The notes beneath the pieces were generated by a model that was not told the origin of the DNA, searched no databases, and worked only from the letters and a program-made list of their open reading frames with translations. A stretch of DNA of 45,475 bases, taken from positions 1 through 45,475 of the forward strand of contig JAFAZI010000002.1 in assembly GCA_019239875.1 (NCBI GenBank), in the 5' to 3' direction. Every line of letters starts with the position of its first letter. Within the stretch, counting starts at the first letter, position 1. Of this stretch, positions 1-45,475 are shown one piece after another. The DNA comes from Frankiaceae bacterium. Its GTDB lineage: Bacteria > Actinomycetota > Actinomycetes > JAFAQI01. Made by a program: the position numbers and the translations under genes.

Positions 1-1
1 G

Positions 2-850
2 GCCGCGGGCGCGGCAACGGTGAGTGCGCCATTCCTCAGCACCGTCGGACTTGCCGCAGGAGCCCTCCGCACCGTCAGGACCGAGGCGGCCGATCTGCTC
101 GACGCAATCGCCGCGGGCACGACGGCGACGTTGCTTGCCCACCGGTCGGGGTCACGGCTGCCTGGCGCGTGCCTGTCCTACGACAACGGTCGGCTCTCCG
201 GTCGAGTGCACCAGATCCGTGACGTGACACGCGTCGACATCGCCGTTGCCCTGGCGGAGGACAGCATCGGCGGCACCCAGCTGGTGAGCTTCCGACTGTC
301 GGACCAGGATCTGACCGCCCACGAGTCCGTCGACCCGTCGCAACCGGTCGGCTCGAGCAACGTCTCTGTCGCGCCGGAAATCGTGGTGCCGGTCGACGCG
401 GCGGACGTGCTGGCAGTCCCGGTGATCGCTGCGGCAGCGGAGCTGGTCGGGGTAGCCGATGCCGCGTTGTCGATGTCGGTGGGATATGCGAAGACACGCG
501 AGCAGTTTGGTCAGCCGATCGGCGGGTTCCAGGCGATCAAGCACCGCCTGGCAGACGTGTTCGTCGCGGTGGAGCGAGCTCGAAGCCTGACCTACGCTGC
601 CGCCGCCGCCGCGAGCAGCGGCGAGGGATCCGTGATTCGCGCTGCCTACCTGGCCAAGGCAGCGGCCAACGACGCGGCGCTGGCGGCGGCTAGGGCGTGC
701 GTCTCGGTACACGGCGCAATCGCCCAGACCTGGGAGCACGACGCGCATCTCCTGGTGCGGCGGGCCTGGCAGAGCGCGGCCCTGCTCGGCGAGACCGAGG
801 CGTTGTATCGCGCGGCTGCCCAGGACTACCTCGCGGCGGCCACAGCATGA
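2..850 (+). CDS. acyl-CoA dehydrogenase family protein, 5' truncated by window edge
   Basis: Frame open from base 2; C-terminal ACAD motif VGYAKTREQFGQPIGGFQAIKHRLADVFVAVERAR. Confidence 0.85.
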   Translation, partial: AAGAATVSAPFLSTVGLAAGALRTVRTEAADLLDAIAAGTTATLLAHRSGSRLPGACLSYDNGRLSGRVHQIRDVTRVDIAVALAEDSIGGTQLVSFRLSDQDLTAHESVDPSQPVGSSNVSVAPEIVVPVDAADVLAVPVIAAAAELVGVADAALSMSVGYAKTREQFGQPIGGFQAIKHRLADVFVAVERARSLTYAAAAAASSGEGSVIRAAYLAKAAANDAALAAARACVSVHGAIAQTWEHDAHLLVRRAWQSAALLGETEALYRAAAQDYLAAATA

Positions 851-1959
851 CGCCGGCTGAGTGCGCCGCCGAGTTTGCGGAGTGGCTCGAGGCGTTCCTG
901 CCGGCTGACTACTACACGGCGAAGTACGCCGAGTACCGCTGGGACATCGGACTGCGCCGCGCATTCCAAGAAGCGGCGTACGAGGCGGGCTGGCTGCAGC
1001 CGGCCTGGACCAGGGAGCACGGTGGCCGCGAGCTGGGTCCGGCCGAGACCATGGCGGTGCGGCTCGAATCCGCCGTACGGTCTGCGCCGAAGCTCCCCAA
1101 CATCCAGGGGCCTGGAGTGGTGGCACCGGGGCTCCGTCACTTCGGCACCCCCGAGCAGGTCGATCGACTGCTGGTCCCGCTGCTGCGCGGCCACGAGTGG
1201 TGGGCGCTCGGGATGTCCGAGCCCGGCGCCGGATCGGACTTCGGGAGCTTGCGCACCAGAGCGGAGCGCAACGGTGACACCTATGTCGTCACCGGCCAGA
1301 AGATCTGGACCACACAGGCACACGAGTCGAAATGGGCAACGTTGTACTGCCGCACCGACCCGTCCGTCCCCAAGCACAAGGGCATCTCGTGCCTGATCCT
1401 CGACATGGAGAGCCCTGGCGTCACCGTGCGACCGATCCGCATGGCGACGATCTCCGACGAGACGTTCTGCGAGGTCTTTCTCGACGAGGTCGAGATCCCG
1501 GTGTCCTCACTGCTGGGCCAGGAAGGCCAGGGCTGGTCGGTCGCGATGAGCTCCCTGGAACACGAGCGGGACATGATCTGGATCATGAACTGGGTCGAGA
1601 TCGAACGCGGCCTGCAGGCGGTCGCGCGCCACAGCGCTGATCTCGACGACGGTCTCCTGGCGGCCTTGGGCCGCCGGCTCGCCGATGCCGCCGCGCTTCG
1701 CGCCACCGGATTTCGCGGTCTCGAGGACACGCTCGCGAACCGAGCGGCGCCGCAGGCGACGATCCTCAAGCTGCTCGGCTCCGAGGCGCTTCAGCACACC
1801 TGGGAGCTCGCGGCGACGGCGGCCGGGGCCGAGGCGATCGTCGACCCAGGGCTGAGCTTCGAACGGCACGACGCGCTCGCGGCAACGATCTACGGCGGTA
1901 CGTCGGACGTGCAGCGCAACATCATCGGCGAGCGTGTGCTCGGCCTGCCGAGGGTCTGA
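847..1959 (+). CDS. acyl-CoA dehydrogenase
   Basis: MSEPGAGSDFGSLRTRAERNGDTYVVTGQKIWTT and C-terminal IYGGTSDVQRNIIGERVLGLPR; ATGA overlap with previous stop. Confidence 0.9.
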   Translation: MTPAECAAEFAEWLEAFLPADYYTAKYAEYRWDIGLRRAFQEAAYEAGWLQPAWTREHGGRELGPAETMAVRLESAVRSAPKLPNIQGPGVVAPGLRHFGTPEQVDRLLVPLLRGHEWWALGMSEPGAGSDFGSLRTRAERNGDTYVVTGQKIWTTQAHESKWATLYCRTDPSVPKHKGISCLILDMESPGVTVRPIRMATISDETFCEVFLDEVEIPVSSLLGQEGQGWSVAMSSLEHERDMIWIMNWVEIERGLQAVARHSADLDDGLLAALGRRLADAAALRATGFRGLEDTLANRAAPQATILKLLGSEALQHTWELAATAAGAEAIVDPGLSFERHDALAATIYGGTSDVQRNIIGERVLGLPRV

Positions 1960-1960
1960 C

Positions 1961-3115
1961 GTGGACTACGAGCTCGGCGACGCGGCACAGGCGCTTCGAG
2001 TGCGCCTGCGTGAGCTGATCGCCCAAGAGATCCCCCCGGGTTTCCTCGGCGCGTTCAGCGCCAACCCCGACGATCTTGCGTTGACCCAGGCGTTCTGCAA
2101 GACGCTGGCCGACGAAGGACTGCTGTGTCTTGCGTGGCCGACCGAGTACGGCGGCGGTGGCGGGTCGGTCTGGGAGCAGACCGTTGTCCGCGAGGAGATG
2201 TGGGCGCATCACGAGCCACGTGGCGCGCAGTACATGGGCGTCAACTGGGTCGGCCCGGCCCTGATGCGCCACGGCACCGACGAGCAGCGCGCGAAGCACC
2301 TGCCAGCGATCTCCGCCGGAGAGGTGATCTGGTGCCAGGGGTTCAGCGAGCCGGAGGCCGGCACCGATCTCGCGTCGTTGCGGACCCGTGCGGTGCTGGA
2401 CGACGACGGGTGGCTGATCTCCGGGCAGAAGGTGTGGACGTCTTACGCGCTCATGGCCCAGTGGTGTGTGCTCGCCGCGTGCACCGACCCGGCGGCGAAG
2501 AGCAACGAGCGGCTGACGCTGTTCATCGTGCCGATGGACCGGGAGGGCATCGAGGTGCGGCCGATCGCATCGATGCTCGGGCCGCATCACCTCAACGAGG
2601 TGTTCCTCGACAGCGTGCGGGTGACGGAAGCCGACGTGCTCGGCAAGGTCGGCGCCGGCTGGAAGGTGATGCGCGACGCGCTCGCCTACGAGCGAGTCGG
2701 GATCGCGCGCTACGCGCGGTGCGAATCGCTGCTCTCGCGGTTGCAGGATGCGCTGGTCGCCGACGGGCTGTGGGACGCGCTGGCGCCGGCGTTGAAGTCC
2801 CGATGGGTCCGCGCGCTGATCTCCCTACGGGTCGCGCGGCTGCTGGCATACAAGGCGATCGCGCAGCAGAACGAAGGGATCGATCCGGCTGCCGCGGCGG
2901 CCGCGCGAATCGTCACCACCACCTGCGACCAGACCGTCGCAGAGCTGCTGCTGGAAGCGGCCGGAGCGGCGTCACTCGACGCCGGGCCGGATGCGCCGAT
3001 CCATGGCGCCATCGACGACCATTGGCGCTACGCGCAGGCCGCGACGGTGTCGTCAGGGACCATCGAGGTGCAGCGGATCCTGGTCGCGCGATCGGTGCTC
3101 GGGAGCTCCCGATGA
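1961..3115 (+). CDS. acyl-CoA dehydrogenase
   Basis: FSEPEAGTDLASLRTRAVLDDDGWLISGQKVWTSYA; SSGTIEVQRILVARSVLG; GTG start. Confidence 0.9.
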   Translation: MDYELGDAAQALRVRLRELIAQEIPPGFLGAFSANPDDLALTQAFCKTLADEGLLCLAWPTEYGGGGGSVWEQTVVREEMWAHHEPRGAQYMGVNWVGPALMRHGTDEQRAKHLPAISAGEVIWCQGFSEPEAGTDLASLRTRAVLDDDGWLISGQKVWTSYALMAQWCVLAACTDPAAKSNERLTLFIVPMDREGIEVRPIASMLGPHHLNEVFLDSVRVTEADVLGKVGAGWKVMRDALAYERVGIARYARCESLLSRLQDALVADGLWDALAPALKSRWVRALISLRVARLLAYKAIAQQNEGIDPAAAAAARIVTTTCDQTVAELLLEAAGAASLDAGPDAPIHGAIDDHWRYAQAATVSSGTIEVQRILVARSVLGSSR

Positions 3116-4035
3116 ACACCGACCTTCCGCCGGATGTGGTGGCGTTCGCGGACTCGGCGCGTCACTCGCTCACCCGGCTCGGCGGTGTCGACCTCGCGTT
3201 GCGGACGGAGGTGGACCGCGACCTGCGTGAGCCGGTGTCCCGCGCCCTCGCGTCGATCGGGGCCTTCGAGCTCGACGTACGTGGCGACCTCGACGAGCTC
3301 CTCGCCGGCGCCCAGCTGTGCCGGATCGCGGGGGCTGTTGCGCTCGCCTGGCCGGTGGTCGACGAGCTGCTATCGGTCGACGGGGCGCGACTCGCCCTGA
3401 TCAATCCGGCTGCGCCACGGGTGGACCACGGTGACCTCGGCGGCGAGTGGGTCGGTGCGGACCTCGACGGGGAGGCCCACTCGCTCGAGTTCGGCGAGCC
3501 GCGATCGAGAGCCAAGCTCGGGCCGTTCCTGATGCCCGCTTCGCTCGGTCCGGCGCGCCCGCCGGTTGCTGCGGATGACGTCGCGCGCCACCTTGTGCTG
3601 GGGTCCTGGCGAGTCCTCGGGTCGCTCGAGGCAGCGCTGGACCAGGTTGTCGAGCACGTCGGCGCACGCAAGCAGTTCGGACAAGCGCTCGCGGAGTTCC
3701 AGGCGGTGCGCTTCGCGATCGCGGACGCCTCGGTCGCCGTGCGCGGCCTCGAGGAGCTCGCGAAGTTCACGACCTGGCGGCTCGTGACCGCGTCAGCTGC
3801 GCATCATTCGGCTGACGCCTGCGCGCTTCGCCTCCATGCCGTCGACACCGCCGTCGCCGTCCTCCGGACCTGTCATCAGATGCTTGGCGCGATCGGGTTC
3901 TGCGACGAGCACGACGTGTCGGTGCTCGACCGACACCTGCAGCCCTTGCTGCGGTTGCCGGTGTCGGCGGAGAGCCTGGCGTTACGGCTGGTGCCCACGG
4001 TCGAGGCGCACGAGTTCGAGACCCTGTTCTCGTGA
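3112..4035 (+). CDS. acyl-CoA dehydrogenase (short/degenerate partner-type subunit)
   Basis: C-terminal ARKQFGQALAEFQAVRFAIADASVAVRGLEEL; ATGA overlap. Confidence 0.8.
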   Translation: MNTDLPPDVVAFADSARHSLTRLGGVDLALRTEVDRDLREPVSRALASIGAFELDVRGDLDELLAGAQLCRIAGAVALAWPVVDELLSVDGARLALINPAAPRVDHGDLGGEWVGADLDGEAHSLEFGEPRSRAKLGPFLMPASLGPARPPVAADDVARHLVLGSWRVLGSLEAALDQVVEHVGARKQFGQALAEFQAVRFAIADASVAVRGLEELAKFTTWRLVTASAAHHSADACALRLHAVDTAVAVLRTCHQMLGAIGFCDEHDVSVLDRHLQPLLRLPVSAESLALRLVPTVEAHEFETLFS

Positions 4036-5471
4036 GAGCCGGAGTCGCGGGAGTGCTCGACGCGGCGCTTCGCGATCGGCCGGACGCGGAAGCGGTCCTC
4101 TCCCGATCGGGATCCCTCACGTATGCCCAGCTCGACGCGCAGGCTGACCGAGCGGCGGCCGGCCTGTGGTCCCTCGGTGTACGACCCGGTGACCGGGTGG
4201 CGGCCTCACTGCCCAATGACCAGGACGTCGTCGTGGCGTTCCACGGTGCGATGCGGATCGGCGCGATCTGGGTCGGTATCGGCGAGGCGCTGGCGCCACC
4301 CGAGCGCGCGCACCTCCTGGACGACAGCAAGCCCGCGGTCTACCTGACGGCGGAAGACAATCCGCTGCTGGATGCGATGGCAGACGCACCCGAAGCACCT
4401 GCCGTGGAGATCGACGTCCATGCGCCGGCCGGCATCGCCTACACGAGCGGCACCACCGGCGTACCGAAAGGCATCGTCCACTCCCAGCACAACCTGCTGC
4501 TGCCAGGCGAGGTGCTCGTCGCGAGTCGCGGCTGGGGTCCGGACCTTCGCAAAGGCGACTGCCTGCCGCTGACCATTCTCAACCTGATGGTCCTGACGAC
4601 GTTGCTCACCGCGCAGGCGCAAGGATGCTGCGTCGTCATGGACCGGCGCGACGCGGACGGCATCGCCGAGTGGATCGAACGCGGCCGGGTGACGGTGTGG
4701 AACGGCGTGCCCGCCCAGCTCCACGACCTCGTCACGACCAAGCGGGTCGATCCGGCTCGGCTCCGGTCGTTGCGCGAGGTGTGGAGCGGCGGCGGGGACT
4801 GCCCCGAGTCGCTCCGCACCGCGTTCGAGGACTGCTACGGCTTGTCGATCCGTACGACGTACGGGCTCACCGAAGCACCGACCGTCGTGTCGATCGACCC
4901 GGTGGGTACCGAACGGCGTGAGGGAGCCAGCGGCCAGGTCCTGCCACACCTCGAGGTGAGCACCGGTGACGGCGAGGGTGAGATCACGGTGTCGGCACGC
5001 GCCGATGGTGACTGGGCAGGGCGGTGGCGGCCGTATCTCGGCACGTGGGACGGGCACGGCGTTGCACCGAATCGAGACGCGGTGCTCGCCACCGGAGACG
5101 TCGGCACCGTCGAGTCAGGGTGGCTATCGGTACGGGACCGGCTGAAGCTGCTGATCGTGCGGGGTGGCGCGAACGTCTATCCCGCCGAGGTCGAGCGGGT
5201 TCTGCTCGGCGTCGACGGCATCGCGGGAGCCGCGGTGTTCGGCGTGCCGGATGCCCGCCTCGGTGAGCGGGTCGGCGCCGTCGTGGAGCCGTCCGGCGGT
5301 GTGCGGGTCGACGTCGCAACACTCCGCGAGGCGTGCGCGACGGCACTCGCCGCCTACAAGGTGCCGGAGCGCTTCGCGATCGTCGACGCGCTGCCCCGCA
5401 ATGCGATGGGCAAGGTTGTGCGGACCGGGTTGGTGGACCTCCTGGCCGCTTCGGGAGGATCTGACACGTGA
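4032..5471 (+). CDS. AMP-dependent acyl-CoA synthetase/ligase
   Basis: IAYTSGTTGVPKGIVHS, TYGLTEAP, RDRLKLLIVRGGANVYPAEVE, PRNAMGKVVR. Confidence 0.9.
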   Translation: MRAGVAGVLDAALRDRPDAEAVLSRSGSLTYAQLDAQADRAAAGLWSLGVRPGDRVAASLPNDQDVVVAFHGAMRIGAIWVGIGEALAPPERAHLLDDSKPAVYLTAEDNPLLDAMADAPEAPAVEIDVHAPAGIAYTSGTTGVPKGIVHSQHNLLLPGEVLVASRGWGPDLRKGDCLPLTILNLMVLTTLLTAQAQGCCVVMDRRDADGIAEWIERGRVTVWNGVPAQLHDLVTTKRVDPARLRSLREVWSGGGDCPESLRTAFEDCYGLSIRTTYGLTEAPTVVSIDPVGTERREGASGQVLPHLEVSTGDGEGEITVSARADGDWAGRWRPYLGTWDGHGVAPNRDAVLATGDVGTVESGWLSVRDRLKLLIVRGGANVYPAEVERVLLGVDGIAGAAVFGVPDARLGERVGAVVEPSGGVRVDVATLREACATALAAYKVPERFAIVDALPRNAMGKVVRTGLVDLLAASGGSDT

Positions 5472-6196
5472 GTGAAGGCAAGCGGACAGCGATCGTCACG
5501 GGCGGTAGCGCGGGCATCGGCTTGGCCTGTGCCGAGGCGCTGGTCGGTCGCGGGTACGACGTGGTGCTCACCGCCCGCGGTGAGGAGCGGCTGCGACGAG
5601 AGGCCGAGCGGATCGGTGCCAGGTACGTCGTGGCGGACGCGGCAGAGCCGGCACAGATGGCCGCGGTGATGGACGCGTGCGACGAGGTGCATCTGCTCGT
5701 TCACTCTGCGGGCGTGCTCAAGGGCTCGTTCGTCCGCCGGCAGTCGATCGAGGATGTCGACGAGGTGTTGCGGGCGAACCTGCGGTCCGTCTTCGTCACC
5801 TGTCATGCCGTCATCCCGAAGATGCCGGTGGGTGGCCGGATCATCCTGATCTCGTCGTCGGCGGGCAAGGAACCGATGAAGGCTCGGACCGCGTACTCCG
5901 CATCCAAAGCGGGCGTCAACGCGTTCGCGCTGGCGATGGCACGGGAGGTCTCGCGGGACGGGATCAACGTCAACGTCGTCATCCCGGCCCCGGTCGAGAC
6001 CGACATGCTGGAAGAAGTCACCTTCGAGATGGTCGCGCTGCAGCCGGAGGACGTCGTGGCTGCCGTCATGTTCCTGGACGGCCTGCACCCGCGGGTCGTC
6101 ATCCCGGAGATCTCGATGCACGCCAACCCAGAAGGTCCGCTCGCCCCGCCTCCACTGTTGCCACCTGCGGCCGCGGCGAAGCAGGGGTCGTTGTGA
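5468..6196 (+). CDS. SDR family oxidoreductase
   Basis: TGGSAGIGLACAEAL nucleotide-binding motif; YSASKAGVNAFALAMARE active site. Confidence 0.9.
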   Translation: MSEGKRTAIVTGGSAGIGLACAEALVGRGYDVVLTARGEERLRREAERIGARYVVADAAEPAQMAAVMDACDEVHLLVHSAGVLKGSFVRRQSIEDVDEVLRANLRSVFVTCHAVIPKMPVGGRIILISSSAGKEPMKARTAYSASKAGVNAFALAMAREVSRDGINVNVVIPAPVETDMLEEVTFEMVALQPEDVVAAVMFLDGLHPRVVIPEISMHANPEGPLAPPPLLPPAAAAKQGSL

Positions 6197-7656
6197 GCGC
6201 GCCGGTCGAAGAGGTTCCGTTCGGCGATCAGCTCGACCGTGTCGCCGCTGCCGATCCCACCGGGATCGGACTCGTCGTGGTGGCGAAGGACGGCACCGAC
6301 CAATCCCTCACGTGGAGCGAGCTGGCGGCCGGCGGCAACCAGTGGTGCCGGACGTTGGAGGCGAACGGCGCCGGGCTGGGCGACCGAGTGGGGATCGCGA
6401 TCCAGAACTCCGTCGAGCTGGTGCTCGCCGCACTCGGCGCGTGGAAGCTCGGCGCCGTACCGATCCCGGTGCGGTGGGACCTCCCGGACTGGGAGCGGCA
6501 ACGTGTGCTCGAGGTCGTGGACGCGGCTGTGGTGGTGGACTCCCACTCGCTCGCCGCGCTGGGCGCGGACGCAGCGGCTCGCTCGGCCGAGGCGGTGCCG
6601 TCGCGGGTGTCGCCGCAGGTCATGGGGATCTGCTCGAGCGGCGCGACCGGCACCCCGAAGGTGATCATCAACACGCGGCCGGGGTTGTGGCAGCCCGCGC
6701 TGTCGGATCCGTTCATGACGAACTGGCGGCCGGTGCAGCGCCCGCAGCGGATCCTCGTGATGGCGCCGATGTACCACACCAACGGGTTCATGACGTTGCA
6801 CTTCCTGCTCGGCGCGGACCCGTTGATCGTGCTCGAGAAGTTCGACGCGGCGCTGGCCGTCGACGTCATCGAGCGGCACCGGATCACGAACTTCACGGCG
6901 ACGCCGACGATGCTGCAGCGGATCGCCGCCGTGCCAGGGATCGAGGACCGGGACCTCTCGAGCATCGACTGGATCCTGCAAGGCGCCGCGGTGATGCCGC
7001 CGACCTTGCTCCGCAAGTGGTTCGAGCTGATCGGGCCGGAGCGGGTCGTCATGGCCTACGGCATGACGGAGCAGCTCGGCCTGACGTCGTTGCGCGGCGA
7101 CGAGTGGCTCACCCACGAGGGCAGTGTCGGCCGCGGCTTCCGCGACACCGAGATCAAGATCCTCGACGAGGATCAGAACGAGGTACCGATCGGCGAGCTT
7201 GGAGACATCTACATGCGCTGGCCAACGACAGGTGCCTACGACTACCGCGGCGGCGCGCCATTGCTGCCGACGACGCCGGACGGCTTCGGTACGGCGGGGG
7301 ACATAGGGCGGCTCGACGCCGATGGCTATCTCTATCTCGCGGACCGCAGGGTCGACATGATCATCACCGGCGGCGCGAACGTGTTCCCGGCCGAGGTGGA
7401 GAGCGCGCTGATCGATCACCCCGGCATCACGGACGTCGTGGTGATCGGACTCAAGGACGAGCAGTGGGGGCGGCGGGTGCACGCCGTCGTCGAGGCAGCC
7501 GACCCCTCCCTCACCGACGCGGACGTCATCGCATTCGCGAAGAGCCGGCTCGCGGCGTACAAGGTGCCGAAGACGGTCGAGTTCATCGACGCGATCCCAC
7601 GTAGCGCCGCGACGAAGGTCAGCCGTGGCGCGATGGTCGAGGCCCGCGGCGGCTGA
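6193..7656 (+). CDS. class I adenylate-forming acyl-CoA ligase
   Basis: CSSGATGTPKVIINTRP, AYGMTEQLG, DRRVDMIITGGANVFPAEVE, PRSAATKVSR; GTG start overlapping previous stop. Confidence 0.9.
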   Translation: MSAPVEEVPFGDQLDRVAAADPTGIGLVVVAKDGTDQSLTWSELAAGGNQWCRTLEANGAGLGDRVGIAIQNSVELVLAALGAWKLGAVPIPVRWDLPDWERQRVLEVVDAAVVVDSHSLAALGADAAARSAEAVPSRVSPQVMGICSSGATGTPKVIINTRPGLWQPALSDPFMTNWRPVQRPQRILVMAPMYHTNGFMTLHFLLGADPLIVLEKFDAALAVDVIERHRITNFTATPTMLQRIAAVPGIEDRDLSSIDWILQGAAVMPPTLLRKWFELIGPERVVMAYGMTEQLGLTSLRGDEWLTHEGSVGRGFRDTEIKILDEDQNEVPIGELGDIYMRWPTTGAYDYRGGAPLLPTTPDGFGTAGDIGRLDADGYLYLADRRVDMIITGGANVFPAEVESALIDHPGITDVVVIGLKDEQWGRRVHAVVEAADPSLTDADVIAFAKSRLAAYKVPKTVEFIDAIPRSAATKVSRGAMVEARGG

Positions 7657-7727
7657 GCGCCGCGCTCCTCAACTCGCCTCCAGGGTGGAAGTCACGTTCT
7701 CAAAAACGCGGTACCGTCATTACCACC

Positions 7728-8405
7728 ATGACGAATCAGCCCGAAGCGGTCCCTGACGCCCAGAGTGGCGAGGTGCCGACCTGGCGTGACCGGGCCGTCG
7801 AGCGCTCGCTGCGGGGCGCGCGCGCCAAGGCGATGTCGCGCTCGGACCGGTTCATCGACGCCGCGATGGAGATCCTGTCCGAGACCGGCCGCACCGACTT
7901 CACCGTGCAAGAGCTGATCGAGCGCTCGAAGACCTCGCTTCGCTCCTTCTACCAGCACTTCTCCGGCAAGGAGGAGCTGCTCCTCGCGCTGTTCGAAGAG
8001 ATCATCACGACGACCAGCGAGGAATGGAGCGAGGAGGTCGAACAGGTCGACGCCCTCACCTCACTGCGGCTCCTGCTCGACCGGATCTACGGCCAGGCGG
8101 CCGGACCCGGCGGCGCGGGGATCAACCGGGCGCTGTCGGTGTTCCACCTCCATCTCGCCGAGTCACGCCCCGCCGACTACGCGCGCGTGCTCGCGCCGTT
8201 GCGAGTGCTGATCCACGAACAGGTCGAGAAGGGGATCGCCGAGAAGACGATTCGGGCCGACCTCGACCCGGACATCCTCGCGACGATCATGTTGCAGACA
8301 TTGGTCGGTGCCGCGCACATGCACGCGCTCGGCGCACAACCGAATGGCAAGCCGATCGACAGCGATCGACTGTGGGACTTCTGCCTGGGAGGGCTCAAAG
8401 CGTGA
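7728..8405 (+). CDS. TetR/AcrR family transcriptional regulator
   Basis: N-terminal HTH FTVQELIERSKTSLRSFYQHFSGKEELLLALFEEI. Confidence 0.9.
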   Translation: MTNQPEAVPDAQSGEVPTWRDRAVERSLRGARAKAMSRSDRFIDAAMEILSETGRTDFTVQELIERSKTSLRSFYQHFSGKEELLLALFEEIITTTSEEWSEEVEQVDALTSLRLLLDRIYGQAAGPGGAGINRALSVFHLHLAESRPADYARVLAPLRVLIHEQVEKGIAEKTIRADLDPDILATIMLQTLVGAAHMHALGAQPNGKPIDSDRLWDFCLGGLKA

Positions 8406-8593
8406 AGATCAGCGTGGACCGCGGGCTGTGCGAGGCGCACGGTGTGTGCATGAGCCTCGACCCCGACACCTTCGATCTGGGCGATGACGACATCCTTGTC
8501 ATCGCGTCGGAGCAGCAGCCGGAGGACAAGCGTGCGGTGCTCGAGCAGGCGGTGATCCGGTGCCCGCGCCAAGCGCTGAGTCTTCAGGGCTGA
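8402..8593 (+). CDS. small ferredoxin (3Fe-4S type, P450 redox-partner-like)
   Basis: VKISVDRGLCEAHGVCMSLDPDTF...CPRQALSL; CxxHGxC...CP pattern; GTGA overlap with TetR stop. Confidence 0.85.
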   Translation: MKISVDRGLCEAHGVCMSLDPDTFDLGDDDILVIASEQQPEDKRAVLEQAVIRCPRQALSLQG

Positions 8594-9003
8594 GCTCGGA
8601 GCACGTTTTCGCCCTGATGGGCATGAGCGAGGTGCCGGTCACTACGGGTGACTACGCGATGCAGATGCCGGTCTCGGACCGCGTGTCAAACAATCGCGGC
8701 GGACTGCAGGGTGGTCTGCTGACCACGTTGGTGGACATCTGCGCGGGCTGCGCGGCGCTGGTCGACCTGCCCGCGGGCCAGACGGCGGCGACCGCGGATC
8801 TGAACCTCCACTTCCTGTCGGCGGTGACGGTCGGCCCCGCGCGCGCGGAGGCGACCGTGGTCCGTCGCGGCAAGCGCCAGATCGTGACGCAGGTCGAGGT
8901 CCACGACGTCGGACGCGACGTCCTCGCGGCGATCGCGACCGCGACGTTCACTGTGCTGGAGCTTCGGGAGGGCCAGCCGGACCGGCGGTCGATCAACGCG
9001 TGA
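8560..9003 (+). CDS. PaaI-family/hotdog-fold thioesterase
   Basis: NNRGGLQGGLLTTLVDICAGCAALVDLPAGQTAATADLNLHFLSAV; exact start uncertain. Confidence 0.75.
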   Translation: MPAPSAESSGLSSEHVFALMGMSEVPVTTGDYAMQMPVSDRVSNNRGGLQGGLLTTLVDICAGCAALVDLPAGQTAATADLNLHFLSAVTVGPARAEATVVRRGKRQIVTQVEVHDVGRDVLAAIATATFTVLELREGQPDRRSINA

Positions 9004-9085
9004 GCCTTCAGTCCGGCCCTAGAACGGCCGTCTCCAGTTCTGGTAACGTCATTCTCGCCTTCATCGTTCAAGAGGGGGACATCGC

Positions 9086-10057
9086 GTGGATCTCAAGCCG
9101 AACGCGGATCAGCAGCAGCTGATCGACGCGTTCGCTGGGCTGTACGCGGACCTCGCGAGCACCGACCGCGTGTCCGCGGCGGAGCCTTCCGGCCATGACG
9201 CCGCCTTGTGGCAACAGCTGGTCGCGATCGGGGCGGTCGAGATGGCGTTGCCGGACTCCGGCGCCGGGCTGATCGAGCTGGCGCTCGTCGCCGAGCAGCA
9301 CGGCCGGTACCTCGCGCCGGCTCCGATGATCGAGGCGCAGGTGGCGGCTCGGCTCCTCGCCCAGGTGGGCGGCGAGCCGTCGGATCGGCTCACCACGCTT
9401 GCGGTCCGCCCCGCGGTCGGCGGTCGCGCGGAGCTCGTCCCGGCAGGAGCCGTCGCCGACGACGCGCTCATGCTCGACGGTGACCGCCTGCTCCTGGTGC
9501 CGCTCACGGGACGGGCGACGGCGGTGGCGAACCTCGGCTGCCTCCCGCTTGCCGACGTCGATGACATCGGAGGTGGCGCGGTTCTCGCGACCGGAGCGCC
9601 AGCGGTGTCGGCCTTCGAAGCCGCCGTCGATGAGTGGCGGGTGCTGACCGCAGCGGCGCTGTCCGGCCTCGCGGCGGCTGCGCTCGAGATAGGTGTCGCC
9701 TACGTGAAGGAGCGGACCGCATTCGACCGACCGCTCGGGGCGTTCCAAGGCGTGGCGCACCGCCTCGCGGACCGCGCCAGTGAAGTCGACGGCGCGCAGC
9801 TGCTCGCACGAGAGGCAGCCTGGGCACACGGCGAGGAGCCAGAACGGTTCGCCGAGCTCGCAGCGATGGCTCTCGGCTTCGCGGCCGAGACCGCGGCCGA
9901 CACGACGTGGCACGCGCTGCACTTTCACGGCGGCTACGGCTTCATGCTCGAGTACCCGATCCAGATGTACTTCCGGCGCGCGCGTACGTGGGGCGCCGTA
10001 CTGGAGTCCCCGGCGGAGAGCTACCGCCGCGTGACCGATGTGCGCGGGGCGGCCTGA
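9086..10057 (+). CDS. acyl-CoA dehydrogenase
   Basis: VKERTAFDRPLGAFQGVAHRLADRASEVDGAQLLAREAAWA; HFHGGYGFMLEYPIQMYFRRART. Confidence 0.88.
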   Translation: MDLKPNADQQQLIDAFAGLYADLASTDRVSAAEPSGHDAALWQQLVAIGAVEMALPDSGAGLIELALVAEQHGRYLAPAPMIEAQVAARLLAQVGGEPSDRLTTLAVRPAVGGRAELVPAGAVADDALMLDGDRLLLVPLTGRATAVANLGCLPLADVDDIGGGAVLATGAPAVSAFEAAVDEWRVLTAAALSGLAAAALEIGVAYVKERTAFDRPLGAFQGVAHRLADRASEVDGAQLLAREAAWAHGEEPERFAELAAMALGFAAETAADTTWHALHFHGGYGFMLEYPIQMYFRRARTWGAVLESPAESYRRVTDVRGAA

Positions 10058-11205
10058 TGGACTTCCGGCTGGGCGAGAAGGCAGAGCTGCTCCGCAAGGA
10101 GACGATCGAGTTCCTCGACGAGCACCTGACCGAGGAGATCCTCGAGGGCTGTCACGCAACCGGCGTGAACCACGACGTCGAATTCGCGAAAGCGGTGCGG
10201 GACCGAGGCTGGCTCACGATGGGCTGGTCAGTCGAGGACGGTGGCGATGGTCGCGACCCGCTCGAGCTGATCGCGTACGGCGAGGAGATGCACCGGCGTA
10301 ACGCGCCGATGTACGCGATCGGTACGACGATGGGCATCGCCCATCTGATCCAGAAGCTTGGCACCGACGAGCAGCAGCGCGAGATCATCCCGAAGGCGCT
10401 CAACGCCGAGATCGTGATCGCGCTCGGCTTCACTGAGCCGGAGAACGGATCAGACGCAGCAGCGGCAGCGACTCGCGCGGTGCGCACCGGCGACGGCTGG
10501 ACCATCAACGGCTCGAAGATGTTTACGACGAACGCGCACATCGCGGACTACGTGTTCATGCTGGCGCGGACTAACCCCGACGTGTCGAAACACCGCGGGC
10601 TGACGACCTTCCTCGTCCCGCTCGACCAGCCGGGGGTGGAGGTCCAGGCGGTGCGCACGATGTCCGGCGAGCGGACGAACATCACCTTCTACAACGACGT
10701 CTTCGTCGCCGACAAGTGGCGGATCGGCGAGGTCGACGGCGGCTGGACCGTCATGGCGACCGCCTTCCTGACGGAGCACAGCGCGAGCTTCCATGCCGAG
10801 CAGTGGCGGCTGGTCGAGGCGTTCGAGCGTTGGGCACGTGAGAGCGGGCGGCTTCGCGACGGTGACGTGGCGGCGCGGATCGGGAAGTCGCACACCGAGT
10901 TCGAGGTCTCGACCTTGCTCCAGCGCCGCGCTGCGTGGGCGGCGTCCGAGGGTCTCGACGCGCATGGCCTCGGCTCGATGTCGAAGCTGTTCTCCACTGA
11001 GCGGCTCGAGCAACAAGCGAATGAGACGCTGTCGCTCGTGGGCCCAGACGGTCTGCGTGCGCGCGGCGACGACACCGCCGTACAACGAGGAACCATCGAG
11101 CACATGGTCCGGCACGCGAAAGGTACGACGATCTATGCCGGCACCAGCGAGATTCAGCGCAACATCATCGGCCAGCATGTACTCGGCCTGCCGCGTTCGT
11201 ACTAA
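10057..11205 (+). CDS. acyl-CoA dehydrogenase
   Basis: GFTEPENGSDAAAAATRAVRTGDGWTINGSKMFTT; YAGTSEIQRNIIGQHVLGLPRSY. Confidence 0.92.
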   Translation: MDFRLGEKAELLRKETIEFLDEHLTEEILEGCHATGVNHDVEFAKAVRDRGWLTMGWSVEDGGDGRDPLELIAYGEEMHRRNAPMYAIGTTMGIAHLIQKLGTDEQQREIIPKALNAEIVIALGFTEPENGSDAAAAATRAVRTGDGWTINGSKMFTTNAHIADYVFMLARTNPDVSKHRGLTTFLVPLDQPGVEVQAVRTMSGERTNITFYNDVFVADKWRIGEVDGGWTVMATAFLTEHSASFHAEQWRLVEAFERWARESGRLRDGDVAARIGKSHTEFEVSTLLQRRAAWAASEGLDAHGLGSMSKLFSTERLEQQANETLSLVGPDGLRARGDDTAVQRGTIEHMVRHAKGTTIYAGTSEIQRNIIGQHVLGLPRSY

Positions 11206-11220
11206 TCACTAGGAGAACCC

Positions 11221-12036
11221 GTGAGTGACGACCTCGTCCTCTATGACGTCGCCGACCGAGTCGCGACCATCACCCTGAACCGTCCGGAGGCCGCGAACGC
11301 GCAGAACCCGGCGTTGCTCGACGCGCTGGATGCGGCGTGGACCCGCGCCGGGGAGGACCCGGGAGTCCAGGTGATCGTGCTGCGCGGCGCTGGCAAGCAC
11401 TTCTCGGCCGGTCACGATCTGAAGGGCGGGGACGGCACCGAGGACAGCGGCGGCGAGCAGAAGTGGACCGTCGAGCGGATCTACGAGTACGAGACGCGCC
11501 GCTACATCGGCTACTCGTTGAAGTGGCGCAACAACCCCAAGCCCTCGATCGCCGCTGTGCAGGGCGTGTGCATCGCCGGCGGCCTGCTGCTCGCCTGGCC
11601 CTGCGACCTGATCGTCGCGGCTGACAACGCAAAGTTCTCGGACCCGGTCGCGGCGATGGGTATCGGCGGCGTCGAGTACCACGGCCACACGTGGGAGCTC
11701 GGTGCCCGGCTGGCGAAGGAGATCCTGTTCACCGGGCGGGCGATCACGGCCGAGGAAGCGCGCGCCGTGGGCATGGTGAACCGTGTCGTGCCACTCGACG
11801 AGCTCGAGTCGGCGACCCGTGAGCTCGCGGTGCAGATCGCGAAGCAGCCCACATGGGCGTTGCGGATGGCGAAGCGCGCCGTCAACCAGACCCTCGACGT
11901 GCAGGGCTTCACGACCGCGGTCCAGGCGGTGTTCGACATTCACACCCTCGGCCACGGCAACGCCATGACGGTCGCCGGGTACCCGATCTTGGTCGATCTG
12001 GAACACATGAAGGGCGAAATCGCCGCAAAGAGCTAG
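11221..12036 (+). CDS. enoyl-CoA hydratase/isomerase family protein
   Basis: VATITLNRPEAANAQNPALLDALDAAW; GKHFSAGHDLKG; AAVQGVCIAGGLLLAWPCDLIVAADNAKFSDPV. Confidence 0.92.
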   Translation: MSDDLVLYDVADRVATITLNRPEAANAQNPALLDALDAAWTRAGEDPGVQVIVLRGAGKHFSAGHDLKGGDGTEDSGGEQKWTVERIYEYETRRYIGYSLKWRNNPKPSIAAVQGVCIAGGLLLAWPCDLIVAADNAKFSDPVAAMGIGGVEYHGHTWELGARLAKEILFTGRAITAEEARAVGMVNRVVPLDELESATRELAVQIAKQPTWALRMAKRAVNQTLDVQGFTTAVQAVFDIHTLGHGNAMTVAGYPILVDLEHMKGEIAAKS

Positions 12037-12107
12037 CGCAACTCAGGTTCCACAGGGGTAGGCCCGAGGTATAGACGACGGCAACCTCTCGTGGAAGGCT
12101 CAGCGGC

Positions 12108-13121
12108 GTGCGAATCCGACGGATGCGTGACGGCATCTCGTCGTGGCTGAAAGGCCACCACCGTTACGCCACGCCTGGCGGGATCGTCGCGGCGGTGCTG
12201 CTGGGCGCCGCGCTCGCGGGCGGGGCACTCGCCGGTGTGGGCTGGGCAGCGGGCTACGGGCGGGTCTGGCAGCTGGTCGATGACGCGAACTGGGTGTGGC
12301 TGCCGGTCGCGGTCGGCTGCGTGTTCGTGAGCCACGTCGGTTACACACTTGCCTATCGGGAAGTGGCACAGATCCAGAACGGGCCGCGGGTCTCCGTCGG
12401 GCTCGCGGGAATGTCCGTCCTGGCCGGCTTCGGGATGCTGATCCCGCGGGCCGGGTTCCGCATGGACCAGGCGATCCTCGAGGAGCACGGCTTCTCGGGC
12501 GATGCGGCGCGCGGGGTCGTGCGCCGGCTCGGGATGCTGGAGTACGCGATCCTCGGGCCGACCACCCTCGTCGCGGCGGTCGTGTTGCTCATCGAGCACT
12601 TCCACTCGGAGGGCGGCGTCCTGCTCTCATGGGTGGTCGGCGTGCCGGCCGGCAGCGCGATCGCACTGTTGCTGATCGCCAACCGCGAGCGGCTCCCACA
12701 GAAGGGCAAGGTCTGGACCGAGCTTCGCTGCGTGCTCGATGCCGTCGCCTCACTGCGGGCGCTGGCCCAATGCGCGACTGGCCTGCTCGCGATCGTCGGC
12801 ATGGCGATGTACTGGGCCGCTGACATCACGGCGCTCGGGGCGTGCCTTGCCGTCGTACAGCACGAGGTGCCACCGGCGGTGTTGATCGTCGGCTACGCCA
12901 CCGGGTACGCGATGACCCGGCGGAGCCTGCCGTTCGCGGGCGCCGGGGCGGCTGAGGCGTTGATGCCGTTCGCGATGCACTGGATGTCGGTGCCGCTGGC
13001 CGCCGCAGTGTTCGCGGTGTTCGCCTACCGGGTGTGCAACCTGTGGCTGCCACTTGCGCCCGCGGCCCTGGCGCTGCGGCGGCTCCGCAACCTCCCGGTG
13101 CTGCTGCCTTCCACGGCCTGA
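12108..13121 (+). CDS. lysylphosphatidylglycerol synthase TM-like / YbhN-type flippase-like membrane protein
   Basis: Multiple hydrophobic segments; LAGMSVLAGFGMLIPRAGFRMDQAIL; RRSLPFAGAGAAEALMPFAM. Confidence 0.65.
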   Translation: MRIRRMRDGISSWLKGHHRYATPGGIVAAVLLGAALAGGALAGVGWAAGYGRVWQLVDDANWVWLPVAVGCVFVSHVGYTLAYREVAQIQNGPRVSVGLAGMSVLAGFGMLIPRAGFRMDQAILEEHGFSGDAARGVVRRLGMLEYAILGPTTLVAAVVLLIEHFHSEGGVLLSWVVGVPAGSAIALLLIANRERLPQKGKVWTELRCVLDAVASLRALAQCATGLLAIVGMAMYWAADITALGACLAVVQHEVPPAVLIVGYATGYAMTRRSLPFAGAGAAEALMPFAMHWMSVPLAAAVFAVFAYRVCNLWLPLAPAALALRRLRNLPVLLPSTA

Positions 13122-13150
13122 TCGCCCACCGGCGTCGCGCGCGTTCTGTC

Positions 13151-13243
13151 GCACTGATGGGCCATGCACCGCCCAAGTCCCGCACTGATGGGCCATGCAC
13201 CACCCAAGTCCCGCACTGATGGGCCATGCGCGGCTCAGGTCGC
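13151..13243. repeat. 31-bp-period tandem repeat, about 3 copies, unit GCACTGATGGGCCATGCACCRCCCAAGTCCC
   Basis: Copies start at 13151, 13182 and 13213; third copy is diverged in its 3' half and runs into the stop of the minus-strand gene. Confidence 0.9.
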
Positions 13244-14068
13244 GGGCTGCTCCAGCAGACGGACCATCGACTCCTGGGCGAAGCTCGCGACCAGGCGGCC
13301 GTCGGCGGTCCAGACGTCGCCGCGCCCGAAGACCCGGCCGCCGGACAGCACAGGGGCGACCTGGTCGACGAGCACCCAGTCGGTCAGCCTGAACGGCTGG
13401 TGGAACCACAGCGAGTGTGTGGTCACCGCAGAGTGGAACGCCCGGCCGGTGTCCGCCTGCGACAGGCCCGCGATCGGCAGCAGCGCCGTACCGATCACCG
13501 TCAAGTCGGTCGAGTGGGCGAGCAGCGCCTGGTGGGTCCACGTCGAGTCGTCAGTGATCGCCTCGGCCGGCACTCGCATCCAGAACTGGAAGGCGGGCGG
13601 GCCGGTGACGGCGCCATCGTTGAGGTCGACGCCGCCGACGACGCGGATTTCCCACGGGATCATGTCGATGACCACGGGTACGGCGTCCTCGGGCGACCCC
13701 GTTGACGGGGGAGTCGGCGGGTTCTCGAGCCCGGCCTCCGGAAGGTGCAACGAGGCAGCCGCGGCACTGATCAATTTGCCGGCCTGGGTCAGCTCGACCC
13801 CCATGGTCGCGAAGGTGCGTCCCACGTGGCGCTCGTCGACCGCGTAGGTGATCGGCATCGAGACATCTCCCTCGCGGGGGAAGTACTGCACGAGGGACTT
13901 CAGCGACTTGTCTCCGGCGTGAGCGCGGAGCGCCTGGATCGTCTGGGCCAGCAGCTGGCCGCCGAAGACCCGGCGGTAGTCGAGGGCGAGGTTCTCACCT
14001 TCGAGCCGACCCCCTTCTGCGGGCCGCAGCGCGAGACACGAGATCAGGTTCGCGAGGTCGAAAGCCAC
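13235..14068 (-). CDS. acyl-CoA thioesterase (TesB-like double hotdog)
   Basis: YRRVFGGQLLAQTIQALRAHA; LSQADTGRAFHSAVTTHSLWFHQPFRLTDWVL. Confidence 0.85.
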   Translation of the reverse strand: MAFDLANLISCLALRPAEGGRLEGENLALDYRRVFGGQLLAQTIQALRAHAGDKSLKSLVQYFPREGDVSMPITYAVDERHVGRTFATMGVELTQAGKLISAAAASLHLPEAGLENPPTPPSTGSPEDAVPVVIDMIPWEIRVVGGVDLNDGAVTGPPAFQFWMRVPAEAITDDSTWTHQALLAHSTDLTVIGTALLPIAGLSQADTGRAFHSAVTTHSLWFHQPFRLTDWVLVDQVAPVLSGGRVFGRGDVWTADGRLVASFAQESMVRLLEQPAT

Positions 14069-14266
14069 GACGCACGTTAACAGGATTCACGCAATTTGAG
14101 AAAGCCGTTCTCGCCAGAAGTCGTCCGATGCACGCTCGATTGCGGCAATCCCGGCGGGTCGACCGGTTTCGACCCTAGCCACGTCGTACCCAGGGTGGTA
14201 ACGTCATTTCCATCTTTGGCAAGAGTCGCTCTTGCTCCAGCACCACCTCCGACGAGGGAGAGTTCT

Positions 14267-15466
14267 ATGCCGTCGCGCGAGCTCGCTTTTCCGGTCTTCG
14301 ATGCCGACAACCACTTCTACGAGCCTCGCGAGGCCCTCACGAAGTTCCTGCCCGACCATGCCAAGAACGCCATCGACTACGTCGAGGTGCGGGGCCGCAC
14401 GAAGATCGTCGTGCGGGGCGTGATCAGCGACTACATCCCGAACCCGACGTTCGACGTGGTCGCCCGGCCGGGTGCGCAGGAGGACTACTACCGCCACGGC
14501 AACCCCGAGGGGAAGTCCTTCCGCGAGGTGATGGGCGAGCCCATGAAGGCGATCCCGGCCTTCCGTGAGCCCAAGGCTCGCCTCGAGGTGATGGACGACC
14601 TCGGCTTGAACTACAGCCTGATGTTCCCGACCCTCGCGAGCCTGGTCGAGGAGCGGATGAAGGACGACCCCGAGCTCACCCACGACGTGGTCCACGCGCT
14701 CAACGAGTGGATGTACGAGCAGTGGACCTTCGATTACGAGGGCCGGATCTTCTCGACCCCGGTCATCACGCTGCCGATCGTCGACCGCGCGCTCGAAGAG
14801 CTGCAGTGGTGCCTGGAGCGCGGCGCCAAGACGGTGCTCGTGCGCCCGGCTCCGGTGCCCAGCCTCAACGGTGGCTCGCGCTCGTTCGGCTTCGAGGAGT
14901 TCGACCCGTTCTGGCAGGCCTGCGTCGAGGCCGGTATCCCCGTTTCAATGCACGCGTCGGACTCCGGGTACGCCGAGCTGCTGAACACCTGGGAGCCGGC
15001 GAAGGAGTTCCTGCCGTTCCGCCCGACCAGCTTCCGGATGGCGGCGATGGGTCACCGTCCGATCGTCGACGCGATGATGGCGCTGAACTGCCACGGCGCA
15101 CTCACCCGCAACCCGGACGTTCGCATCCTGTCGATCGAGAACGGCGCCGCCTGGGTTCCGGGGATGCTCAGCGACCTCAGCAGCGTCTACAAGAAGATGC
15201 CGCAGGAGTTCCTCGAGGACCCGGTCGCCGCGTTCAAGCGCTGCGTCTACATCAGCCCGTTCTGGGAGGACAACTTCCTCGACATCGTCGAGCTGATGGG
15301 CGCGGACCGCGTCGTGTTCGGTTCGGACTGGCCGCACCCGGAGGGCCTGCAGGACCCGATCAGCTACGTCGACGACCTGGCCGGCCTGCCGCAGGCTGAC
15401 GTCGAGCGCATCATGGGCGGCAACATGTGCGAGCTGTTCAAGATCAACGTCCCCGTCAACGCGTGA
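14267..15466 (+). CDS. amidohydrolase family (amidohydro_2) protein
   Basis: PVFDADNHFYEPREALTKFLP; VVFGSDWPHPEGLQDPISYVDDLAG. Confidence 0.85.
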   Translation: MPSRELAFPVFDADNHFYEPREALTKFLPDHAKNAIDYVEVRGRTKIVVRGVISDYIPNPTFDVVARPGAQEDYYRHGNPEGKSFREVMGEPMKAIPAFREPKARLEVMDDLGLNYSLMFPTLASLVEERMKDDPELTHDVVHALNEWMYEQWTFDYEGRIFSTPVITLPIVDRALEELQWCLERGAKTVLVRPAPVPSLNGGSRSFGFEEFDPFWQACVEAGIPVSMHASDSGYAELLNTWEPAKEFLPFRPTSFRMAAMGHRPIVDAMMALNCHGALTRNPDVRILSIENGAAWVPGMLSDLSSVYKKMPQEFLEDPVAAFKRCVYISPFWEDNFLDIVELMGADRVVFGSDWPHPEGLQDPISYVDDLAGLPQADVERIMGGNMCELFKINVPVNA

Positions 15467-16683
15467 CCGCGGCACTGGAGGGCGTGAAGGTCCTCGAGGT
15501 CGCAGCTTGGACGTTCGTGCCGGCCGCCGGCGCGGTGCTTGCCGAGTGGGGCGCCGACGTCATCAAGGTCGAGCCGCGTGACGGCGGCGACCCGCAGCGC
15601 GGGCTGATCTCGATGGGTCTGGTGCCGGCCGGGCGCGGCGGCGTCAACTACATGATCGAGGTGCCGAACCGCGGCAAGAAGTCGATCGGCATCGACCTGA
15701 AGACTGAGGGCGGCCGTGAGGTGCTGCTCAAGCTCGCGGAGCAGGCCGACGTCTTCCTCACCAACTACTTGCCGAGCGCGCGCAAGAAGTTCGGGATCGA
15801 CGTCGAGGACATCCGCGCCGTCAACCCGGACATCATCTATGTCCGTGGCTCAGGTCACGGCACGCAGGGCCCGGACGCCGACAAGCCCGGGTACGACGGC
15901 GTGTCCTACTGGTCACGTGGCGGCGTCGGATACGCCCTGACGCCGAGCGACATGACCGACGGCATCGTCGCCCCGCGGCCCGCCTTCGGTGACGTGATGG
16001 GGGGCATGACCATCGCGGGTGGGGTGGCGGCTGCCCTCTACAAGCGCAAGGCGACCGGTGAGACCTCCGTCGTCGACGTGTCGCTGCTGTCGGTCGCGGC
16101 CTGGAACCTCGGGCCGGATGCGACCAGCTCGAAGCTCTACGACAAGCCGCCGATCCCGTCGTTCAACCGGGCCGAGGCGCCGAACCCGCTCGTCGGCAAC
16201 TACAAGACCAAGGACGGCCGGTTCATCACGCTGATGATGCTCCAGCTCGAGCGGTTCTTCGCCGAGGTGTGCACGATCATCGGTCACCCGGAGCTCGTCA
16301 CCGACGAGCGCTTCGCCGAGCCGATGGAACGGTTCAACAACCGGGCTGAGCTGATCAAGATCTTCGACGAGGAGTTTGCGTCGCGCACGTTCGCGGAGTG
16401 GCAGGAAGCGCTCAAACCGCTGTCGGGAGCGTGGGGGCCGGTCCAGAACGCCTTCGAGCTGCATGACGACCCGGACGTCATCGCCAACGGCTACATACCG
16501 ATGATCACGTCGATGCAGGGGGAGAAGTTCGCGATGCCCGTGAATCCCGTGCAGTTCGACGAAGAGCACGTCGTCCCTCCGGGAGCCCCGGAACACGGCC
16601 AGCACACCGAGGAGATCCTTCTCGACCTCGGGCTGGAGTGGGATGTCATCGCGGCCTACAAGGAGCAAGGAGCCATTCTGTGA
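15463..16683 (+). CDS. CaiB/BaiF family III CoA-transferase
   Basis: LEGVKVLEVAAWTFVPAAGAVLAEWGADVIKVEPRDGGDPQRG; NRGKKSIGIDLKTEGGREVLLKLAEQADVFLTNY. Confidence 0.92.
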   Translation: MTAALEGVKVLEVAAWTFVPAAGAVLAEWGADVIKVEPRDGGDPQRGLISMGLVPAGRGGVNYMIEVPNRGKKSIGIDLKTEGGREVLLKLAEQADVFLTNYLPSARKKFGIDVEDIRAVNPDIIYVRGSGHGTQGPDADKPGYDGVSYWSRGGVGYALTPSDMTDGIVAPRPAFGDVMGGMTIAGGVAAALYKRKATGETSVVDVSLLSVAAWNLGPDATSSKLYDKPPIPSFNRAEAPNPLVGNYKTKDGRFITLMMLQLERFFAEVCTIIGHPELVTDERFAEPMERFNNRAELIKIFDEEFASRTFAEWQEALKPLSGAWGPVQNAFELHDDPDVIANGYIPMITSMQGEKFAMPVNPVQFDEEHVVPPGAPEHGQHTEEILLDLGLEWDVIAAYKEQGAIL

Positions 16684-17888
16684 CCGCCCCGACCCGCGTC
16701 GAGTTCGACCCGTACTCCGACGACTTCTTCCAGCATCCGTACGAGATCTACAAGCGGATGCGCGATGAGGCGCCGGTCTACTACAGCGAGAAGTACGACT
16801 TCTACGCGCTGACCCGGCACGCCGACGTGACGGCGGCGTTCAAGGACTTCGAGACGTACTCGTCAGCCCGCGGCGTCGACCTCGCGATGGTGCAGTCGGG
16901 CCAGGTGCCGCCCGCGCCGCTGGTGATCATGCTCGACCCGCCGGATCACCGCCGGATGCGCAGCTTGGTCAACCGCGTGTTCACGCCGAACGCCGTGAAG
17001 AAGCTCGAGCCGATGGTTCGCGAGGTCATCGGTCACTACCTCGGCCAGCTCGACCCGAACGGGTTCGACGTGGTGGACGACTTCTCGGCGCTGTTCCCCT
17101 GCGAGATCATCACCCGGATGCTCGGCGTCCCCGAGGAGAACCGCCAGCAGATCCGGCTGTGGCTCGACGAGAGCCTGCACCGTGAACCCGGTCAGGTCGG
17201 CACATCGGAGGCGGGCATCGAGGCCGGCGTCGCGAGCGGCCTCATGTACTACGAGCTGATCCAGCAGCGCCGCGCCGAGCCGCAGGACGACATGATCAGC
17301 CGCTTGATCGAGGTCGAGGTCGAGCGCGAGGACGGCACGGTCACGAAGCTCGACGATGTCGAGATCACCGGCTTCGCCAGCCTGCTCGGTGGCGCCGGAG
17401 CGGAAACTGTCACCAAGCTGATCGGGAACGCGGCGGTCGCGTTCCATCAGAACCCCGACCAGTGGCAGATGCTGCTCGACGATCGCGAGCTCATCCCCGC
17501 CGCGGTCGAGGAGCTGCTGCGCTACCAGGCGCCGGCACAGTACGTCGTCCGCTGGTGCACGAAGGACGTCGAGCTGCACGGCACCACGATCCCGGCCAAC
17601 AATGCCGTGTTCGTCATCGCCGGGTCGGCCAACCGTGACGAGCGCGCCTTCCCCGATCCTGACAAGTTCGACATCCTGCGCCCGCGGGACCAGTCGATCC
17701 ACGTCGGCCTCGGCTACGGCATTCACAGCTGCCTCGGAGCGGCACTGGCCCGCATGGAGAGTCGGATCGCACTCGAGATGATGTTGGACTTCATGCCGAA
17801 GTTCGAGGTCGACATGGCGGGCTGCAAGCGCGTCGCGATGACGAACGTGGCTGGTTACAAGCACATCCCCGCGCGGGTCCTGTCATGA
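16680..17888 (+). CDS. cytochrome P450
   Basis: Heme loop GLGYGIHSCLGAALARMESRIALEMML; I-helix LLGGAGAETVTKLIG; LLRYQAP (ExxR region). Confidence 0.95.
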   Translation: MTAPTRVEFDPYSDDFFQHPYEIYKRMRDEAPVYYSEKYDFYALTRHADVTAAFKDFETYSSARGVDLAMVQSGQVPPAPLVIMLDPPDHRRMRSLVNRVFTPNAVKKLEPMVREVIGHYLGQLDPNGFDVVDDFSALFPCEIITRMLGVPEENRQQIRLWLDESLHREPGQVGTSEAGIEAGVASGLMYYELIQQRRAEPQDDMISRLIEVEVEREDGTVTKLDDVEITGFASLLGGAGAETVTKLIGNAAVAFHQNPDQWQMLLDDRELIPAAVEELLRYQAPAQYVVRWCTKDVELHGTTIPANNAVFVIAGSANRDERAFPDPDKFDILRPRDQSIHVGLGYGIHSCLGAALARMESRIALEMMLDFMPKFEVDMAGCKRVAMTNVAGYKHIPARVLS

Positions 17889-19363
17889 CGGCGACGACCC
17901 AGACCGGCGAGCGCCGGCTGTTGGTCGACGGCGAGCTCCGCGACAGCGAGGCGGGCGCGACGTTCGACAACATCAACCCTGCGACGGAAGAGGTCCTGGG
18001 CGTCGTCGCCGACGGGACCGCCGCGGACATGGACGCGGCGATCGCGTCATCGCGGCGTGCGTTCGACGAGACCGACTGGTCGACCAACCACGCGTTCCGT
18101 GCGCGCTGCCTCCAGCAGCTGCACGATGCGCTGGTCGCCGAGCAGGAGGAGATCCGGGCGGAGCTGATCGCCGAGGTCGGCACGCCTCTGCTGATCACGT
18201 TCGGGCCACAGCTCGACGCCCCGCTCGCGGACGGCCTGCTGTGGCCGATGGAGCGCATCGCGTCGTACCCGTGGGAACGCGACATCCCCAACGGCACCGC
18301 GTTCGGGATGAACTCGTGGCGCAAGGTCGCGAAGGAGCCGGTCGGAGTCGTCGGCGCCATCACGCCCTGGAACTATCCGTTCGAGATCACGATCAACAAG
18401 CTCGGTCAGGCGCTCGCCACCGGTAACACCGTCGTCCTCAAGCCGGCGCCGGACACCCCGTGGACCGGCACCCGGTTCGGCCGGGTGATCGCCGAGAAGA
18501 CGGACATCCCGGCCGGTGTCGTGAACGTCGTCACCTCCTCGGACCACATGATCGGCGAGCAGCTGGTCACCGACCCGCGGGTCGACCTGATCTCGTTCAC
18601 GGGCTCAACCGATGTTGGTCGACGGATCATGGCGAAGGGTGGTCCCACCCTCAAGCGGCTGTTCCTCGAGCTCGGCGGCAAGAGCGCCCAGATCTATCTC
18701 GACGACACGAACTTCGAGGAGGCGCTCGGCACCATGGTGGCGCTGACGGTGTGCTCCCACGCCGGCCAGGGCTGCGCGATGCCTACTCGGATGCTGCTGC
18801 CTCGCTCTCGTTACGACGAGGGCGTCGAACTGGTTGCGAAGAGCTTCGAGGGGATCGGGTACGGCGACCCGACCGACGCCAACAACTTCATGGGTCCGCT
18901 GATCTCGGCCAAGCAGCGCGACCGCGTGCTCGCGCTGATCGAGACCGGCAAGTCCGAGGGGGCGCGCCTGGTCCTCGGCGGCGGCCGCCCGGCTCACTTG
19001 GAGAAGGGCTTCTACGTCGAGCCGACGCTGTTCGCAGACGTCGACAACTCGATGACGATCGCGCAGAAGGAGATCTTCGGTCCGGTCCTCGTCGTGATCC
19101 CGTTCGAGGACGACGATGATGCCGTCCGCATCGCGAACGACAGCGAGTACGGCCTGTCCGGCATGGTCACCTCGGGCGACGAGGGCCGAGCGATGGCGGT
19201 CGCGCGCCGGATCCGCGCCGGGACGATGGGCGTCAACGGCGGCATCTGGTACGGCGCGGACGCCCCGTTCGGCGGGTACAAGGCCAGCGGCGTCGGCCGT
19301 CAGAACGGCGACGAAGGCTTCGAACAATACCTGGAGACCAAGACCTACGGCGGCCCCGCCTAG
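17885..19363 (+). CDS. aldehyde dehydrogenase family protein
   Basis: ITPWNYPFEITINKLGQALATGNTVVLKPAPDTP; ISFTGSTDVGRRIMAKGG; FLELGGKSAQIYLDD; SHAGQGCAMPTRML. Confidence 0.95.
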   Translation: MTATTQTGERRLLVDGELRDSEAGATFDNINPATEEVLGVVADGTAADMDAAIASSRRAFDETDWSTNHAFRARCLQQLHDALVAEQEEIRAELIAEVGTPLLITFGPQLDAPLADGLLWPMERIASYPWERDIPNGTAFGMNSWRKVAKEPVGVVGAITPWNYPFEITINKLGQALATGNTVVLKPAPDTPWTGTRFGRVIAEKTDIPAGVVNVVTSSDHMIGEQLVTDPRVDLISFTGSTDVGRRIMAKGGPTLKRLFLELGGKSAQIYLDDTNFEEALGTMVALTVCSHAGQGCAMPTRMLLPRSRYDEGVELVAKSFEGIGYGDPTDANNFMGPLISAKQRDRVLALIETGKSEGARLVLGGGRPAHLEKGFYVEPTLFADVDNSMTIAQKEIFGPVLVVIPFEDDDDAVRIANDSEYGLSGMVTSGDEGRAMAVARRIRAGTMGVNGGIWYGADAPFGGYKASGVGRQNGDEGFEQYLETKTYGGPA

Positions 19364-19374
19364 GCTCGGCGTCG

Positions 19375-21042
19375 ATGACTGAGAACGCGCTGGCGGCGCA
19401 CCGGCCGATGCCCGAAGTCGGCCCCTGGAACAAGCCGTTCTGGACCGGCGGCGAGGTCGGCGAGCTCCGCCTGCCGAAGTGCCGAAACTCTGGCCACCTG
19501 CTCCACCCCTCGCAGCGGGTGTGCCAGCACTGCTTGTCCGATGACCTCGAATGGGTCGTCGTCAGCGGCAACGCCGTCGTCATCGGCGTCACGGTCAACG
19601 AGCAGATGTTCATGCCGAGCTTCGCGCCTCCGTACCTGATCGCCGTCGTGGCGCTTGACGAGGCGCCTGAGGTCCGCCTCACGACGAACCTCGTGGGGGT
19701 CGAGGATCTGGGTTCCGCCCATGTCGGGCAGCGGGTCAAGGTGCAGTTCCACGAGCAGGACGGCGTGTGGTTCCCGCTGTTCACGCCGACCGGCGAGCCG
19801 GACGGCGATGGAACGTCGATCGTCCCGCCACCCCTCGTCGCGACCCGTCCGCCGGCCAGCTCCGACCGGTTCGAGCACAAGGTGGCGATCACCGGGATCG
19901 GCTACTCCGAGGTCGGCCGGCGGCTGATGCGCCCGCCCGTGACGCTGACCGTCGAGGCCGCGAAGCGAGCCGTCGAGGACGCCGGCCTCGAGCTCTCGGA
20001 CATCGATGGCCTCGCCACCTGGCCGGGCGCGATGGGCGGTGCCGGCGGCATCACCGAGGGCGGCATCTCGGTGGTCGAGGAGGCCCTGGGCATCCACCCG
20101 ACGTGGCACAGCGGCGGCATCGAGACCTCGGCGCAGACCGGTTCGATCGTTAACGCGATGCTCGCTGTCGCGTCAGGCCTGTGTCGCCACGTGCTCTGCT
20201 TCCGGACGGTCTGGGAGGCGACCAACACGGAGCTGCTTCGGACTGGTGGCCTGCCGCTGCCGAAGGGCGGCGCGGTCGGCGGTGACTTCCAGTGGAAGAT
20301 CCCCTTCGGTGCGGCGAGCGCAGCCAACTGGATCGGGATGCAGGCATCGCAGCACTTTGCCAAGTACGGCACGACGCGAGAGACGCTCGGCTGGATCGCC
20401 CTCAACGCACGCAAAAACGCGGCGTTGAACCCGCGCGCGATCTACACCGACCCGATGACCATGGACGACTACCTCGGTGCGCGGATGGTGAGCTCGCCGC
20501 TCGGACTCTACGACTGTGACGTGCCCTGTGACGGCGCGGTCGCGATCATCATCTCTGCGCGCGAGACGGCGACCGACCTCCGGCAGCCGCCGGTGTACAT
20601 CGACGCGGTCGGGACCCAGATGACGGAGCGCAGCTCCTGGGACCAGGGCACCATGACGCATCTGCCGAACGCGTTCGGGCCGGCGGCCCACCTGTGGACC
20701 CGGGCATCAGTCACCCACGACGACATCGACGTCGCACAGCTCTACGACGGGTTCAGCTTCAACTGCCTGACCTGGCTGGAAGGACTCGGCTTCTGCGAGG
20801 TCGGCGAGGCGAAAGACTTCCTCGAAGGTGGCAAGCGGATCGCGCTCGACGGTGAGCTGCCGCTCAACACGCATGGCGGGCAGCTCTCTGGTGGCCGGAC
20901 CCACGGGTACGGCTTCCTCGCAGAGGCGGCGTACCAGATTCGTGGTCAGGCTGGAGAGCGTCAGCTGCCCAACGTCGAGGTGGCGTTGGCCGGTGTCGGC
21001 GGCGGGGTGCCGGGCGGCGCGTTCATCCTCGTGCGTGACTGA
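19375..21042 (+). CDS. fused DUF35 OB-fold protein and thiolase-like (lipid-transfer/acetyl-CoA acetyltransferase) protein
   Basis: N-term CRNSGHLLHPSQRVCQHCLSDDLEWV Zn-ribbon/OB; C-term AITGIGYSEVGRR...NTHGGQLSGGRTHGYGFLAEAAYQIRGQAGERQ. Confidence 0.85.
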   Translation: MTENALAAHRPMPEVGPWNKPFWTGGEVGELRLPKCRNSGHLLHPSQRVCQHCLSDDLEWVVVSGNAVVIGVTVNEQMFMPSFAPPYLIAVVALDEAPEVRLTTNLVGVEDLGSAHVGQRVKVQFHEQDGVWFPLFTPTGEPDGDGTSIVPPPLVATRPPASSDRFEHKVAITGIGYSEVGRRLMRPPVTLTVEAAKRAVEDAGLELSDIDGLATWPGAMGGAGGITEGGISVVEEALGIHPTWHSGGIETSAQTGSIVNAMLAVASGLCRHVLCFRTVWEATNTELLRTGGLPLPKGGAVGGDFQWKIPFGAASAANWIGMQASQHFAKYGTTRETLGWIALNARKNAALNPRAIYTDPMTMDDYLGARMVSSPLGLYDCDVPCDGAVAIIISARETATDLRQPPVYIDAVGTQMTERSSWDQGTMTHLPNAFGPAAHLWTRASVTHDDIDVAQLYDGFSFNCLTWLEGLGFCEVGEAKDFLEGGKRIALDGELPLNTHGGQLSGGRTHGYGFLAEAAYQIRGQAGERQLPNVEVALAGVGGGVPGGAFILVRD

Positions 21043-21061
21043 TCTGCCGTGACTGCCCGCG

Positions 21062-23797
21062 TCAGCTGACGGGCGGGTTGTACTCCGCAACGAGCAGGGC
21101 GAGATCGTCGCCGAGCGCCGGCCCCGTGATCTCGTGCAGCCCGGCGAGCACCTGGTCGAGCACCAGGTCCAGCGGCCCGGCCGCGATCGGCGCCACGATC
21201 TTCATCAGGTCGATGAAGTGGCCCTCGGCGTCACGCGCCTCGATCGCGCCGTCGGTGTAGAGCATGAGACGGTCGCCGGCCCCGAGGCGGCTGCTGTAGA
21301 CAGTGGGCTTCGTGCCGAGACCGAGCGGCAGGTCGTGATCGAGTGGCAGTTCGGTCACCGAACCTTTGGACGCGAGCAGCGCAGGCGGGTGGCCGCAGCA
21401 GACGATCTGGAACTGCCCGTCGTCGTTGATCTCCGCGATCAGCGCCGTGACGAAGTCCTCGTCGGCGAGGTATGGGCGCAGCCTCCGGTCGATCTGCGAA
21501 GCCGCAAGACCGAGATCGGGGACGTCGGCGGCCGCCGCGCGGAACTCGCCGAGTACGACGGTCGCCGTACGGACGGCGTTGAGACCCTTGCCGCGGACGT
21601 CACCGATCAGCATCCGGACCGACGTCGGGAGATGGACCACCTCGTAGAGGTCGCCGCCGATGAGCGCCTCCGCCGCTGCGGAGACATAGCGCGCCGACAG
21701 CGACACCGGTCCGAGGCGTGACGGTGGCATCGCGAGGATGGCGAGCTGGGCGGCCTCGGCGACCTGGGTGACGTCCGCGAGCCGCCCCGACTGCTCCCGG
21801 AAGATCTTCGCGGTCTCCAGCGCGAGGGCAGCCCGTCGGGCTACGTCTTCGACGAAGGGCAGGTCGGTCGCGTCGTACTGCCGACCGGACTCGGCGTGCA
21901 CCAGCGTGAGGATGCCGAAGGTCCCACCGCGCCCCTGCAGCGGTACGACGATCCCGCTGGACATGCCGAGCGCGCGGATGACCGACAAGTGCTCGTCGTT
22001 CATCGCCCCCTGCTCGAGCGCTTCGTCCGTGAAGGTGTGGTAGACCTCCGAGCGCCCGGTCCGCAGGACCGCCGCCGCGCCGCGTTCGGCGTTCATGTCC
22101 ATGGCGAACTTGCCCGCCATGGAGATTCCCCAGGCGGTCTTCTCAGGGTCGGAATGCAGCAACGCCACCGTTTCCAGCGTGTCCTCATCCACCATCTGCA
22201 CGACGCACCAGTCGGCGAGCCGGGGCACCATCAGCCTCGTCAGGGCGGCAAGCGTCGCCTCGAAGTCCAGGCTGGTCGACAGCGCCACCGACGCGTCGGC
22301 GAGGAACGCCAGCCGCTCGTTGGCCTCCTCGGCACGCTCGATGGCTTGGGCGCGTTCGACGGCTTGGGCCAGGGCGTCGGCGAGGGCGCGGACGAACGCC
22401 GCCTGCGTCTCCTCGTCCACCACTTCATTGCCGGCGAAGGTCAGGCTCAGCACGCCGAGGGAGTGGTCGCCGATGGTCATCGGTGCGACGTGCAGCGTGC
22501 GTTCCGTCGGGTAGTAGTTGGCGAGCGCGGGGAATTGTTGGCCGAGCTGGTTCAAGGTTCGCAGCACCAACGGTTGGCCCGTCCGGACGACCTGTGCGCC
22601 CGGCAGTTCGTCGTCCAGGGAGAACTCTTGGTACGCCTCGTCGGCACGCACATCGAGGCCGCCGTGGGTCGCGACGGCGCGCAGGGTGTTGTACTCCGTG
22701 CGCAGGTAGACCCTGGCGCTCTGGGCGCCGAGAAACTCCACGGCGTTGTCCACCACGGTCGTCGCGATGTCGGTGACCGACCGCGCACCCGTGAGCTCCC
22801 CCGTCACCTTCTGCAGCAGCTGGAGGCGGTTCCAGGTGTCCTCGAGCGAGGCAAGCCGGTCCGCCTCGGCGGCGAGATACTCGGAGAACTGACGCGGCGT
22901 CGGCAGCGGCTCGCCGCGGCTCGCCGCCCGCAGCTGGTCGACGAGTGACTGCACGTACCAGCGACGGAAGGTGCTGTGTGATCGCTTCGGCGCCATGGTG
23001 AGCATCCGCGCGGCACGGGCGTAGCGGTCCGCCTCGTCGAGAGCGGCGAGATAACGCTCGCCTGCGTCGGCCGCGCTCGCGGTGAGCGTCAACGACAACG
23101 TGGTGAGAGCCTCGCCACGTCCGGCCGCCTCGATCGCCTGTCGCTTGATCTCTGTCCGTGCCTCGGCGAAGTCCTTGGTGACGCTCTCGACGAGCTGGGT
23201 CATGGCGGGTGGTAGGCCCTCGCCGGTGGAGGTCTCATTGCCTTTGGCGAGCGTGAGCTCCCGGACGACGTTGTCGATGTGGGACTTGGCGTCGAGCAGC
23301 AGGTCAGTCGGTACGGCGCCGAGGTGGATCGTGTATCTGGGTTCGGCGTCCAGCTCGTCGGTCCAGCCGGCGAGCAGCTCGTCGACGTCCAGGTCAGGGA
23401 CGGCTGCCCTCGGTGCGCCGGCATCTGCCTCGTGGATCTCCGCCCACACGACCTTGCCGCCGTTGGGTGCGGGATCGACTCCCCAGCTGCTGGCGACAGC
23501 CGACACGAGGGACAGGCCACGCCCGGTCATCGCCTCCGTACTGTGACGGACCTGGATCGGGACGCCGCGGCCGCGGTCCTCGACCTCGATCCGCATCCGG
23601 TCGGCCAGCTGGATCAGGCGGAGCTTGACCGGCGCGTCACCGTGCAGCAGTGCATTGGTGACGAGCTCGGTGACGAGCAGCTCGGCATCCTCGATCGTGG
23701 CAGTCGTCTCCCCGACCAGGGCGGAGGAGGCGAAGCGTCGCGCGCGCGGAACCGCGTTGGGTTCGGCACCCAGCTCCAACTCCGCCGTCGAACCCAC
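21062..23797 (-). CDS. HATPase_c (anti-sigma-like) - GAF - GAF - SpoIIE/PP2C phosphatase signalling protein
   Basis: N-term ELLVTELVTNALLHGDAPVKL...RGRGVPI...GRGLSLV; C-term GDLYEVVHLPTSVRMLIGDVRGKGLNAVRTA...LGAGDRLMLYTDGAIEARD. Confidence 0.88.
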   Translation of the reverse strand: MGSTAELELGAEPNAVPRARRFASSALVGETTATIEDAELLVTELVTNALLHGDAPVKLRLIQLADRMRIEVEDRGRGVPIQVRHSTEAMTGRGLSLVSAVASSWGVDPAPNGGKVVWAEIHEADAGAPRAAVPDLDVDELLAGWTDELDAEPRYTIHLGAVPTDLLLDAKSHIDNVVRELTLAKGNETSTGEGLPPAMTQLVESVTKDFAEARTEIKRQAIEAAGRGEALTTLSLTLTASAADAGERYLAALDEADRYARAARMLTMAPKRSHSTFRRWYVQSLVDQLRAASRGEPLPTPRQFSEYLAAEADRLASLEDTWNRLQLLQKVTGELTGARSVTDIATTVVDNAVEFLGAQSARVYLRTEYNTLRAVATHGGLDVRADEAYQEFSLDDELPGAQVVRTGQPLVLRTLNQLGQQFPALANYYPTERTLHVAPMTIGDHSLGVLSLTFAGNEVVDEETQAAFVRALADALAQAVERAQAIERAEEANERLAFLADASVALSTSLDFEATLAALTRLMVPRLADWCVVQMVDEDTLETVALLHSDPEKTAWGISMAGKFAMDMNAERGAAAVLRTGRSEVYHTFTDEALEQGAMNDEHLSVIRALGMSSGIVVPLQGRGGTFGILTLVHAESGRQYDATDLPFVEDVARRAALALETAKIFREQSGRLADVTQVAEAAQLAILAMPPSRLGPVSLSARYVSAAAEALIGGDLYEVVHLPTSVRMLIGDVRGKGLNAVRTATVVLGEFRAAAADVPDLGLAASQIDRRLRPYLADEDFVTALIAEINDDGQFQIVCCGHPPALLASKGSVTELPLDHDLPLGLGTKPTVYSSRLGAGDRLMLYTDGAIEARDAEGHFIDLMKIVAPIAAGPLDLVLDQVLAGLHEITGPALGDDLALLVAEYNPPVS

Positions 23798-23845
23798 AGT
23801 CCCCGTTCCTGATCGCTGGGTGATACACGCTGTGACGATTGTGTC

Positions 23846-24364
23846 TTACGCAGGGCCAGTGTGTCGCGACGTGCTCACGTGCGTCACGGTGCCGAGGTAA
23901 CCGAGCAGCGACAGATACAGGTCGTGGTTGTCCTTGGAGATGAAGCGGTGCACTCGCTTCTCGAACAGCGCGCGCATCACGCGGTTGTTCACGTGATAGG
24001 TCTCGACGAAGGTCAGGCGGGTGCCGCCGGAGTCGAGCGGCTGGAGCTCGTGCCATCCGGCGGCGCGTGACCAGAGCGGCTTCCCGATGCCTTCGTACTT
24101 GGCGTACTCCAGCGGCTTGACCTCGGTGACCAGCTCCCACGAGCGAGCCTTGCCGCCGGACAGCAGCCACTTCGGGACGTGGAACTCACACGTGCGAACC
24201 ATGCCCTGCCCGTTCTCGTCACCCTCGAGCAGGATGGTCATGCTGCCGCCCTGATACTCGACCGTGCGCGGGCTGGGTGATCCCGGCGGCGGCGGGCGAT
24301 GCAGCAGCTTCCAGACCCGGTGCGGTGGTGCGTCGACGTCGAAAACTGTCTCGAACCGCTGCAT
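23846..24364 (-). CDS. SRPBCC family protein
   Basis: RFETVFDVDAPPHRVWKLLHRPPPPGSPSPRTVEYQGG; LTFVETYHVNNRVMRALFEKRVHRFIS. Confidence 0.7.
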   Translation of the reverse strand: MQRFETVFDVDAPPHRVWKLLHRPPPPGSPSPRTVEYQGGSMTILLEGDENGQGMVRTCEFHVPKWLLSGGKARSWELVTEVKPLEYAKYEGIGKPLWSRAAGWHELQPLDSGGTRLTFVETYHVNNRVMRALFEKRVHRFISKDNHDLYLSLLGYLGTVTHVSTSRHTGPA

Positions 24365-25021
24365 CTAGTGCTCACCCCAGGTGTTCCAGAACACGACGTC
24401 CTCGACGGGCGGTCGGTCTGCGGGCTTGAAGTCGGTGCCTTTGGTGTAGGCGACGGGGAGCAGCGCCACCTGCGTCACATTGTCAGGAATGCCAAGGATC
24501 TCCGCCACCTGGTCGGCGCCGAACAGGTGGAAGGTCGTGTAGACGGAGCCGAGGCCGCGCGAGCGGAGCGCGAGCTGGAAGCTCCACGTCGCTGGGATGA
24601 TCGAGCCGTAGACAGCGGCGGCGACCGCGTTCCCGGAGTCGATGTTGTACGAGCTCTCGACACACGGGATGACCAGCGCCGGCACCCGCCCCATGAACTG
24701 ACTCAGCTCGTAGGCGCTCTCATAGGTTCGCCGGGTCTGCGGGTCCTCATGAGTCTTGCTGGCTTCCTCGAGGTAGGCCGCCGAGAGGTTGCGGTAGACC
24801 CCTGCCACCGCCTCGCGTTTGGCGTCGTCGGTCACGACGATCCAGCGCCACTCCTGCGAGTTGCTCATGGTGGGTGCCTGCACCGCGAGCCGGAGGCAGT
24901 CGAGGAGTACGTCGCGCTCGACCGGCCGGTCCAGGTCGAGGCGCTTGCGGACTGCCCGCGTCGTACTCAGCAGCCGGTCGGTCTCCGCGATGTCGAACGG
25001 ATATGTCGCGCTCACCCCCAT
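24365..25021 (-). CDS. nitroreductase family protein
   Basis: LLSTTRAVRKRLDLDRPVERDVLLDCLRLAVQAPTMSNSQEWRWIVVTDDAKREAVA; likely start ATG at 25021. Confidence 0.88.
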   Translation of the reverse strand: MGVSATYPFDIAETDRLLSTTRAVRKRLDLDRPVERDVLLDCLRLAVQAPTMSNSQEWRWIVVTDDAKREAVAGVYRNLSAAYLEEASKTHEDPQTRRTYESAYELSQFMGRVPALVIPCVESSYNIDSGNAVAAAVYGSIIPATWSFQLALRSRGLGSVYTTFHLFGADQVAEILGIPDNVTQVALLPVAYTKGTDFKPADRPPVEDVVFWNTWGEH

Positions 25022-25091
25022 AGCGTAATCCGCGTTCGCAAAATGTGAGAAGGGCCTTTCCAAGACTTGCGCCGGCGCTTAAAGTGAGCCT

Positions 25092-26309
25092 ATGCGAGTC
25101 GAAGATTTGATCCTGGTCAGCGTCGACGACCACGTCGTCGAGCCCCCGAACATGTTCGACAACCACGTTCCGGACAAGTGGCGGGACCAAGCGCCGAAGA
25201 GCGTCAAGAAGCCGGAAGGTCATGACGTCTGGGTGTTCGAGGGCAACGAGATCCCGAACATCGGGCTGAACGCCGTCGCGGGCCGCCCGCCCGAGGACTA
25301 CGACATGAACGTCACGTCCTACGACCAGATCCGTCGCGGCACGTACGACATCCACGAGCGGGTCCGTGACATGAACGTCAACGGCGTCCTTGGCTCGATG
25401 TGCTTCCCGTCGTTCCCGCAGTTCTGTGGCCAGCTGTTCTCGCGAGCTGCCGACAAGGAGCTCGGCTACGTGATGCTCCAGGCGTACAACGACTGGCACA
25501 TCGACGAGTGGTGCGGGTCTTATCCCGGACGGTTCATCCCGCTGGCGTTGCCGCCGATCTGGGACCCGGAGCTGATGGCCAAGGAGGTCAAGCGGGTCGC
25601 GGACAAAGGGTGCCGCACGATCACGTTCAGCGAGGACCCCTCGAAGCTCGGCTGGCCGTCACTGCACAGCGAGCACTGGGATCCCTTCTACAAGGCATGT
25701 GTCGACAACGACATGACGATCGCGCTGCACATCGGCTCGTCGTCCTCGATCCTGCAGCTCGACGACGCGCCGGTCGACGTCATGATCACGCTGACGCCGA
25801 TGAACCTGTTCCAGACCGCGGCCAACCTGATCTGGTCGCCAGCGCTCAAGCGCTTCCCGGACATCCAGTTCGCCCTGTCCGAGGGCGGCATCGGCTGGCT
25901 GCCGTACTTCCTCGAGCGGATCGACTACGTGTACGAGCGACACCGCTTCTGGACGATGCAGGACTTCGGGTCCGATCTGCCGAGCCAGCGGGCGCGGAAG
26001 AACTTCACGTTCTGCTTCATCGACGACAAGGCCGGCATCCAGAACCGGCACATGATCGGCATCGACAACATCACGTGGGAGTGCGACTACCCGCACTCCG
26101 ACTCGACGTGGCCGACGGCGCCCGAGGCCGTGATGAAGCACTTCGAGCTCGTGCCGGACATCACCGACGAGGAGATCAACAAGATCACCTACCAGAACGC
26201 GATGCGGGCCTTCCACTACGACCCGTTCTCGGTGATCCCGAAGGAGCAGTGCACGGTCGAGGCGTTGCGGGCTCAGGCCACCGACGTCACGACCTCCGGC
26301 ATCGAGTAA
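25092..26309 (+). CDS. amidohydrolase family (amidohydro_2) protein
   Basis: LILVSVDDHVVEPPNMFDNHVPDKWRDQAPK; IDNITWECDYPHSDSTWPTAPEAV. Confidence 0.88.
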   Translation: MRVEDLILVSVDDHVVEPPNMFDNHVPDKWRDQAPKSVKKPEGHDVWVFEGNEIPNIGLNAVAGRPPEDYDMNVTSYDQIRRGTYDIHERVRDMNVNGVLGSMCFPSFPQFCGQLFSRAADKELGYVMLQAYNDWHIDEWCGSYPGRFIPLALPPIWDPELMAKEVKRVADKGCRTITFSEDPSKLGWPSLHSEHWDPFYKACVDNDMTIALHIGSSSSILQLDDAPVDVMITLTPMNLFQTAANLIWSPALKRFPDIQFALSEGGIGWLPYFLERIDYVYERHRFWTMQDFGSDLPSQRARKNFTFCFIDDKAGIQNRHMIGIDNITWECDYPHSDSTWPTAPEAVMKHFELVPDITDEEINKITYQNAMRAFHYDPFSVIPKEQCTVEALRAQATDVTTSGIE

Positions 26310-26312
26310 CGA

Positions 26313-26849
26313 TCAGCTCGCGGCGGAGCAGCCCGGGACGGTCTTCCCGCCGGCGCCGAGCTCGATCAGGCCGCAGAACGACTGCTTCGCGACCAGCCAT
26401 TCCCCGTTGATCTGTACGGCGGTGCCGGTGGCGTCGGGGAGCAGGACGGTGCCGTGCGACAGGATGTCGTAGCTGACGCTTGCGTGCGTTGCGTCGTCGA
26501 GGCTGATGTGCTTGACGTTGACCGTCTCCTCGAGATGCTGCGCCTTGGCGAACTTGTCGCCCATCGCCATCGCCTTGCCGAGTGAGGCACCGTCCTCGAG
26601 CAGCGCCTGCCGATCGGCGGCGGAGGTCTGGTAGTTGAAGAACGTCGTCCAGGTCTGGGTGATCGCCGGCGCCTGGCCACCCGCGGTCGACCCGCCGGTC
26701 GGCGGCGACGAGTTGCTCTGCACAACCGGATTGTCGGTGCCGCCACTGCTGCTAGAACCGCACGCCGTGCACAGCGCGCCAATACCGACCAGAGCGACCA
26801 TCAGGCGTCTCATGATCGCGACGCTAAGCCGTACGGAGACGAACCGCAT
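26313..26849 (-). CDS. lipoprotein, possibly MTB12-like; ATG of the lipoprotein form (MRRLMVALVG) is internal
   Basis: MRRLMVALVGIGALCTACGSSSSGG lipobox (TAC); C-terminal VQINGEWLVAKQSFCGLIELGA. Confidence 0.65.
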   Translation of the reverse strand: MRFVSVRLSVAIMRRLMVALVGIGALCTACGSSSSGGTDNPVVQSNSSPPTGGSTAGGQAPAITQTWTTFFNYQTSAADRQALLEDGASLGKAMAMGDKFAKAQHLEETVNVKHISLDDATHASVSYDILSHGTVLLPDATGTAVQINGEWLVAKQSFCGLIELGAGGKTVPGCSAAS

Positions 26850-26953
26850 GGCAATGTCGATGTTGCCAGCGACAAATCGAACGCAACGTCATATAGCCGC
26901 GTGTGGCTTGGGCGCGTCCAGACTCTAAGCAAGATGTCGGGCGTCCGGATAGG

Positions 26954-26980
26954 GCGCTCCGGAACGGCACCTATAGTCTG
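26954..26980 (-). repeat. cassette-boundary site, leftmost, reverse orientation
   Basis: Reverse complement reads CAGACTATAGGTGCCGTTCCGGAGCGC. Confidence 0.85.
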
Positions 26981-27006
26981 ACGGGTCGTTCGCCGAGGAT
27001 CACGGC

Positions 27007-27198
27007 TCAGGAGAAGTACACCGTCCGCACAATCCACACCAACCACACGAGGGCTGCGGACCACACGAATATGCGCCCACACGACCAAAGTACTTTGTAT
27101 GACCTCGATCCGGAACGACCTGTCGTCCAGTCATAGCCACGCGGCTTCGGCCCGTACAGGTATACCCACTCGGCGATGAATTCCAGAAACCACCCCAC
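27007..27198 (-). CDS. small membrane protein (left-array cassette)
   Basis: 63 aa, SCGRIFVWSAALVWLVWIVRTVYFS TM segment; stop just before the site at 26954-26980. Confidence 0.5.
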   Translation of the reverse strand: MGWFLEFIAEWVYLYGPKPRGYDWTTGRSGSRSYKVLWSCGRIFVWSAALVWLVWIVRTVYFS

Positions 27199-27260
27199 GA
27201 AGCAATTTCGGCAATCTCAGCTCGGATCTTGACGCGCGCTGCGAACCCTGAAACCTATGC

Positions 27261-27280
27261 GCCGCGAGCGGCACCTATCC
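27261..27280 (-). repeat. cassette-boundary site, reverse orientation
   Basis: Reverse complement GGATAGGTGCCGCTCGCGGC, matching GTAGGTGCCGCTCGCGGC at 37926. Confidence 0.8.
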
Positions 27281-27577
27281 GGCGGGTTCGCGTCGGGGCT
27301 TCACGTGCCGCCACGCACGATGGCGGGTCTTTTGGGAGAACTGCTTGTCCTGAGAGACGACCCGAAGTGCCTCGCCGATCGTGTCGCTCCAGGTGTTCGC
27401 GTCGATCCAGTCCAAGGCGTGCCCGACCCAGTAGTCCGACCATGGGCGGCAGACGACCTCTTCAACTAGGCGGACCGCCGTCGCGTCATCGAGACCGCTC
27501 TCGGACCTGGGCCGCTCTAGCAACGGCAGCAGCGCCCGAATGTCGTCCACCGATGCACGGTAACGCTGGGGCGACAC
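27275..27577 (-). CDS. hypothetical protein (left-array cassette)
   Basis: 100 aa ORF, stop overlaps the site at 27261-27280. Confidence 0.55.
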   Translation of the reverse strand: MSPQRYRASVDDIRALLPLLERPRSESGLDDATAVRLVEEVVCRPWSDYWVGHALDWIDANTWSDTIGEALRVVSQDKQFSQKTRHRAWRHVKPRREPAG

Positions 27578-27580
27578 TTG

Positions 27581-27602
27581 CGAGCGGCACCTATAGTCCG
27601 TT
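27581..27602 (-). repeat. cassette-boundary site, reverse orientation
   Basis: Reverse complement CGGACTATAGGTGCCGCTCG. Confidence 0.85.
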
Positions 27603-27730
27603 CTCTAGTGACTAACGACAAGCGCGACGATCATCCCTCGTCGTTCACGGGTCGTCACGGCTGGAAGTATCCACCGAGCTGCGCTAGCCCAGGCGACCGC
27701 TCTGCAACGCCGGGACTGTTGGAGAGTCGC

Positions 27731-28063
27731 TTACAAGCCGTCTACCTCGAGGAAGCGGCCCGCTCTGCGACGCACGATCTCGTGCGGGTCCTGAGCCAAC
27801 TCGGCCCTGATCGCCGGATCCAGCCGGCGTTGGGCGGCAACGGCCGCACGCACTCTCCAATCTGGATGGCGAGCAAGCCGCGCCACGATGTCACGGGGCG
27901 AACGCTTTGCGTGGGCCACCCAGTTGGCCATGTCGGGATGACGCTCCAGGACGGCGGCCCACGCCTCGTCTGGCATCTCCATCCATGCAGCCCGCTGGTG
28001 CTCCTCGGGCAAAACGCTACGACGGAGGCGCACCCACTCGTCCGCCATCTCATCCGCATTCAC
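27731..28063 (-). CDS. HEAT-repeat-like protein (left-array cassette)
   Basis: IVARLARHPDWRVRAAVAAQRRLDPAIRAELAQDPHEIVRRRAG; GTG start at 28063 or ATG at 28048. Confidence 0.6.
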   Translation of the reverse strand: MNADEMADEWVRLRRSVLPEEHQRAAWMEMPDEAWAAVLERHPDMANWVAHAKRSPRDIVARLARHPDWRVRAAVAAQRRLDPAIRAELAQDPHEIVRRRAGRFLEVDGL

Positions 28064-28109
28064 CGAACGCACGGTAGCGGGCTGGTGGGTCCGGGCGACT
28101 GCGCCAGAA

Positions 28110-28124
28110 CGCCGGTTAGGTCCG
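28110..28124 (+). repeat. integrase-flanking inverted repeat, left copy (attI-like candidate)
   Basis: CGCCGGTTAGGTCCG, exact reverse complement of 29092-29106. Confidence 0.85.
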
Positions 28125-28187
28125 CGGGGTGGACGATCTTCGGCGCGCCGGGAGGCAGGCTCTCGGCCTGACTGCGGAGGCCCCACG

Positions 28188-29090
28188 ATGACAACGACTG
28201 ACCTGTCCCTGACCACCAGCGACGCGAGCCGATGGGCCGTCGCGGGCTTCTTGGCCCGCTATCGGGAGCCGACCCGATCTGCGTACACGTTGGACCTGCG
28301 ATCGTTCCTGGCGTGGTGCCTGAGCAATAACCGGGACATGCTGCAGGTCAGCCGCGCGGAGCTCGAACTGTTCCTCCGTGACATGGAAGGCCGCGGCTAC
28401 GCGGTCGCGACGATCGCCCGACGATTTGGCACTGTCGCAACGTTCTATAAGTACGCGGTGATTGACGGCCTGATCTCCCACAACCCTGCGGATGCCGTCA
28501 CGCGACCTCGTGTCTCCTGGGAGGGTCAGCGGCGCACCGTCTTGCATCCGCTCGAGTTCGCCGCCATGCTGACGGCCGCGCGAACGGCCGGACCGGTCGA
28601 GCATGCGCTCGTCGCCCTCCTGGGCATGCTCGGACTGCGCGTGTCCGAAGCCTGCAACGCCGACGTCACCGACCTGCGTTACGAGTCCGGCTACGAGCTG
28701 CTGCACATCATCGGCAAAGGCGCGAAGCCCGCCGACATCCCGCTGCCGATCCCGGTGCTGCGTGCGGTCCGCCAGGTCATCGGCGAGCGCACCACAGGCC
28801 CGCTGTTGCGCACTCGCACGGGACGACGCCTCGACCGGCCCGCGGCGGCGCGGATCGTCGCCAGGCTCGCCAAGCACGCCGGGATCAACCACGCGATCAG
28901 TCCTCACGGGCTACGTCGCACCTTTTGCACCAGTGGCCTGATCGCCGGCGTCGCGATCCGCGACATGCAGCACGCGATGCGGCACAGCGACCCCCGCACC
29001 ACGCTCCGCTACGACATGGCCAAGACCAACCTCGACCGCCACGCCTCCCACGCGGTCGCCGCCTACCTCGCCGGCATGAGCACCGGTTGA
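28188..29090 (+). CDS. XerC/XerD-like tyrosine recombinase/integrase
   Basis: Catalytic pattern R (GMLGLRVSEA), K (IIGKGAK), HxxR (SPHGLRRTF), H (MRHSDPRTT), Y (LRYDMAK); N-terminal core-binding domain ARYREPTRSAYTLDLRSFLAWC. Confidence 0.95.
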   Translation: MTTTDLSLTTSDASRWAVAGFLARYREPTRSAYTLDLRSFLAWCLSNNRDMLQVSRAELELFLRDMEGRGYAVATIARRFGTVATFYKYAVIDGLISHNPADAVTRPRVSWEGQRRTVLHPLEFAAMLTAARTAGPVEHALVALLGMLGLRVSEACNADVTDLRYESGYELLHIIGKGAKPADIPLPIPVLRAVRQVIGERTTGPLLRTRTGRRLDRPAAARIVARLAKHAGINHAISPHGLRRTFCTSGLIAGVAIRDMQHAMRHSDPRTTLRYDMAKTNLDRHASHAVAAYLAGMSTG

Positions 29091-29091
29091 C

Positions 29092-29106
29092 CGGACCTAA
29101 CCGGCG
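29092..29106 (-). repeat. integrase-flanking inverted repeat, right copy (attI-like candidate)
   Basis: CGGACCTAACCGGCG, exact reverse complement of 28110-28124; begins 2 nt after integrase stop. Confidence 0.85.
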
Positions 29107-29142
29107 CTACACGACGCCTCGATTGCGGCCGATGATGGCTGC

Positions 29143-29373
29143 ATGAATGTCTGGCGGCGCCTCCTCATGGCGCTCCGCTGGTGGTTTGGATTGACCTACT
29201 TGCTGGGGGGCGCTGGCTGCATGGTGGCCGCGATCGTTTGGCTGGCAACTGGCAATTGGGCTGGCGTGTACCTGGCAGGAGGTGCAGTCTCGCTCCTCGC
29301 CTTAGCCTGGCTGATTCATCCGTGGGGTGTGCGCCGTCAGAATCTCGATCAAACTGCTCGCCCTGCTCGGTAG
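29143..29373 (+). CDS. small membrane protein (cassette)
   Basis: 76 aa, two hydrophobic segments WWFGLTYLLGGAGCMVAAIVWLATGNWAGVYLAGGAVSLLALAWLI. Confidence 0.6.
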   Translation: MNVWRRLLMALRWWFGLTYLLGGAGCMVAAIVWLATGNWAGVYLAGGAVSLLALAWLIHPWGVRRQNLDQTARPAR

Positions 29374-29379
29374 CGCCAG

Positions 29380-29400
29380 CAGTGATGCCGCTCGCGCACT
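29380..29400 (+). repeat. cassette-boundary site
   Basis: CAGTGATGCCGCTCGCGCAC, partially palindromic. Confidence 0.6.
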
Positions 29401-29421
29401 TCTCCGACCTAGGGTTGCGGC

Positions 29422-29922
29422 GTGTCCTCCGACATTGTCTGCGCGTCTTGTGGCCGCAGCGTCGATGCACACAATCAGCACTACCGATTCACCTTGCCTG
29501 ACCCGGTGCTGGACACCCCCGAGCGTGAGCACGCCGAAGGCACATGGATGAGCGACGCCGATGCAAACCGTTCCGTCCTGTTGCAGGTCCCGAACGTTGG
29601 GCCCTTTGTCCGTGCACTTCTTCCGGTGAAGCTGACCGGGGGCTTCGCGCTCACGTTTGGCGTGTGGCTGGCTGTACACCCGGAAGACCTTCAGCGAGCT
29701 GCGCGAGTGTGGCACCAGCCTGAGTACTCAGATCTCGTGTTGGACGGCTGGCTTGCGAATGCACTGCCCGTGTGGGGTCTTCTCGCGTGTCCCGTGCGGG
29801 CTGTCGTTCGCGTCATGGAACACACGCCCTATTGCTCAGAAAGTGCAAATGCCAAGATGAACTCCGTCCTGACAGACGAATTGCCTCACGACCTCATCTT
29901 GAGCGCGGTCACCACACGTTAA
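29422..29922 (+). CDS. DUF2199-like protein (cassette)
   Basis: CASCGRSVDAHNQHYRFTLPDPV; VKLTGGFALTFGVWLAVHPEDLQRAARVW; stop TAA lies in the following site. Confidence 0.65.
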   Translation: MSSDIVCASCGRSVDAHNQHYRFTLPDPVLDTPEREHAEGTWMSDADANRSVLLQVPNVGPFVRALLPVKLTGGFALTFGVWLAVHPEDLQRAARVWHQPEYSDLVLDGWLANALPVWGLLACPVRAVVRVMEHTPYCSESANAKMNSVLTDELPHDLILSAVTTR

Positions 29923-29970
29923 TGCCGTTCCTGAACGGTCCCAGCGTTAGGGCGCGGCTGCCTAACGCTT
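29919..29970 (+). repeat. cassette-boundary site with 9-bp inverted repeat
   Basis: TTAATGCCGTTCCTGAACGGTCCC, then AGCGTTAGG-N9-CCTAACGCT. Confidence 0.8.
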
Positions 29971-30016
29971 CAGCTCTGCGTTTGGCAGACGCCAGGGCGG
30001 TAGGGACCATTGGCGG

Positions 30017-30454
30017 ATGCATCGAATGTGGGCAGCTGGGGCGGCACTCTGTCTGGCGGTCGGAGGGTGCTCCCCGGCGTTTGACAAGACCTCAACGGTG
30101 CCGACACTCTCGTGCGCCTCGCATGCAACCGAAGCGACGTCGCAAGGGCCGACTACCCGACCAGGCAGGGACTTCGAGCCTCTTACTAAACAGCAGCACT
30201 CGGTTCCGTGGAAGTTAGAAACGATCCGCGAGGGCGGTTGCGTCCTCGTGGTCAGTTACAGCGACGAATGTGACGCCGCATCACGTGTACAGGTCCGCGA
30301 GGGGCCGACTGATGTACTGATTCGCGCGGTAATTCTTCGTAGCACCGGTGATTTGTGCGCATCGTCCCGTCTACGGTTCGTCCTATTGCCCGTACCGCTC
30401 GGTGATCGTCACCTCGTCCACGCCCGCGTCGCGCCGTTATTCAACAACCAATAG
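30017..30454 (+). CDS. lipoprotein (cassette)
   Basis: MHRMWAAGAALCLAVGGCSPAF signal peptide with lipobox. Confidence 0.65.
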   Translation: MHRMWAAGAALCLAVGGCSPAFDKTSTVPTLSCASHATEATSQGPTTRPGRDFEPLTKQQHSVPWKLETIREGGCVLVVSYSDECDAASRVQVREGPTDVLIRAVILRSTGDLCASSRLRFVLLPVPLGDRHLVHARVAPLFNNQ

Positions 30455-30474
30455 CGTCCGAAGCTGCGCGGATG

Positions 30475-30556
30475 AGAAGTGATGCCGTTCTGCGACGAGC
30501 ACGTGAGCCCGCGCGCCAGCGCGCAGACTATTGGTGCCGGTAGCGGACCACTGGCT
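30475..30556 (+). repeat. cassette-boundary site, long form
   Basis: AAGTGATGCCGTTCTGCGACGAGCACGTGAGCCCGCGCGCCAGCGCGCAGACTATTGGTGCCGGTAGCGGACC. Confidence 0.9.
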
Positions 30557-30589
30557 GGGCGGGATGGCCGGGGCTATCGAGGGTTGCCG

Positions 30590-31489
30590 CTAGCCGACTG
30601 ATATGCCGCCGTTTCCGTGCACGAATTGGTTCTTCCGATGGTGGCCGGCGATTGTTGCGCGACCGATCCATGGCGTGGTTCGGGCTTCGCCGCCCCACAG
30701 CCAGTAGATGTGTCCTGCGCCTACGGCCAGCTGGAAGGGTCCCGAGTGGTACCGCGTTGGTGTCGGCAGCCATGCGGGATCGGCCTTGGTGCCATCGACG
30801 TTGGCTCGTCCGATGGTGCCCCCGCCCTTGTTGTAGAGCAGTTCGCCCCAGTAGACGTGATCACGGTCAGCAGCCATGGCCTGGGGGCAGGACTTGCTGC
30901 GAAGGTGGATGAACCGGGGAGTTAGGTGCTTGCCGTTCGCGAATACGCGGCCGATCGCCGGGCGGCGGGCGCAGCGGCTGAAGTACACGTAGGTGCCGTC
31001 GGTTGCGAGGCCGTCGCCTACGCCGCCTCCGATCTCGGTCGGAGGCACGACGAAATGTCGTCGCGTCCGGTCGCCGTTGAGTCTGCTTCTGCCTATTGCC
31101 CGGTCGTCAAGCCAGAAGACGTGGTGGTTCAACACGGCGATGCCTTGCGGGCCTGGCACCCGCCGAACGAGTTTGCGAGGTCGGCCGCCGTCGACGGGAA
31201 CTCGCCATACCGTGCCTCGATATGCGGCGCGGTGGCCGAATGTCAGGTAGTAGATGAACCGTCCATGGACCTGTGACGCCACCATCTCGTTAGGCACCCT
31301 GGCGGTCACTCGCGACTTGCCGTCCTTGGCGGTCGCGACCGATCTCAGCTGATCCCCGCGCTGGAAGTAGAGCCGCTCGGACCGGCTCTGCGATGACGCA
31401 GCGGATGTAGTGGCCAACACGCAAAGACCGCAGAGAACGGCTATAACCCCAGAAATTGAGGACGTGCGACGAGTCGATAACACGCCCAC
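30590..31489 (-). CDS. secreted beta-propeller-like protein (cassette)
   Basis: Signal peptide SISGVIAVLCGLCVLATTSAASSQ; repeated WRVPVDGG / IGRSRLNG / IGRVFANG / IGRANVDG blades; GTG start at 31489. Confidence 0.65.
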   Translation of the reverse strand: MGVLSTRRTSSISGVIAVLCGLCVLATTSAASSQSRSERLYFQRGDQLRSVATAKDGKSRVTARVPNEMVASQVHGRFIYYLTFGHRAAYRGTVWRVPVDGGRPRKLVRRVPGPQGIAVLNHHVFWLDDRAIGRSRLNGDRTRRHFVVPPTEIGGGVGDGLATDGTYVYFSRCARRPAIGRVFANGKHLTPRFIHLRSKSCPQAMAADRDHVYWGELLYNKGGGTIGRANVDGTKADPAWLPTPTRYHSGPFQLAVGAGHIYWLWGGEARTTPWIGRATIAGHHRKNQFVHGNGGISVG

Positions 31490-31540
31490 ATTGTGCCCGG
31501 CAGTCAGCGACCGCTGAGTTGCTAATGACCCCGAGGCGTA

Positions 31541-31596
31541 TGCAGGTGCCCATAGCGTCCGACGCGGGGCGGTCGCGACGTGCCGCGCGGGCGCGG
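31541..31596 (+). repeat. cassette-boundary site (diverged)
   Basis: TGCAGGTGCCCATAGCGTCCGACGCGG, matches the right box GGTGAGCCGGTAGCGTCCGA at 41370. Confidence 0.65.
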
Positions 31597-31616
31597 CCCC
31601 CTGACGGTCCACGAGT

Positions 31617-32633
31617 GTGAACGATTTTCGAGTCGACGTGTGCCAACCTGGTCGCGTGGTTGGCGGTGTCAGAGTGCGGCGGTCGGGCCTGCTGCTCGTG
31701 GCGATGATTGCCCTTTTAGATGCCTGTGGCACAACGGCATATGGGCCAGTTGGTGCGACGAATAAGGGTCCTGCTCTTGTGTCGGTCGCCGAGGCGCCTT
31801 CCGGTGTCCCGAGGACTTTTCTTGGTGCAGCAGTCCGTCATCAGTTGCGGGTGGGTGAGTACTCGACGTCCAGCGGCCGGCTGGTGGAGCGGGTTCCCGA
31901 AAGCGCCGACGACACCATCGCGCTCGATGGCAGCGGCACGTCGGTTTACACATCGAGCTCCATCTCCAAGCAGCCGTGCTCGACGAAGGTCAACCTAGTG
32001 ACCGGGCATGTACACAAACTGTCGTTCTGCGCGACTGACCTTGCGGTCTCGGCTGACGACCGGATGCTCGCTTACACCGCGATTCGCGATCACCGTCGCA
32101 CGGTTCTTGTGATCCGCGATCGGCGCAACGGACGGCATCATTCTTCATTGGTTTATCGAAACTGCAGAGGCTGCAACAACGCAGTCCTCGGTGAACAACT
32201 AGCGTGGGCGCCAGACGACCGTCATCTGGCCGTCAATTTCGGCTCGACCGCCGCGCTTCAGGCGCTGCACGTGTATCCGGTCCACCACGCCAGACTCGGC
32301 CGACCGGCACTCGTCGCGAACTGTGACGGACGTCAGGAATCGTGCACCGATCCCGCCTACGATCGTCGCGGACGATTGCTTTACACCCAGATTGGCGGCG
32401 CCGAAACATCACCGTGCGAAGTGCGGTGGGCCCACCGTCACCGGCACGTTCTCCATACCTTCGGGCGCTACATCGAGACCGTCCTGGTCGACCATGCGGG
32501 CGACGCCTTCATGTGGAAGAGCGGCAATGTCCACGGTCGCCGACTGCGTACCCATGTGTGGACTCGCCACCGCGTTTACCGCGTGTTTGGTGGCGCACGC
32601 TTTCTCGCTGTTGATCCGCTCCTCTGGTACTAG
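31617..32633 (+). CDS. TolB-like beta-propeller lipoprotein (cassette)
   Basis: LLLVAMIALLDACGTT lipobox; LAVSADDRMLAYTAIRDHRRTVLVIRDRRNG; LAWAPDDRHLAVNFGS; true start probably internal. Confidence 0.65.
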   Translation: MNDFRVDVCQPGRVVGGVRVRRSGLLLVAMIALLDACGTTAYGPVGATNKGPALVSVAEAPSGVPRTFLGAAVRHQLRVGEYSTSSGRLVERVPESADDTIALDGSGTSVYTSSSISKQPCSTKVNLVTGHVHKLSFCATDLAVSADDRMLAYTAIRDHRRTVLVIRDRRNGRHHSSLVYRNCRGCNNAVLGEQLAWAPDDRHLAVNFGSTAALQALHVYPVHHARLGRPALVANCDGRQESCTDPAYDRRGRLLYTQIGGAETSPCEVRWAHRHRHVLHTFGRYIETVLVDHAGDAFMWKSGNVHGRRLRTHVWTRHRVYRVFGGARFLAVDPLLWY

Positions 32634-32733
32634 CGATGAAGGCCACACCAGGTGGCGTGGTGGTTCAAATTCTCAAGAACTACAGACCACTGACGCACCG
32701 GAGGTGGCAAATCCTGCCCGACGCCGGACGGAC

Positions 32734-32752
32734 GCTAAGTGCCTGATACAAC
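32734..32752 (+). repeat. cassette-boundary site (weak)
   Basis: GCTAAGTGCCTGATACAACC. Confidence 0.45.
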
Positions 32753-32759
32753 CGACGGC

Positions 32760-33116
32760 TCAGCAGCGGTGACCGTTCAGGAAATAGCCGCCCAGCGCGC
32801 CATCGTAATAACGCTTGGGGGGAGCTAAGCCCTGCTGTGTTGTTCCTGAACATCCTGCGTTGCCGCCACGGTTCAGCCCGTCGGGGAATGGGGGCTTGCA
32901 GCAGTAGTAGCCCTCGAAGGCAGCGCCGGTGCCGGTCGGGACGGCATCGCCCGTGTGCCAAACGACGGTGCCGCTCGGCGAGTCCGCCGTGATCCGTTGC
33001 ATCAGGTTCGTCGACGATGAGGGACGTGAGTCCGTTGCTGGTGCCTGCGACGAGCCGCCGCAGGCCGCAATCGGGAAGGCGAATGAGGCCAGCAGGACCG
33101 TGGATAGTGCCCTCAT
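32760..33116 (-). CDS. lipoprotein (cassette)
   Basis: MRALSTVLLASFAFPIAACGGSSQ lipobox. Confidence 0.65.
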   Translation of the reverse strand: MRALSTVLLASFAFPIAACGGSSQAPATDSRPSSSTNLMQRITADSPSGTVVWHTGDAVPTGTGAAFEGYYCCKPPFPDGLNRGGNAGCSGTTQQGLAPPKRYYDGALGGYFLNGHRC

Positions 33117-33139
33117 TGCCTCAGACTGCCACGCCAGAC

Positions 33140-33176
33140 GCGAATGCCGTTCCCGAGCGCCCTATTCGGCGCTATG
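33140..33176 (+). repeat. cassette-boundary site
   Basis: GCGAATGCCGTTCCCGAGCGCCCTATTCGGCGCTATGC. Confidence 0.8.
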
Positions 33177-33201
33177 CATCGCTTGTCGGACCGTGGATTC
33201 G

Positions 33202-33678
33202 TCAACATGAACGCACATGGATGTTCGACCAAGCCGCAACGGCTCCGCTGCCCACCACGACGTAATTGCCGCACGCGAGCGCCGGAACGACGTCGGTACG
33301 AGACTGGCCCGCTGGAAGCGGGTTGTGGTCAAAGAAGACCGCGTGTTTCGTGCTCCATGAAGAGACCCCATGCGGATCACGGGGGTAGTCCCTCGCGGGC
33401 AATATGACAATCGAACTTAGCGTGGCGCCCTGGTGGCCGTCGAGGGCGTACACGTTGTTGCTGACAGTGATTGCGAACTGTGCTCGGCCATGAACTTGAA
33501 CGGTATGTGGCGTCAGATAGGGCGGACGGCCGGTTGCATAGAACCGAATCGCGGTCGCAGGTGCGTCCGGCGTCGGTTTCGCCTGCCCTGGCGCTTTTGG
33601 GTGCGTTGCGGAGCACCCGGTGGCGCAGACAAGAAGGCTCCCCACCGTCGCTGCAGCTAAGCGACCACCTGTCGTCAT
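33202..33678 (-). CDS. lipoprotein (cassette)
   Basis: MTTGGRLAAATVGSLLVCATGCSATHPKAPG. Confidence 0.65.
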   Translation of the reverse strand: MTTGGRLAAATVGSLLVCATGCSATHPKAPGQAKPTPDAPATAIRFYATGRPPYLTPHTVQVHGRAQFAITVSNNVYALDGHQGATLSSIVILPARDYPRDPHGVSSWSTKHAVFFDHNPLPAGQSRTDVVPALACGNYVVVGSGAVAAWSNIHVRSC

Positions 33679-33737
33679 GTCGGGATTCTCGGCCTTCATT
33701 GTTGGGAAAGCCAACTGGCTCCGCATAAATCGTGACC

Positions 33738-33772
33738 GATATGCCGTTCTCGAACAGTCCCGGCGCTACAGT
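33738..33772 (+). repeat. cassette-boundary site
   Basis: GATATGCCGTTCTCGAACAGTCCCGGCGCTACA. Confidence 0.8.
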
Positions 33773-33848
33773 GCGATCGGGGTCGGAGAGGTGTTGGGTG
33801 CATTTCACATACCGCCGACAGGACCGGCTGACCTGCAGTTCTTGCCCT

Positions 33849-34406
33849 ATGTGGCCCACGCGTGACGGCATCAAGGTGGCGCTCTGGACGTTATGCCTGA
33901 TCGCGAGCGCCGGTTGCCTGGACACCAATCCGTATGGCGAGAACATCGATCCCCCACCGAGGTCACTCATTGGGATCGCGCTAAACAACGACGGCGGGCT
34001 ACAAATGTGGACCGTAGCGTGCGGCAGCTCCTTCGGCGGTCCGATCGATGTGTACCTCTACCACGACCACCCAACCGCGCGCGGTCGCTTGCTCTGGCAC
34101 CTCTCGCCTCCTGGAGGCGCACCGCGAGGGACACAACTGACGTTCGACAGCAACGCAGCCGCCAACACGTCAGCGCCCAGATCATCGCCTTCCAACCTTC
34201 ATGCGGAGTTCAACAGACCGCTATGGCAATCGGCTCGGCAATCCGACGACATCCAGATACGGGTAAGCGATCAGCCAATTGGCGGTTTCGCGATAGACGG
34301 GCTGCGAGACGCCGCAACCAGCTACAAATTCCAAGATGGCCGCGACATCGCCCCTGCACGCTTAGGTTCTGAAGCCTCGGCCTATTGCTCGGCGCATAGC
34401 ACCTGA
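33849..34406 (+). CDS. lipoprotein (cassette)
   Basis: MWPTRDGIKVALWTLCLIASAGCLDTNPYG. Confidence 0.65.
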   Translation: MWPTRDGIKVALWTLCLIASAGCLDTNPYGENIDPPPRSLIGIALNNDGGLQMWTVACGSSFGGPIDVYLYHDHPTARGRLLWHLSPPGGAPRGTQLTFDSNAAANTSAPRSSPSNLHAEFNRPLWQSARQSDDIQIRVSDQPIGGFAIDGLRDAATSYKFQDGRDIAPARLGSEASAYCSAHST

Positions 34407-34476
34407 GGTTCGCGAACCAGCCTGCGATGACCGATACACGAGCTAAGCAGCGATTACAGCTCACCCTGGGCGGAGA

Positions 34477-34526
34477 GAAGTGCTCGGCGCGCGCAGACTA
34501 TAGCCGATAGCGTTCGACACTAGCTA
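34477..34526 (+). repeat. cassette-boundary site
   Basis: GAAGTGCTCGGCGCGCGCAGACTATAGCCGATAGCGTTCGACACTAGCTAGG. Confidence 0.8.
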
Positions 34527-34541
34527 GGACGCGGACTGGGT

Positions 34542-34826
34542 ATGGGTGCGTCGATGCATCTTGTGGTAACGCTTCTCGCCACAGCGGCGATGGTCGTGCT
34601 TGCCTACTACCTGGCCCGGTGGGAGGTCCATGGGACAAAGAGCCTTCGTGGGTCAATGACGTCGCTCTATCAGACGAAGCCGCGAGTGTTTTGGTGCACC
34701 TACGTTGGCATCTTTGCTTCGATGCTCGCGCTGAGCGTCGCGCTCCATATCTACGTTATGGCCGTCATATTTGCAGCTTTCCTAGTGTTCGCGCCGCTCG
34801 CCAAACGGCGCGAACACCGTCGCTGA
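34542..34826 (+). CDS. small membrane protein (cassette)
   Basis: Two or three hydrophobic segments; VTLLATAAMVVLAYYLARWEVHG. Confidence 0.55.
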   Translation: MGASMHLVVTLLATAAMVVLAYYLARWEVHGTKSLRGSMTSLYQTKPRVFWCTYVGIFASMLALSVALHIYVMAVIFAAFLVFAPLAKRREHRR

Positions 34827-34850
34827 CAAGCGCAAATCGAAACGGCCGAA

Positions 34851-34915
34851 TCCCTGCCGTTCTGCGACGGGCACCTAGCCCGCGCGCCAGCGCGCAAACT
34901 ATAGATGCCGTTTTC
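34851..34915 (+). repeat. cassette-boundary site, long form
   Basis: CTGCCGTTCTGCGACGGGCACCTAGCCCGCGCGCCAGCGCGCAAACTATAGATGCCG. Confidence 0.9.
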
Positions 34916-35200
34916 AGTCAAGACTTGAATGCGGCGATGATCGATGCTGCCGCGCCGATTGCCGTCAGCAGTGTGCGATCACCACCGTCAGCCAGAACAG
35001 GCGACGAGTTAGCATCTGAAGCTCGTCCGTCGCTCGGTCCTGACGTCGACGTACCAGTTCGTCGAGAATCCACTGCTTACCGACGACGACATCTCGGCGC
35101 CCAAGTCGAAGTCGGCGATCAGCTCCGCCTCAGTGATTGCCATGAACTCGGCGTATCTCTGCATGCGAGAAGGATCTCGCATCGACGTCAGATGAGCAGT
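34916..35200 (-). pseudogene. frameshifted small membrane-protein cassette (candidate)
   Basis: Minus-strand segments MAITEAELIADFDLGAE / GKQWILDELVRRRQDRATDELQMLTRRLFWLTVVIA / LTAIGAAASIIAAFKS* lie in different frames. Confidence 0.4.
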
Positions 35201-35208
35201 GCATCAGT

Positions 35209-35235
35209 TCTGTAAGTACCGCTAGTCCCGCTCCA
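35209..35235 (+). repeat. cassette-boundary site
   Basis: TTCTGTAAGTACCGCTAGTCCCGCTCC. Confidence 0.6.
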
Positions 35236-35410
35236 TCAGTTCTTGCCACGTCGGCTTCGGCTGTCCGGGGACGGGCACTTTGCCGTTACAGGTCGTGCAG
35301 ACCATCAACGTGCGTTCGTAGACGTCTCGCTCATCCGGCAAGAACTTGAAGTCACGCTTCGCCCGGCAGACTTCGCACTGTTGATGCGTGTACTTCCGGG
35401 CGCGAGCCAC
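35222..35410 (-). CDS. small zinc-ribbon-like protein (cassette)
   Basis: CEVCRAKRDFKF...CTTCNGK paired CxxC; GTG start at 35410 likely. Confidence 0.55.
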   Translation of the reverse strand: MARARKYTHQQCEVCRAKRDFKFLPDERDVYERTLMVCTTCNGKVPVPGQPKPTWQELMERD

Positions 35411-35416
35411 GACCTG

Positions 35417-35448
35417 AAGGATAGGTGCCGATAGCGGTGAGGGCACCC
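35417..35448 (+). repeat. cassette-boundary site
   Basis: AAGGATAGGTGCCGATAGCGGTGAGGGCACCCG; GGTGCC...GGGCACC inverted. Confidence 0.8.
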
Positions 35449-35449
35449 G

Positions 35450-36052
35450 ATGAATCGGCCCAAGGGGGCCAGATCAGACTCGACAGATCCGGCACGAGTT
35501 GCTCGATATCGTCACCCTGTGACTGATCCCGGCGTGGATGGGCGGGCGAGCTCCGCAGCTCGGTGTGTAGGTCCACGCATGCGATCCTCTACCGGCAAGC
35601 CGATGAAGGTGCTGAGCGACAGGTTGGTGGCGGCGCTCTTAGCCGTGATCATAGGTTCTTATCTCGGTTTCGATAACTTCGCGGTCGAGTACGTACTTGC
35701 GGCGTGCGCAATCTGCACCGTTCCTCTGGTAGTCATGCTCGTTGGTTCGCGAACCGCGCGAGCGGAGTTCGCGACCGGCTCAACCAACGCCAGAACGCGG
35801 TCGAGGCGCGTCGTACTGGCCGGGTGCCTTGCGGTCGCTCTTGTTGCTGGGTTGACCTCATCGGGTGTGAAAGGAACGCCGTCACGCGGCCGTGGTGGCA
35901 AGTATTTCTTGAACGTTGGCGGGCGCCACGTCGCGATTTCACGCCATGTCTACTTCGTCGATCACCACGAGTTCTTCCGACTGTTCGCCTGTGTTTTGTT
36001 AGGTGTCGTGGTGCTCTTGGTCTACCCGCGCGGGACGGCAGAAGAGCCCTGA
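35450..36052 (+). CDS. membrane protein (cassette); start probably internal near 35579-35604
   Basis: MKVLSDRLVAALLAVIIGSYLGF...VVLAGCLAVALVAGLTSS...LFACVLLGVVVLLVYP. Confidence 0.55.
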   Translation: MNRPKGARSDSTDPARVARYRHPVTDPGVDGRASSAARCVGPRMRSSTGKPMKVLSDRLVAALLAVIIGSYLGFDNFAVEYVLAACAICTVPLVVMLVGSRTARAEFATGSTNARTRSRRVVLAGCLAVALVAGLTSSGVKGTPSRGRGGKYFLNVGGRHVAISRHVYFVDHHEFFRLFACVLLGVVVLLVYPRGTAEEP

Positions 36053-36077
36053 GTCCCCCTCAGTGTCGGGGTGGGGA

Positions 36078-36150
36078 CGCGAAGTGGCGATCCTTCGGCG
36101 GAACAAGGTTCCGCCGAGGGCGGCAGACTATAGGTGAGCCGATAGCGGCG
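36078..36150 (+). repeat. cassette-boundary site, long form with strong hairpin
   Basis: CGAAGTGGCGATCCTTCGGCGGAACAAGGTTCCGCCGAGGGCGGCAGACTATAGGTGAGCCGATAGCGG. Confidence 0.9.
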
Positions 36151-36175
36151 GCCCGCCCGGCGTTAGCCTTCCCGT

Positions 36176-36643
36176 GTGGCTGCGACGGACGACGTATTCC
36201 TGACCCACCAGCAGCCGGTGTGGCGTTCCCGCGCCGACTTCATCGTCATGGCGCCCCTTGCCGAGCATCACACCTACGAGCAGATTTGGGCTCGACAGGA
36301 AGCCGACGATCTGTTCGAGATCTGCTGCATCCCCTTCTTCGCGCACAACCTGTCGCTAGGTGATCTTGTACGAACCGAGATGCAGGGTGAACGCTCCTAC
36401 TTGATCAGCGACGTCGTGCGGCCCTCGGGCCGATCGACCTTCCGCGTCTGGCTCGGGAAGAGCCCAGACGATCGACTGGACGTGGAGGCGGAGTTCATAG
36501 CCATGGGCGCACTGACTGAGTGGTCGTCCGAGCACCTGCTTGCGCTGGACGTGCCCGACGAACCGCAGGCCCAGGTCCTCGCGACCAGACTGGCAGCGGG
36601 CGAGCAGAGCGGTCGCTGGTTGTACGAGACCGGCCGACTGTAA
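36176..36643 (+). CDS. DUF4265-like protein (cassette)
   Basis: VWRSRADFIVMAPLAEHHTYEQIWARQEADDLFEICCIPFFAHNLSLGDLV; VVRPSGRSTFRVWLG; TAA stop inside following site. Confidence 0.75.
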   Translation: MAATDDVFLTHQQPVWRSRADFIVMAPLAEHHTYEQIWARQEADDLFEICCIPFFAHNLSLGDLVRTEMQGERSYLISDVVRPSGRSTFRVWLGKSPDDRLDVEAEFIAMGALTEWSSEHLLALDVPDEPQAQVLATRLAAGEQSGRWLYETGRL

Positions 36644-36662
36644 GTGCCGCTCCAATCAAGCG
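36636..36662 (+). repeat. cassette-boundary site
   Basis: GACTGTAAGTGCCGCTCCAATCAAGC. Confidence 0.8.
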
Positions 36663-37321
36663 GGTGGTGCCGTCTTTGACCCGACCCACTCCCTCAGGAG
36701 ATCGCGCTGTTTGGGCCAGGAGTCGACTTTCGATGGTCGCTCGAGCAGCTGCGACATCACCTGATTGAGTTGGGGCGAAGGGCCCTCGTCGGCGAGGAGC
36801 ACGACCATCGCTATCTCGAAATGGATCGACCAATCCGAGGTCCGCTTGATCTCACCGAGATCGCCCGCGTCCACCGTCGCGAGGATCGCTTCCCGATTTA
36901 ACAGTCTGACAACCTCCCGCAATTGCCCTTGTGCTTCCAGTCGTATCACCACGTCTCGAGCAGCAGCTTCTGCCGACCGCTCGTCGATGACGGTCCACGC
37001 CCCGCCGGTGTCGAGGCCAGGCGAGGGCTGGAGCCGCGCCCGCCACAGCCCGTCCTGCTCACTGACCGACTTGTCGGCGGGTCGAGACAGTCGAGCTGCG
37101 TTCCATTCCCGCCACGGTCGGGGAGCCACGGCTAGGTTGACGTAAAAACGCGCGCTTTGGGCCGTGTTCCACTGCGAGAGTTGGACGTTGATCACCGCCA
37201 CGTCATCTCGCTCGTTGATGAGCCGCCACGTTGGCCACGTCCCCTTGAACCCGGTGGCTCTGATGACCGGCACGAGGTGCTTCGTAACCGCCTTCTTGGT
37301 CGAATCCTTCGCGCCCGCCAT
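36656..37321 (-). CDS. DUF4304-like protein (cassette)
   Basis: VPVIRATGFKGTWPTWRLINERDDVAVINVQLSQWNTAQSARFYVNLAVAPRPW; ATG at 37321. Confidence 0.7.
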   Translation of the reverse strand: MAGAKDSTKKAVTKHLVPVIRATGFKGTWPTWRLINERDDVAVINVQLSQWNTAQSARFYVNLAVAPRPWREWNAARLSRPADKSVSEQDGLWRARLQPSPGLDTGGAWTVIDERSAEAAARDVVIRLEAQGQLREVVRLLNREAILATVDAGDLGEIKRTSDWSIHFEIAMVVLLADEGPSPQLNQVMSQLLERPSKVDSWPKQRDLLREWVGSKTAPPA

Positions 37322-37366
37322 GAGCCAGGAGGTTATAGCTCGCTGAAGGAGACTCCTATCAGGCGG

Positions 37367-37398
37367 AGCGTCCGACGAATAGTGCCGTTCTTCTACGC
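37367..37398 (+). repeat. cassette-boundary site
   Basis: GCGTCCGACGAATAGTGCCGTTCTTC. Confidence 0.75.
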
Positions 37399-37422
37399 AG
37401 CCGACCCCGTTATCGTGCGAGC

Positions 37423-37929
37423 GTGACCGGCGAACCATGTCCGCGATGCGGCATGAAACCTGTCGAGTTCAGCGATAGCCGCGGGCACGCATTGACGATT
37501 TTCGACGTCATATTCGGGCTCGGGGCTCTGCTCCTTCTGCTCGCCCTCGGGACAAATGTTCTGGTCGCAGGAGTAGTTGCCGTGCTCGTCGGCATCGCAT
37601 TTCGGGCGGTCACTAACCACTCCTACTACCGCTGGACACGCACGGCGGACGGACGGGCCTTCACGTGGAGCAAGGGGCGCGTCATCCGAACTATCCCGAA
37701 CGACGGTGTCGTGGAGGTAAGCGAGGGTCGCTTGACCGCGATGGGTCCGTGCGTGTTCGTACGTGTCGATGCGCAGTCAGCCCATCTGCTGACGAGCCGT
37801 GCGCAGCGCCGTACCCAACAGTTCGTCATCTTGAAACGGCGCCTCAATGATCTGCCTAGTCTCCGGAAGCACCTCGGCCACCTCGGCCAGCAGAAATACG
37901 AATCAAGTCAGCCACTTAGCGGACTGTAG
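37423..37929 (+). CDS. membrane protein with N-terminal Zn-ribbon and PH-like C-terminus (cassette)
   Basis: MTGEPCPRCGMKP; FDVIFGLGALLLLLALGTNVLVAGVVAVLVG; TAG stop inside following site. Confidence 0.6.
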   Translation: MTGEPCPRCGMKPVEFSDSRGHALTIFDVIFGLGALLLLLALGTNVLVAGVVAVLVGIAFRAVTNHSYYRWTRTADGRAFTWSKGRVIRTIPNDGVVEVSEGRLTAMGPCVFVRVDAQSAHLLTSRAQRRTQQFVILKRRLNDLPSLRKHLGHLGQQKYESSQPLSGL

Positions 37930-37960
37930 GTGCCGCTCGCGGCGCCGGGCCAAGCCTAGG
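37921..37960 (+). repeat. cassette-boundary site
   Basis: GGACTGTAGGTGCCGCTCGCGGCGCCGGGCCAAGCC. Confidence 0.85.
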
Positions 37961-37994
37961 GCCGCCCCTAGATCCTGAGTAAGGATCCCTTCGA

Positions 37995-38627
37995 CTATCC
38001 GGCGGAGCCGTCGAGCCGATCCGCGTCAATGTCATCTAGCCAACGTTGCTTCGCGTACTCATTTAGTTGTCGCTCAGGTCGAGATCGGTCCAAGTACCGC
38101 CATGAGCCGTAGTCCGTGGTTTGTGCCGCAAGCACGGTCGGACACGGAAACGCCTTCCCGCAAGTACAAAGTCTCCGAGGTCCTACTGGCCCGTCGTGTT
38201 CATCGAGAACCGCAATCGCCACCGCGCGCCATTTGTCTCGGCTCTCCAATGCCGCTTTGACCTGTCTCCGGCGCTCTATGTCGGTGGCTCGGCGCTCGTT
38301 AACCTCCGTCTGCATCTCATCGGCCTTCGCGGTAACGTCGCGATTCCACTTCCTCAGGCGCGGTTCATGTTGGCGAAGCGCCTCAAGTTGTTCTGCTTCG
38401 GTCCCGTCGAGGCGATGTGTCTCACATCCCTCGCACCGGGTTCGACTTTCAGTTGCCTCGGCGAAGGTCTGATACTTGAAGCTGAGATCGCAGCAATCGC
38501 ACTTGACGTATCGAGTCACGAATCTGATGTTTCTCGACACATCGAACGAGTTGTTCCCGCCCATTTTCATACGGCACTCCTGGAATGCTCGCTCGAACAA
38601 GGATTCGAAACGGCGTTCACTCATCAT
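37995..38627 (-). CDS. zinc-ribbon-containing hypothetical protein (cassette)
   Basis: VKCDCCDLSFKYQTFAEATESRTRCEGCETHRL; CTCGKAFPC. Confidence 0.6.
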   Translation of the reverse strand: MMSERRFESLFERAFQECRMKMGGNNSFDVSRNIRFVTRYVKCDCCDLSFKYQTFAEATESRTRCEGCETHRLDGTEAEQLEALRQHEPRLRKWNRDVTAKADEMQTEVNERRATDIERRRQVKAALESRDKWRAVAIAVLDEHDGPVGPRRLCTCGKAFPCPTVLAAQTTDYGSWRYLDRSRPERQLNEYAKQRWLDDIDADRLDGSAG

Positions 38628-38685
38628 GCACCCGCGTTGCGTCAACCAGCATGACCGACCGTGTCGCTGGCCATACAGCGCCACC

Positions 38686-38722
38686 ACGTAAGTTGCCGTT
38701 CTCAAGCGGCCTCTCGCACCAA
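38686..38722 (+). repeat. cassette-boundary site
   Basis: ACGTAAGTTGCCGTTCTCAAGCGGCCTCTCGCACC. Confidence 0.75.
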
Positions 38723-38888
38723 CGTCTCGGCGTCAGACAACGAGGTGCTGCTCGGGGCTCGCCATTTGAATGACATCGAGCGGTTCCGCCCAACTAGGTC
38801 CTGTATTTGCCCGACCGCCTGACATGGCCTATAGGGAGCGCCATGATCTTCTTGAATCTGGTGGGACGAGCACGCAGGAGCATGGTCC

Positions 38889-39398
38889 ATGACTACGTTC
38901 GACACTTTCGACAGGACCGGTGCGGTCGAGTTCCCGTTCGGAACCCGTGTCGTGTTTCACGCCGTCGAGCAGGCGGTCTCACGAATACCAACCATGCAGG
39001 TAGCTGAAGCGAACCGAATGGCCAACAGGATCACAGCGAAGGTCGGCATGAGCGCGATGTCCTGGGGTGAGAAGGTCGCGATCTCAATCACAGAGGCGGC
39101 TCCTGGTCGTAGTCGCGTGAGCGTCGCGTCTGCCGCGAAGAGCGTGCTTGGCTCGGCCACCACTCACGGCAAGAACCGTCGAAACGTTGACACCATCATT
39201 TCCGCGACCGCGAGCTTGCTCGAGCAGTATGGCGCCGAGTGGAGCGTTGTCACGGGCGAGCCCACGCCACAAACGCCTGGGCAGTCCGCGCCACAGAGCG
39301 GGGCCGAGGAGATTGAGAAGCTCGCGGGCCTACATCAGGCCGGCATTCTCACTGACGAAGAGTTCTCTGCTAAGAAGCGTCAGATTCTCGGTATCTGA
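38889..39398 (+). CDS. SHOCT-domain protein (cassette)
   Basis: C-terminal EEIEKLAGLHQAGILTDEEFSAKKRQILGI. Confidence 0.7.
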   Translation: MTTFDTFDRTGAVEFPFGTRVVFHAVEQAVSRIPTMQVAEANRMANRITAKVGMSAMSWGEKVAISITEAAPGRSRVSVASAAKSVLGSATTHGKNRRNVDTIISATASLLEQYGAEWSVVTGEPTPQTPGQSAPQSGAEEIEKLAGLHQAGILTDEEFSAKKRQILGI

Positions 39399-39440
39399 TC
39401 AGCCCTACGGCACCACGGACGCCAGTCCCCGCGGGGCGGA

Positions 39441-39484
39441 CACGAAGTGCCGATCCTGAGCGGGTCATCCGGCGCTTCGTGCGC
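39441..39484 (+). repeat. cassette-boundary site
   Basis: CACGAAGTGCCGATCCTGAGCGGGTCATCCGGCGCTTCGTGCG; CACGAAG...CTTCGTG outer inverted repeat. Confidence 0.85.
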
Positions 39485-39506
39485 ATCTCTACGAGAGCAT
39501 TACGCG

Positions 39507-40019
39507 GTGATTGAGCCCGCGGACGGTGCCGGAAGCGTGACCGACTCTGTGATGCGCGCGGCGGCGCAGGTCGGTACGCGCACCGAGGACGCCGTGCTCG
39601 GGGGTCGTCCATGTCCAACATTTCGACGTTCGGATTTTCGCGTCGCCTGGGTCGCCACCCGGATGCACACGTTCATCTACGTCTTGGATCTGACCGCCGG
39701 GAGCCACGTACCGCCGCCCGACCTAGCTCAGGAAGCACGCGTGTGGGCTCGTGACCACAAGGGTGGTCTACCCGGTGGGATGCAGACGGGCTCGACCGCA
39801 ATGCCCGTCTTTATCGTGCCCGAGGTTAACAGCGCCCGCGCCTGGGCCGAGTCGCGCCAGCCTGCGATGTTCGCGGTCGGGCTGTTTCCGATCGCCGTAC
39901 GAGCCGACGGTCGGCAGGTGGCGTACCGCCGCAAGAGTCAGTTCGTGGGCTTCGTCTACGAGCGATTTCGGCGATCTCTCGCATCGGCGCTTGTCGGCGG
40001 ACTGGCTCCCGACCTTTAA
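39507..40019 (+). CDS. hypothetical protein (cassette)
   Basis: GTG at 39507 likely; TAA stop inside following site. Confidence 0.55.
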   Translation: MIEPADGAGSVTDSVMRAAAQVGTRTEDAVLGGRPCPTFRRSDFRVAWVATRMHTFIYVLDLTAGSHVPPPDLAQEARVWARDHKGGLPGGMQTGSTAMPVFIVPEVNSARAWAESRQPAMFAVGLFPIAVRADGRQVAYRRKSQFVGFVYERFRRSLASALVGGLAPDL

Positions 40020-40036
40020 GTGCCGTTAGTCAAGAC
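40012..40036 (+). repeat. cassette-boundary site
   Basis: ACCTTTAAGTGCCGTTAGTCAAGAC. Confidence 0.75.
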
Positions 40037-40263
40037 AAGAGCTGGCGAACACGAGTCGCTCGGAAGTCGAAACTGTCCTGCTTCGCTGCTTCGTAGTCGA
40101 ACTCGACCTCCTCACCGTCAACCAGCTCGCGGTGTCCGGCCCCTTCGATGACGGAGACATGCACCCACGCATCCCGACCCGCAGGTAGCTCACTAGATGA
40201 GATCGCTCCCCATCCCTTATCTGGGCGGTAGAACTTCACGACTCCCGTGGCCATGTTCGACAT
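40030..40263 (-). CDS. cold-shock-domain protein (cassette)
   Basis: MATGVVKFYRPDKGWGAISSSELPAGRDAWVHVSVIEG. Confidence 0.85.
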   Translation of the reverse strand: MSNMATGVVKFYRPDKGWGAISSSELPAGRDAWVHVSVIEGAGHRELVDGEEVEFDYEAAKQDSFDFRATRVRQLLS

Positions 40264-40307
40264 GATCGCTTACTCGGACAGGCTCAGCGACCCATTTCAC
40301 GCGCGAG

Positions 40308-40338
40308 CCGAAGTGCCGCTCATGGCGCGCTCACGAGT
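40308..40338 (+). repeat. cassette-boundary site
   Basis: CCGAAGTGCCGCTCATGGCGCGCTCACGAG. Confidence 0.7.
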
Positions 40339-40426
40339 TACCCCCGCCCCTGACCGATCACGATCGCCCTTCCAACCCTGCTGTGGGAATGAAGACCACC
40401 GCTGACATTGAGGCAGGCTCTATCCC

Positions 40427-40780
40427 ATGACGTCGTCGGTGCCTCCAGATGTCCCAGCACTCATCGAGCGCTACGAGGCGCTTGCCGTCGCCTGGGATAC
40501 CGAAGCCGTCGCCAAGAGGGCTAATAAGATTTTCGACCAGCTGCACGCGATTGCTCTGCACCTTCGACCGGATGCTGAAGGGCGTAAGCGACTTGAGGCA
40601 TTGCTCGCCCACCCGAACCGAGGAGTCAGGTTGAAGGCCGCGGGTGATTGCCTAGCTTGGGCATCGCCAGCGGCTGTCTCGGCGTTGGAGGAGCTTGTTA
40701 CGCCTCGAGGAAGACACTCTTTGAGCGCTGAGACGACGCTGCAGGAGTTCCGCGCCGGGCGCATGAGCGTCGACTGGTGA
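40427..40780 (+). CDS. DUF2019/HEAT-like protein (cassette)
   Basis: ALIERYEALAVAWDTEAVAKRANKIFDQLHAIALHLRP; HPNRGVRLKAAGDCLAWASPAAVSALEEL. Confidence 0.65.
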   Translation: MTSSVPPDVPALIERYEALAVAWDTEAVAKRANKIFDQLHAIALHLRPDAEGRKRLEALLAHPNRGVRLKAAGDCLAWASPAAVSALEELVTPRGRHSLSAETTLQEFRAGRMSVDW

Positions 40781-40896
40781 TGTCCAGTCGTTGTGGAGCC
40801 AGCGCGCGCCGTCAGTCCAGCCGCGTGGACGTCCGAACTGGGTCGCTTTCCAGAGCGCGCGACTGAGTAGTCCGATGCGCCCATTCCATGTACCGA

Positions 40897-40918
40897 ACAG
40901 GTGCCGTTCGCAGTCGCT
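40897..40918 (+). repeat. cassette-boundary site (weak)
   Basis: ACAGGTGCCGTTCGCAGTCGC. Confidence 0.5.
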
Positions 40919-40963
40919 GAATACCTCGGTGACATCGCAAGGGACGTCAGCCACCATCAACGG

Positions 40964-41308
40964 GTGACCGAGACCGTAACCCTCTGGCGCCCGACGGGAC
41001 CGGCCGAGATCGCTTTAGTCGAGGAGAGTGGCTGGCGGAGGTGGCCGCCGCGGCTTCCAGACCAGCCCATCTTCTATCCGGTGCTTAACGAGGAGTACGC
41101 GATAAAGATCGCGCGCGACTGGAATGTGAAGGCGAGCGGCTCAGGATTCGTTACCCGATTCGAGGTCGAAAAGACATACCTCGATCAGTACGACGTACAT
41201 CAGGTCGGTGGTAAGACGATCCTGGAGTATTGGATTCCCGCCGAGGAGCTCGACACGTTCAATGACCACGTCGTCGGCACGATCGACGTGATTGCGACCT
41301 TCGGATAA
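40964..41308 (+). CDS. protein resembling those annotated ADP-ribosylation/crystallin J1 (cassette)
   Basis: TLWRPTGPAEIALVEESGWRRWPPRLPDQPIFYPVLNEEYAIKIARDWNVKASGSGFVTRFEV; GTG at 40964. Confidence 0.65.
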   Translation: MTETVTLWRPTGPAEIALVEESGWRRWPPRLPDQPIFYPVLNEEYAIKIARDWNVKASGSGFVTRFEVEKTYLDQYDVHQVGGKTILEYWIPAEELDTFNDHVVGTIDVIATFG

Positions 41309-41313
41309 GTCGT

Positions 41314-41395
41314 CGATAGGTGCCGTTCTGCAACGGGCACCTAGCCCGCGCGCCAGCGCGCAGACTATAGGTGAGCCGGTAGCGTCCGATGTAGC
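41314..41395 (+). repeat. cassette-boundary site, long form
   Basis: GATAGGTGCCGTTCTGCAACGGGCACCTAGCCCGCGCGCCAGCGCGCAGACTATAGGTGAGCCGGTAGCGTCCGATG. Confidence 0.92.
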
Positions 41396-41424
41396 CTAGC
41401 TCGGCTGACGATACATTAGGTGGC

Positions 41425-41925
41425 GTGGTTCAGGCGCTGCTCCGGTCACTCAAACCGCGGGCATCCCTTTTGGTAGCAGGGATCATTGCGAGCTCAACGG
41501 CCTGCGGCAACACAGACGGACCCGCACTCATCTCCGCTCCAGATCCGAGCGGCGGAGGGCGAATCTCTCTCGGAACGGCGACCTTTGGCTCCGACCCCGA
41601 ATCCGTGTGCGTCGCCTTGGGCCAAGCGGTCGTTCCCGATGTGCGGAGGACACCGATCGCAAGCCGCACCACTGCGAACCAACAGGTTCATTCGACGAAG
41701 GTAGTCACCGGTCACGTCCCGGTTCAATGGGCCGAGCTACCACCGCGACAGGCACTGGTCCGATGCAGCTGGACTAGCGACAACGCGGAATACCTCACCG
41801 GGTTGTATGTGGTTCGGCGGGGCGTCGGCCTGCGGAACACGGGCACGTACATCGGAACGGCAGTGATCGACCAGACCGGTCGTTGGGCCGCCGACGAGAC
41901 GGTCTTCTTTGATGCCTACGACTGA
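41425..41925 (+). CDS. lipoprotein (cassette)
   Basis: LLVAGIIASSTACGNTDGP lipobox. Confidence 0.6.
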   Translation: MVQALLRSLKPRASLLVAGIIASSTACGNTDGPALISAPDPSGGGRISLGTATFGSDPESVCVALGQAVVPDVRRTPIASRTTANQQVHSTKVVTGHVPVQWAELPPRQALVRCSWTSDNAEYLTGLYVVRRGVGLRNTGTYIGTAVIDQTGRWAADETVFFDAYD

Positions 41926-41937
41926 GCATGAGCCGCC

Positions 41938-41982
41938 CGGGAAGTGTCGCTCCTGAACAGTCCCGGCGTTCGCGAACGGTCT
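41938..41982 (+). repeat. cassette-boundary site
   Basis: CGGGAAGTGTCGCTCCTGAACAGTCCCGGCGTTCGCGAACGG. Confidence 0.75.
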
Positions 41983-42134
41983 GACTCACGCCGAGCCTAG
42001 CGAAATTTGCCCGAACCTTGCGCGGCTCGGCGATGTTCCTGAAACCGTCGACTGGTCTGGCTTGAATCGTGCTGACCGTCACACCGACGTACCACTCCTC
42101 AACTCGGACGTCGCTGGGGTGCTCACTACGGCAC

Positions 42135-42596
42135 TCACGGTCGGATTGGAAGTTCTTTGGCGAGTCGGTCGACCTCGAGCATCACGACAGATGAAGGAAT
42201 GCCTGAGTGGATCCATGCTCCGACGATTGCGAGAACGCTCCGTCGCAATTGGGCGTCCGAGGGTCGTACTAGCGCGCGTAGGCATTCCCACGCTGCTACG
42301 AGCGGGTTGCGTTCCAAGATGGGTCTCGGAGAGTCGAAATCGACCGCATTGAGACGCTCGTCGATTGTCTCCCAGACCGCGGCAGCACCATCAGGGGAGC
42401 CATCGATGTGAGTAAGAACGTCTGCCACGCTTCGAAGCAGGCCCGCGTCGGCATCGTTGCCAGCCTCGTGAAGCACTCCGGCTAGGCGGGCAAGCTGGTT
42501 CGATAGGACCGGGGGGAGCGCGTCGTTGTCTAGTTTGATCTGCCCCAGGGCCGCCGACGCACGGCGTACGAGGTCCTCGCCACTGAGCGTTGTCAT
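42135..42596 (-). CDS. hypothetical protein (cassette)
   Basis: 153 aa ORF bounded by sites. Confidence 0.55.
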   Translation of the reverse strand: MTTLSGEDLVRRASAALGQIKLDNDALPPVLSNQLARLAGVLHEAGNDADAGLLRSVADVLTHIDGSPDGAAAVWETIDERLNAVDFDSPRPILERNPLVAAWECLRALVRPSDAQLRRSVLAIVGAWIHSGIPSSVVMLEVDRLAKELPIRP

Positions 42597-42671
42597 AGAG
42601 CCCCTTCTGAGCGATCTGGTCGCTAAATGGACCGCTGTTATCGCGGCACCGCCCGCCGTCGACGCGGCACA

Positions 42672-42712
42672 CTACAAGTGCCGATAGCGGGCGGGCGATT
42701 CGGCACTTTCCC
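42672..42712 (+). repeat. cassette-boundary site with perfect 9-bp inverted repeat
   Basis: AAGTGCCGA (42676-42684) and TCGGCACTT (42700-42708). Confidence 0.85.
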
Positions 42713-42739
42713 GACCCCGGGCTGCGAGATCATCGTCCG

Positions 42740-43018
42740 GTGAGCGTCGCGAGTTGGCTGAGGAATCTCGACGACCGTGTCTTTCCGCGCCGCGCCGCCT
42801 TGCACGAGGAGCCAATTCCTATAGGGATGCTGTTGCGCGCGCTCGGGCACCGGCCCACTGTTTGGTGGACTACTGGCGGCACGCTCGCGACCTGCTGTAT
42901 AGCTGTCATATGGCCGTCCCTCGCGGCCCTCGGATTCCTCTGGGCGGCCGTCCTCCGCGCTCTTGCCGAAGAACAAGTTCGCCGGGATCACCAGAGCGCC
43001 AAAGCCAAATCACCATGA
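42740..43018 (+). CDS. small membrane protein (cassette)
   Basis: TVWWTTGGTLATCCIAVIWPSLAALGFLWAAVLRAL. Confidence 0.55.
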   Translation: MSVASWLRNLDDRVFPRRAALHEEPIPIGMLLRALGHRPTVWWTTGGTLATCCIAVIWPSLAALGFLWAAVLRALAEEQVRRDHQSAKAKSP

Positions 43019-43046
43019 GCATGCCGCGACCGCTCGCTCCGGGTGA
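43018..43046 (+). repeat. cassette-boundary site (weak)
   Basis: AGCATGCCGCGACCGCTCGCTCCGGG. Confidence 0.4.
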
Positions 43047-43047
43047 G

Positions 43048-43585
43048 CTACCCGCTGCGCACGACGGTGACCGTCATCGGATATGGCACGACCTGGCTGC
43101 CGTGGTCACCCTGGCTGTCTTCGTACGCGAGTCGCACTGCCGGCATGTGCACCTGTGGCGAGGCGGTATGCCATGTCAATGTGGCAAGGATAAACCAGGC
43201 GGATTGTCTGCCGGGAGTCATCTTGACGGCGGTGACGGGCCTGGGACTGAAGTGAGACGGATCCTTGCGCGGGAGATCGCCGATCGCCTTCAGGATCCCC
43301 CCTCCGGTGTCGCTGTAGCGGTAGGCAACGATCGACTTGACTGATGCACCGGGGGGTTTCGACACAAACGACACTCCCGTGAGGTGAACGCGAACGCGGA
43401 GCGGCACAGGTGTCGGTAAGCCTAGGTTGACGGTCTGCCCGACCCTGACCTGTGTGGTGAGTCGCTGGCCCGGGTCGGTGGTGGGAAACACCTTTCCCAG
43501 GCCGTCCGAGGATCTGTTGGCACATCCGGCGGTGAGCGCCAGTCCCAGCCATGCGGCGCACCACCTTCGTTTCACCCGCCTCACG
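43048..43585 (-). CDS. lipoprotein (cassette); start near 43585 (approximate)
   Basis: RRVKRRWCAAWLGLALTAGCANRSSDG. Confidence 0.55.
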
Positions 43586-43685
43586 ATACGGCCGTGCTGG
43601 GCGAACGAGCCGAGGGCTTTGACCGGCAGCGTTGCGCTGGCCAGGGCATGTTGAAGACGCGAATAGCCGCTCTTTCCCGCAGGCA

Positions 43686-43745
43686 CTTTGTTCCGCCGAA
43701 GCGCAGACTGTAGGTGCCGATCTCCGACTGCGGTGACCGCTAGGC
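43686..43745 (+). repeat. cassette-boundary site
   Basis: TTTGTTCCGCCGAAGCGCAGACTGTAGGTGCCGATCTCCG. Confidence 0.85.
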
Positions 43746-43795
43746 AGTTGGCGAAATAGACATCTCAGGACGAGTCGCAGAGCAATACTGAGCGG

Positions 43796-44179
43796 GTGGG
43801 TTCGGAGACTTTGCCGATCGTCATCACGGTTGTCGCGGGTGGTCTTTCGGTCGTGCTTCTTGTCGCGCATTTCACCGGTCATACGAAATGGGCGCGCGGT
43901 TTGGACGAGCGCATGTGGGCATCGAAGCTCGGCTGGCTCGTTCCGGGCGGACTTGCGTATCGGGTCGCTCGCCGGTGGGGTCTGCCGGCAGGTCCGCTTC
44001 CGTTCTTTCTTGGCGGTATGACGGGCATGTGGGCCTACGAGATCGGGAGCAGGCGACATCGCGTCATTCACGGGCTCGATGAGTTTGAACCCGTCGCCGG
44101 TGGCGCCGCGCCGCTTACTTCGCGGGTACCTGAACCGGAGGAAACGATCGTTGCCGTGGTGCCGAGGCATCGCGCATAG
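43796..44179 (+). CDS. membrane protein (cassette)
   Basis: LPIVITVVAGGLSVVLLVAHFTGH; TAG stop inside following site. Confidence 0.55.
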   Translation: MGSETLPIVITVVAGGLSVVLLVAHFTGHTKWARGLDERMWASKLGWLVPGGLAYRVARRWGLPAGPLPFFLGGMTGMWAYEIGSRRHRVIHGLDEFEPVAGGAAPLTSRVPEPEETIVAVVPRHRA

Positions 44180-44210
44180 CTGCCGTTATTGCGCTCCGGT
44201 GCTGGCTAGG
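44176..44210 (+). repeat. cassette-boundary site
   Basis: ATAGCTGCCGTTATTGCGCTCCGGTGCTGGCTAGG. Confidence 0.65.
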
Positions 44211-44228
44211 TGCGTAGATACTGACCTG

Positions 44229-44987
44229 ATGGCGGCAGCGTCGCGAGGCGGCGGGTTCATCAGGGCCGTCCGTATTGATGTGCCAGCGACCGCGGCCAGC
44301 CAATGGCCGTTCACGATTCCGTCGATCGCCTCCTTTGGCCGTCGCAGCTTCGACCCGGCCGTGACGTATCTGGTCGGCGAGAACGGCAGCGGCAAGTCGA
44401 CTCTTGTTGAGGCGTTGGCAGTCGCGGTTGGCCTCAACGCCGAGGGCGGTACGCGCAACATGGGATTCTCGACCGCTGACTCTCACACCGCTTTGACTAA
44501 GCATCTAGTGGTGGAGCGCCGAGGACGGCCGCGCACGGACTTTTTCCTGCGGGCTGAAAGCTTCTTCAACGTGGCGTCACATATCGACCGGCTCGACGAG
44601 GATCCGCTTGGTGGACCAAAGATTCGCGAGGCCTACGGCGGGCAGTCGTTGCACACGCGCTCGCATGGCGAGTCATTCATCGCAACGTTGACTCACCGGC
44701 TCGGTCCAGGCGGGCTGTACTTCCTCGACGAACCGGAATCAGCCCTGTCGTTCCACGGGTGCCTCACGCTTCTGCGCGTGATCAACGACCTCACCCGGGA
44801 GGGATCACAATTCGTAATCGCTACCCACAGCCCGATCGTTCTGGCCAGTCCTGGTGCGCTTATCTACTCGCTCGACGAGGACGGAATCAAGACCACGCAC
44901 TACGACGAAGCCCCACCCGTGATCAACAACCGTGAGTTCTTACGCTCCCCTGAGCGATTCCTCCGGCATCTTTTCGCGGACGATTGA
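44229..44987 (+). CDS. AAA/ABC-type single-gene ATPase (COG3910-like) (cassette)
   Basis: Walker A VGENGSGKSTLVEAL; SHGESFIATL; Walker B GGLYFLDEPESALS; FVIATHSPIVLASPGA. Confidence 0.88.
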   Translation: MAAASRGGGFIRAVRIDVPATAASQWPFTIPSIASFGRRSFDPAVTYLVGENGSGKSTLVEALAVAVGLNAEGGTRNMGFSTADSHTALTKHLVVERRGRPRTDFFLRAESFFNVASHIDRLDEDPLGGPKIREAYGGQSLHTRSHGESFIATLTHRLGPGGLYFLDEPESALSFHGCLTLLRVINDLTREGSQFVIATHSPIVLASPGALIYSLDEDGIKTTHYDEAPPVINNREFLRSPERFLRHLFADD

Positions 44988-45012
44988 TAGGTGACGCTCG
45001 CGATCGGTGGAA
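44985..45012 (+). repeat. cassette-boundary site (diverged)
   Basis: TGATAGGTGACGCTCGCGATCGG. Confidence 0.55.
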
Positions 45013-45050
45013 CCCGGCATTTCGACCGTCAGCCCGAGAAGATGGGTCGT

Positions 45051-45475
45051 ATGAACGACCGGGACGTGCCGTATGCGCCGAGGCGGCCCTGGCGGGCGGC
45101 CGTACTGATCGCCGGAGGCGCTGGAGTGGTCCTGCTGGTCGGCGTGTTGAACGCGTTGGGCGTGAGTGGTCCGTACCGATCGAACGCGACGATTTCCTCG
45201 ACCGAGGAAGCGCGAATCGCCAGCTATTTCCTCGCTCATGACAGCTTCCGCGACCACCACGCGCGAGCGGGCTGCCCGGTGGATGTCCTCGGAGCGCACC
45301 GGGACGGACGGACAACGACGGCGTACACAGTCATCCACTGCTGGACAGCCGGGCCGCATTGCGGGTCACTATCGGACGCAACGACCGGCGTGGTCGCGCG
45401 GCTGGTCGATGGCGAGGTGATCTCCGAGCAGTTTGATGACGGGATCGAGTACTCGGCCGAGAGGGCGGAGCTGTC
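45051..45475 (+). CDS. membrane-anchored hypothetical protein, truncated at window end (cassette)
   Basis: MNDRDVPYAPRRPWRAAVLIAGGAGVVLLVGVLNALGVSGPYRS...; open to last base, so absent from ORF track. Confidence 0.5.
   Translation, partial: MNDRDVPYAPRRPWRAAVLIAGGAGVVLLVGVLNALGVSGPYRSNATISSTEEARIASYFLAHDSFRDHHARAGCPVDVLGAHRDGRTTTAYTVIHCWTAGPHCGSLSDATTGVVARLVDGEVISEQFDDGIEYSAERAEL

Follow-up and report, generated by a model that had tools for sequence, protein, structure and literature searches.

Integrons, gene-capturing devices behind much antibiotic resistance, combine the recombinase IntI, an attI site and an array of attC sites; in a large survey of RefSeq no complete integron turned up in Actinobacteria, and the lack of these elements in such clades was called intriguing (PMC9024848). 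The same study describes CALINs, clusters of related sites and small genes without an IntI nearby. The locus described here belongs to a Frankiaceae bacterium and occupies the right part of a stretch of 45,475 nucleotides, all of which was analysed (hereafter, the window); we read it as a cassette system that resembles an integron but is not based on IntI and that has two insertion sites facing outward, and consider this reading likely (probability about 0.77). The likeness to an integron lies in short, lower-GC units of one or two genes, in related and sometimes imperfectly palindromic sites with a G|YT-like core, and in a resident tyrosine recombinase adjoining the first unit; the integron criterion of an attC-type array between unrelated short genes is fulfilled, recombination of the sites being inferred, without data. 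The differences are that the recombinase is no IntI by its score, that there are two inverted attI-like sites rather than one, with an array on either side of the integrase, and that the left arm of the sites reads TARGTGCCG as opposed to RYYYAAC, single-strand folding being unproven here. In the same genome, a segment of contig C200 looks like a CALIN in the described sense; the window array, by contrast, comes with a recombinase of its own that is not IntI, placed where the polarity changes, and, since no IntI is present, would be filed as a CALIN by an IntI-only search.

The 12-bp core of the sites, TARGTGCCGYTC, lies among short, lower-GC and mostly unrelated genes between 26.9 and 45.5 kb. 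Matches to TARGTGCCGTTC with at most two mismatches number 28 in the window, compared with 4.0 expected and a maximum that never reached 28 in 100 shuffles; 22 fall within 26.9-45.5 kb and six outside. A 20-bp matrix (threshold 16.5 bits), trained only on the right-hand sites of the window with the left-hand ones excluded, gave three minus-strand matches left of the recombinase, 17 plus-strand matches right of it, none on the wrong strand and none in 1-26.3 kb, while a genome-wide scan with a 39-nt model (E <= 1e-3) returned nine matches, all on the window contig (C25), C51 and C200. The three leftmost sites (26.97, 27.27 and 27.59 kb) face left and every other site faces right; direction tracks the side of the integrase and not the neighbouring gene, minus-strand genes being found between plus-strand sites. 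The original prediction, made from sequence alone, of an integron-like array of small genes with repeated sites at 26954-45475 therefore held, as did its remark that the core had not been noticed in 1-26.3 kb and its placing of the right end outside the window: the window being a whole contig, it is the assembly that truncates the array there. Its count of about 30 sites held in part, about 25 being good ones, and its mostly single genes likewise, some intervals carrying two genes or minus-strand genes.

In the left array the sites, all on the minus strand, lie at 26937..26979 (AGACTATAGGTGCCGTTCCGGAGCGCCCTATCCGGACG; core match, model and right-hand-trained matrix), 27254..27283 (GGATAGGTGCCGCTCGCGGCGCATAGG; core match and the same matrix) and 27558..27596 (CTATAGGTGCCGCTC...CCCCAGCGTTACC; the same matrix, and 34.1 bits with model R1, which was built from 12 sites, this one among them). 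All sites of the right array are on the plus strand. The matrix identifies those at 29376..29395 (GTGATGCCGCTC), 35416..35440 (TAGGTGCCGATAGCG), 37373..37392, 40304..40323, 40892..40937 and 44982..45025, the final one in the window; further sites are at 29913..29952 (GTTAATGCCGTTCCTGAACGGTCCCAGCGTTAGGG), 33138..33177, 33735..33771 (with a CCGGCGCT arm), 36635..36672, 37921..37950, 38684..38738, 40011..40030 (overlapping the stop codon of the gene at 39447-40019), 41938..41974 (with a CCGGCGTT arm), 43705..43741 and 44174..44207. Long-type sites occur at 30473..30545, which belongs to a repeat family of about 60 bp with members at 34845, 41311 and twice on C51, and at 34845..34915, 36075..36147 (ending in CAGACTATAGGTGAGCCGATAGCG) and 41311..41384. 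The site at 39441..39480 forms a hairpin that is nearly complete, GAAGTGCCGATC...CATCCGGCGCTTC, a single base remaining extrahelical, and that at 42672..42711 the hairpin AAGTGCCGAT...ATTCGGCACTT.

The conserved left arm is TARGTGCCG, and the right arm is recognisable in part of the sites only: its motif, CGGC[AG][CT]T, follows the core at a distance of 12-75 nt in 13 of 51 sites, against 4.8% in the control. The partially complementary arm foreseen in the original prediction is confirmed for a subset, imperfectly paired hairpins being clear at 39446, 41319 and 42677; over all sites tested the complementarity of left and right arms is not significant (p = 0.11), and for this reason single-strand folding is not claimed. 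A cassette edge inside TARGTGCCG was considered and dropped, the right-arm motif and the inverted repeats described below indicating CCGGCR|YT instead. De novo word counts were uninformative, being dominated by GC-rich words, an Rfam search gave no match, and the three exact occurrences of CAGACTATAGGTGCCG in viral contigs are no more than expected by chance in a collection that large.

The array has a GC content of 61-63%, and most of the host part of the window one of 66-70%; the genes between the sites are short and belong to different families. The first cassette gene on the left (27734..28063, minus strand), encoding an LRV repeat protein, and the first on the right (29143..29373, plus strand), encoding 76 aa, are both transcribed outward. 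Several sites overlap or come after stop codons; thus the stop codon of a DUF2199 gene (29422..29922, plus strand) overlaps the next site, and that of a DUF4265 gene (36176..36643, plus strand) also overlaps a site. A DUF4304 gene (36656..37438, minus strand, start possibly at 37321) runs against the direction of the sites; other cassette genes encode a SHOCT domain protein (38889..39398, plus strand) and an AAA_21-type ATPase resembling defence ATPases (44229..44987, plus strand).

The proposed cassette integrase, a tyrosine recombinase of 300 aa (28188..29090, plus strand; Pfam Phage_integrase, 77.9 bits), sits at the divide between left-facing and right-facing sites. Its Pfam matches, a SAM-like N-terminal and a catalytic domain, and its length are those of the simple tyrosine recombinases (Xer and integron-like subgroups, PMC8138268), and all catalytic residues are kept, R151, K177, H240, R243, H266 and Y275 being invariant in six relatives in the family alignment. 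It resembles XerD and XerC but scores under every equivalog cut-off (115.8 bits for XerC and 111 for XerD, against 329.6 and 335.2), and is therefore no Xer equivalog by the NCBIfam cut-offs; the models of PMC8138268 were not applied. By family score it is not IntI, with 61 bits for TIGR02249 (cut-off 265; IntI1 control 508.6) and 41.8 bits for PRK15417 (cut-off 435; control 799.5); in a tree it groups with actinobacterial and phage integrases, far from IntI1, although the latter sits on a long branch. Tyrosine integrases of Arthrobacter and Gordonia phages are among its nearest annotated relatives (up to about 48% identical); those lie in phage genomes, whereas the module in the window comes with cassette arrays and with attI-like repeats in inverted orientation. 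The clade includes phage integrases that possibly carry out ordinary phage integration.

A perfect 15-bp inverted repeat flanks the integrase: its left copy (28110..28124, minus strand) reads outward CGGACCTAACCGGCG|TTCTGG and its right copy (29092..29106, plus strand) CGGACCTAACCGGCG|CTACAC, and the outer edges, CCGGCG|YT, are the right-arm motif found in some of the array sites. In the window and in two other genomes, G287 and G758, the integrase lies within a perfect inverted repeat, of 15, 17 and 23 bp, the longest found in 300 simulations being at most 12, 11 and 13, respectively; in G287 the repeat encloses the integrase plus one gene. The repeats are identical within each genome and differ among the three, and all end outward at CCGGC[AG]|NT (CCGGCA|NT in G287 and G758). 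We propose the two copies as candidate attI insertion sites, no insertion having been observed there. In the mechanism that we envisage, the phage/Xer-type integrase would sit between two inverted copies of the primary insertion site, CGGACCTAACCGGCG|YT; each free gene cassette would bring a site of the form TARGTGCCGYTC...CCGGCR|YT and would be recombined into either attI at the CCGGCR|YT step, whereby cassette rows would grow outward on both sides, with their sites facing away from the integrase, and recombination of site with site may also excise or duplicate units. The point of crossover and the growth in two directions are both inferred, as is the recombination of the array sites by this integrase, which rests on anatomy and comparison without excision or insertion data.

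Three congeneric species (G287, G758 and G759) have recombinases homologous to that of the window, and beside these lie sites that the window-trained matrix finds and that face outward; pooled with the left side of the window, these genomes give 16 outward and no inward sites with the right-hand-trained matrix. In G287, which belongs to another family and whose integrase is 54% identical, sites with the core GTGCCGNTC number eight on the right and one clear one on the left, plus a left-hand one with one mismatch. A Frankiales MAG (63% integrase identity) has its own diverged motif, with six right-hand and one left-hand outward copies and two further matches at the two-mismatch level, one of them inside the integrase gene. 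Beside the integrases of the closer relatives G017 and G023 (about 71%) no array with the same core was found, and in G092/G044 the integrases are frameshifted or truncated and the sites are of another type. The host region is homologous to that of four family members as far as 26303, and at the same locus none of these four has an array; three of the four share a block that follows the amidohydrolase and that in the host genome is on C154. The clustering, the outward polarity and the recurrence with homologous integrases are thus observed facts, as are the perfect inverted repeats with a common core, the lower GC of the array and its absence at this locus in relatives.

It could be argued that the array is the CALIN-like remnant of a conventional IntI, lost or missing from the draft assembly (206 contigs), the resident recombinase being an unrelated passenger. 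Arrays without integrase do exist in the same genome (on C200 and, as far as its contig reaches, on C51), and the CCGGCG|YT motif is similar to the canonical integron core G|TT. Against this, no IntI over the cut-off was found in the host genome, the best match being a separate XerD-like gene on C157, which adjoins a parA-like gene and was rejected as an IntI; outward arrays recur beside homologues of the window integrase (G287, G758, G759 and L026); the inverted repeats around the integrase end in a motif of the sites; and IntegronFinder 2.0 found no complete integrons in Actinobacteria (PMC9024848). We regard this explanation as very improbable.

Less remote, but still unlikely, is that the integrase flips its own module, the repeats being not insertion sites but the ends of an inversion switch and the opposed arrays deriving from a single one. 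Such switches usually have their recombinase gene enclosed by perfect inverted sites, and the repeats are identical within a genome and different between genomes; they nevertheless bear a motif of the array sites, pointing outward as these do, and therefore fit insertion sites equally well. The two readings are not mutually exclusive, as two inverted attI copies would also allow inversion. That the sites are merely a terminator-like or REP-like intergenic repeat family without a role in recombination, as their position at stop codons and the hairpins formed by some might suggest, is regarded as extremely improbable: their direction is set by the side of the integrase and not by the neighbouring gene, and elsewhere they are missing from the window and scarce in the genome.

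The preferred reading, an integron-like system not built on IntI, supports the original prediction of an analogous cassette-capture system in an actinobacterium, and a finding that would have refuted it, sites scattered at random without link to the integrase, was looked for and not made, the sites forming outward clusters at the integrase. What had been missed is that the integrase divides two opposed arrays, the three leftmost sites being inverted, that perfect inverted repeats with the site motif flank it, and that it is not IntI. Against the reading stands the lack of any direct sign of cassette movement, with neither strain pairs nor circles and one genome per species, so that cassette capture is inferred from anatomy and comparison alone. 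Also weighing against it are the right arm being recognisable in only some sites, the non-significant arm pairing, the absence of arrays with this core beside G017 and G023, and the phage integrases in the clade. If the platform does rest on a different recombinase, the cassette-array strategy would have more than one origin in evolution and IntI-based searches would miss such platforms, and the two-sided layout, if true, is a new geometry for cassette storage. We lean, by a narrow margin, towards a bolder version, in which a capture system would have arisen independently of IntI from a phage-type actinobacterial integrase, with two inverted attI and bidirectional stockpiling of cassettes, the integrase perhaps flipping and so swapping the array it faces.

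Two cassettes, one in the left array (26980..27285, minus strand) and one in the right (29944..30479, plus strand, with the gene 30017-30454), have copies about 90% identical in the second array, on C51, the homology ending at the sites. In both, the site at the 3' end differs between the copies, which a simple model of cassettes carrying their own 3' site does not predict. Joining C25 to C51 is not supported, the homologues of their flanking genes (the P450 of C51 and the amidohydrolase of C25) lying on different contigs in relatives. Among the proteins encoded in the arrays are many small ones that have been assigned to no family, which makes the arrays a source of unknown accessory genes as well.

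The window comprises contig C25 in full (45475 bp). Its region beyond 26.3 kb is populated by a family of related sites: the core TARGTGCCGTTC, with at most two mismatches, is matched 28 times in the window against 4.0 expected, and a 20-bp matrix applied at 16.5 bits retrieves three minus-strand sites at 26.97-27.59 kb and 17 plus-strand sites from 29.1 kb to the end, with none in 1-26.3 kb, where the original prediction had noticed no core either. GC content is 66-70% across most of the host part and drops to 61-63% across most of the array. The right-hand sites are mostly spaced by 280-1100 bp, the intervals containing a single short open frame or two such frames, of either orientation, and in several plus-strand array genes the stop codon falls at the site; the gene families are unrelated (DUF2199, DUF4265, DUF4304, SHOCT, DUF2019, LRV repeats, AAA ATPase), and many genes have no family match at all. 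On its right the array is truncated by the end of the contig. An AAA_21-type ATPase (44229-44987) shows weak similarity to the defence ATPases mad3, AriA and PtuA.

The recombinase lying between the two groups of sites (28188-29090) retains all catalytic residues, R151, K177, H240, R243, H266 and Y275 being invariant. Its named relatives are all actinobacterial; in the tree it groups with those of genomes G092, G017 and G023 and of a Frankiales MAG (support 98/95), this group being nested in a larger clade with actinobacterial phage integrases, and the homologue of G287 lies further out. Relatives, at most 48% identical, also occur in 111 phage records (Arthrobacter and Gordonia phages). No array with a TARGTGCCGTTC-type core was found in G017 or G023. 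The integrases of G092 (locus L104, 4463-5338) and G044 (locus L105, 4781-5554) are damaged, both ending frameshifted near the C-terminus, and the latter additionally lacks the part bearing the catalytic H and Y; the sites near them read GRTMGTGCCAGMTC, and the upstream one faces the integrase, unlike other sites.

The window integrase is enclosed by a perfect 15-bp inverted repeat, reading outward CGGACCTAACCGGCG, and perfect inverted repeats likewise enclose the integrase in G287 (17 bp) and its congener G758 (23 bp), the longest repeats in simulated flanks being 12, 11 and 13 bp for the window, G287 and G758, respectively. In G287 the repeat-bounded module comprises the integrase and a DUF7711 gene (locus L109, 8422-9111); that gene falls within the part of the module conserved in the congener G759. 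The three repeats are unlike in sequence; read outward, each shows CCGGC[AG] followed by NT, a motif which is also the right arm of 10 of 51 sites, against 5.4% in the control (for example CCGGCGCT, CCGGCGTT, CCGGCAGT and CCGGCATT).

In the proposed mechanism, cassettes in circular form would be inserted by the integrase at CCGGCR|YT, in one or the other of a pair of inverted primary insertion sites (attI), and insertion at both would extend arrays outward on two sides. This model is probably correct, being backed by the likeness of attI edge and right arm, by site polarity and by recurrence in other genomes, although the recombination reaction itself is inferred. As to polarity, a matrix trained on the window's right-hand sites only, and run up to 6 kb from the integrase module on the window's left side and in G287, G758 and G759, yielded at 13 bits 16 outward sites and no inward one; the threshold was picked after the scores had been seen, the polarity outcome being the same at 13, 15 and 16.5 bits. 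Site calling was partly by eye, most of which this matrix-based test avoids. In the Frankiales MAG, a diverged motif (GAGCCGGCCTTC, selected by eye) marks six right-hand sites and one left-hand site, all outward. G287, G758 and G759 belong to the same genus: the first and last have the integrase module in common (78% identical at the nucleotide level), only the integrase gene is also present in G758 (80%), and BLAST detected no further shared sequence among the three outside these stretches. Such a pattern would be expected of cassette turnover around a retained integrase, with which it is consistent without proving it; the comparison included one genome per species, and the array-bearing genomes are all drafts.

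The inverted repeats might instead, or in addition to serving as insertion sites, work in DNA inversion, a possibility that remains. Returning to the insertion model, a convincing hairpin is found at a few sites (39446, 41319 and 42677) and complementarity over all sites is not significant (p = 0.11); single-strand folding is therefore not claimed.

The original prediction of an integron-like array holds in that an array, a site family and an integrase at the array start are all present, and the system likely works as an integron does, the reaction again being inferred. IntI proteins possess a specific insertion in their sequence, which integron function requires (PMC8138268). The window recombinase reaches 61 bits against the integron-integrase model, whose cut-off is 265 (IntI1 of plasmid R100, 509), is far under the cut-offs for XerC and XerD, and sits in a two-sided layout with inverted attI-like repeats, unlike the canonical integron. 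Since the IntI criterion is unmet and the layout differs, the system is not classed as an integron. No description of an actinobacterial, integron-like or two-sided system matching it was met in the open-access literature searched, whose coverage was limited.

In comparisons with four relatives, homology breaks off at 26303 of the window, an amidohydrolase forming the array border at 26.3 kb; the array therefore occupies a locus at which these four family members have no homologous counterpart of it. In three of the family genomes compared (G001, G003 and G008) the amidohydrolase is followed by a variable stretch and then by a block which in the present genome lies on contig C154, for which reason that contig is of interest; near its end is a site-like sequence, spotted by eye only and not flagged by the matrix.

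Across the 4.15-Mb draft genome, a 39-nt model made from 12 sites gives nine matches at E <= 1e-3, every one on the window contig or on contigs C51 and C200; the weaker matches include more sites on these three and a single one where C4 begins, and C19 carries at least one site. The C51 array is of single polarity and reaches the contig end (about 29-33.7 kb). Two window cassettes have about 90% identical copies there, the homology ending at sites, which lends support to duplication of whole units; the two copies of each pair, though, have different 3' sites, which a simple cassette model does not explain. Long-type sites of about 60 bp (window 30473-30545, 34845-34915 and 41311-41384, and two more on C51) are 89-94% alike despite unrelated surrounding genes, and could represent gene-less units or a site type that spread recently. 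C200 holds an internal row of about six sites without an integrase, adjoining a recA-like gene (locus L101, 10669-13251) whose 860-aa translation appears to contain an intein-like insert.

Follow-up and report, generated by a model that had tools for sequence, protein, structure and literature searches.

A tyrosine recombinase gene between two outward-pointing cassette arrays in a Frankiaceae bacterium: a putative double-ended, integron-like platform

In the 45,475-nt stretch of a Frankiaceae contig analysed here (the window), a tyrosine recombinase gene is bracketed by an exact 15-bp inverted repeat and lies between two cassette arrays that point away from it. With a probability of about 0.55, we read this locus as an integron-like, double-ended platform that relies on a tyrosine recombinase of non-IntI type and in which the two 15-mers would be outward-facing attI-like sites for cassette insertion. 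Observed directly are the inverted repeat, cassettes that form units with cores at their boundaries, a switch of core polarity at the integrase and the recurrence of the arrangement in relatives. The double-ended outward layout itself is well supported, and the assignment of the 15-mers as a pair of attI-like sites is an inference of moderate confidence. In window coordinates, the features are:

26965..26976, minus strand: outermost left core, CTATAGGTGCCG, matrix score 21.5
26980..27285, minus strand: left cassette, also present in contig C51 at 89.5% identity, with homology that stops near the cores
27269..27280, minus strand: left-array core, GGATAGGTGCCG, matrix score 16.6
27275..27577, minus strand: ORF of a left cassette (100 aa), whose end falls at the core at 27269-27280
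27585..27596, minus strand: left-array core, CTATAGGTGCCG, matrix score 17.1
27742..28059, minus strand: first left cassette ORF, 105 aa, no Pfam match
28110..28124, minus strand: left 15-mer, read outward CGGACCTAACCGGCG and then TTCTGG, bordering the left array on its inner side; proposed attI-like site on the left
28188..29090 (stop included), plus strand: tyrosine recombinase, 300 aa, Pfam PF00589 at 1e-21
29092..29106, plus strand: right 15-mer, read outward CGGACCTAACCGGCG and then CTACAC, bordering the right array on its inner side; proposed attI-like site on the right
29107..29386, plus strand: first right cassette, with an ORF at 29143-29373 and core TGCCG at 29386
29387..29923, plus strand: second right cassette, with a DUF2199 gene at 29422-29922 and the core at 29923
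29924..30483, plus strand: third right cassette, with an ORF at 30017-30454 and a 90.3% identical copy in contig C51
30525..45000, plus strand: remaining right array with 22 plus-strand cores, TGCCG at 30535, 31547, 33145, 33742, 34855, 34906, 35217, 35426, 36645, 37383, 37931, 38694, 39448, 40021, 40314, 40902, 41321, 41945, 42679, 43715, 44181 and 44992
36176-36643: DUF4265 gene (Pfam) in the right array
36656-37438, minus strand: DUF4304 gene (Pfam) in the right array
44229-44987: AAA_21 ATPase gene (Pfam) in the right array

Right of the integrase, about 16 kb is partitioned by 25 cores of the TAGGTGCCG-NT type on the plus strand, and the resulting units measure 51-1598 bp. The left array is short, with three strong cores, all on the minus strand and scoring 16.6-21.5. 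The core matrix was trained only on the right-side plus cores, which had been chosen by eye beforehand, and the scan covered the whole window; the strand of the right-side cores is thus no independent test, and the left-side sites are an independent one. Since every strong left site is on the minus strand and the right side has no minus site of similar strength, its best minus-strand match scoring 10.4, polarity switches at the integrase. Moreover, plus-strand ORF stops abut 12 of the 25 right cores, against 2.8 +/- 1.5 in the control, and none of 5000 shifts reached as high a count. The cores are conserved in sequence and fold weakly: the mean folding z of the sites is about -0.4 versus about 0 in controls, and 18-22% of sites versus 3-7% of controls fold below a z of -1.5; strong attC-like folding is not seen. 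In 296 genomes of the class, the core 12-mer is, outside its own family, no commoner than its reversed control, and it is therefore no class-wide marker. Few cores occur in L162-L164, mostly close to contig ends; in L162, from a same-family genome, two strong cores on opposite strands, 7788(+) and 7837(-), lie 49 nt apart near such an end.

The cassettes behave as units bounded by these cores. Aligned to their copies in contig C51 of the source genome, cassettes lose homology inside the cores or within about 20-30 nt of them; specifically, the third right cassette and its copy part within the core GAAGTG/ATGCCG. Because one left and one right cassette are both copied in C51, the two arms carry the same kind of cassette. 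The gene content of the array is mixed, comprising DUF2199, DUF4265, DUF4304 and the AAA_21 ATPase together with many ORFs that have no Pfam match. Contigs C51 (L048) and C200 (L049) of the source genome contain additional cassette clusters with cores of this type, and no integrase was seen next to either. A mini-cassette of about 50 bp that consists of a site only (TGCCGTTCTGCGACGGGCACCTAGCCCGCGCGCCAGCGCGCAGACTATAGG) is present repeatedly in arrays and once alone elsewhere in the genome; its copies lie at 34855-34906, 30483-30535 and 41321-41370 of the window, at 16707-16773 and 17708-17774 of L048, and at 9657-9723 of L166. Beyond the left array, a 31-bp unit that begins CGCACTGATGGGCCATGCACC is present three times in tandem at 13150-13249 of the window.

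An earlier, sequence-only reading of this DNA had reported the exact inverted pair around the integrase and placed its right copy 2 nt past the integrase stop codon, and both points are borne out: CGCCGGTTAGGTCCG occupies 28110-28124, its exact reverse complement occupies 29092-29106, and the left copy ends 63 nt upstream of the integrase ATG. These are the only perfect copies of the 15-mer in the window and in the 4.15-Mb genome, where two further places match it with one mismatch; the window holds no other exact inverted pair of at least 14 bp within 1.2 kb. The length of the repeat alone is unremarkable, since an exact 15-bp inverted pair within 1.2 kb arises somewhere in 18% of shuffled windows; when the two flanks themselves were shuffled, 2 of 20,000 trials gave an equally long pair there. 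Paired with the gene's own 3' end, the right 15-mer forms AGCACCGGTT-N10-AACCGGCGCT, with arms complementary at 9 of 10 positions, an arrangement that looks like a two-armed recombinase site; the left copy has the shared half only.

The same reading had also likened the 15-mer to the cassette core, a resemblance that the matrix scores rule out: the copies score -7.2 to 1.8, against 11.5-23.8 for the training cores. Its remark that GTTAGGT fits the integron core GTTRRRY is literally correct and carries no weight, because GTTRRRY is absent from the cassette cores of the array. Its suggestion of paired attI-like sites survives as the best reading, on grounds other than those proposed, namely the flip in core polarity, the position at the inner borders and the layout recurring around homologues; against it stand the missing core-matrix match, a GTTRRRY motif foreign to the cores of this system and the exact pair being found in no homologue examined. 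Measured against the refuting condition that this reading had set, repeats lacking beside homologous integrases, the exact repeat fails.

By its sequence, the enzyme is classed as a tyrosine recombinase of neither IntI nor Xer type. In an alignment with IntI1 of R388 and with XerC and XerD of E. coli, the catalytic residues are in place (R in LGLRVSEA, K in GKGAKP, HGLRR, MRHSD and Y in LRYDMA) and the extra stretch of IntI1 is missing. Its NCBIfam scores lie far below the cut-offs of XerD (115.8 bits vs 329.6), XerC (111 bits vs 335) and IntI TIGR02249 (61 bits vs 265), and its weak similarity to DNA invertases reflects the shared fold. A maximum-likelihood tree, in which IntI1 is a single long branch, places the recombinase in an actinobacterial clade that also includes Arthrobacter phage integrases; the separation of this clade from Xer and IntI has 100/99 support. 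In the same family, a relative at E <= 1e-30 was found in only 1 of 11 other genomes, and it is remote (G010, 36% identity); the source genome has two further XerC/D-like matches, and no relatives were found on viral contigs.

The outward two-sided layout recurs around homologues of 45-64% identity in three other genomes. In L098 (54% identity), eight minus cores lie left and two plus cores right of the integrase, and the integrase segment is flanked by two inverted sites identical at 34 of 40 positions. In L110 (45%), minus cores on the left (6034-8844) are followed by plus cores on the right up to 11564, with two minus matches beyond. In L031, a Frankiales MAG (64%), one minus core stands upstream and five plus cores, which define its matrix, stand downstream, and a core-like copy begins 10 nt past the integrase stop; as these cores (CCGGCCTTCTTCGC) are unlike those of the window, the core sequence varies among relatives while the layout is kept. 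In L053 and L099, plus-strand cores lie left of the integrase, so the arrangement there is not outward, and around many distant homologues a recognisable array is absent.

The positions of the 15-mer sites appear partly conserved in the closest relatives, by p-values that are per site and uncorrected for the number of comparisons: at the right site, L101 matches at 12 of 14 positions (p~0.002) and L042/L043 at 10 of 14 (p~0.03-0.05), and at a comparable place for the left site, L043 matches at 12 of 16 (p~0.0035). In L044, L098 and L110, and at the left site of L031, similarity to the motif is at chance level. When motifs were sought de novo in the surroundings of all homologues, codon periodicity dominated the output and nothing usable emerged. 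Near integrase homologues of 44-46% identity, in L051 (14814-15383) and L052 (5479-6085 and 6768-6870; both in integrase-oriented coordinates), 34-bp repeats that each contain a TGCCG core follow one another head to tail, and these runs may be rows of empty cassette sites. Near a 43% homologue in the Propionibacteriaceae MAG L033, a site of about 70 bp with a different core is present three times (9809, 13024 and 15019), probably as another array of the kind seen in the window.

If the 15-mers are indeed attI-like, the recombinase would act on the cores and recombine that of a circular cassette with one of the 15-mers, which would serve as acceptors, and new cassettes would enter beside the integrase gene, on either side. 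With one outward acceptor per side, one array would grow leftward and one rightward; by analogy, each 15-mer would hold the position that attI has in an integron, once per side. Recombination would take place mainly on double-stranded, sequence-recognised sites, an expectation based on an enzyme without the IntI insertion, on the sequence conservation of the cores and on sites that fold only weakly better than controls.

Some of the same data could be accommodated by a real two-sided array beside an incidental exact repeat, in which case the first cassette cores themselves, or different sequences close to the ends of the integrase, would be the true acceptors. The lack of a core score for the 15-mer, the exact pair found in no homologue examined and the 18% of shuffled windows with some 15-bp inverted pair all suit this explanation, which we consider unlikely though worth keeping in sight: a repeat of such length falls in exactly these flanks in 2 of 20,000 shuffles, both 15-mers lie on the integrase-facing edge of an array, and L101, L042 and L043 show partial conservation. 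That the inverted copies instead serve to invert the integrase segment, switching the array faced by the gene or by its promoter, is improbable. Identical sites in inverted orientation around a tyrosine recombinase are what inversion calls for, and the L098 integrase also lies between inverted sites (34/40 identical), but no inverted form was seen, and the orientation does not discriminate, because a pair of outward-facing acceptors would have the same inverted arrangement.

Slightly less credible again is a role of the 15-mers as regulatory operators or as part of the end of the integrase transcript. The surroundings of the right copy are palindromic and the left copy lies shortly upstream of the start codon, but neither a terminator-like T run nor a sigma-70-like promoter was found at the repeats, and an identical 15-mer past the stop codon would make an odd operator. 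Lastly, short perfect repeats around one gene recall the terminal inverted repeats of a recombinase-carrying transposon, an interpretation that we regard as very improbable, given that the bases just outside the copies are not duplicated (CCAGAA and CTACAC), the genome has no other exact copy, the flanks are cassettes, and the enzyme is a tyrosine recombinase and not a DDE transposase; a DDE transposon proper would be expected to show both a target-site duplication and further copies, and neither was found.

Compared with known systems, the putative double-ended platform shares with integrons (IntI/attI/attC) a tyrosine recombinase next to arrayed short cassettes, each holding roughly one gene and bounded by a repeated core, as well as integrase-less clusters elsewhere in the genome, solo sites and gene ends that abut cores. 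IntI-type integrases carry an additional insertion in the catalytic domain, the I2 helix (PMC7790495, PMC8138268), which the window recombinase lacks, and it scores 61 of the required 265 bits; the core is TAGGTGCCG-NT where integrons have GTTRRRY; the sites fold weakly, in contrast to the conserved folded structure of attC; and arrays run outward on both sides instead of forming a single array of one polarity. Since the IntI-type enzyme, the GTTRRRY core, the folded attC and the single polarity are all missing, the platform is not filed as an integron. XerC and XerD are the nearest curated recombinase families by sequence and share the simple domain layout with no arm-binding domain, whereas the window recombinase falls under their cut-offs and outside the Xer clade and has multiple cassette sites where the Xer system has one dif. 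The Arthrobacter phages Bridgette and Anekin (L151, L152) have two tyrosine integrases each, one of which is about 47% identical to the window recombinase and belongs to its clade but, as far as the phage sequence was read, has no cassette array beside it.

Integrons are reported to be nearly absent from Actinobacteria, and IntegronFinder 2.0 detects no complete integron there (PMC9024848). Our search of the open-access literature, with subscription papers and preprints outside its scope, returned no description of a system like the present one. Even odds seem appropriate for the broader proposal that Actinomycetota have their own, independently evolved form of cassette capture, present in several families and missed by integron finders, that relies on a non-IntI recombinase, an inverted outward pair of sites, two divergent arrays and sites recognised by sequence rather than by structure. 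If this is true, gene-cassette capture would have arisen more than once, a hidden pool of mobile genes would be added, and it would become possible to test directly whether such a system needs the folded single-strand route of IntI.

What the first reader, a model, noticed from the sequence alone, without database searches (positions are those of the whole stretch)
28188..29090. Array recombinase is XerC/D-like and lacks the IntI-specific insertion
The 300-aa protein has a complete R-K-HxxR-H-Y set. Between the K box and HGLRR it has a short linker (TTGPLLRTRTGRRLDRPAAARIVARLAKHAGINHAI) with no sign of the additional alpha-helical motif typical of IntI. If it drives the array, cassette recombination here is carried out by a different tyrosine recombinase subfamily.
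Basis: partly seen in the sequence, partly recalled or inferred. Interest (0 to 1): 0.72.

Follow-up and report, generated by a model that had tools for sequence, protein, structure and literature searches.

The report
Non-IntI integron-like gene cassette platform
In an actinobacterium a small tyrosine recombinase, which is neither an integron integrase nor the cell's own XerC/XerD, sits between two outward-facing rows of small gene cassettes, which looks like a gene-capture system that arose separately from integrons in a group reported to lack complete integrons.

Summary
The 300-aa tyrosine recombinase at 28188-29090 is real. It has a complete R-K-H-R-H-Y set and no IntI-type insertion: its K-box to HxxR segment is 70 aa, against 113-114 in IntI and 76-87 in XerC/D. 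AU tests reject placing it with IntI (p 1.5e-4) or with XerC/D (p 1.8e-5). It belongs to a third family of simple actinobacterial recombinases that also includes Gordonia and Arthrobacter phage integrases, so "XerC/D-like" fits only loosely. Around it lies an array of small, mostly unknown genes separated by recurring RTGCCG-type sites. Sites left of the gene read leftward, those right of it rightward. A 16/17 inverted repeat flanks the gene. Relatives in other families show comparable arrays with lineage-specific, mostly TGCCG-containing sites: two-sided in G287, one-sided in G288, one-directional in G056, and probably a further array in a Frankiales MAG. Two pairs of close relatives diverge at the presumed core next to the recombinase. 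Best reading: an integron-analogous, often two-sided cassette platform run by a non-IntI recombinase. Recombination itself, the exact crossover and any single-strand folding are not shown. I found no description of it in the held literature.

The parts
28188..29090 (+). Simple tyrosine recombinase (300 aa; SAM-like core-binding domain plus catalytic domain; R151 K177 H240 R243 H266 Y275)
29092..29108 (+). attI-like site, right: CGGACCTAACCGGCGCT, just after the stop codon; its right part equals the right box of array sites
   Evidence: 16/17 inverted repeat
28108..28124 (-). attI-like site, left: CGGACCTAACCGGCGTT reading away from the gene, about 63 nt upstream of its start
26962..26973 (-). 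Left-array site box TAGGTGCCGTTC, outermost site; left edge of the array
27266..27277 (-). Left-array site box TAGGTGCCGCTC
27582..27593 (-). Left-array site box TAGGTGCCGCTC
26980..27285 (-). Cassette B, about 90% identical second copy on contig C51
29919..29955 (+). Array site, left box ATGCCGTTC, right box CCAGCGTTAGGG
29944..30479 (+). Cassette A, about 90% identical second copy on contig C51; the shared block ends just before the site boxes
29422..29922 (+). Cassette ORF, DUF2199 protein, stop adjoining a site
30483..30539 (+). ORF-less site unit ending in CAGACTATTGGTGCCG (recurs at 34855 and 41321)
33141..33180 (+). Array site, left and right boxes
33738..33774 (+). Array site, left and right boxes
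34855..34910 (+). ORF-less site unit
36081..36171 (+). Long array site with internal stem, right box CCGGCGTTAGCC
36176..36643 (+). Cassette ORF, DUF4265 protein; stop codon overlaps the next site
36641..36652 (+). Array site box TAAGTGCCGCTC
37379..37418 (+). Array site, left and right boxes
37927..37938 (+). Array site box TAGGTGCCGCTC; TAG is the stop of the preceding ORF
39444..39482 (+). Array site with hairpin-forming arms
40017..40028 (+). Array site box TAAGTGCCGTTA
40310..40321 (+). Array site box GAAGTGCCGCTC
41317..41376 (+). Array site plus ORF-less unit
41941..41977 (+). Array site, left and right boxes
43711..43722 (+). Array site box TAGGTGCCGATC
44177..44188 (+). Array site box TAGCTGCCGTTA overlapping the stop of ORF 43796-44179
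44988..44999 (+). Last visible array site; the array runs off the contig end at 45475

Best explanation
The gene encodes the site-specific recombinase of an integron-analogous cassette platform that uses a non-IntI, simple tyrosine recombinase. Shown by sequence: the recombinase sits between two copies of a 17-bp core (CGGACCTAACCGGCGYT) facing outward; small cassettes with a recurring site (left box RTGCCGNTC, right box near CGGCGYTA) extend from both sides; and site orientation flips at the gene. Inferred: the recombinase recombines the core next to its own gene with the site carried by a circular cassette, so new cassettes enter at either side of the gene, and it also excises and reshuffles cassettes. 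I think exchange at or near the right box (CCGGCGYTA) most likely, because that is where the shared sequence stops both in the two flanking copies and next to the gene in one pair of relatives.
For: Sites cluster 20 against 0.39 expected, all outward. Of 23 right-array sites, 15 lie at the stop of an ORF of at least 60 aa, against a random mean of 4.6 and maximum of 11 in 1000 draws. The 16/17 inverted repeat flanks the gene. Two cassettes recur at about 90% identity on contig C51, and the shared block ends at the site boxes. Close relatives L049/L051x are about 90% identical up to the core CCGTCACTAC downstream and GAGCCG upstream, then about 45%. L084 and L043 match exactly for 42 nt upstream, then change. 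G287 (int 46% identical): 13 of 17 genomic CGGATCTGCCG copies lie within 6 kb around the int, 11 outward. G288 (54%): seven GATGTGCCG-type sites, all outward on one side. L042 (63%): six outward copies on the right and one on the left of an 8-mer, none inward. Phylogeny excludes IntI and XerC/D.
Against: No recombination event has been observed, and no two strains with the same array were available. In the duplicated cassettes the site body differs at both ends, so the exact crossover and which site travels with the gene are unclear. Site foldability is only weakly above shuffles (Stouffer -3.2 top, -2.3 bottom), so an attC-like single-strand reaction is not established. G056 has sites in one direction on both sides of its int, so two-sidedness is not universal. 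Many family members were seen without an obvious array, and some are phage integrases. The pattern used for the site count was derived from the array itself.
Confidence: 0.72

Rival explanations
1. The gene is a phage- or IME-derived integrase whose element decayed here; the array is older and moved by something else or is immobile.
For: The wider family contains integrases of Gordonia and Arthrobacter temperate phages at 43-48% identity. One relative (G014) sits between 58-bp tRNA-like repeats, an element-like arrangement.
Against: No phage or mobile-element genes were found around the gene. The flanking core matches the array sites. Site orientation flips exactly at the gene here and in G287. 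Arrays accompany relatives in several other families of the class.
Confidence: 0.14
2. The recurring motifs are transcription terminators or dispersed palindromic repeats, not recombination sites, and the gene content turns over by ordinary homologous recombination.
For: Some sites form hairpins (W39444, W42675), and sites lie at gene ends.
Against: Most sites fold no better than shuffles. Sites keep one direction on each side of the recombinase. In G056 and G039 site units form 34-nt tandem arrays near the int. Relatives diverge at the core beside the int.
Confidence: 0.09
3. It is a true integron with a very divergent IntI.
For: Architecture (recombinase, adjacent core site, cassette array) matches integrons; a weak match to NCBIfam TIGR02249 (61 bits).
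Against: TIGR02249 cut-off is 265 bits; the IntI insertion is absent; AU test p 1.5e-4 against grouping with IntI.
Confidence: 0.02
4. The host XerC/XerD pair recombines the array sites and the array gene is irrelevant.
For: The genome encodes separate XerC/D-type proteins, and Xer-mobilised modules are known in Acinetobacter (PMC7399989, abstract).
Against: Sites differ between lineages and accompany the P0001-family gene; the family gene sits at the point where site orientation flips.
Confidence: 0.03

Closest known systems
Integrons (IntI / attI / attC)
   Same: A site-specific tyrosine recombinase beside a core site, followed by an array of small, mostly unknown, single-ORF cassettes separated by recurring sites; an int-less array (C200) resembles a CALIN
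   Different: The recombinase is not IntI and lacks its insertion; cassettes lie on both sides facing outward; the sites do not have the attC consensus (own knowledge of attC); strong single-strand folding is not shown; the held survey reports Actinobacteria lack complete integrons (PMC9024848)
Simple tyrosine integrases of actinophages (Brujita type; Gordonia and Arthrobacter phages)
   Same: Same size and two-domain layout without arm-binding domain; best Foldseek match is Brujita integrase 5vfz; 43-48% identity to Gordonia and Arthrobacter phage integrases
   Different: Those serve prophage integration; here the gene sits in a cassette array without phage genes
XerC/XerD
   Same: Similar fold and domain layout; NCBIfam XerD and XerC models match at 116 and 111 bits
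   Different: Far below those models' cut-offs (330-335 bits); AU test rejects grouping; the host has its own XerC/D-type genes
Xer-mobilised resistance modules of Acinetobacter
   Same: A non-IntI tyrosine recombinase system proposed to move single genes
   Different: Those use host XerC/D and Xer-type sites and do not form long arrays around a dedicated recombinase (own knowledge; abstract)

Membership tests
IntI integron integrase | Scores above the curated TIGR02249 cut-off | tested here: not met
   61 bits against 265
IntI integron integrase | Additional insertion in the catalytic domain between the K box and HxxR | tested here: not met
   70 aa against 113-114 aa in seven IntI; no extra helix in the model
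IntI integron integrase | Falls in the IntI clade | tested here: not met
   IntI clade 100/100 without it; AU p 1.5e-4
Integron (system) | Integrase with an adjacent attI site | tested here: inconclusive
   Non-IntI recombinase; attI-like core on both sides; function untested
Integron (system) | Array of cassettes separated by attC sites that fold as imperfect hairpins | tested here: inconclusive
   Array of directional sites present; folding only weakly above shuffles
Integron (system) | Cassette promoter Pc and integrase-dependent cassette movement | not testable with these tools
   needs experiment
XerC/XerD | Scores above TIGR02225 / TIGR02224 cut-offs | tested here: not met
   116 of 330 bits and 111 of 335 bits
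XerC/XerD | Falls in the XerC/XerD clade | tested here: not met
   AU p 1.8e-5; own XerC/D-type genes on other contigs, C141 and C157
Simple (no arm-binding domain) tyrosine recombinases with actinophage integrases | Core-binding plus catalytic domain only, about 300 aa | tested here: met
   best fold match Brujita 5vfz
Simple (no arm-binding domain) tyrosine recombinases with actinophage integrases | Groups with actinophage members in a tree | tested here: met
   Phage integrases nested in the family; the exact branch order near Gordonia phages is weak (89/77)

The most novel reading that the evidence does not exclude
A separately evolved counterpart of the integron in Actinomycetes: a family of phage-related simple tyrosine recombinases was adopted to run cassette arrays, often two-sided, with lineage-specific TGCCG-core sites. 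If true, cassette capture evolved more than once from different recombinase stocks and does not need the IntI insertion.
Probability: 0.55. Interest if true: 0.9.

Novelty: new variant of a known kind. Interest (0 to 1): 0.78.

Why it matters
Integrons are treated as a system defined by IntI, and a published survey found no complete integron in Actinobacteria (PMC9024848). A non-IntI cassette platform present in several actinobacterial families would fill that gap, would be missed by IntI/attC-based software, and would be a reservoir of small unknown genes. It makes the question of whether the IntI insertion and single-strand attC folding are necessary for cassette capture directly testable. 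The shared family with temperate phage integrases suggests where such platforms come from.

Tried and rejected
Rfam found nothing in the window. A cross-lineage site consensus TGCCG..CGGCGYTA does not hold beyond the nearest relatives: each lineage has its own sites. A 14-mer enrichment scan was swamped by GC-rich coding words in most relatives, and the mirror control was uninformative (it reads the same words on the other strand). A LexA/SOS box upstream of the gene was sought with up to 3 mismatches: none in the window, scattered weak ones in five relatives. Viral contigs had no close relative with the single sequence and four at 44-50% with a profile. The first AlphaFold run with four sequences was poor (pLDDT 60); the second with thirteen was usable (85). 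Sites of the window type are not clustered in the other genomes of the same family. Arrays were sought on other contigs of the closest relatives with CCGNCACTAYCGAGC: only about background counts, so arrays in G017, G023 and G092 remain unproven because their contigs end near the gene. A classical attC covariance model was not available to test.

Full report
OBSERVATION. The ORF at 28188-29090 (+) encodes 300 aa with Pfam Phage_integrase (1e-21) and an N-terminal SAM-like domain. The catalytic set is R151, K177, H240, R243, H266, Y275. Between the K box and HxxR the window protein has 70 residues, eighteen XerC/D have 76-87 and seven IntI have 113-114. An AlphaFold model (mean pLDDT 85, thirteen-row alignment) has only short strands there.

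WHICH RECOMBINASE. NCBIfam scores are 116 bits for XerD (cut-off 330), 111 for XerC (335) and 61 for IntI (265). In a 67-row maximum-likelihood tree IntI is one clade (100/100), XerC/D of this class another (99/95), and these two together are split from the window's family (100/99). AU tests reject the window protein with IntI (p 1.5e-4) and with XerC/D (p 1.8e-5); the tool warns of long branches between IntI and the family, so the relative order of the three groups is less certain than their separateness. The genome has its own XerC/D-type genes at 36% and 33% identity. The wider family includes integrases of 64 Gordonia and 47 Arthrobacter phage records, the best at 48%, and a few actinobacterial plasmid genes. 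The best fold match is the Brujita phage integrase 5vfz. Close relatives of the window protein (63-76%) come from other families of the class; 43 of 395 class genomes have a member at E <= 1e-28.

THE ARRAY. From 26962 to the contig end at 45475 (the window is a whole contig) GC falls from about 69% to about 62% and small ORFs alternate with a recurring site. Its left box is RTGCCGNTC and many copies have a right box near CGGCGYTA. KARRTGCCGHTM occurs 68 times in the genome; 20 lie in about 33 kb on contigs C25, C51 and C200, against 0.39 expected, and all 20 point in the array direction. The pattern came from the array, so the count is descriptive; the orientation is not fixed by that choice. 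Left of the recombinase the three sites matching it are on the minus strand, right of it all are on the plus strand. Fifteen of 23 right-array sites sit at the stop of an ORF of at least 60 aa (random mean 4.6, maximum 11 of 1000 draws), sometimes with the stop codon inside the site. Of twenty cassette ORFs scanned, most have no Pfam match; the rest are DUF2199, DUF4265, DUF4304, DUF2019 and SHOCT. A further ORF, 44079-44987, is an AAA ATPase. C51 runs to its contig end within an array, and C200 has an array without a recombinase next to recA.

THE SITES BESIDE THE GENE. A 17-bp sequence, CGGACCTAACCGGCG(C/T)T, lies just after the stop (29092-29108) and, inverted, about 63 nt before the start (28108-28124), matching at 16 of 17. 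Its right end is the array right box. One longer unrelated inverted match appeared in another locus (L091, 17 of 18, far from the gene ends), so its length alone is not proof; its position at both gene ends and its match to the array box carry the weight. In close relatives L049 and L051x about 90% identity continues downstream to CCGTCACTAC and upstream to GAGCCG and then drops to about 45%. L084 and L043 are identical for 42 nt upstream, then differ, then share GACCGAGCTGGCACTAT. This is what two insertion points, one on each side, would leave.

MOBILITY SIGNS. Two cassettes are present twice in the genome at about 90% identity (29944-30479 and 26980-27285 against C51). The shared blocks run from the right-box region to just before the next left box; the site bodies differ. 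An ORF-less unit of about 55 nt occurs three times in the window and twice on C51.

OTHER LINEAGES. In G287 (46% identity) 13 of 17 genomic copies of CGGATCTGCCG lie within 6 kb around the gene, 11 facing outward, on both sides. In G288 (54%) seven GATGTGCCG-type sites all face outward on one side. In a Frankiales MAG (L042, 63%) the 8-mer CGGCCTTC occurs outward six times on the right and once on the left, and not inward. G056 has dispersed C(A/T)TGCCGC sites in one direction plus a 34-nt tandem array; G039 has about twenty 34-nt tandem units containing TGCCGCG. Most of these share a TGCCG core (L042 is the exception) and otherwise differ.

MECHANISM. Shown: dedicated recombinase, directional sites, outward geometry, cassette duplicates, divergence at the core beside the gene. 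Inferred: recombination of cassette sites with the core on either side of the gene. Open: crossover base, whether DNA is folded single-stranded (folding is only weakly above shuffles, Stouffer -3.2 and -2.3), cassette expression, control.

LITERATURE. [quoted passage not shown] A classification of tyrosine recombinases places IntI in a subgroup with a catalytic-domain insertion and notes the simple Brujita integrase (PMC8138268). Six searches of the held open-access library found no non-IntI cassette array of this kind; subscription papers and preprints were not searchable.

VERDICT. The protein is not an integron integrase and not XerC/D. It most likely runs an integron-analogous, two-sided cassette platform. 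By the membership test it is not filed as an integron; it works like one as far as anatomy can show.

Noticed in passing
L048 (G000 contig C200) about 12107-13417: recA next to the int-less array appears to carry an intein (typical CLAAGTRV... start and ...VVHNC end in the reading frame).
   Followed up: no
L048 5000-10850 (G000:C200): A site array without a recombinase, adjoining recA, comparable to a CALIN.
   Followed up: partly
L054 15811-16390 (G056) and L055 6549-7190 (G039): 34-nt tandem arrays made of TGCCG-containing site units near the family recombinase, perhaps stacked ORF-less cassettes (coordinates on the strand in which the int reads forward).
   Followed up: partly
L160, L163, L166 (phages RadFad, Shlim410, Zaheer): These phages each carry a P0001-family recombinase plus a second tyrosine integrase; in Shlim410 a tRNA 3' end lies downstream of the first.
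   Followed up: partly
L057 (G014) 4671-4728 and 13852-13909: 58-bp tRNA-like direct repeats flank about 9 kb holding a 39%-identical family member, as in an integrated element.
   Followed up: no
window 44079-44987: AAA ATPase ORF ending at an array site, weakly similar to several defence ATPases in PADLOC; a large cassette or the array's edge.
   Followed up: partly
window 13150-13249: Three tandem copies of a 31-bp unit in the high-GC part, outside the array.
   Followed up: no
L091 19561-19848 (on the strand in which the int reads forward): An inverted pair of sites inside the right array of G287, and an inward site beyond it, break the outward rule.
   Followed up: no
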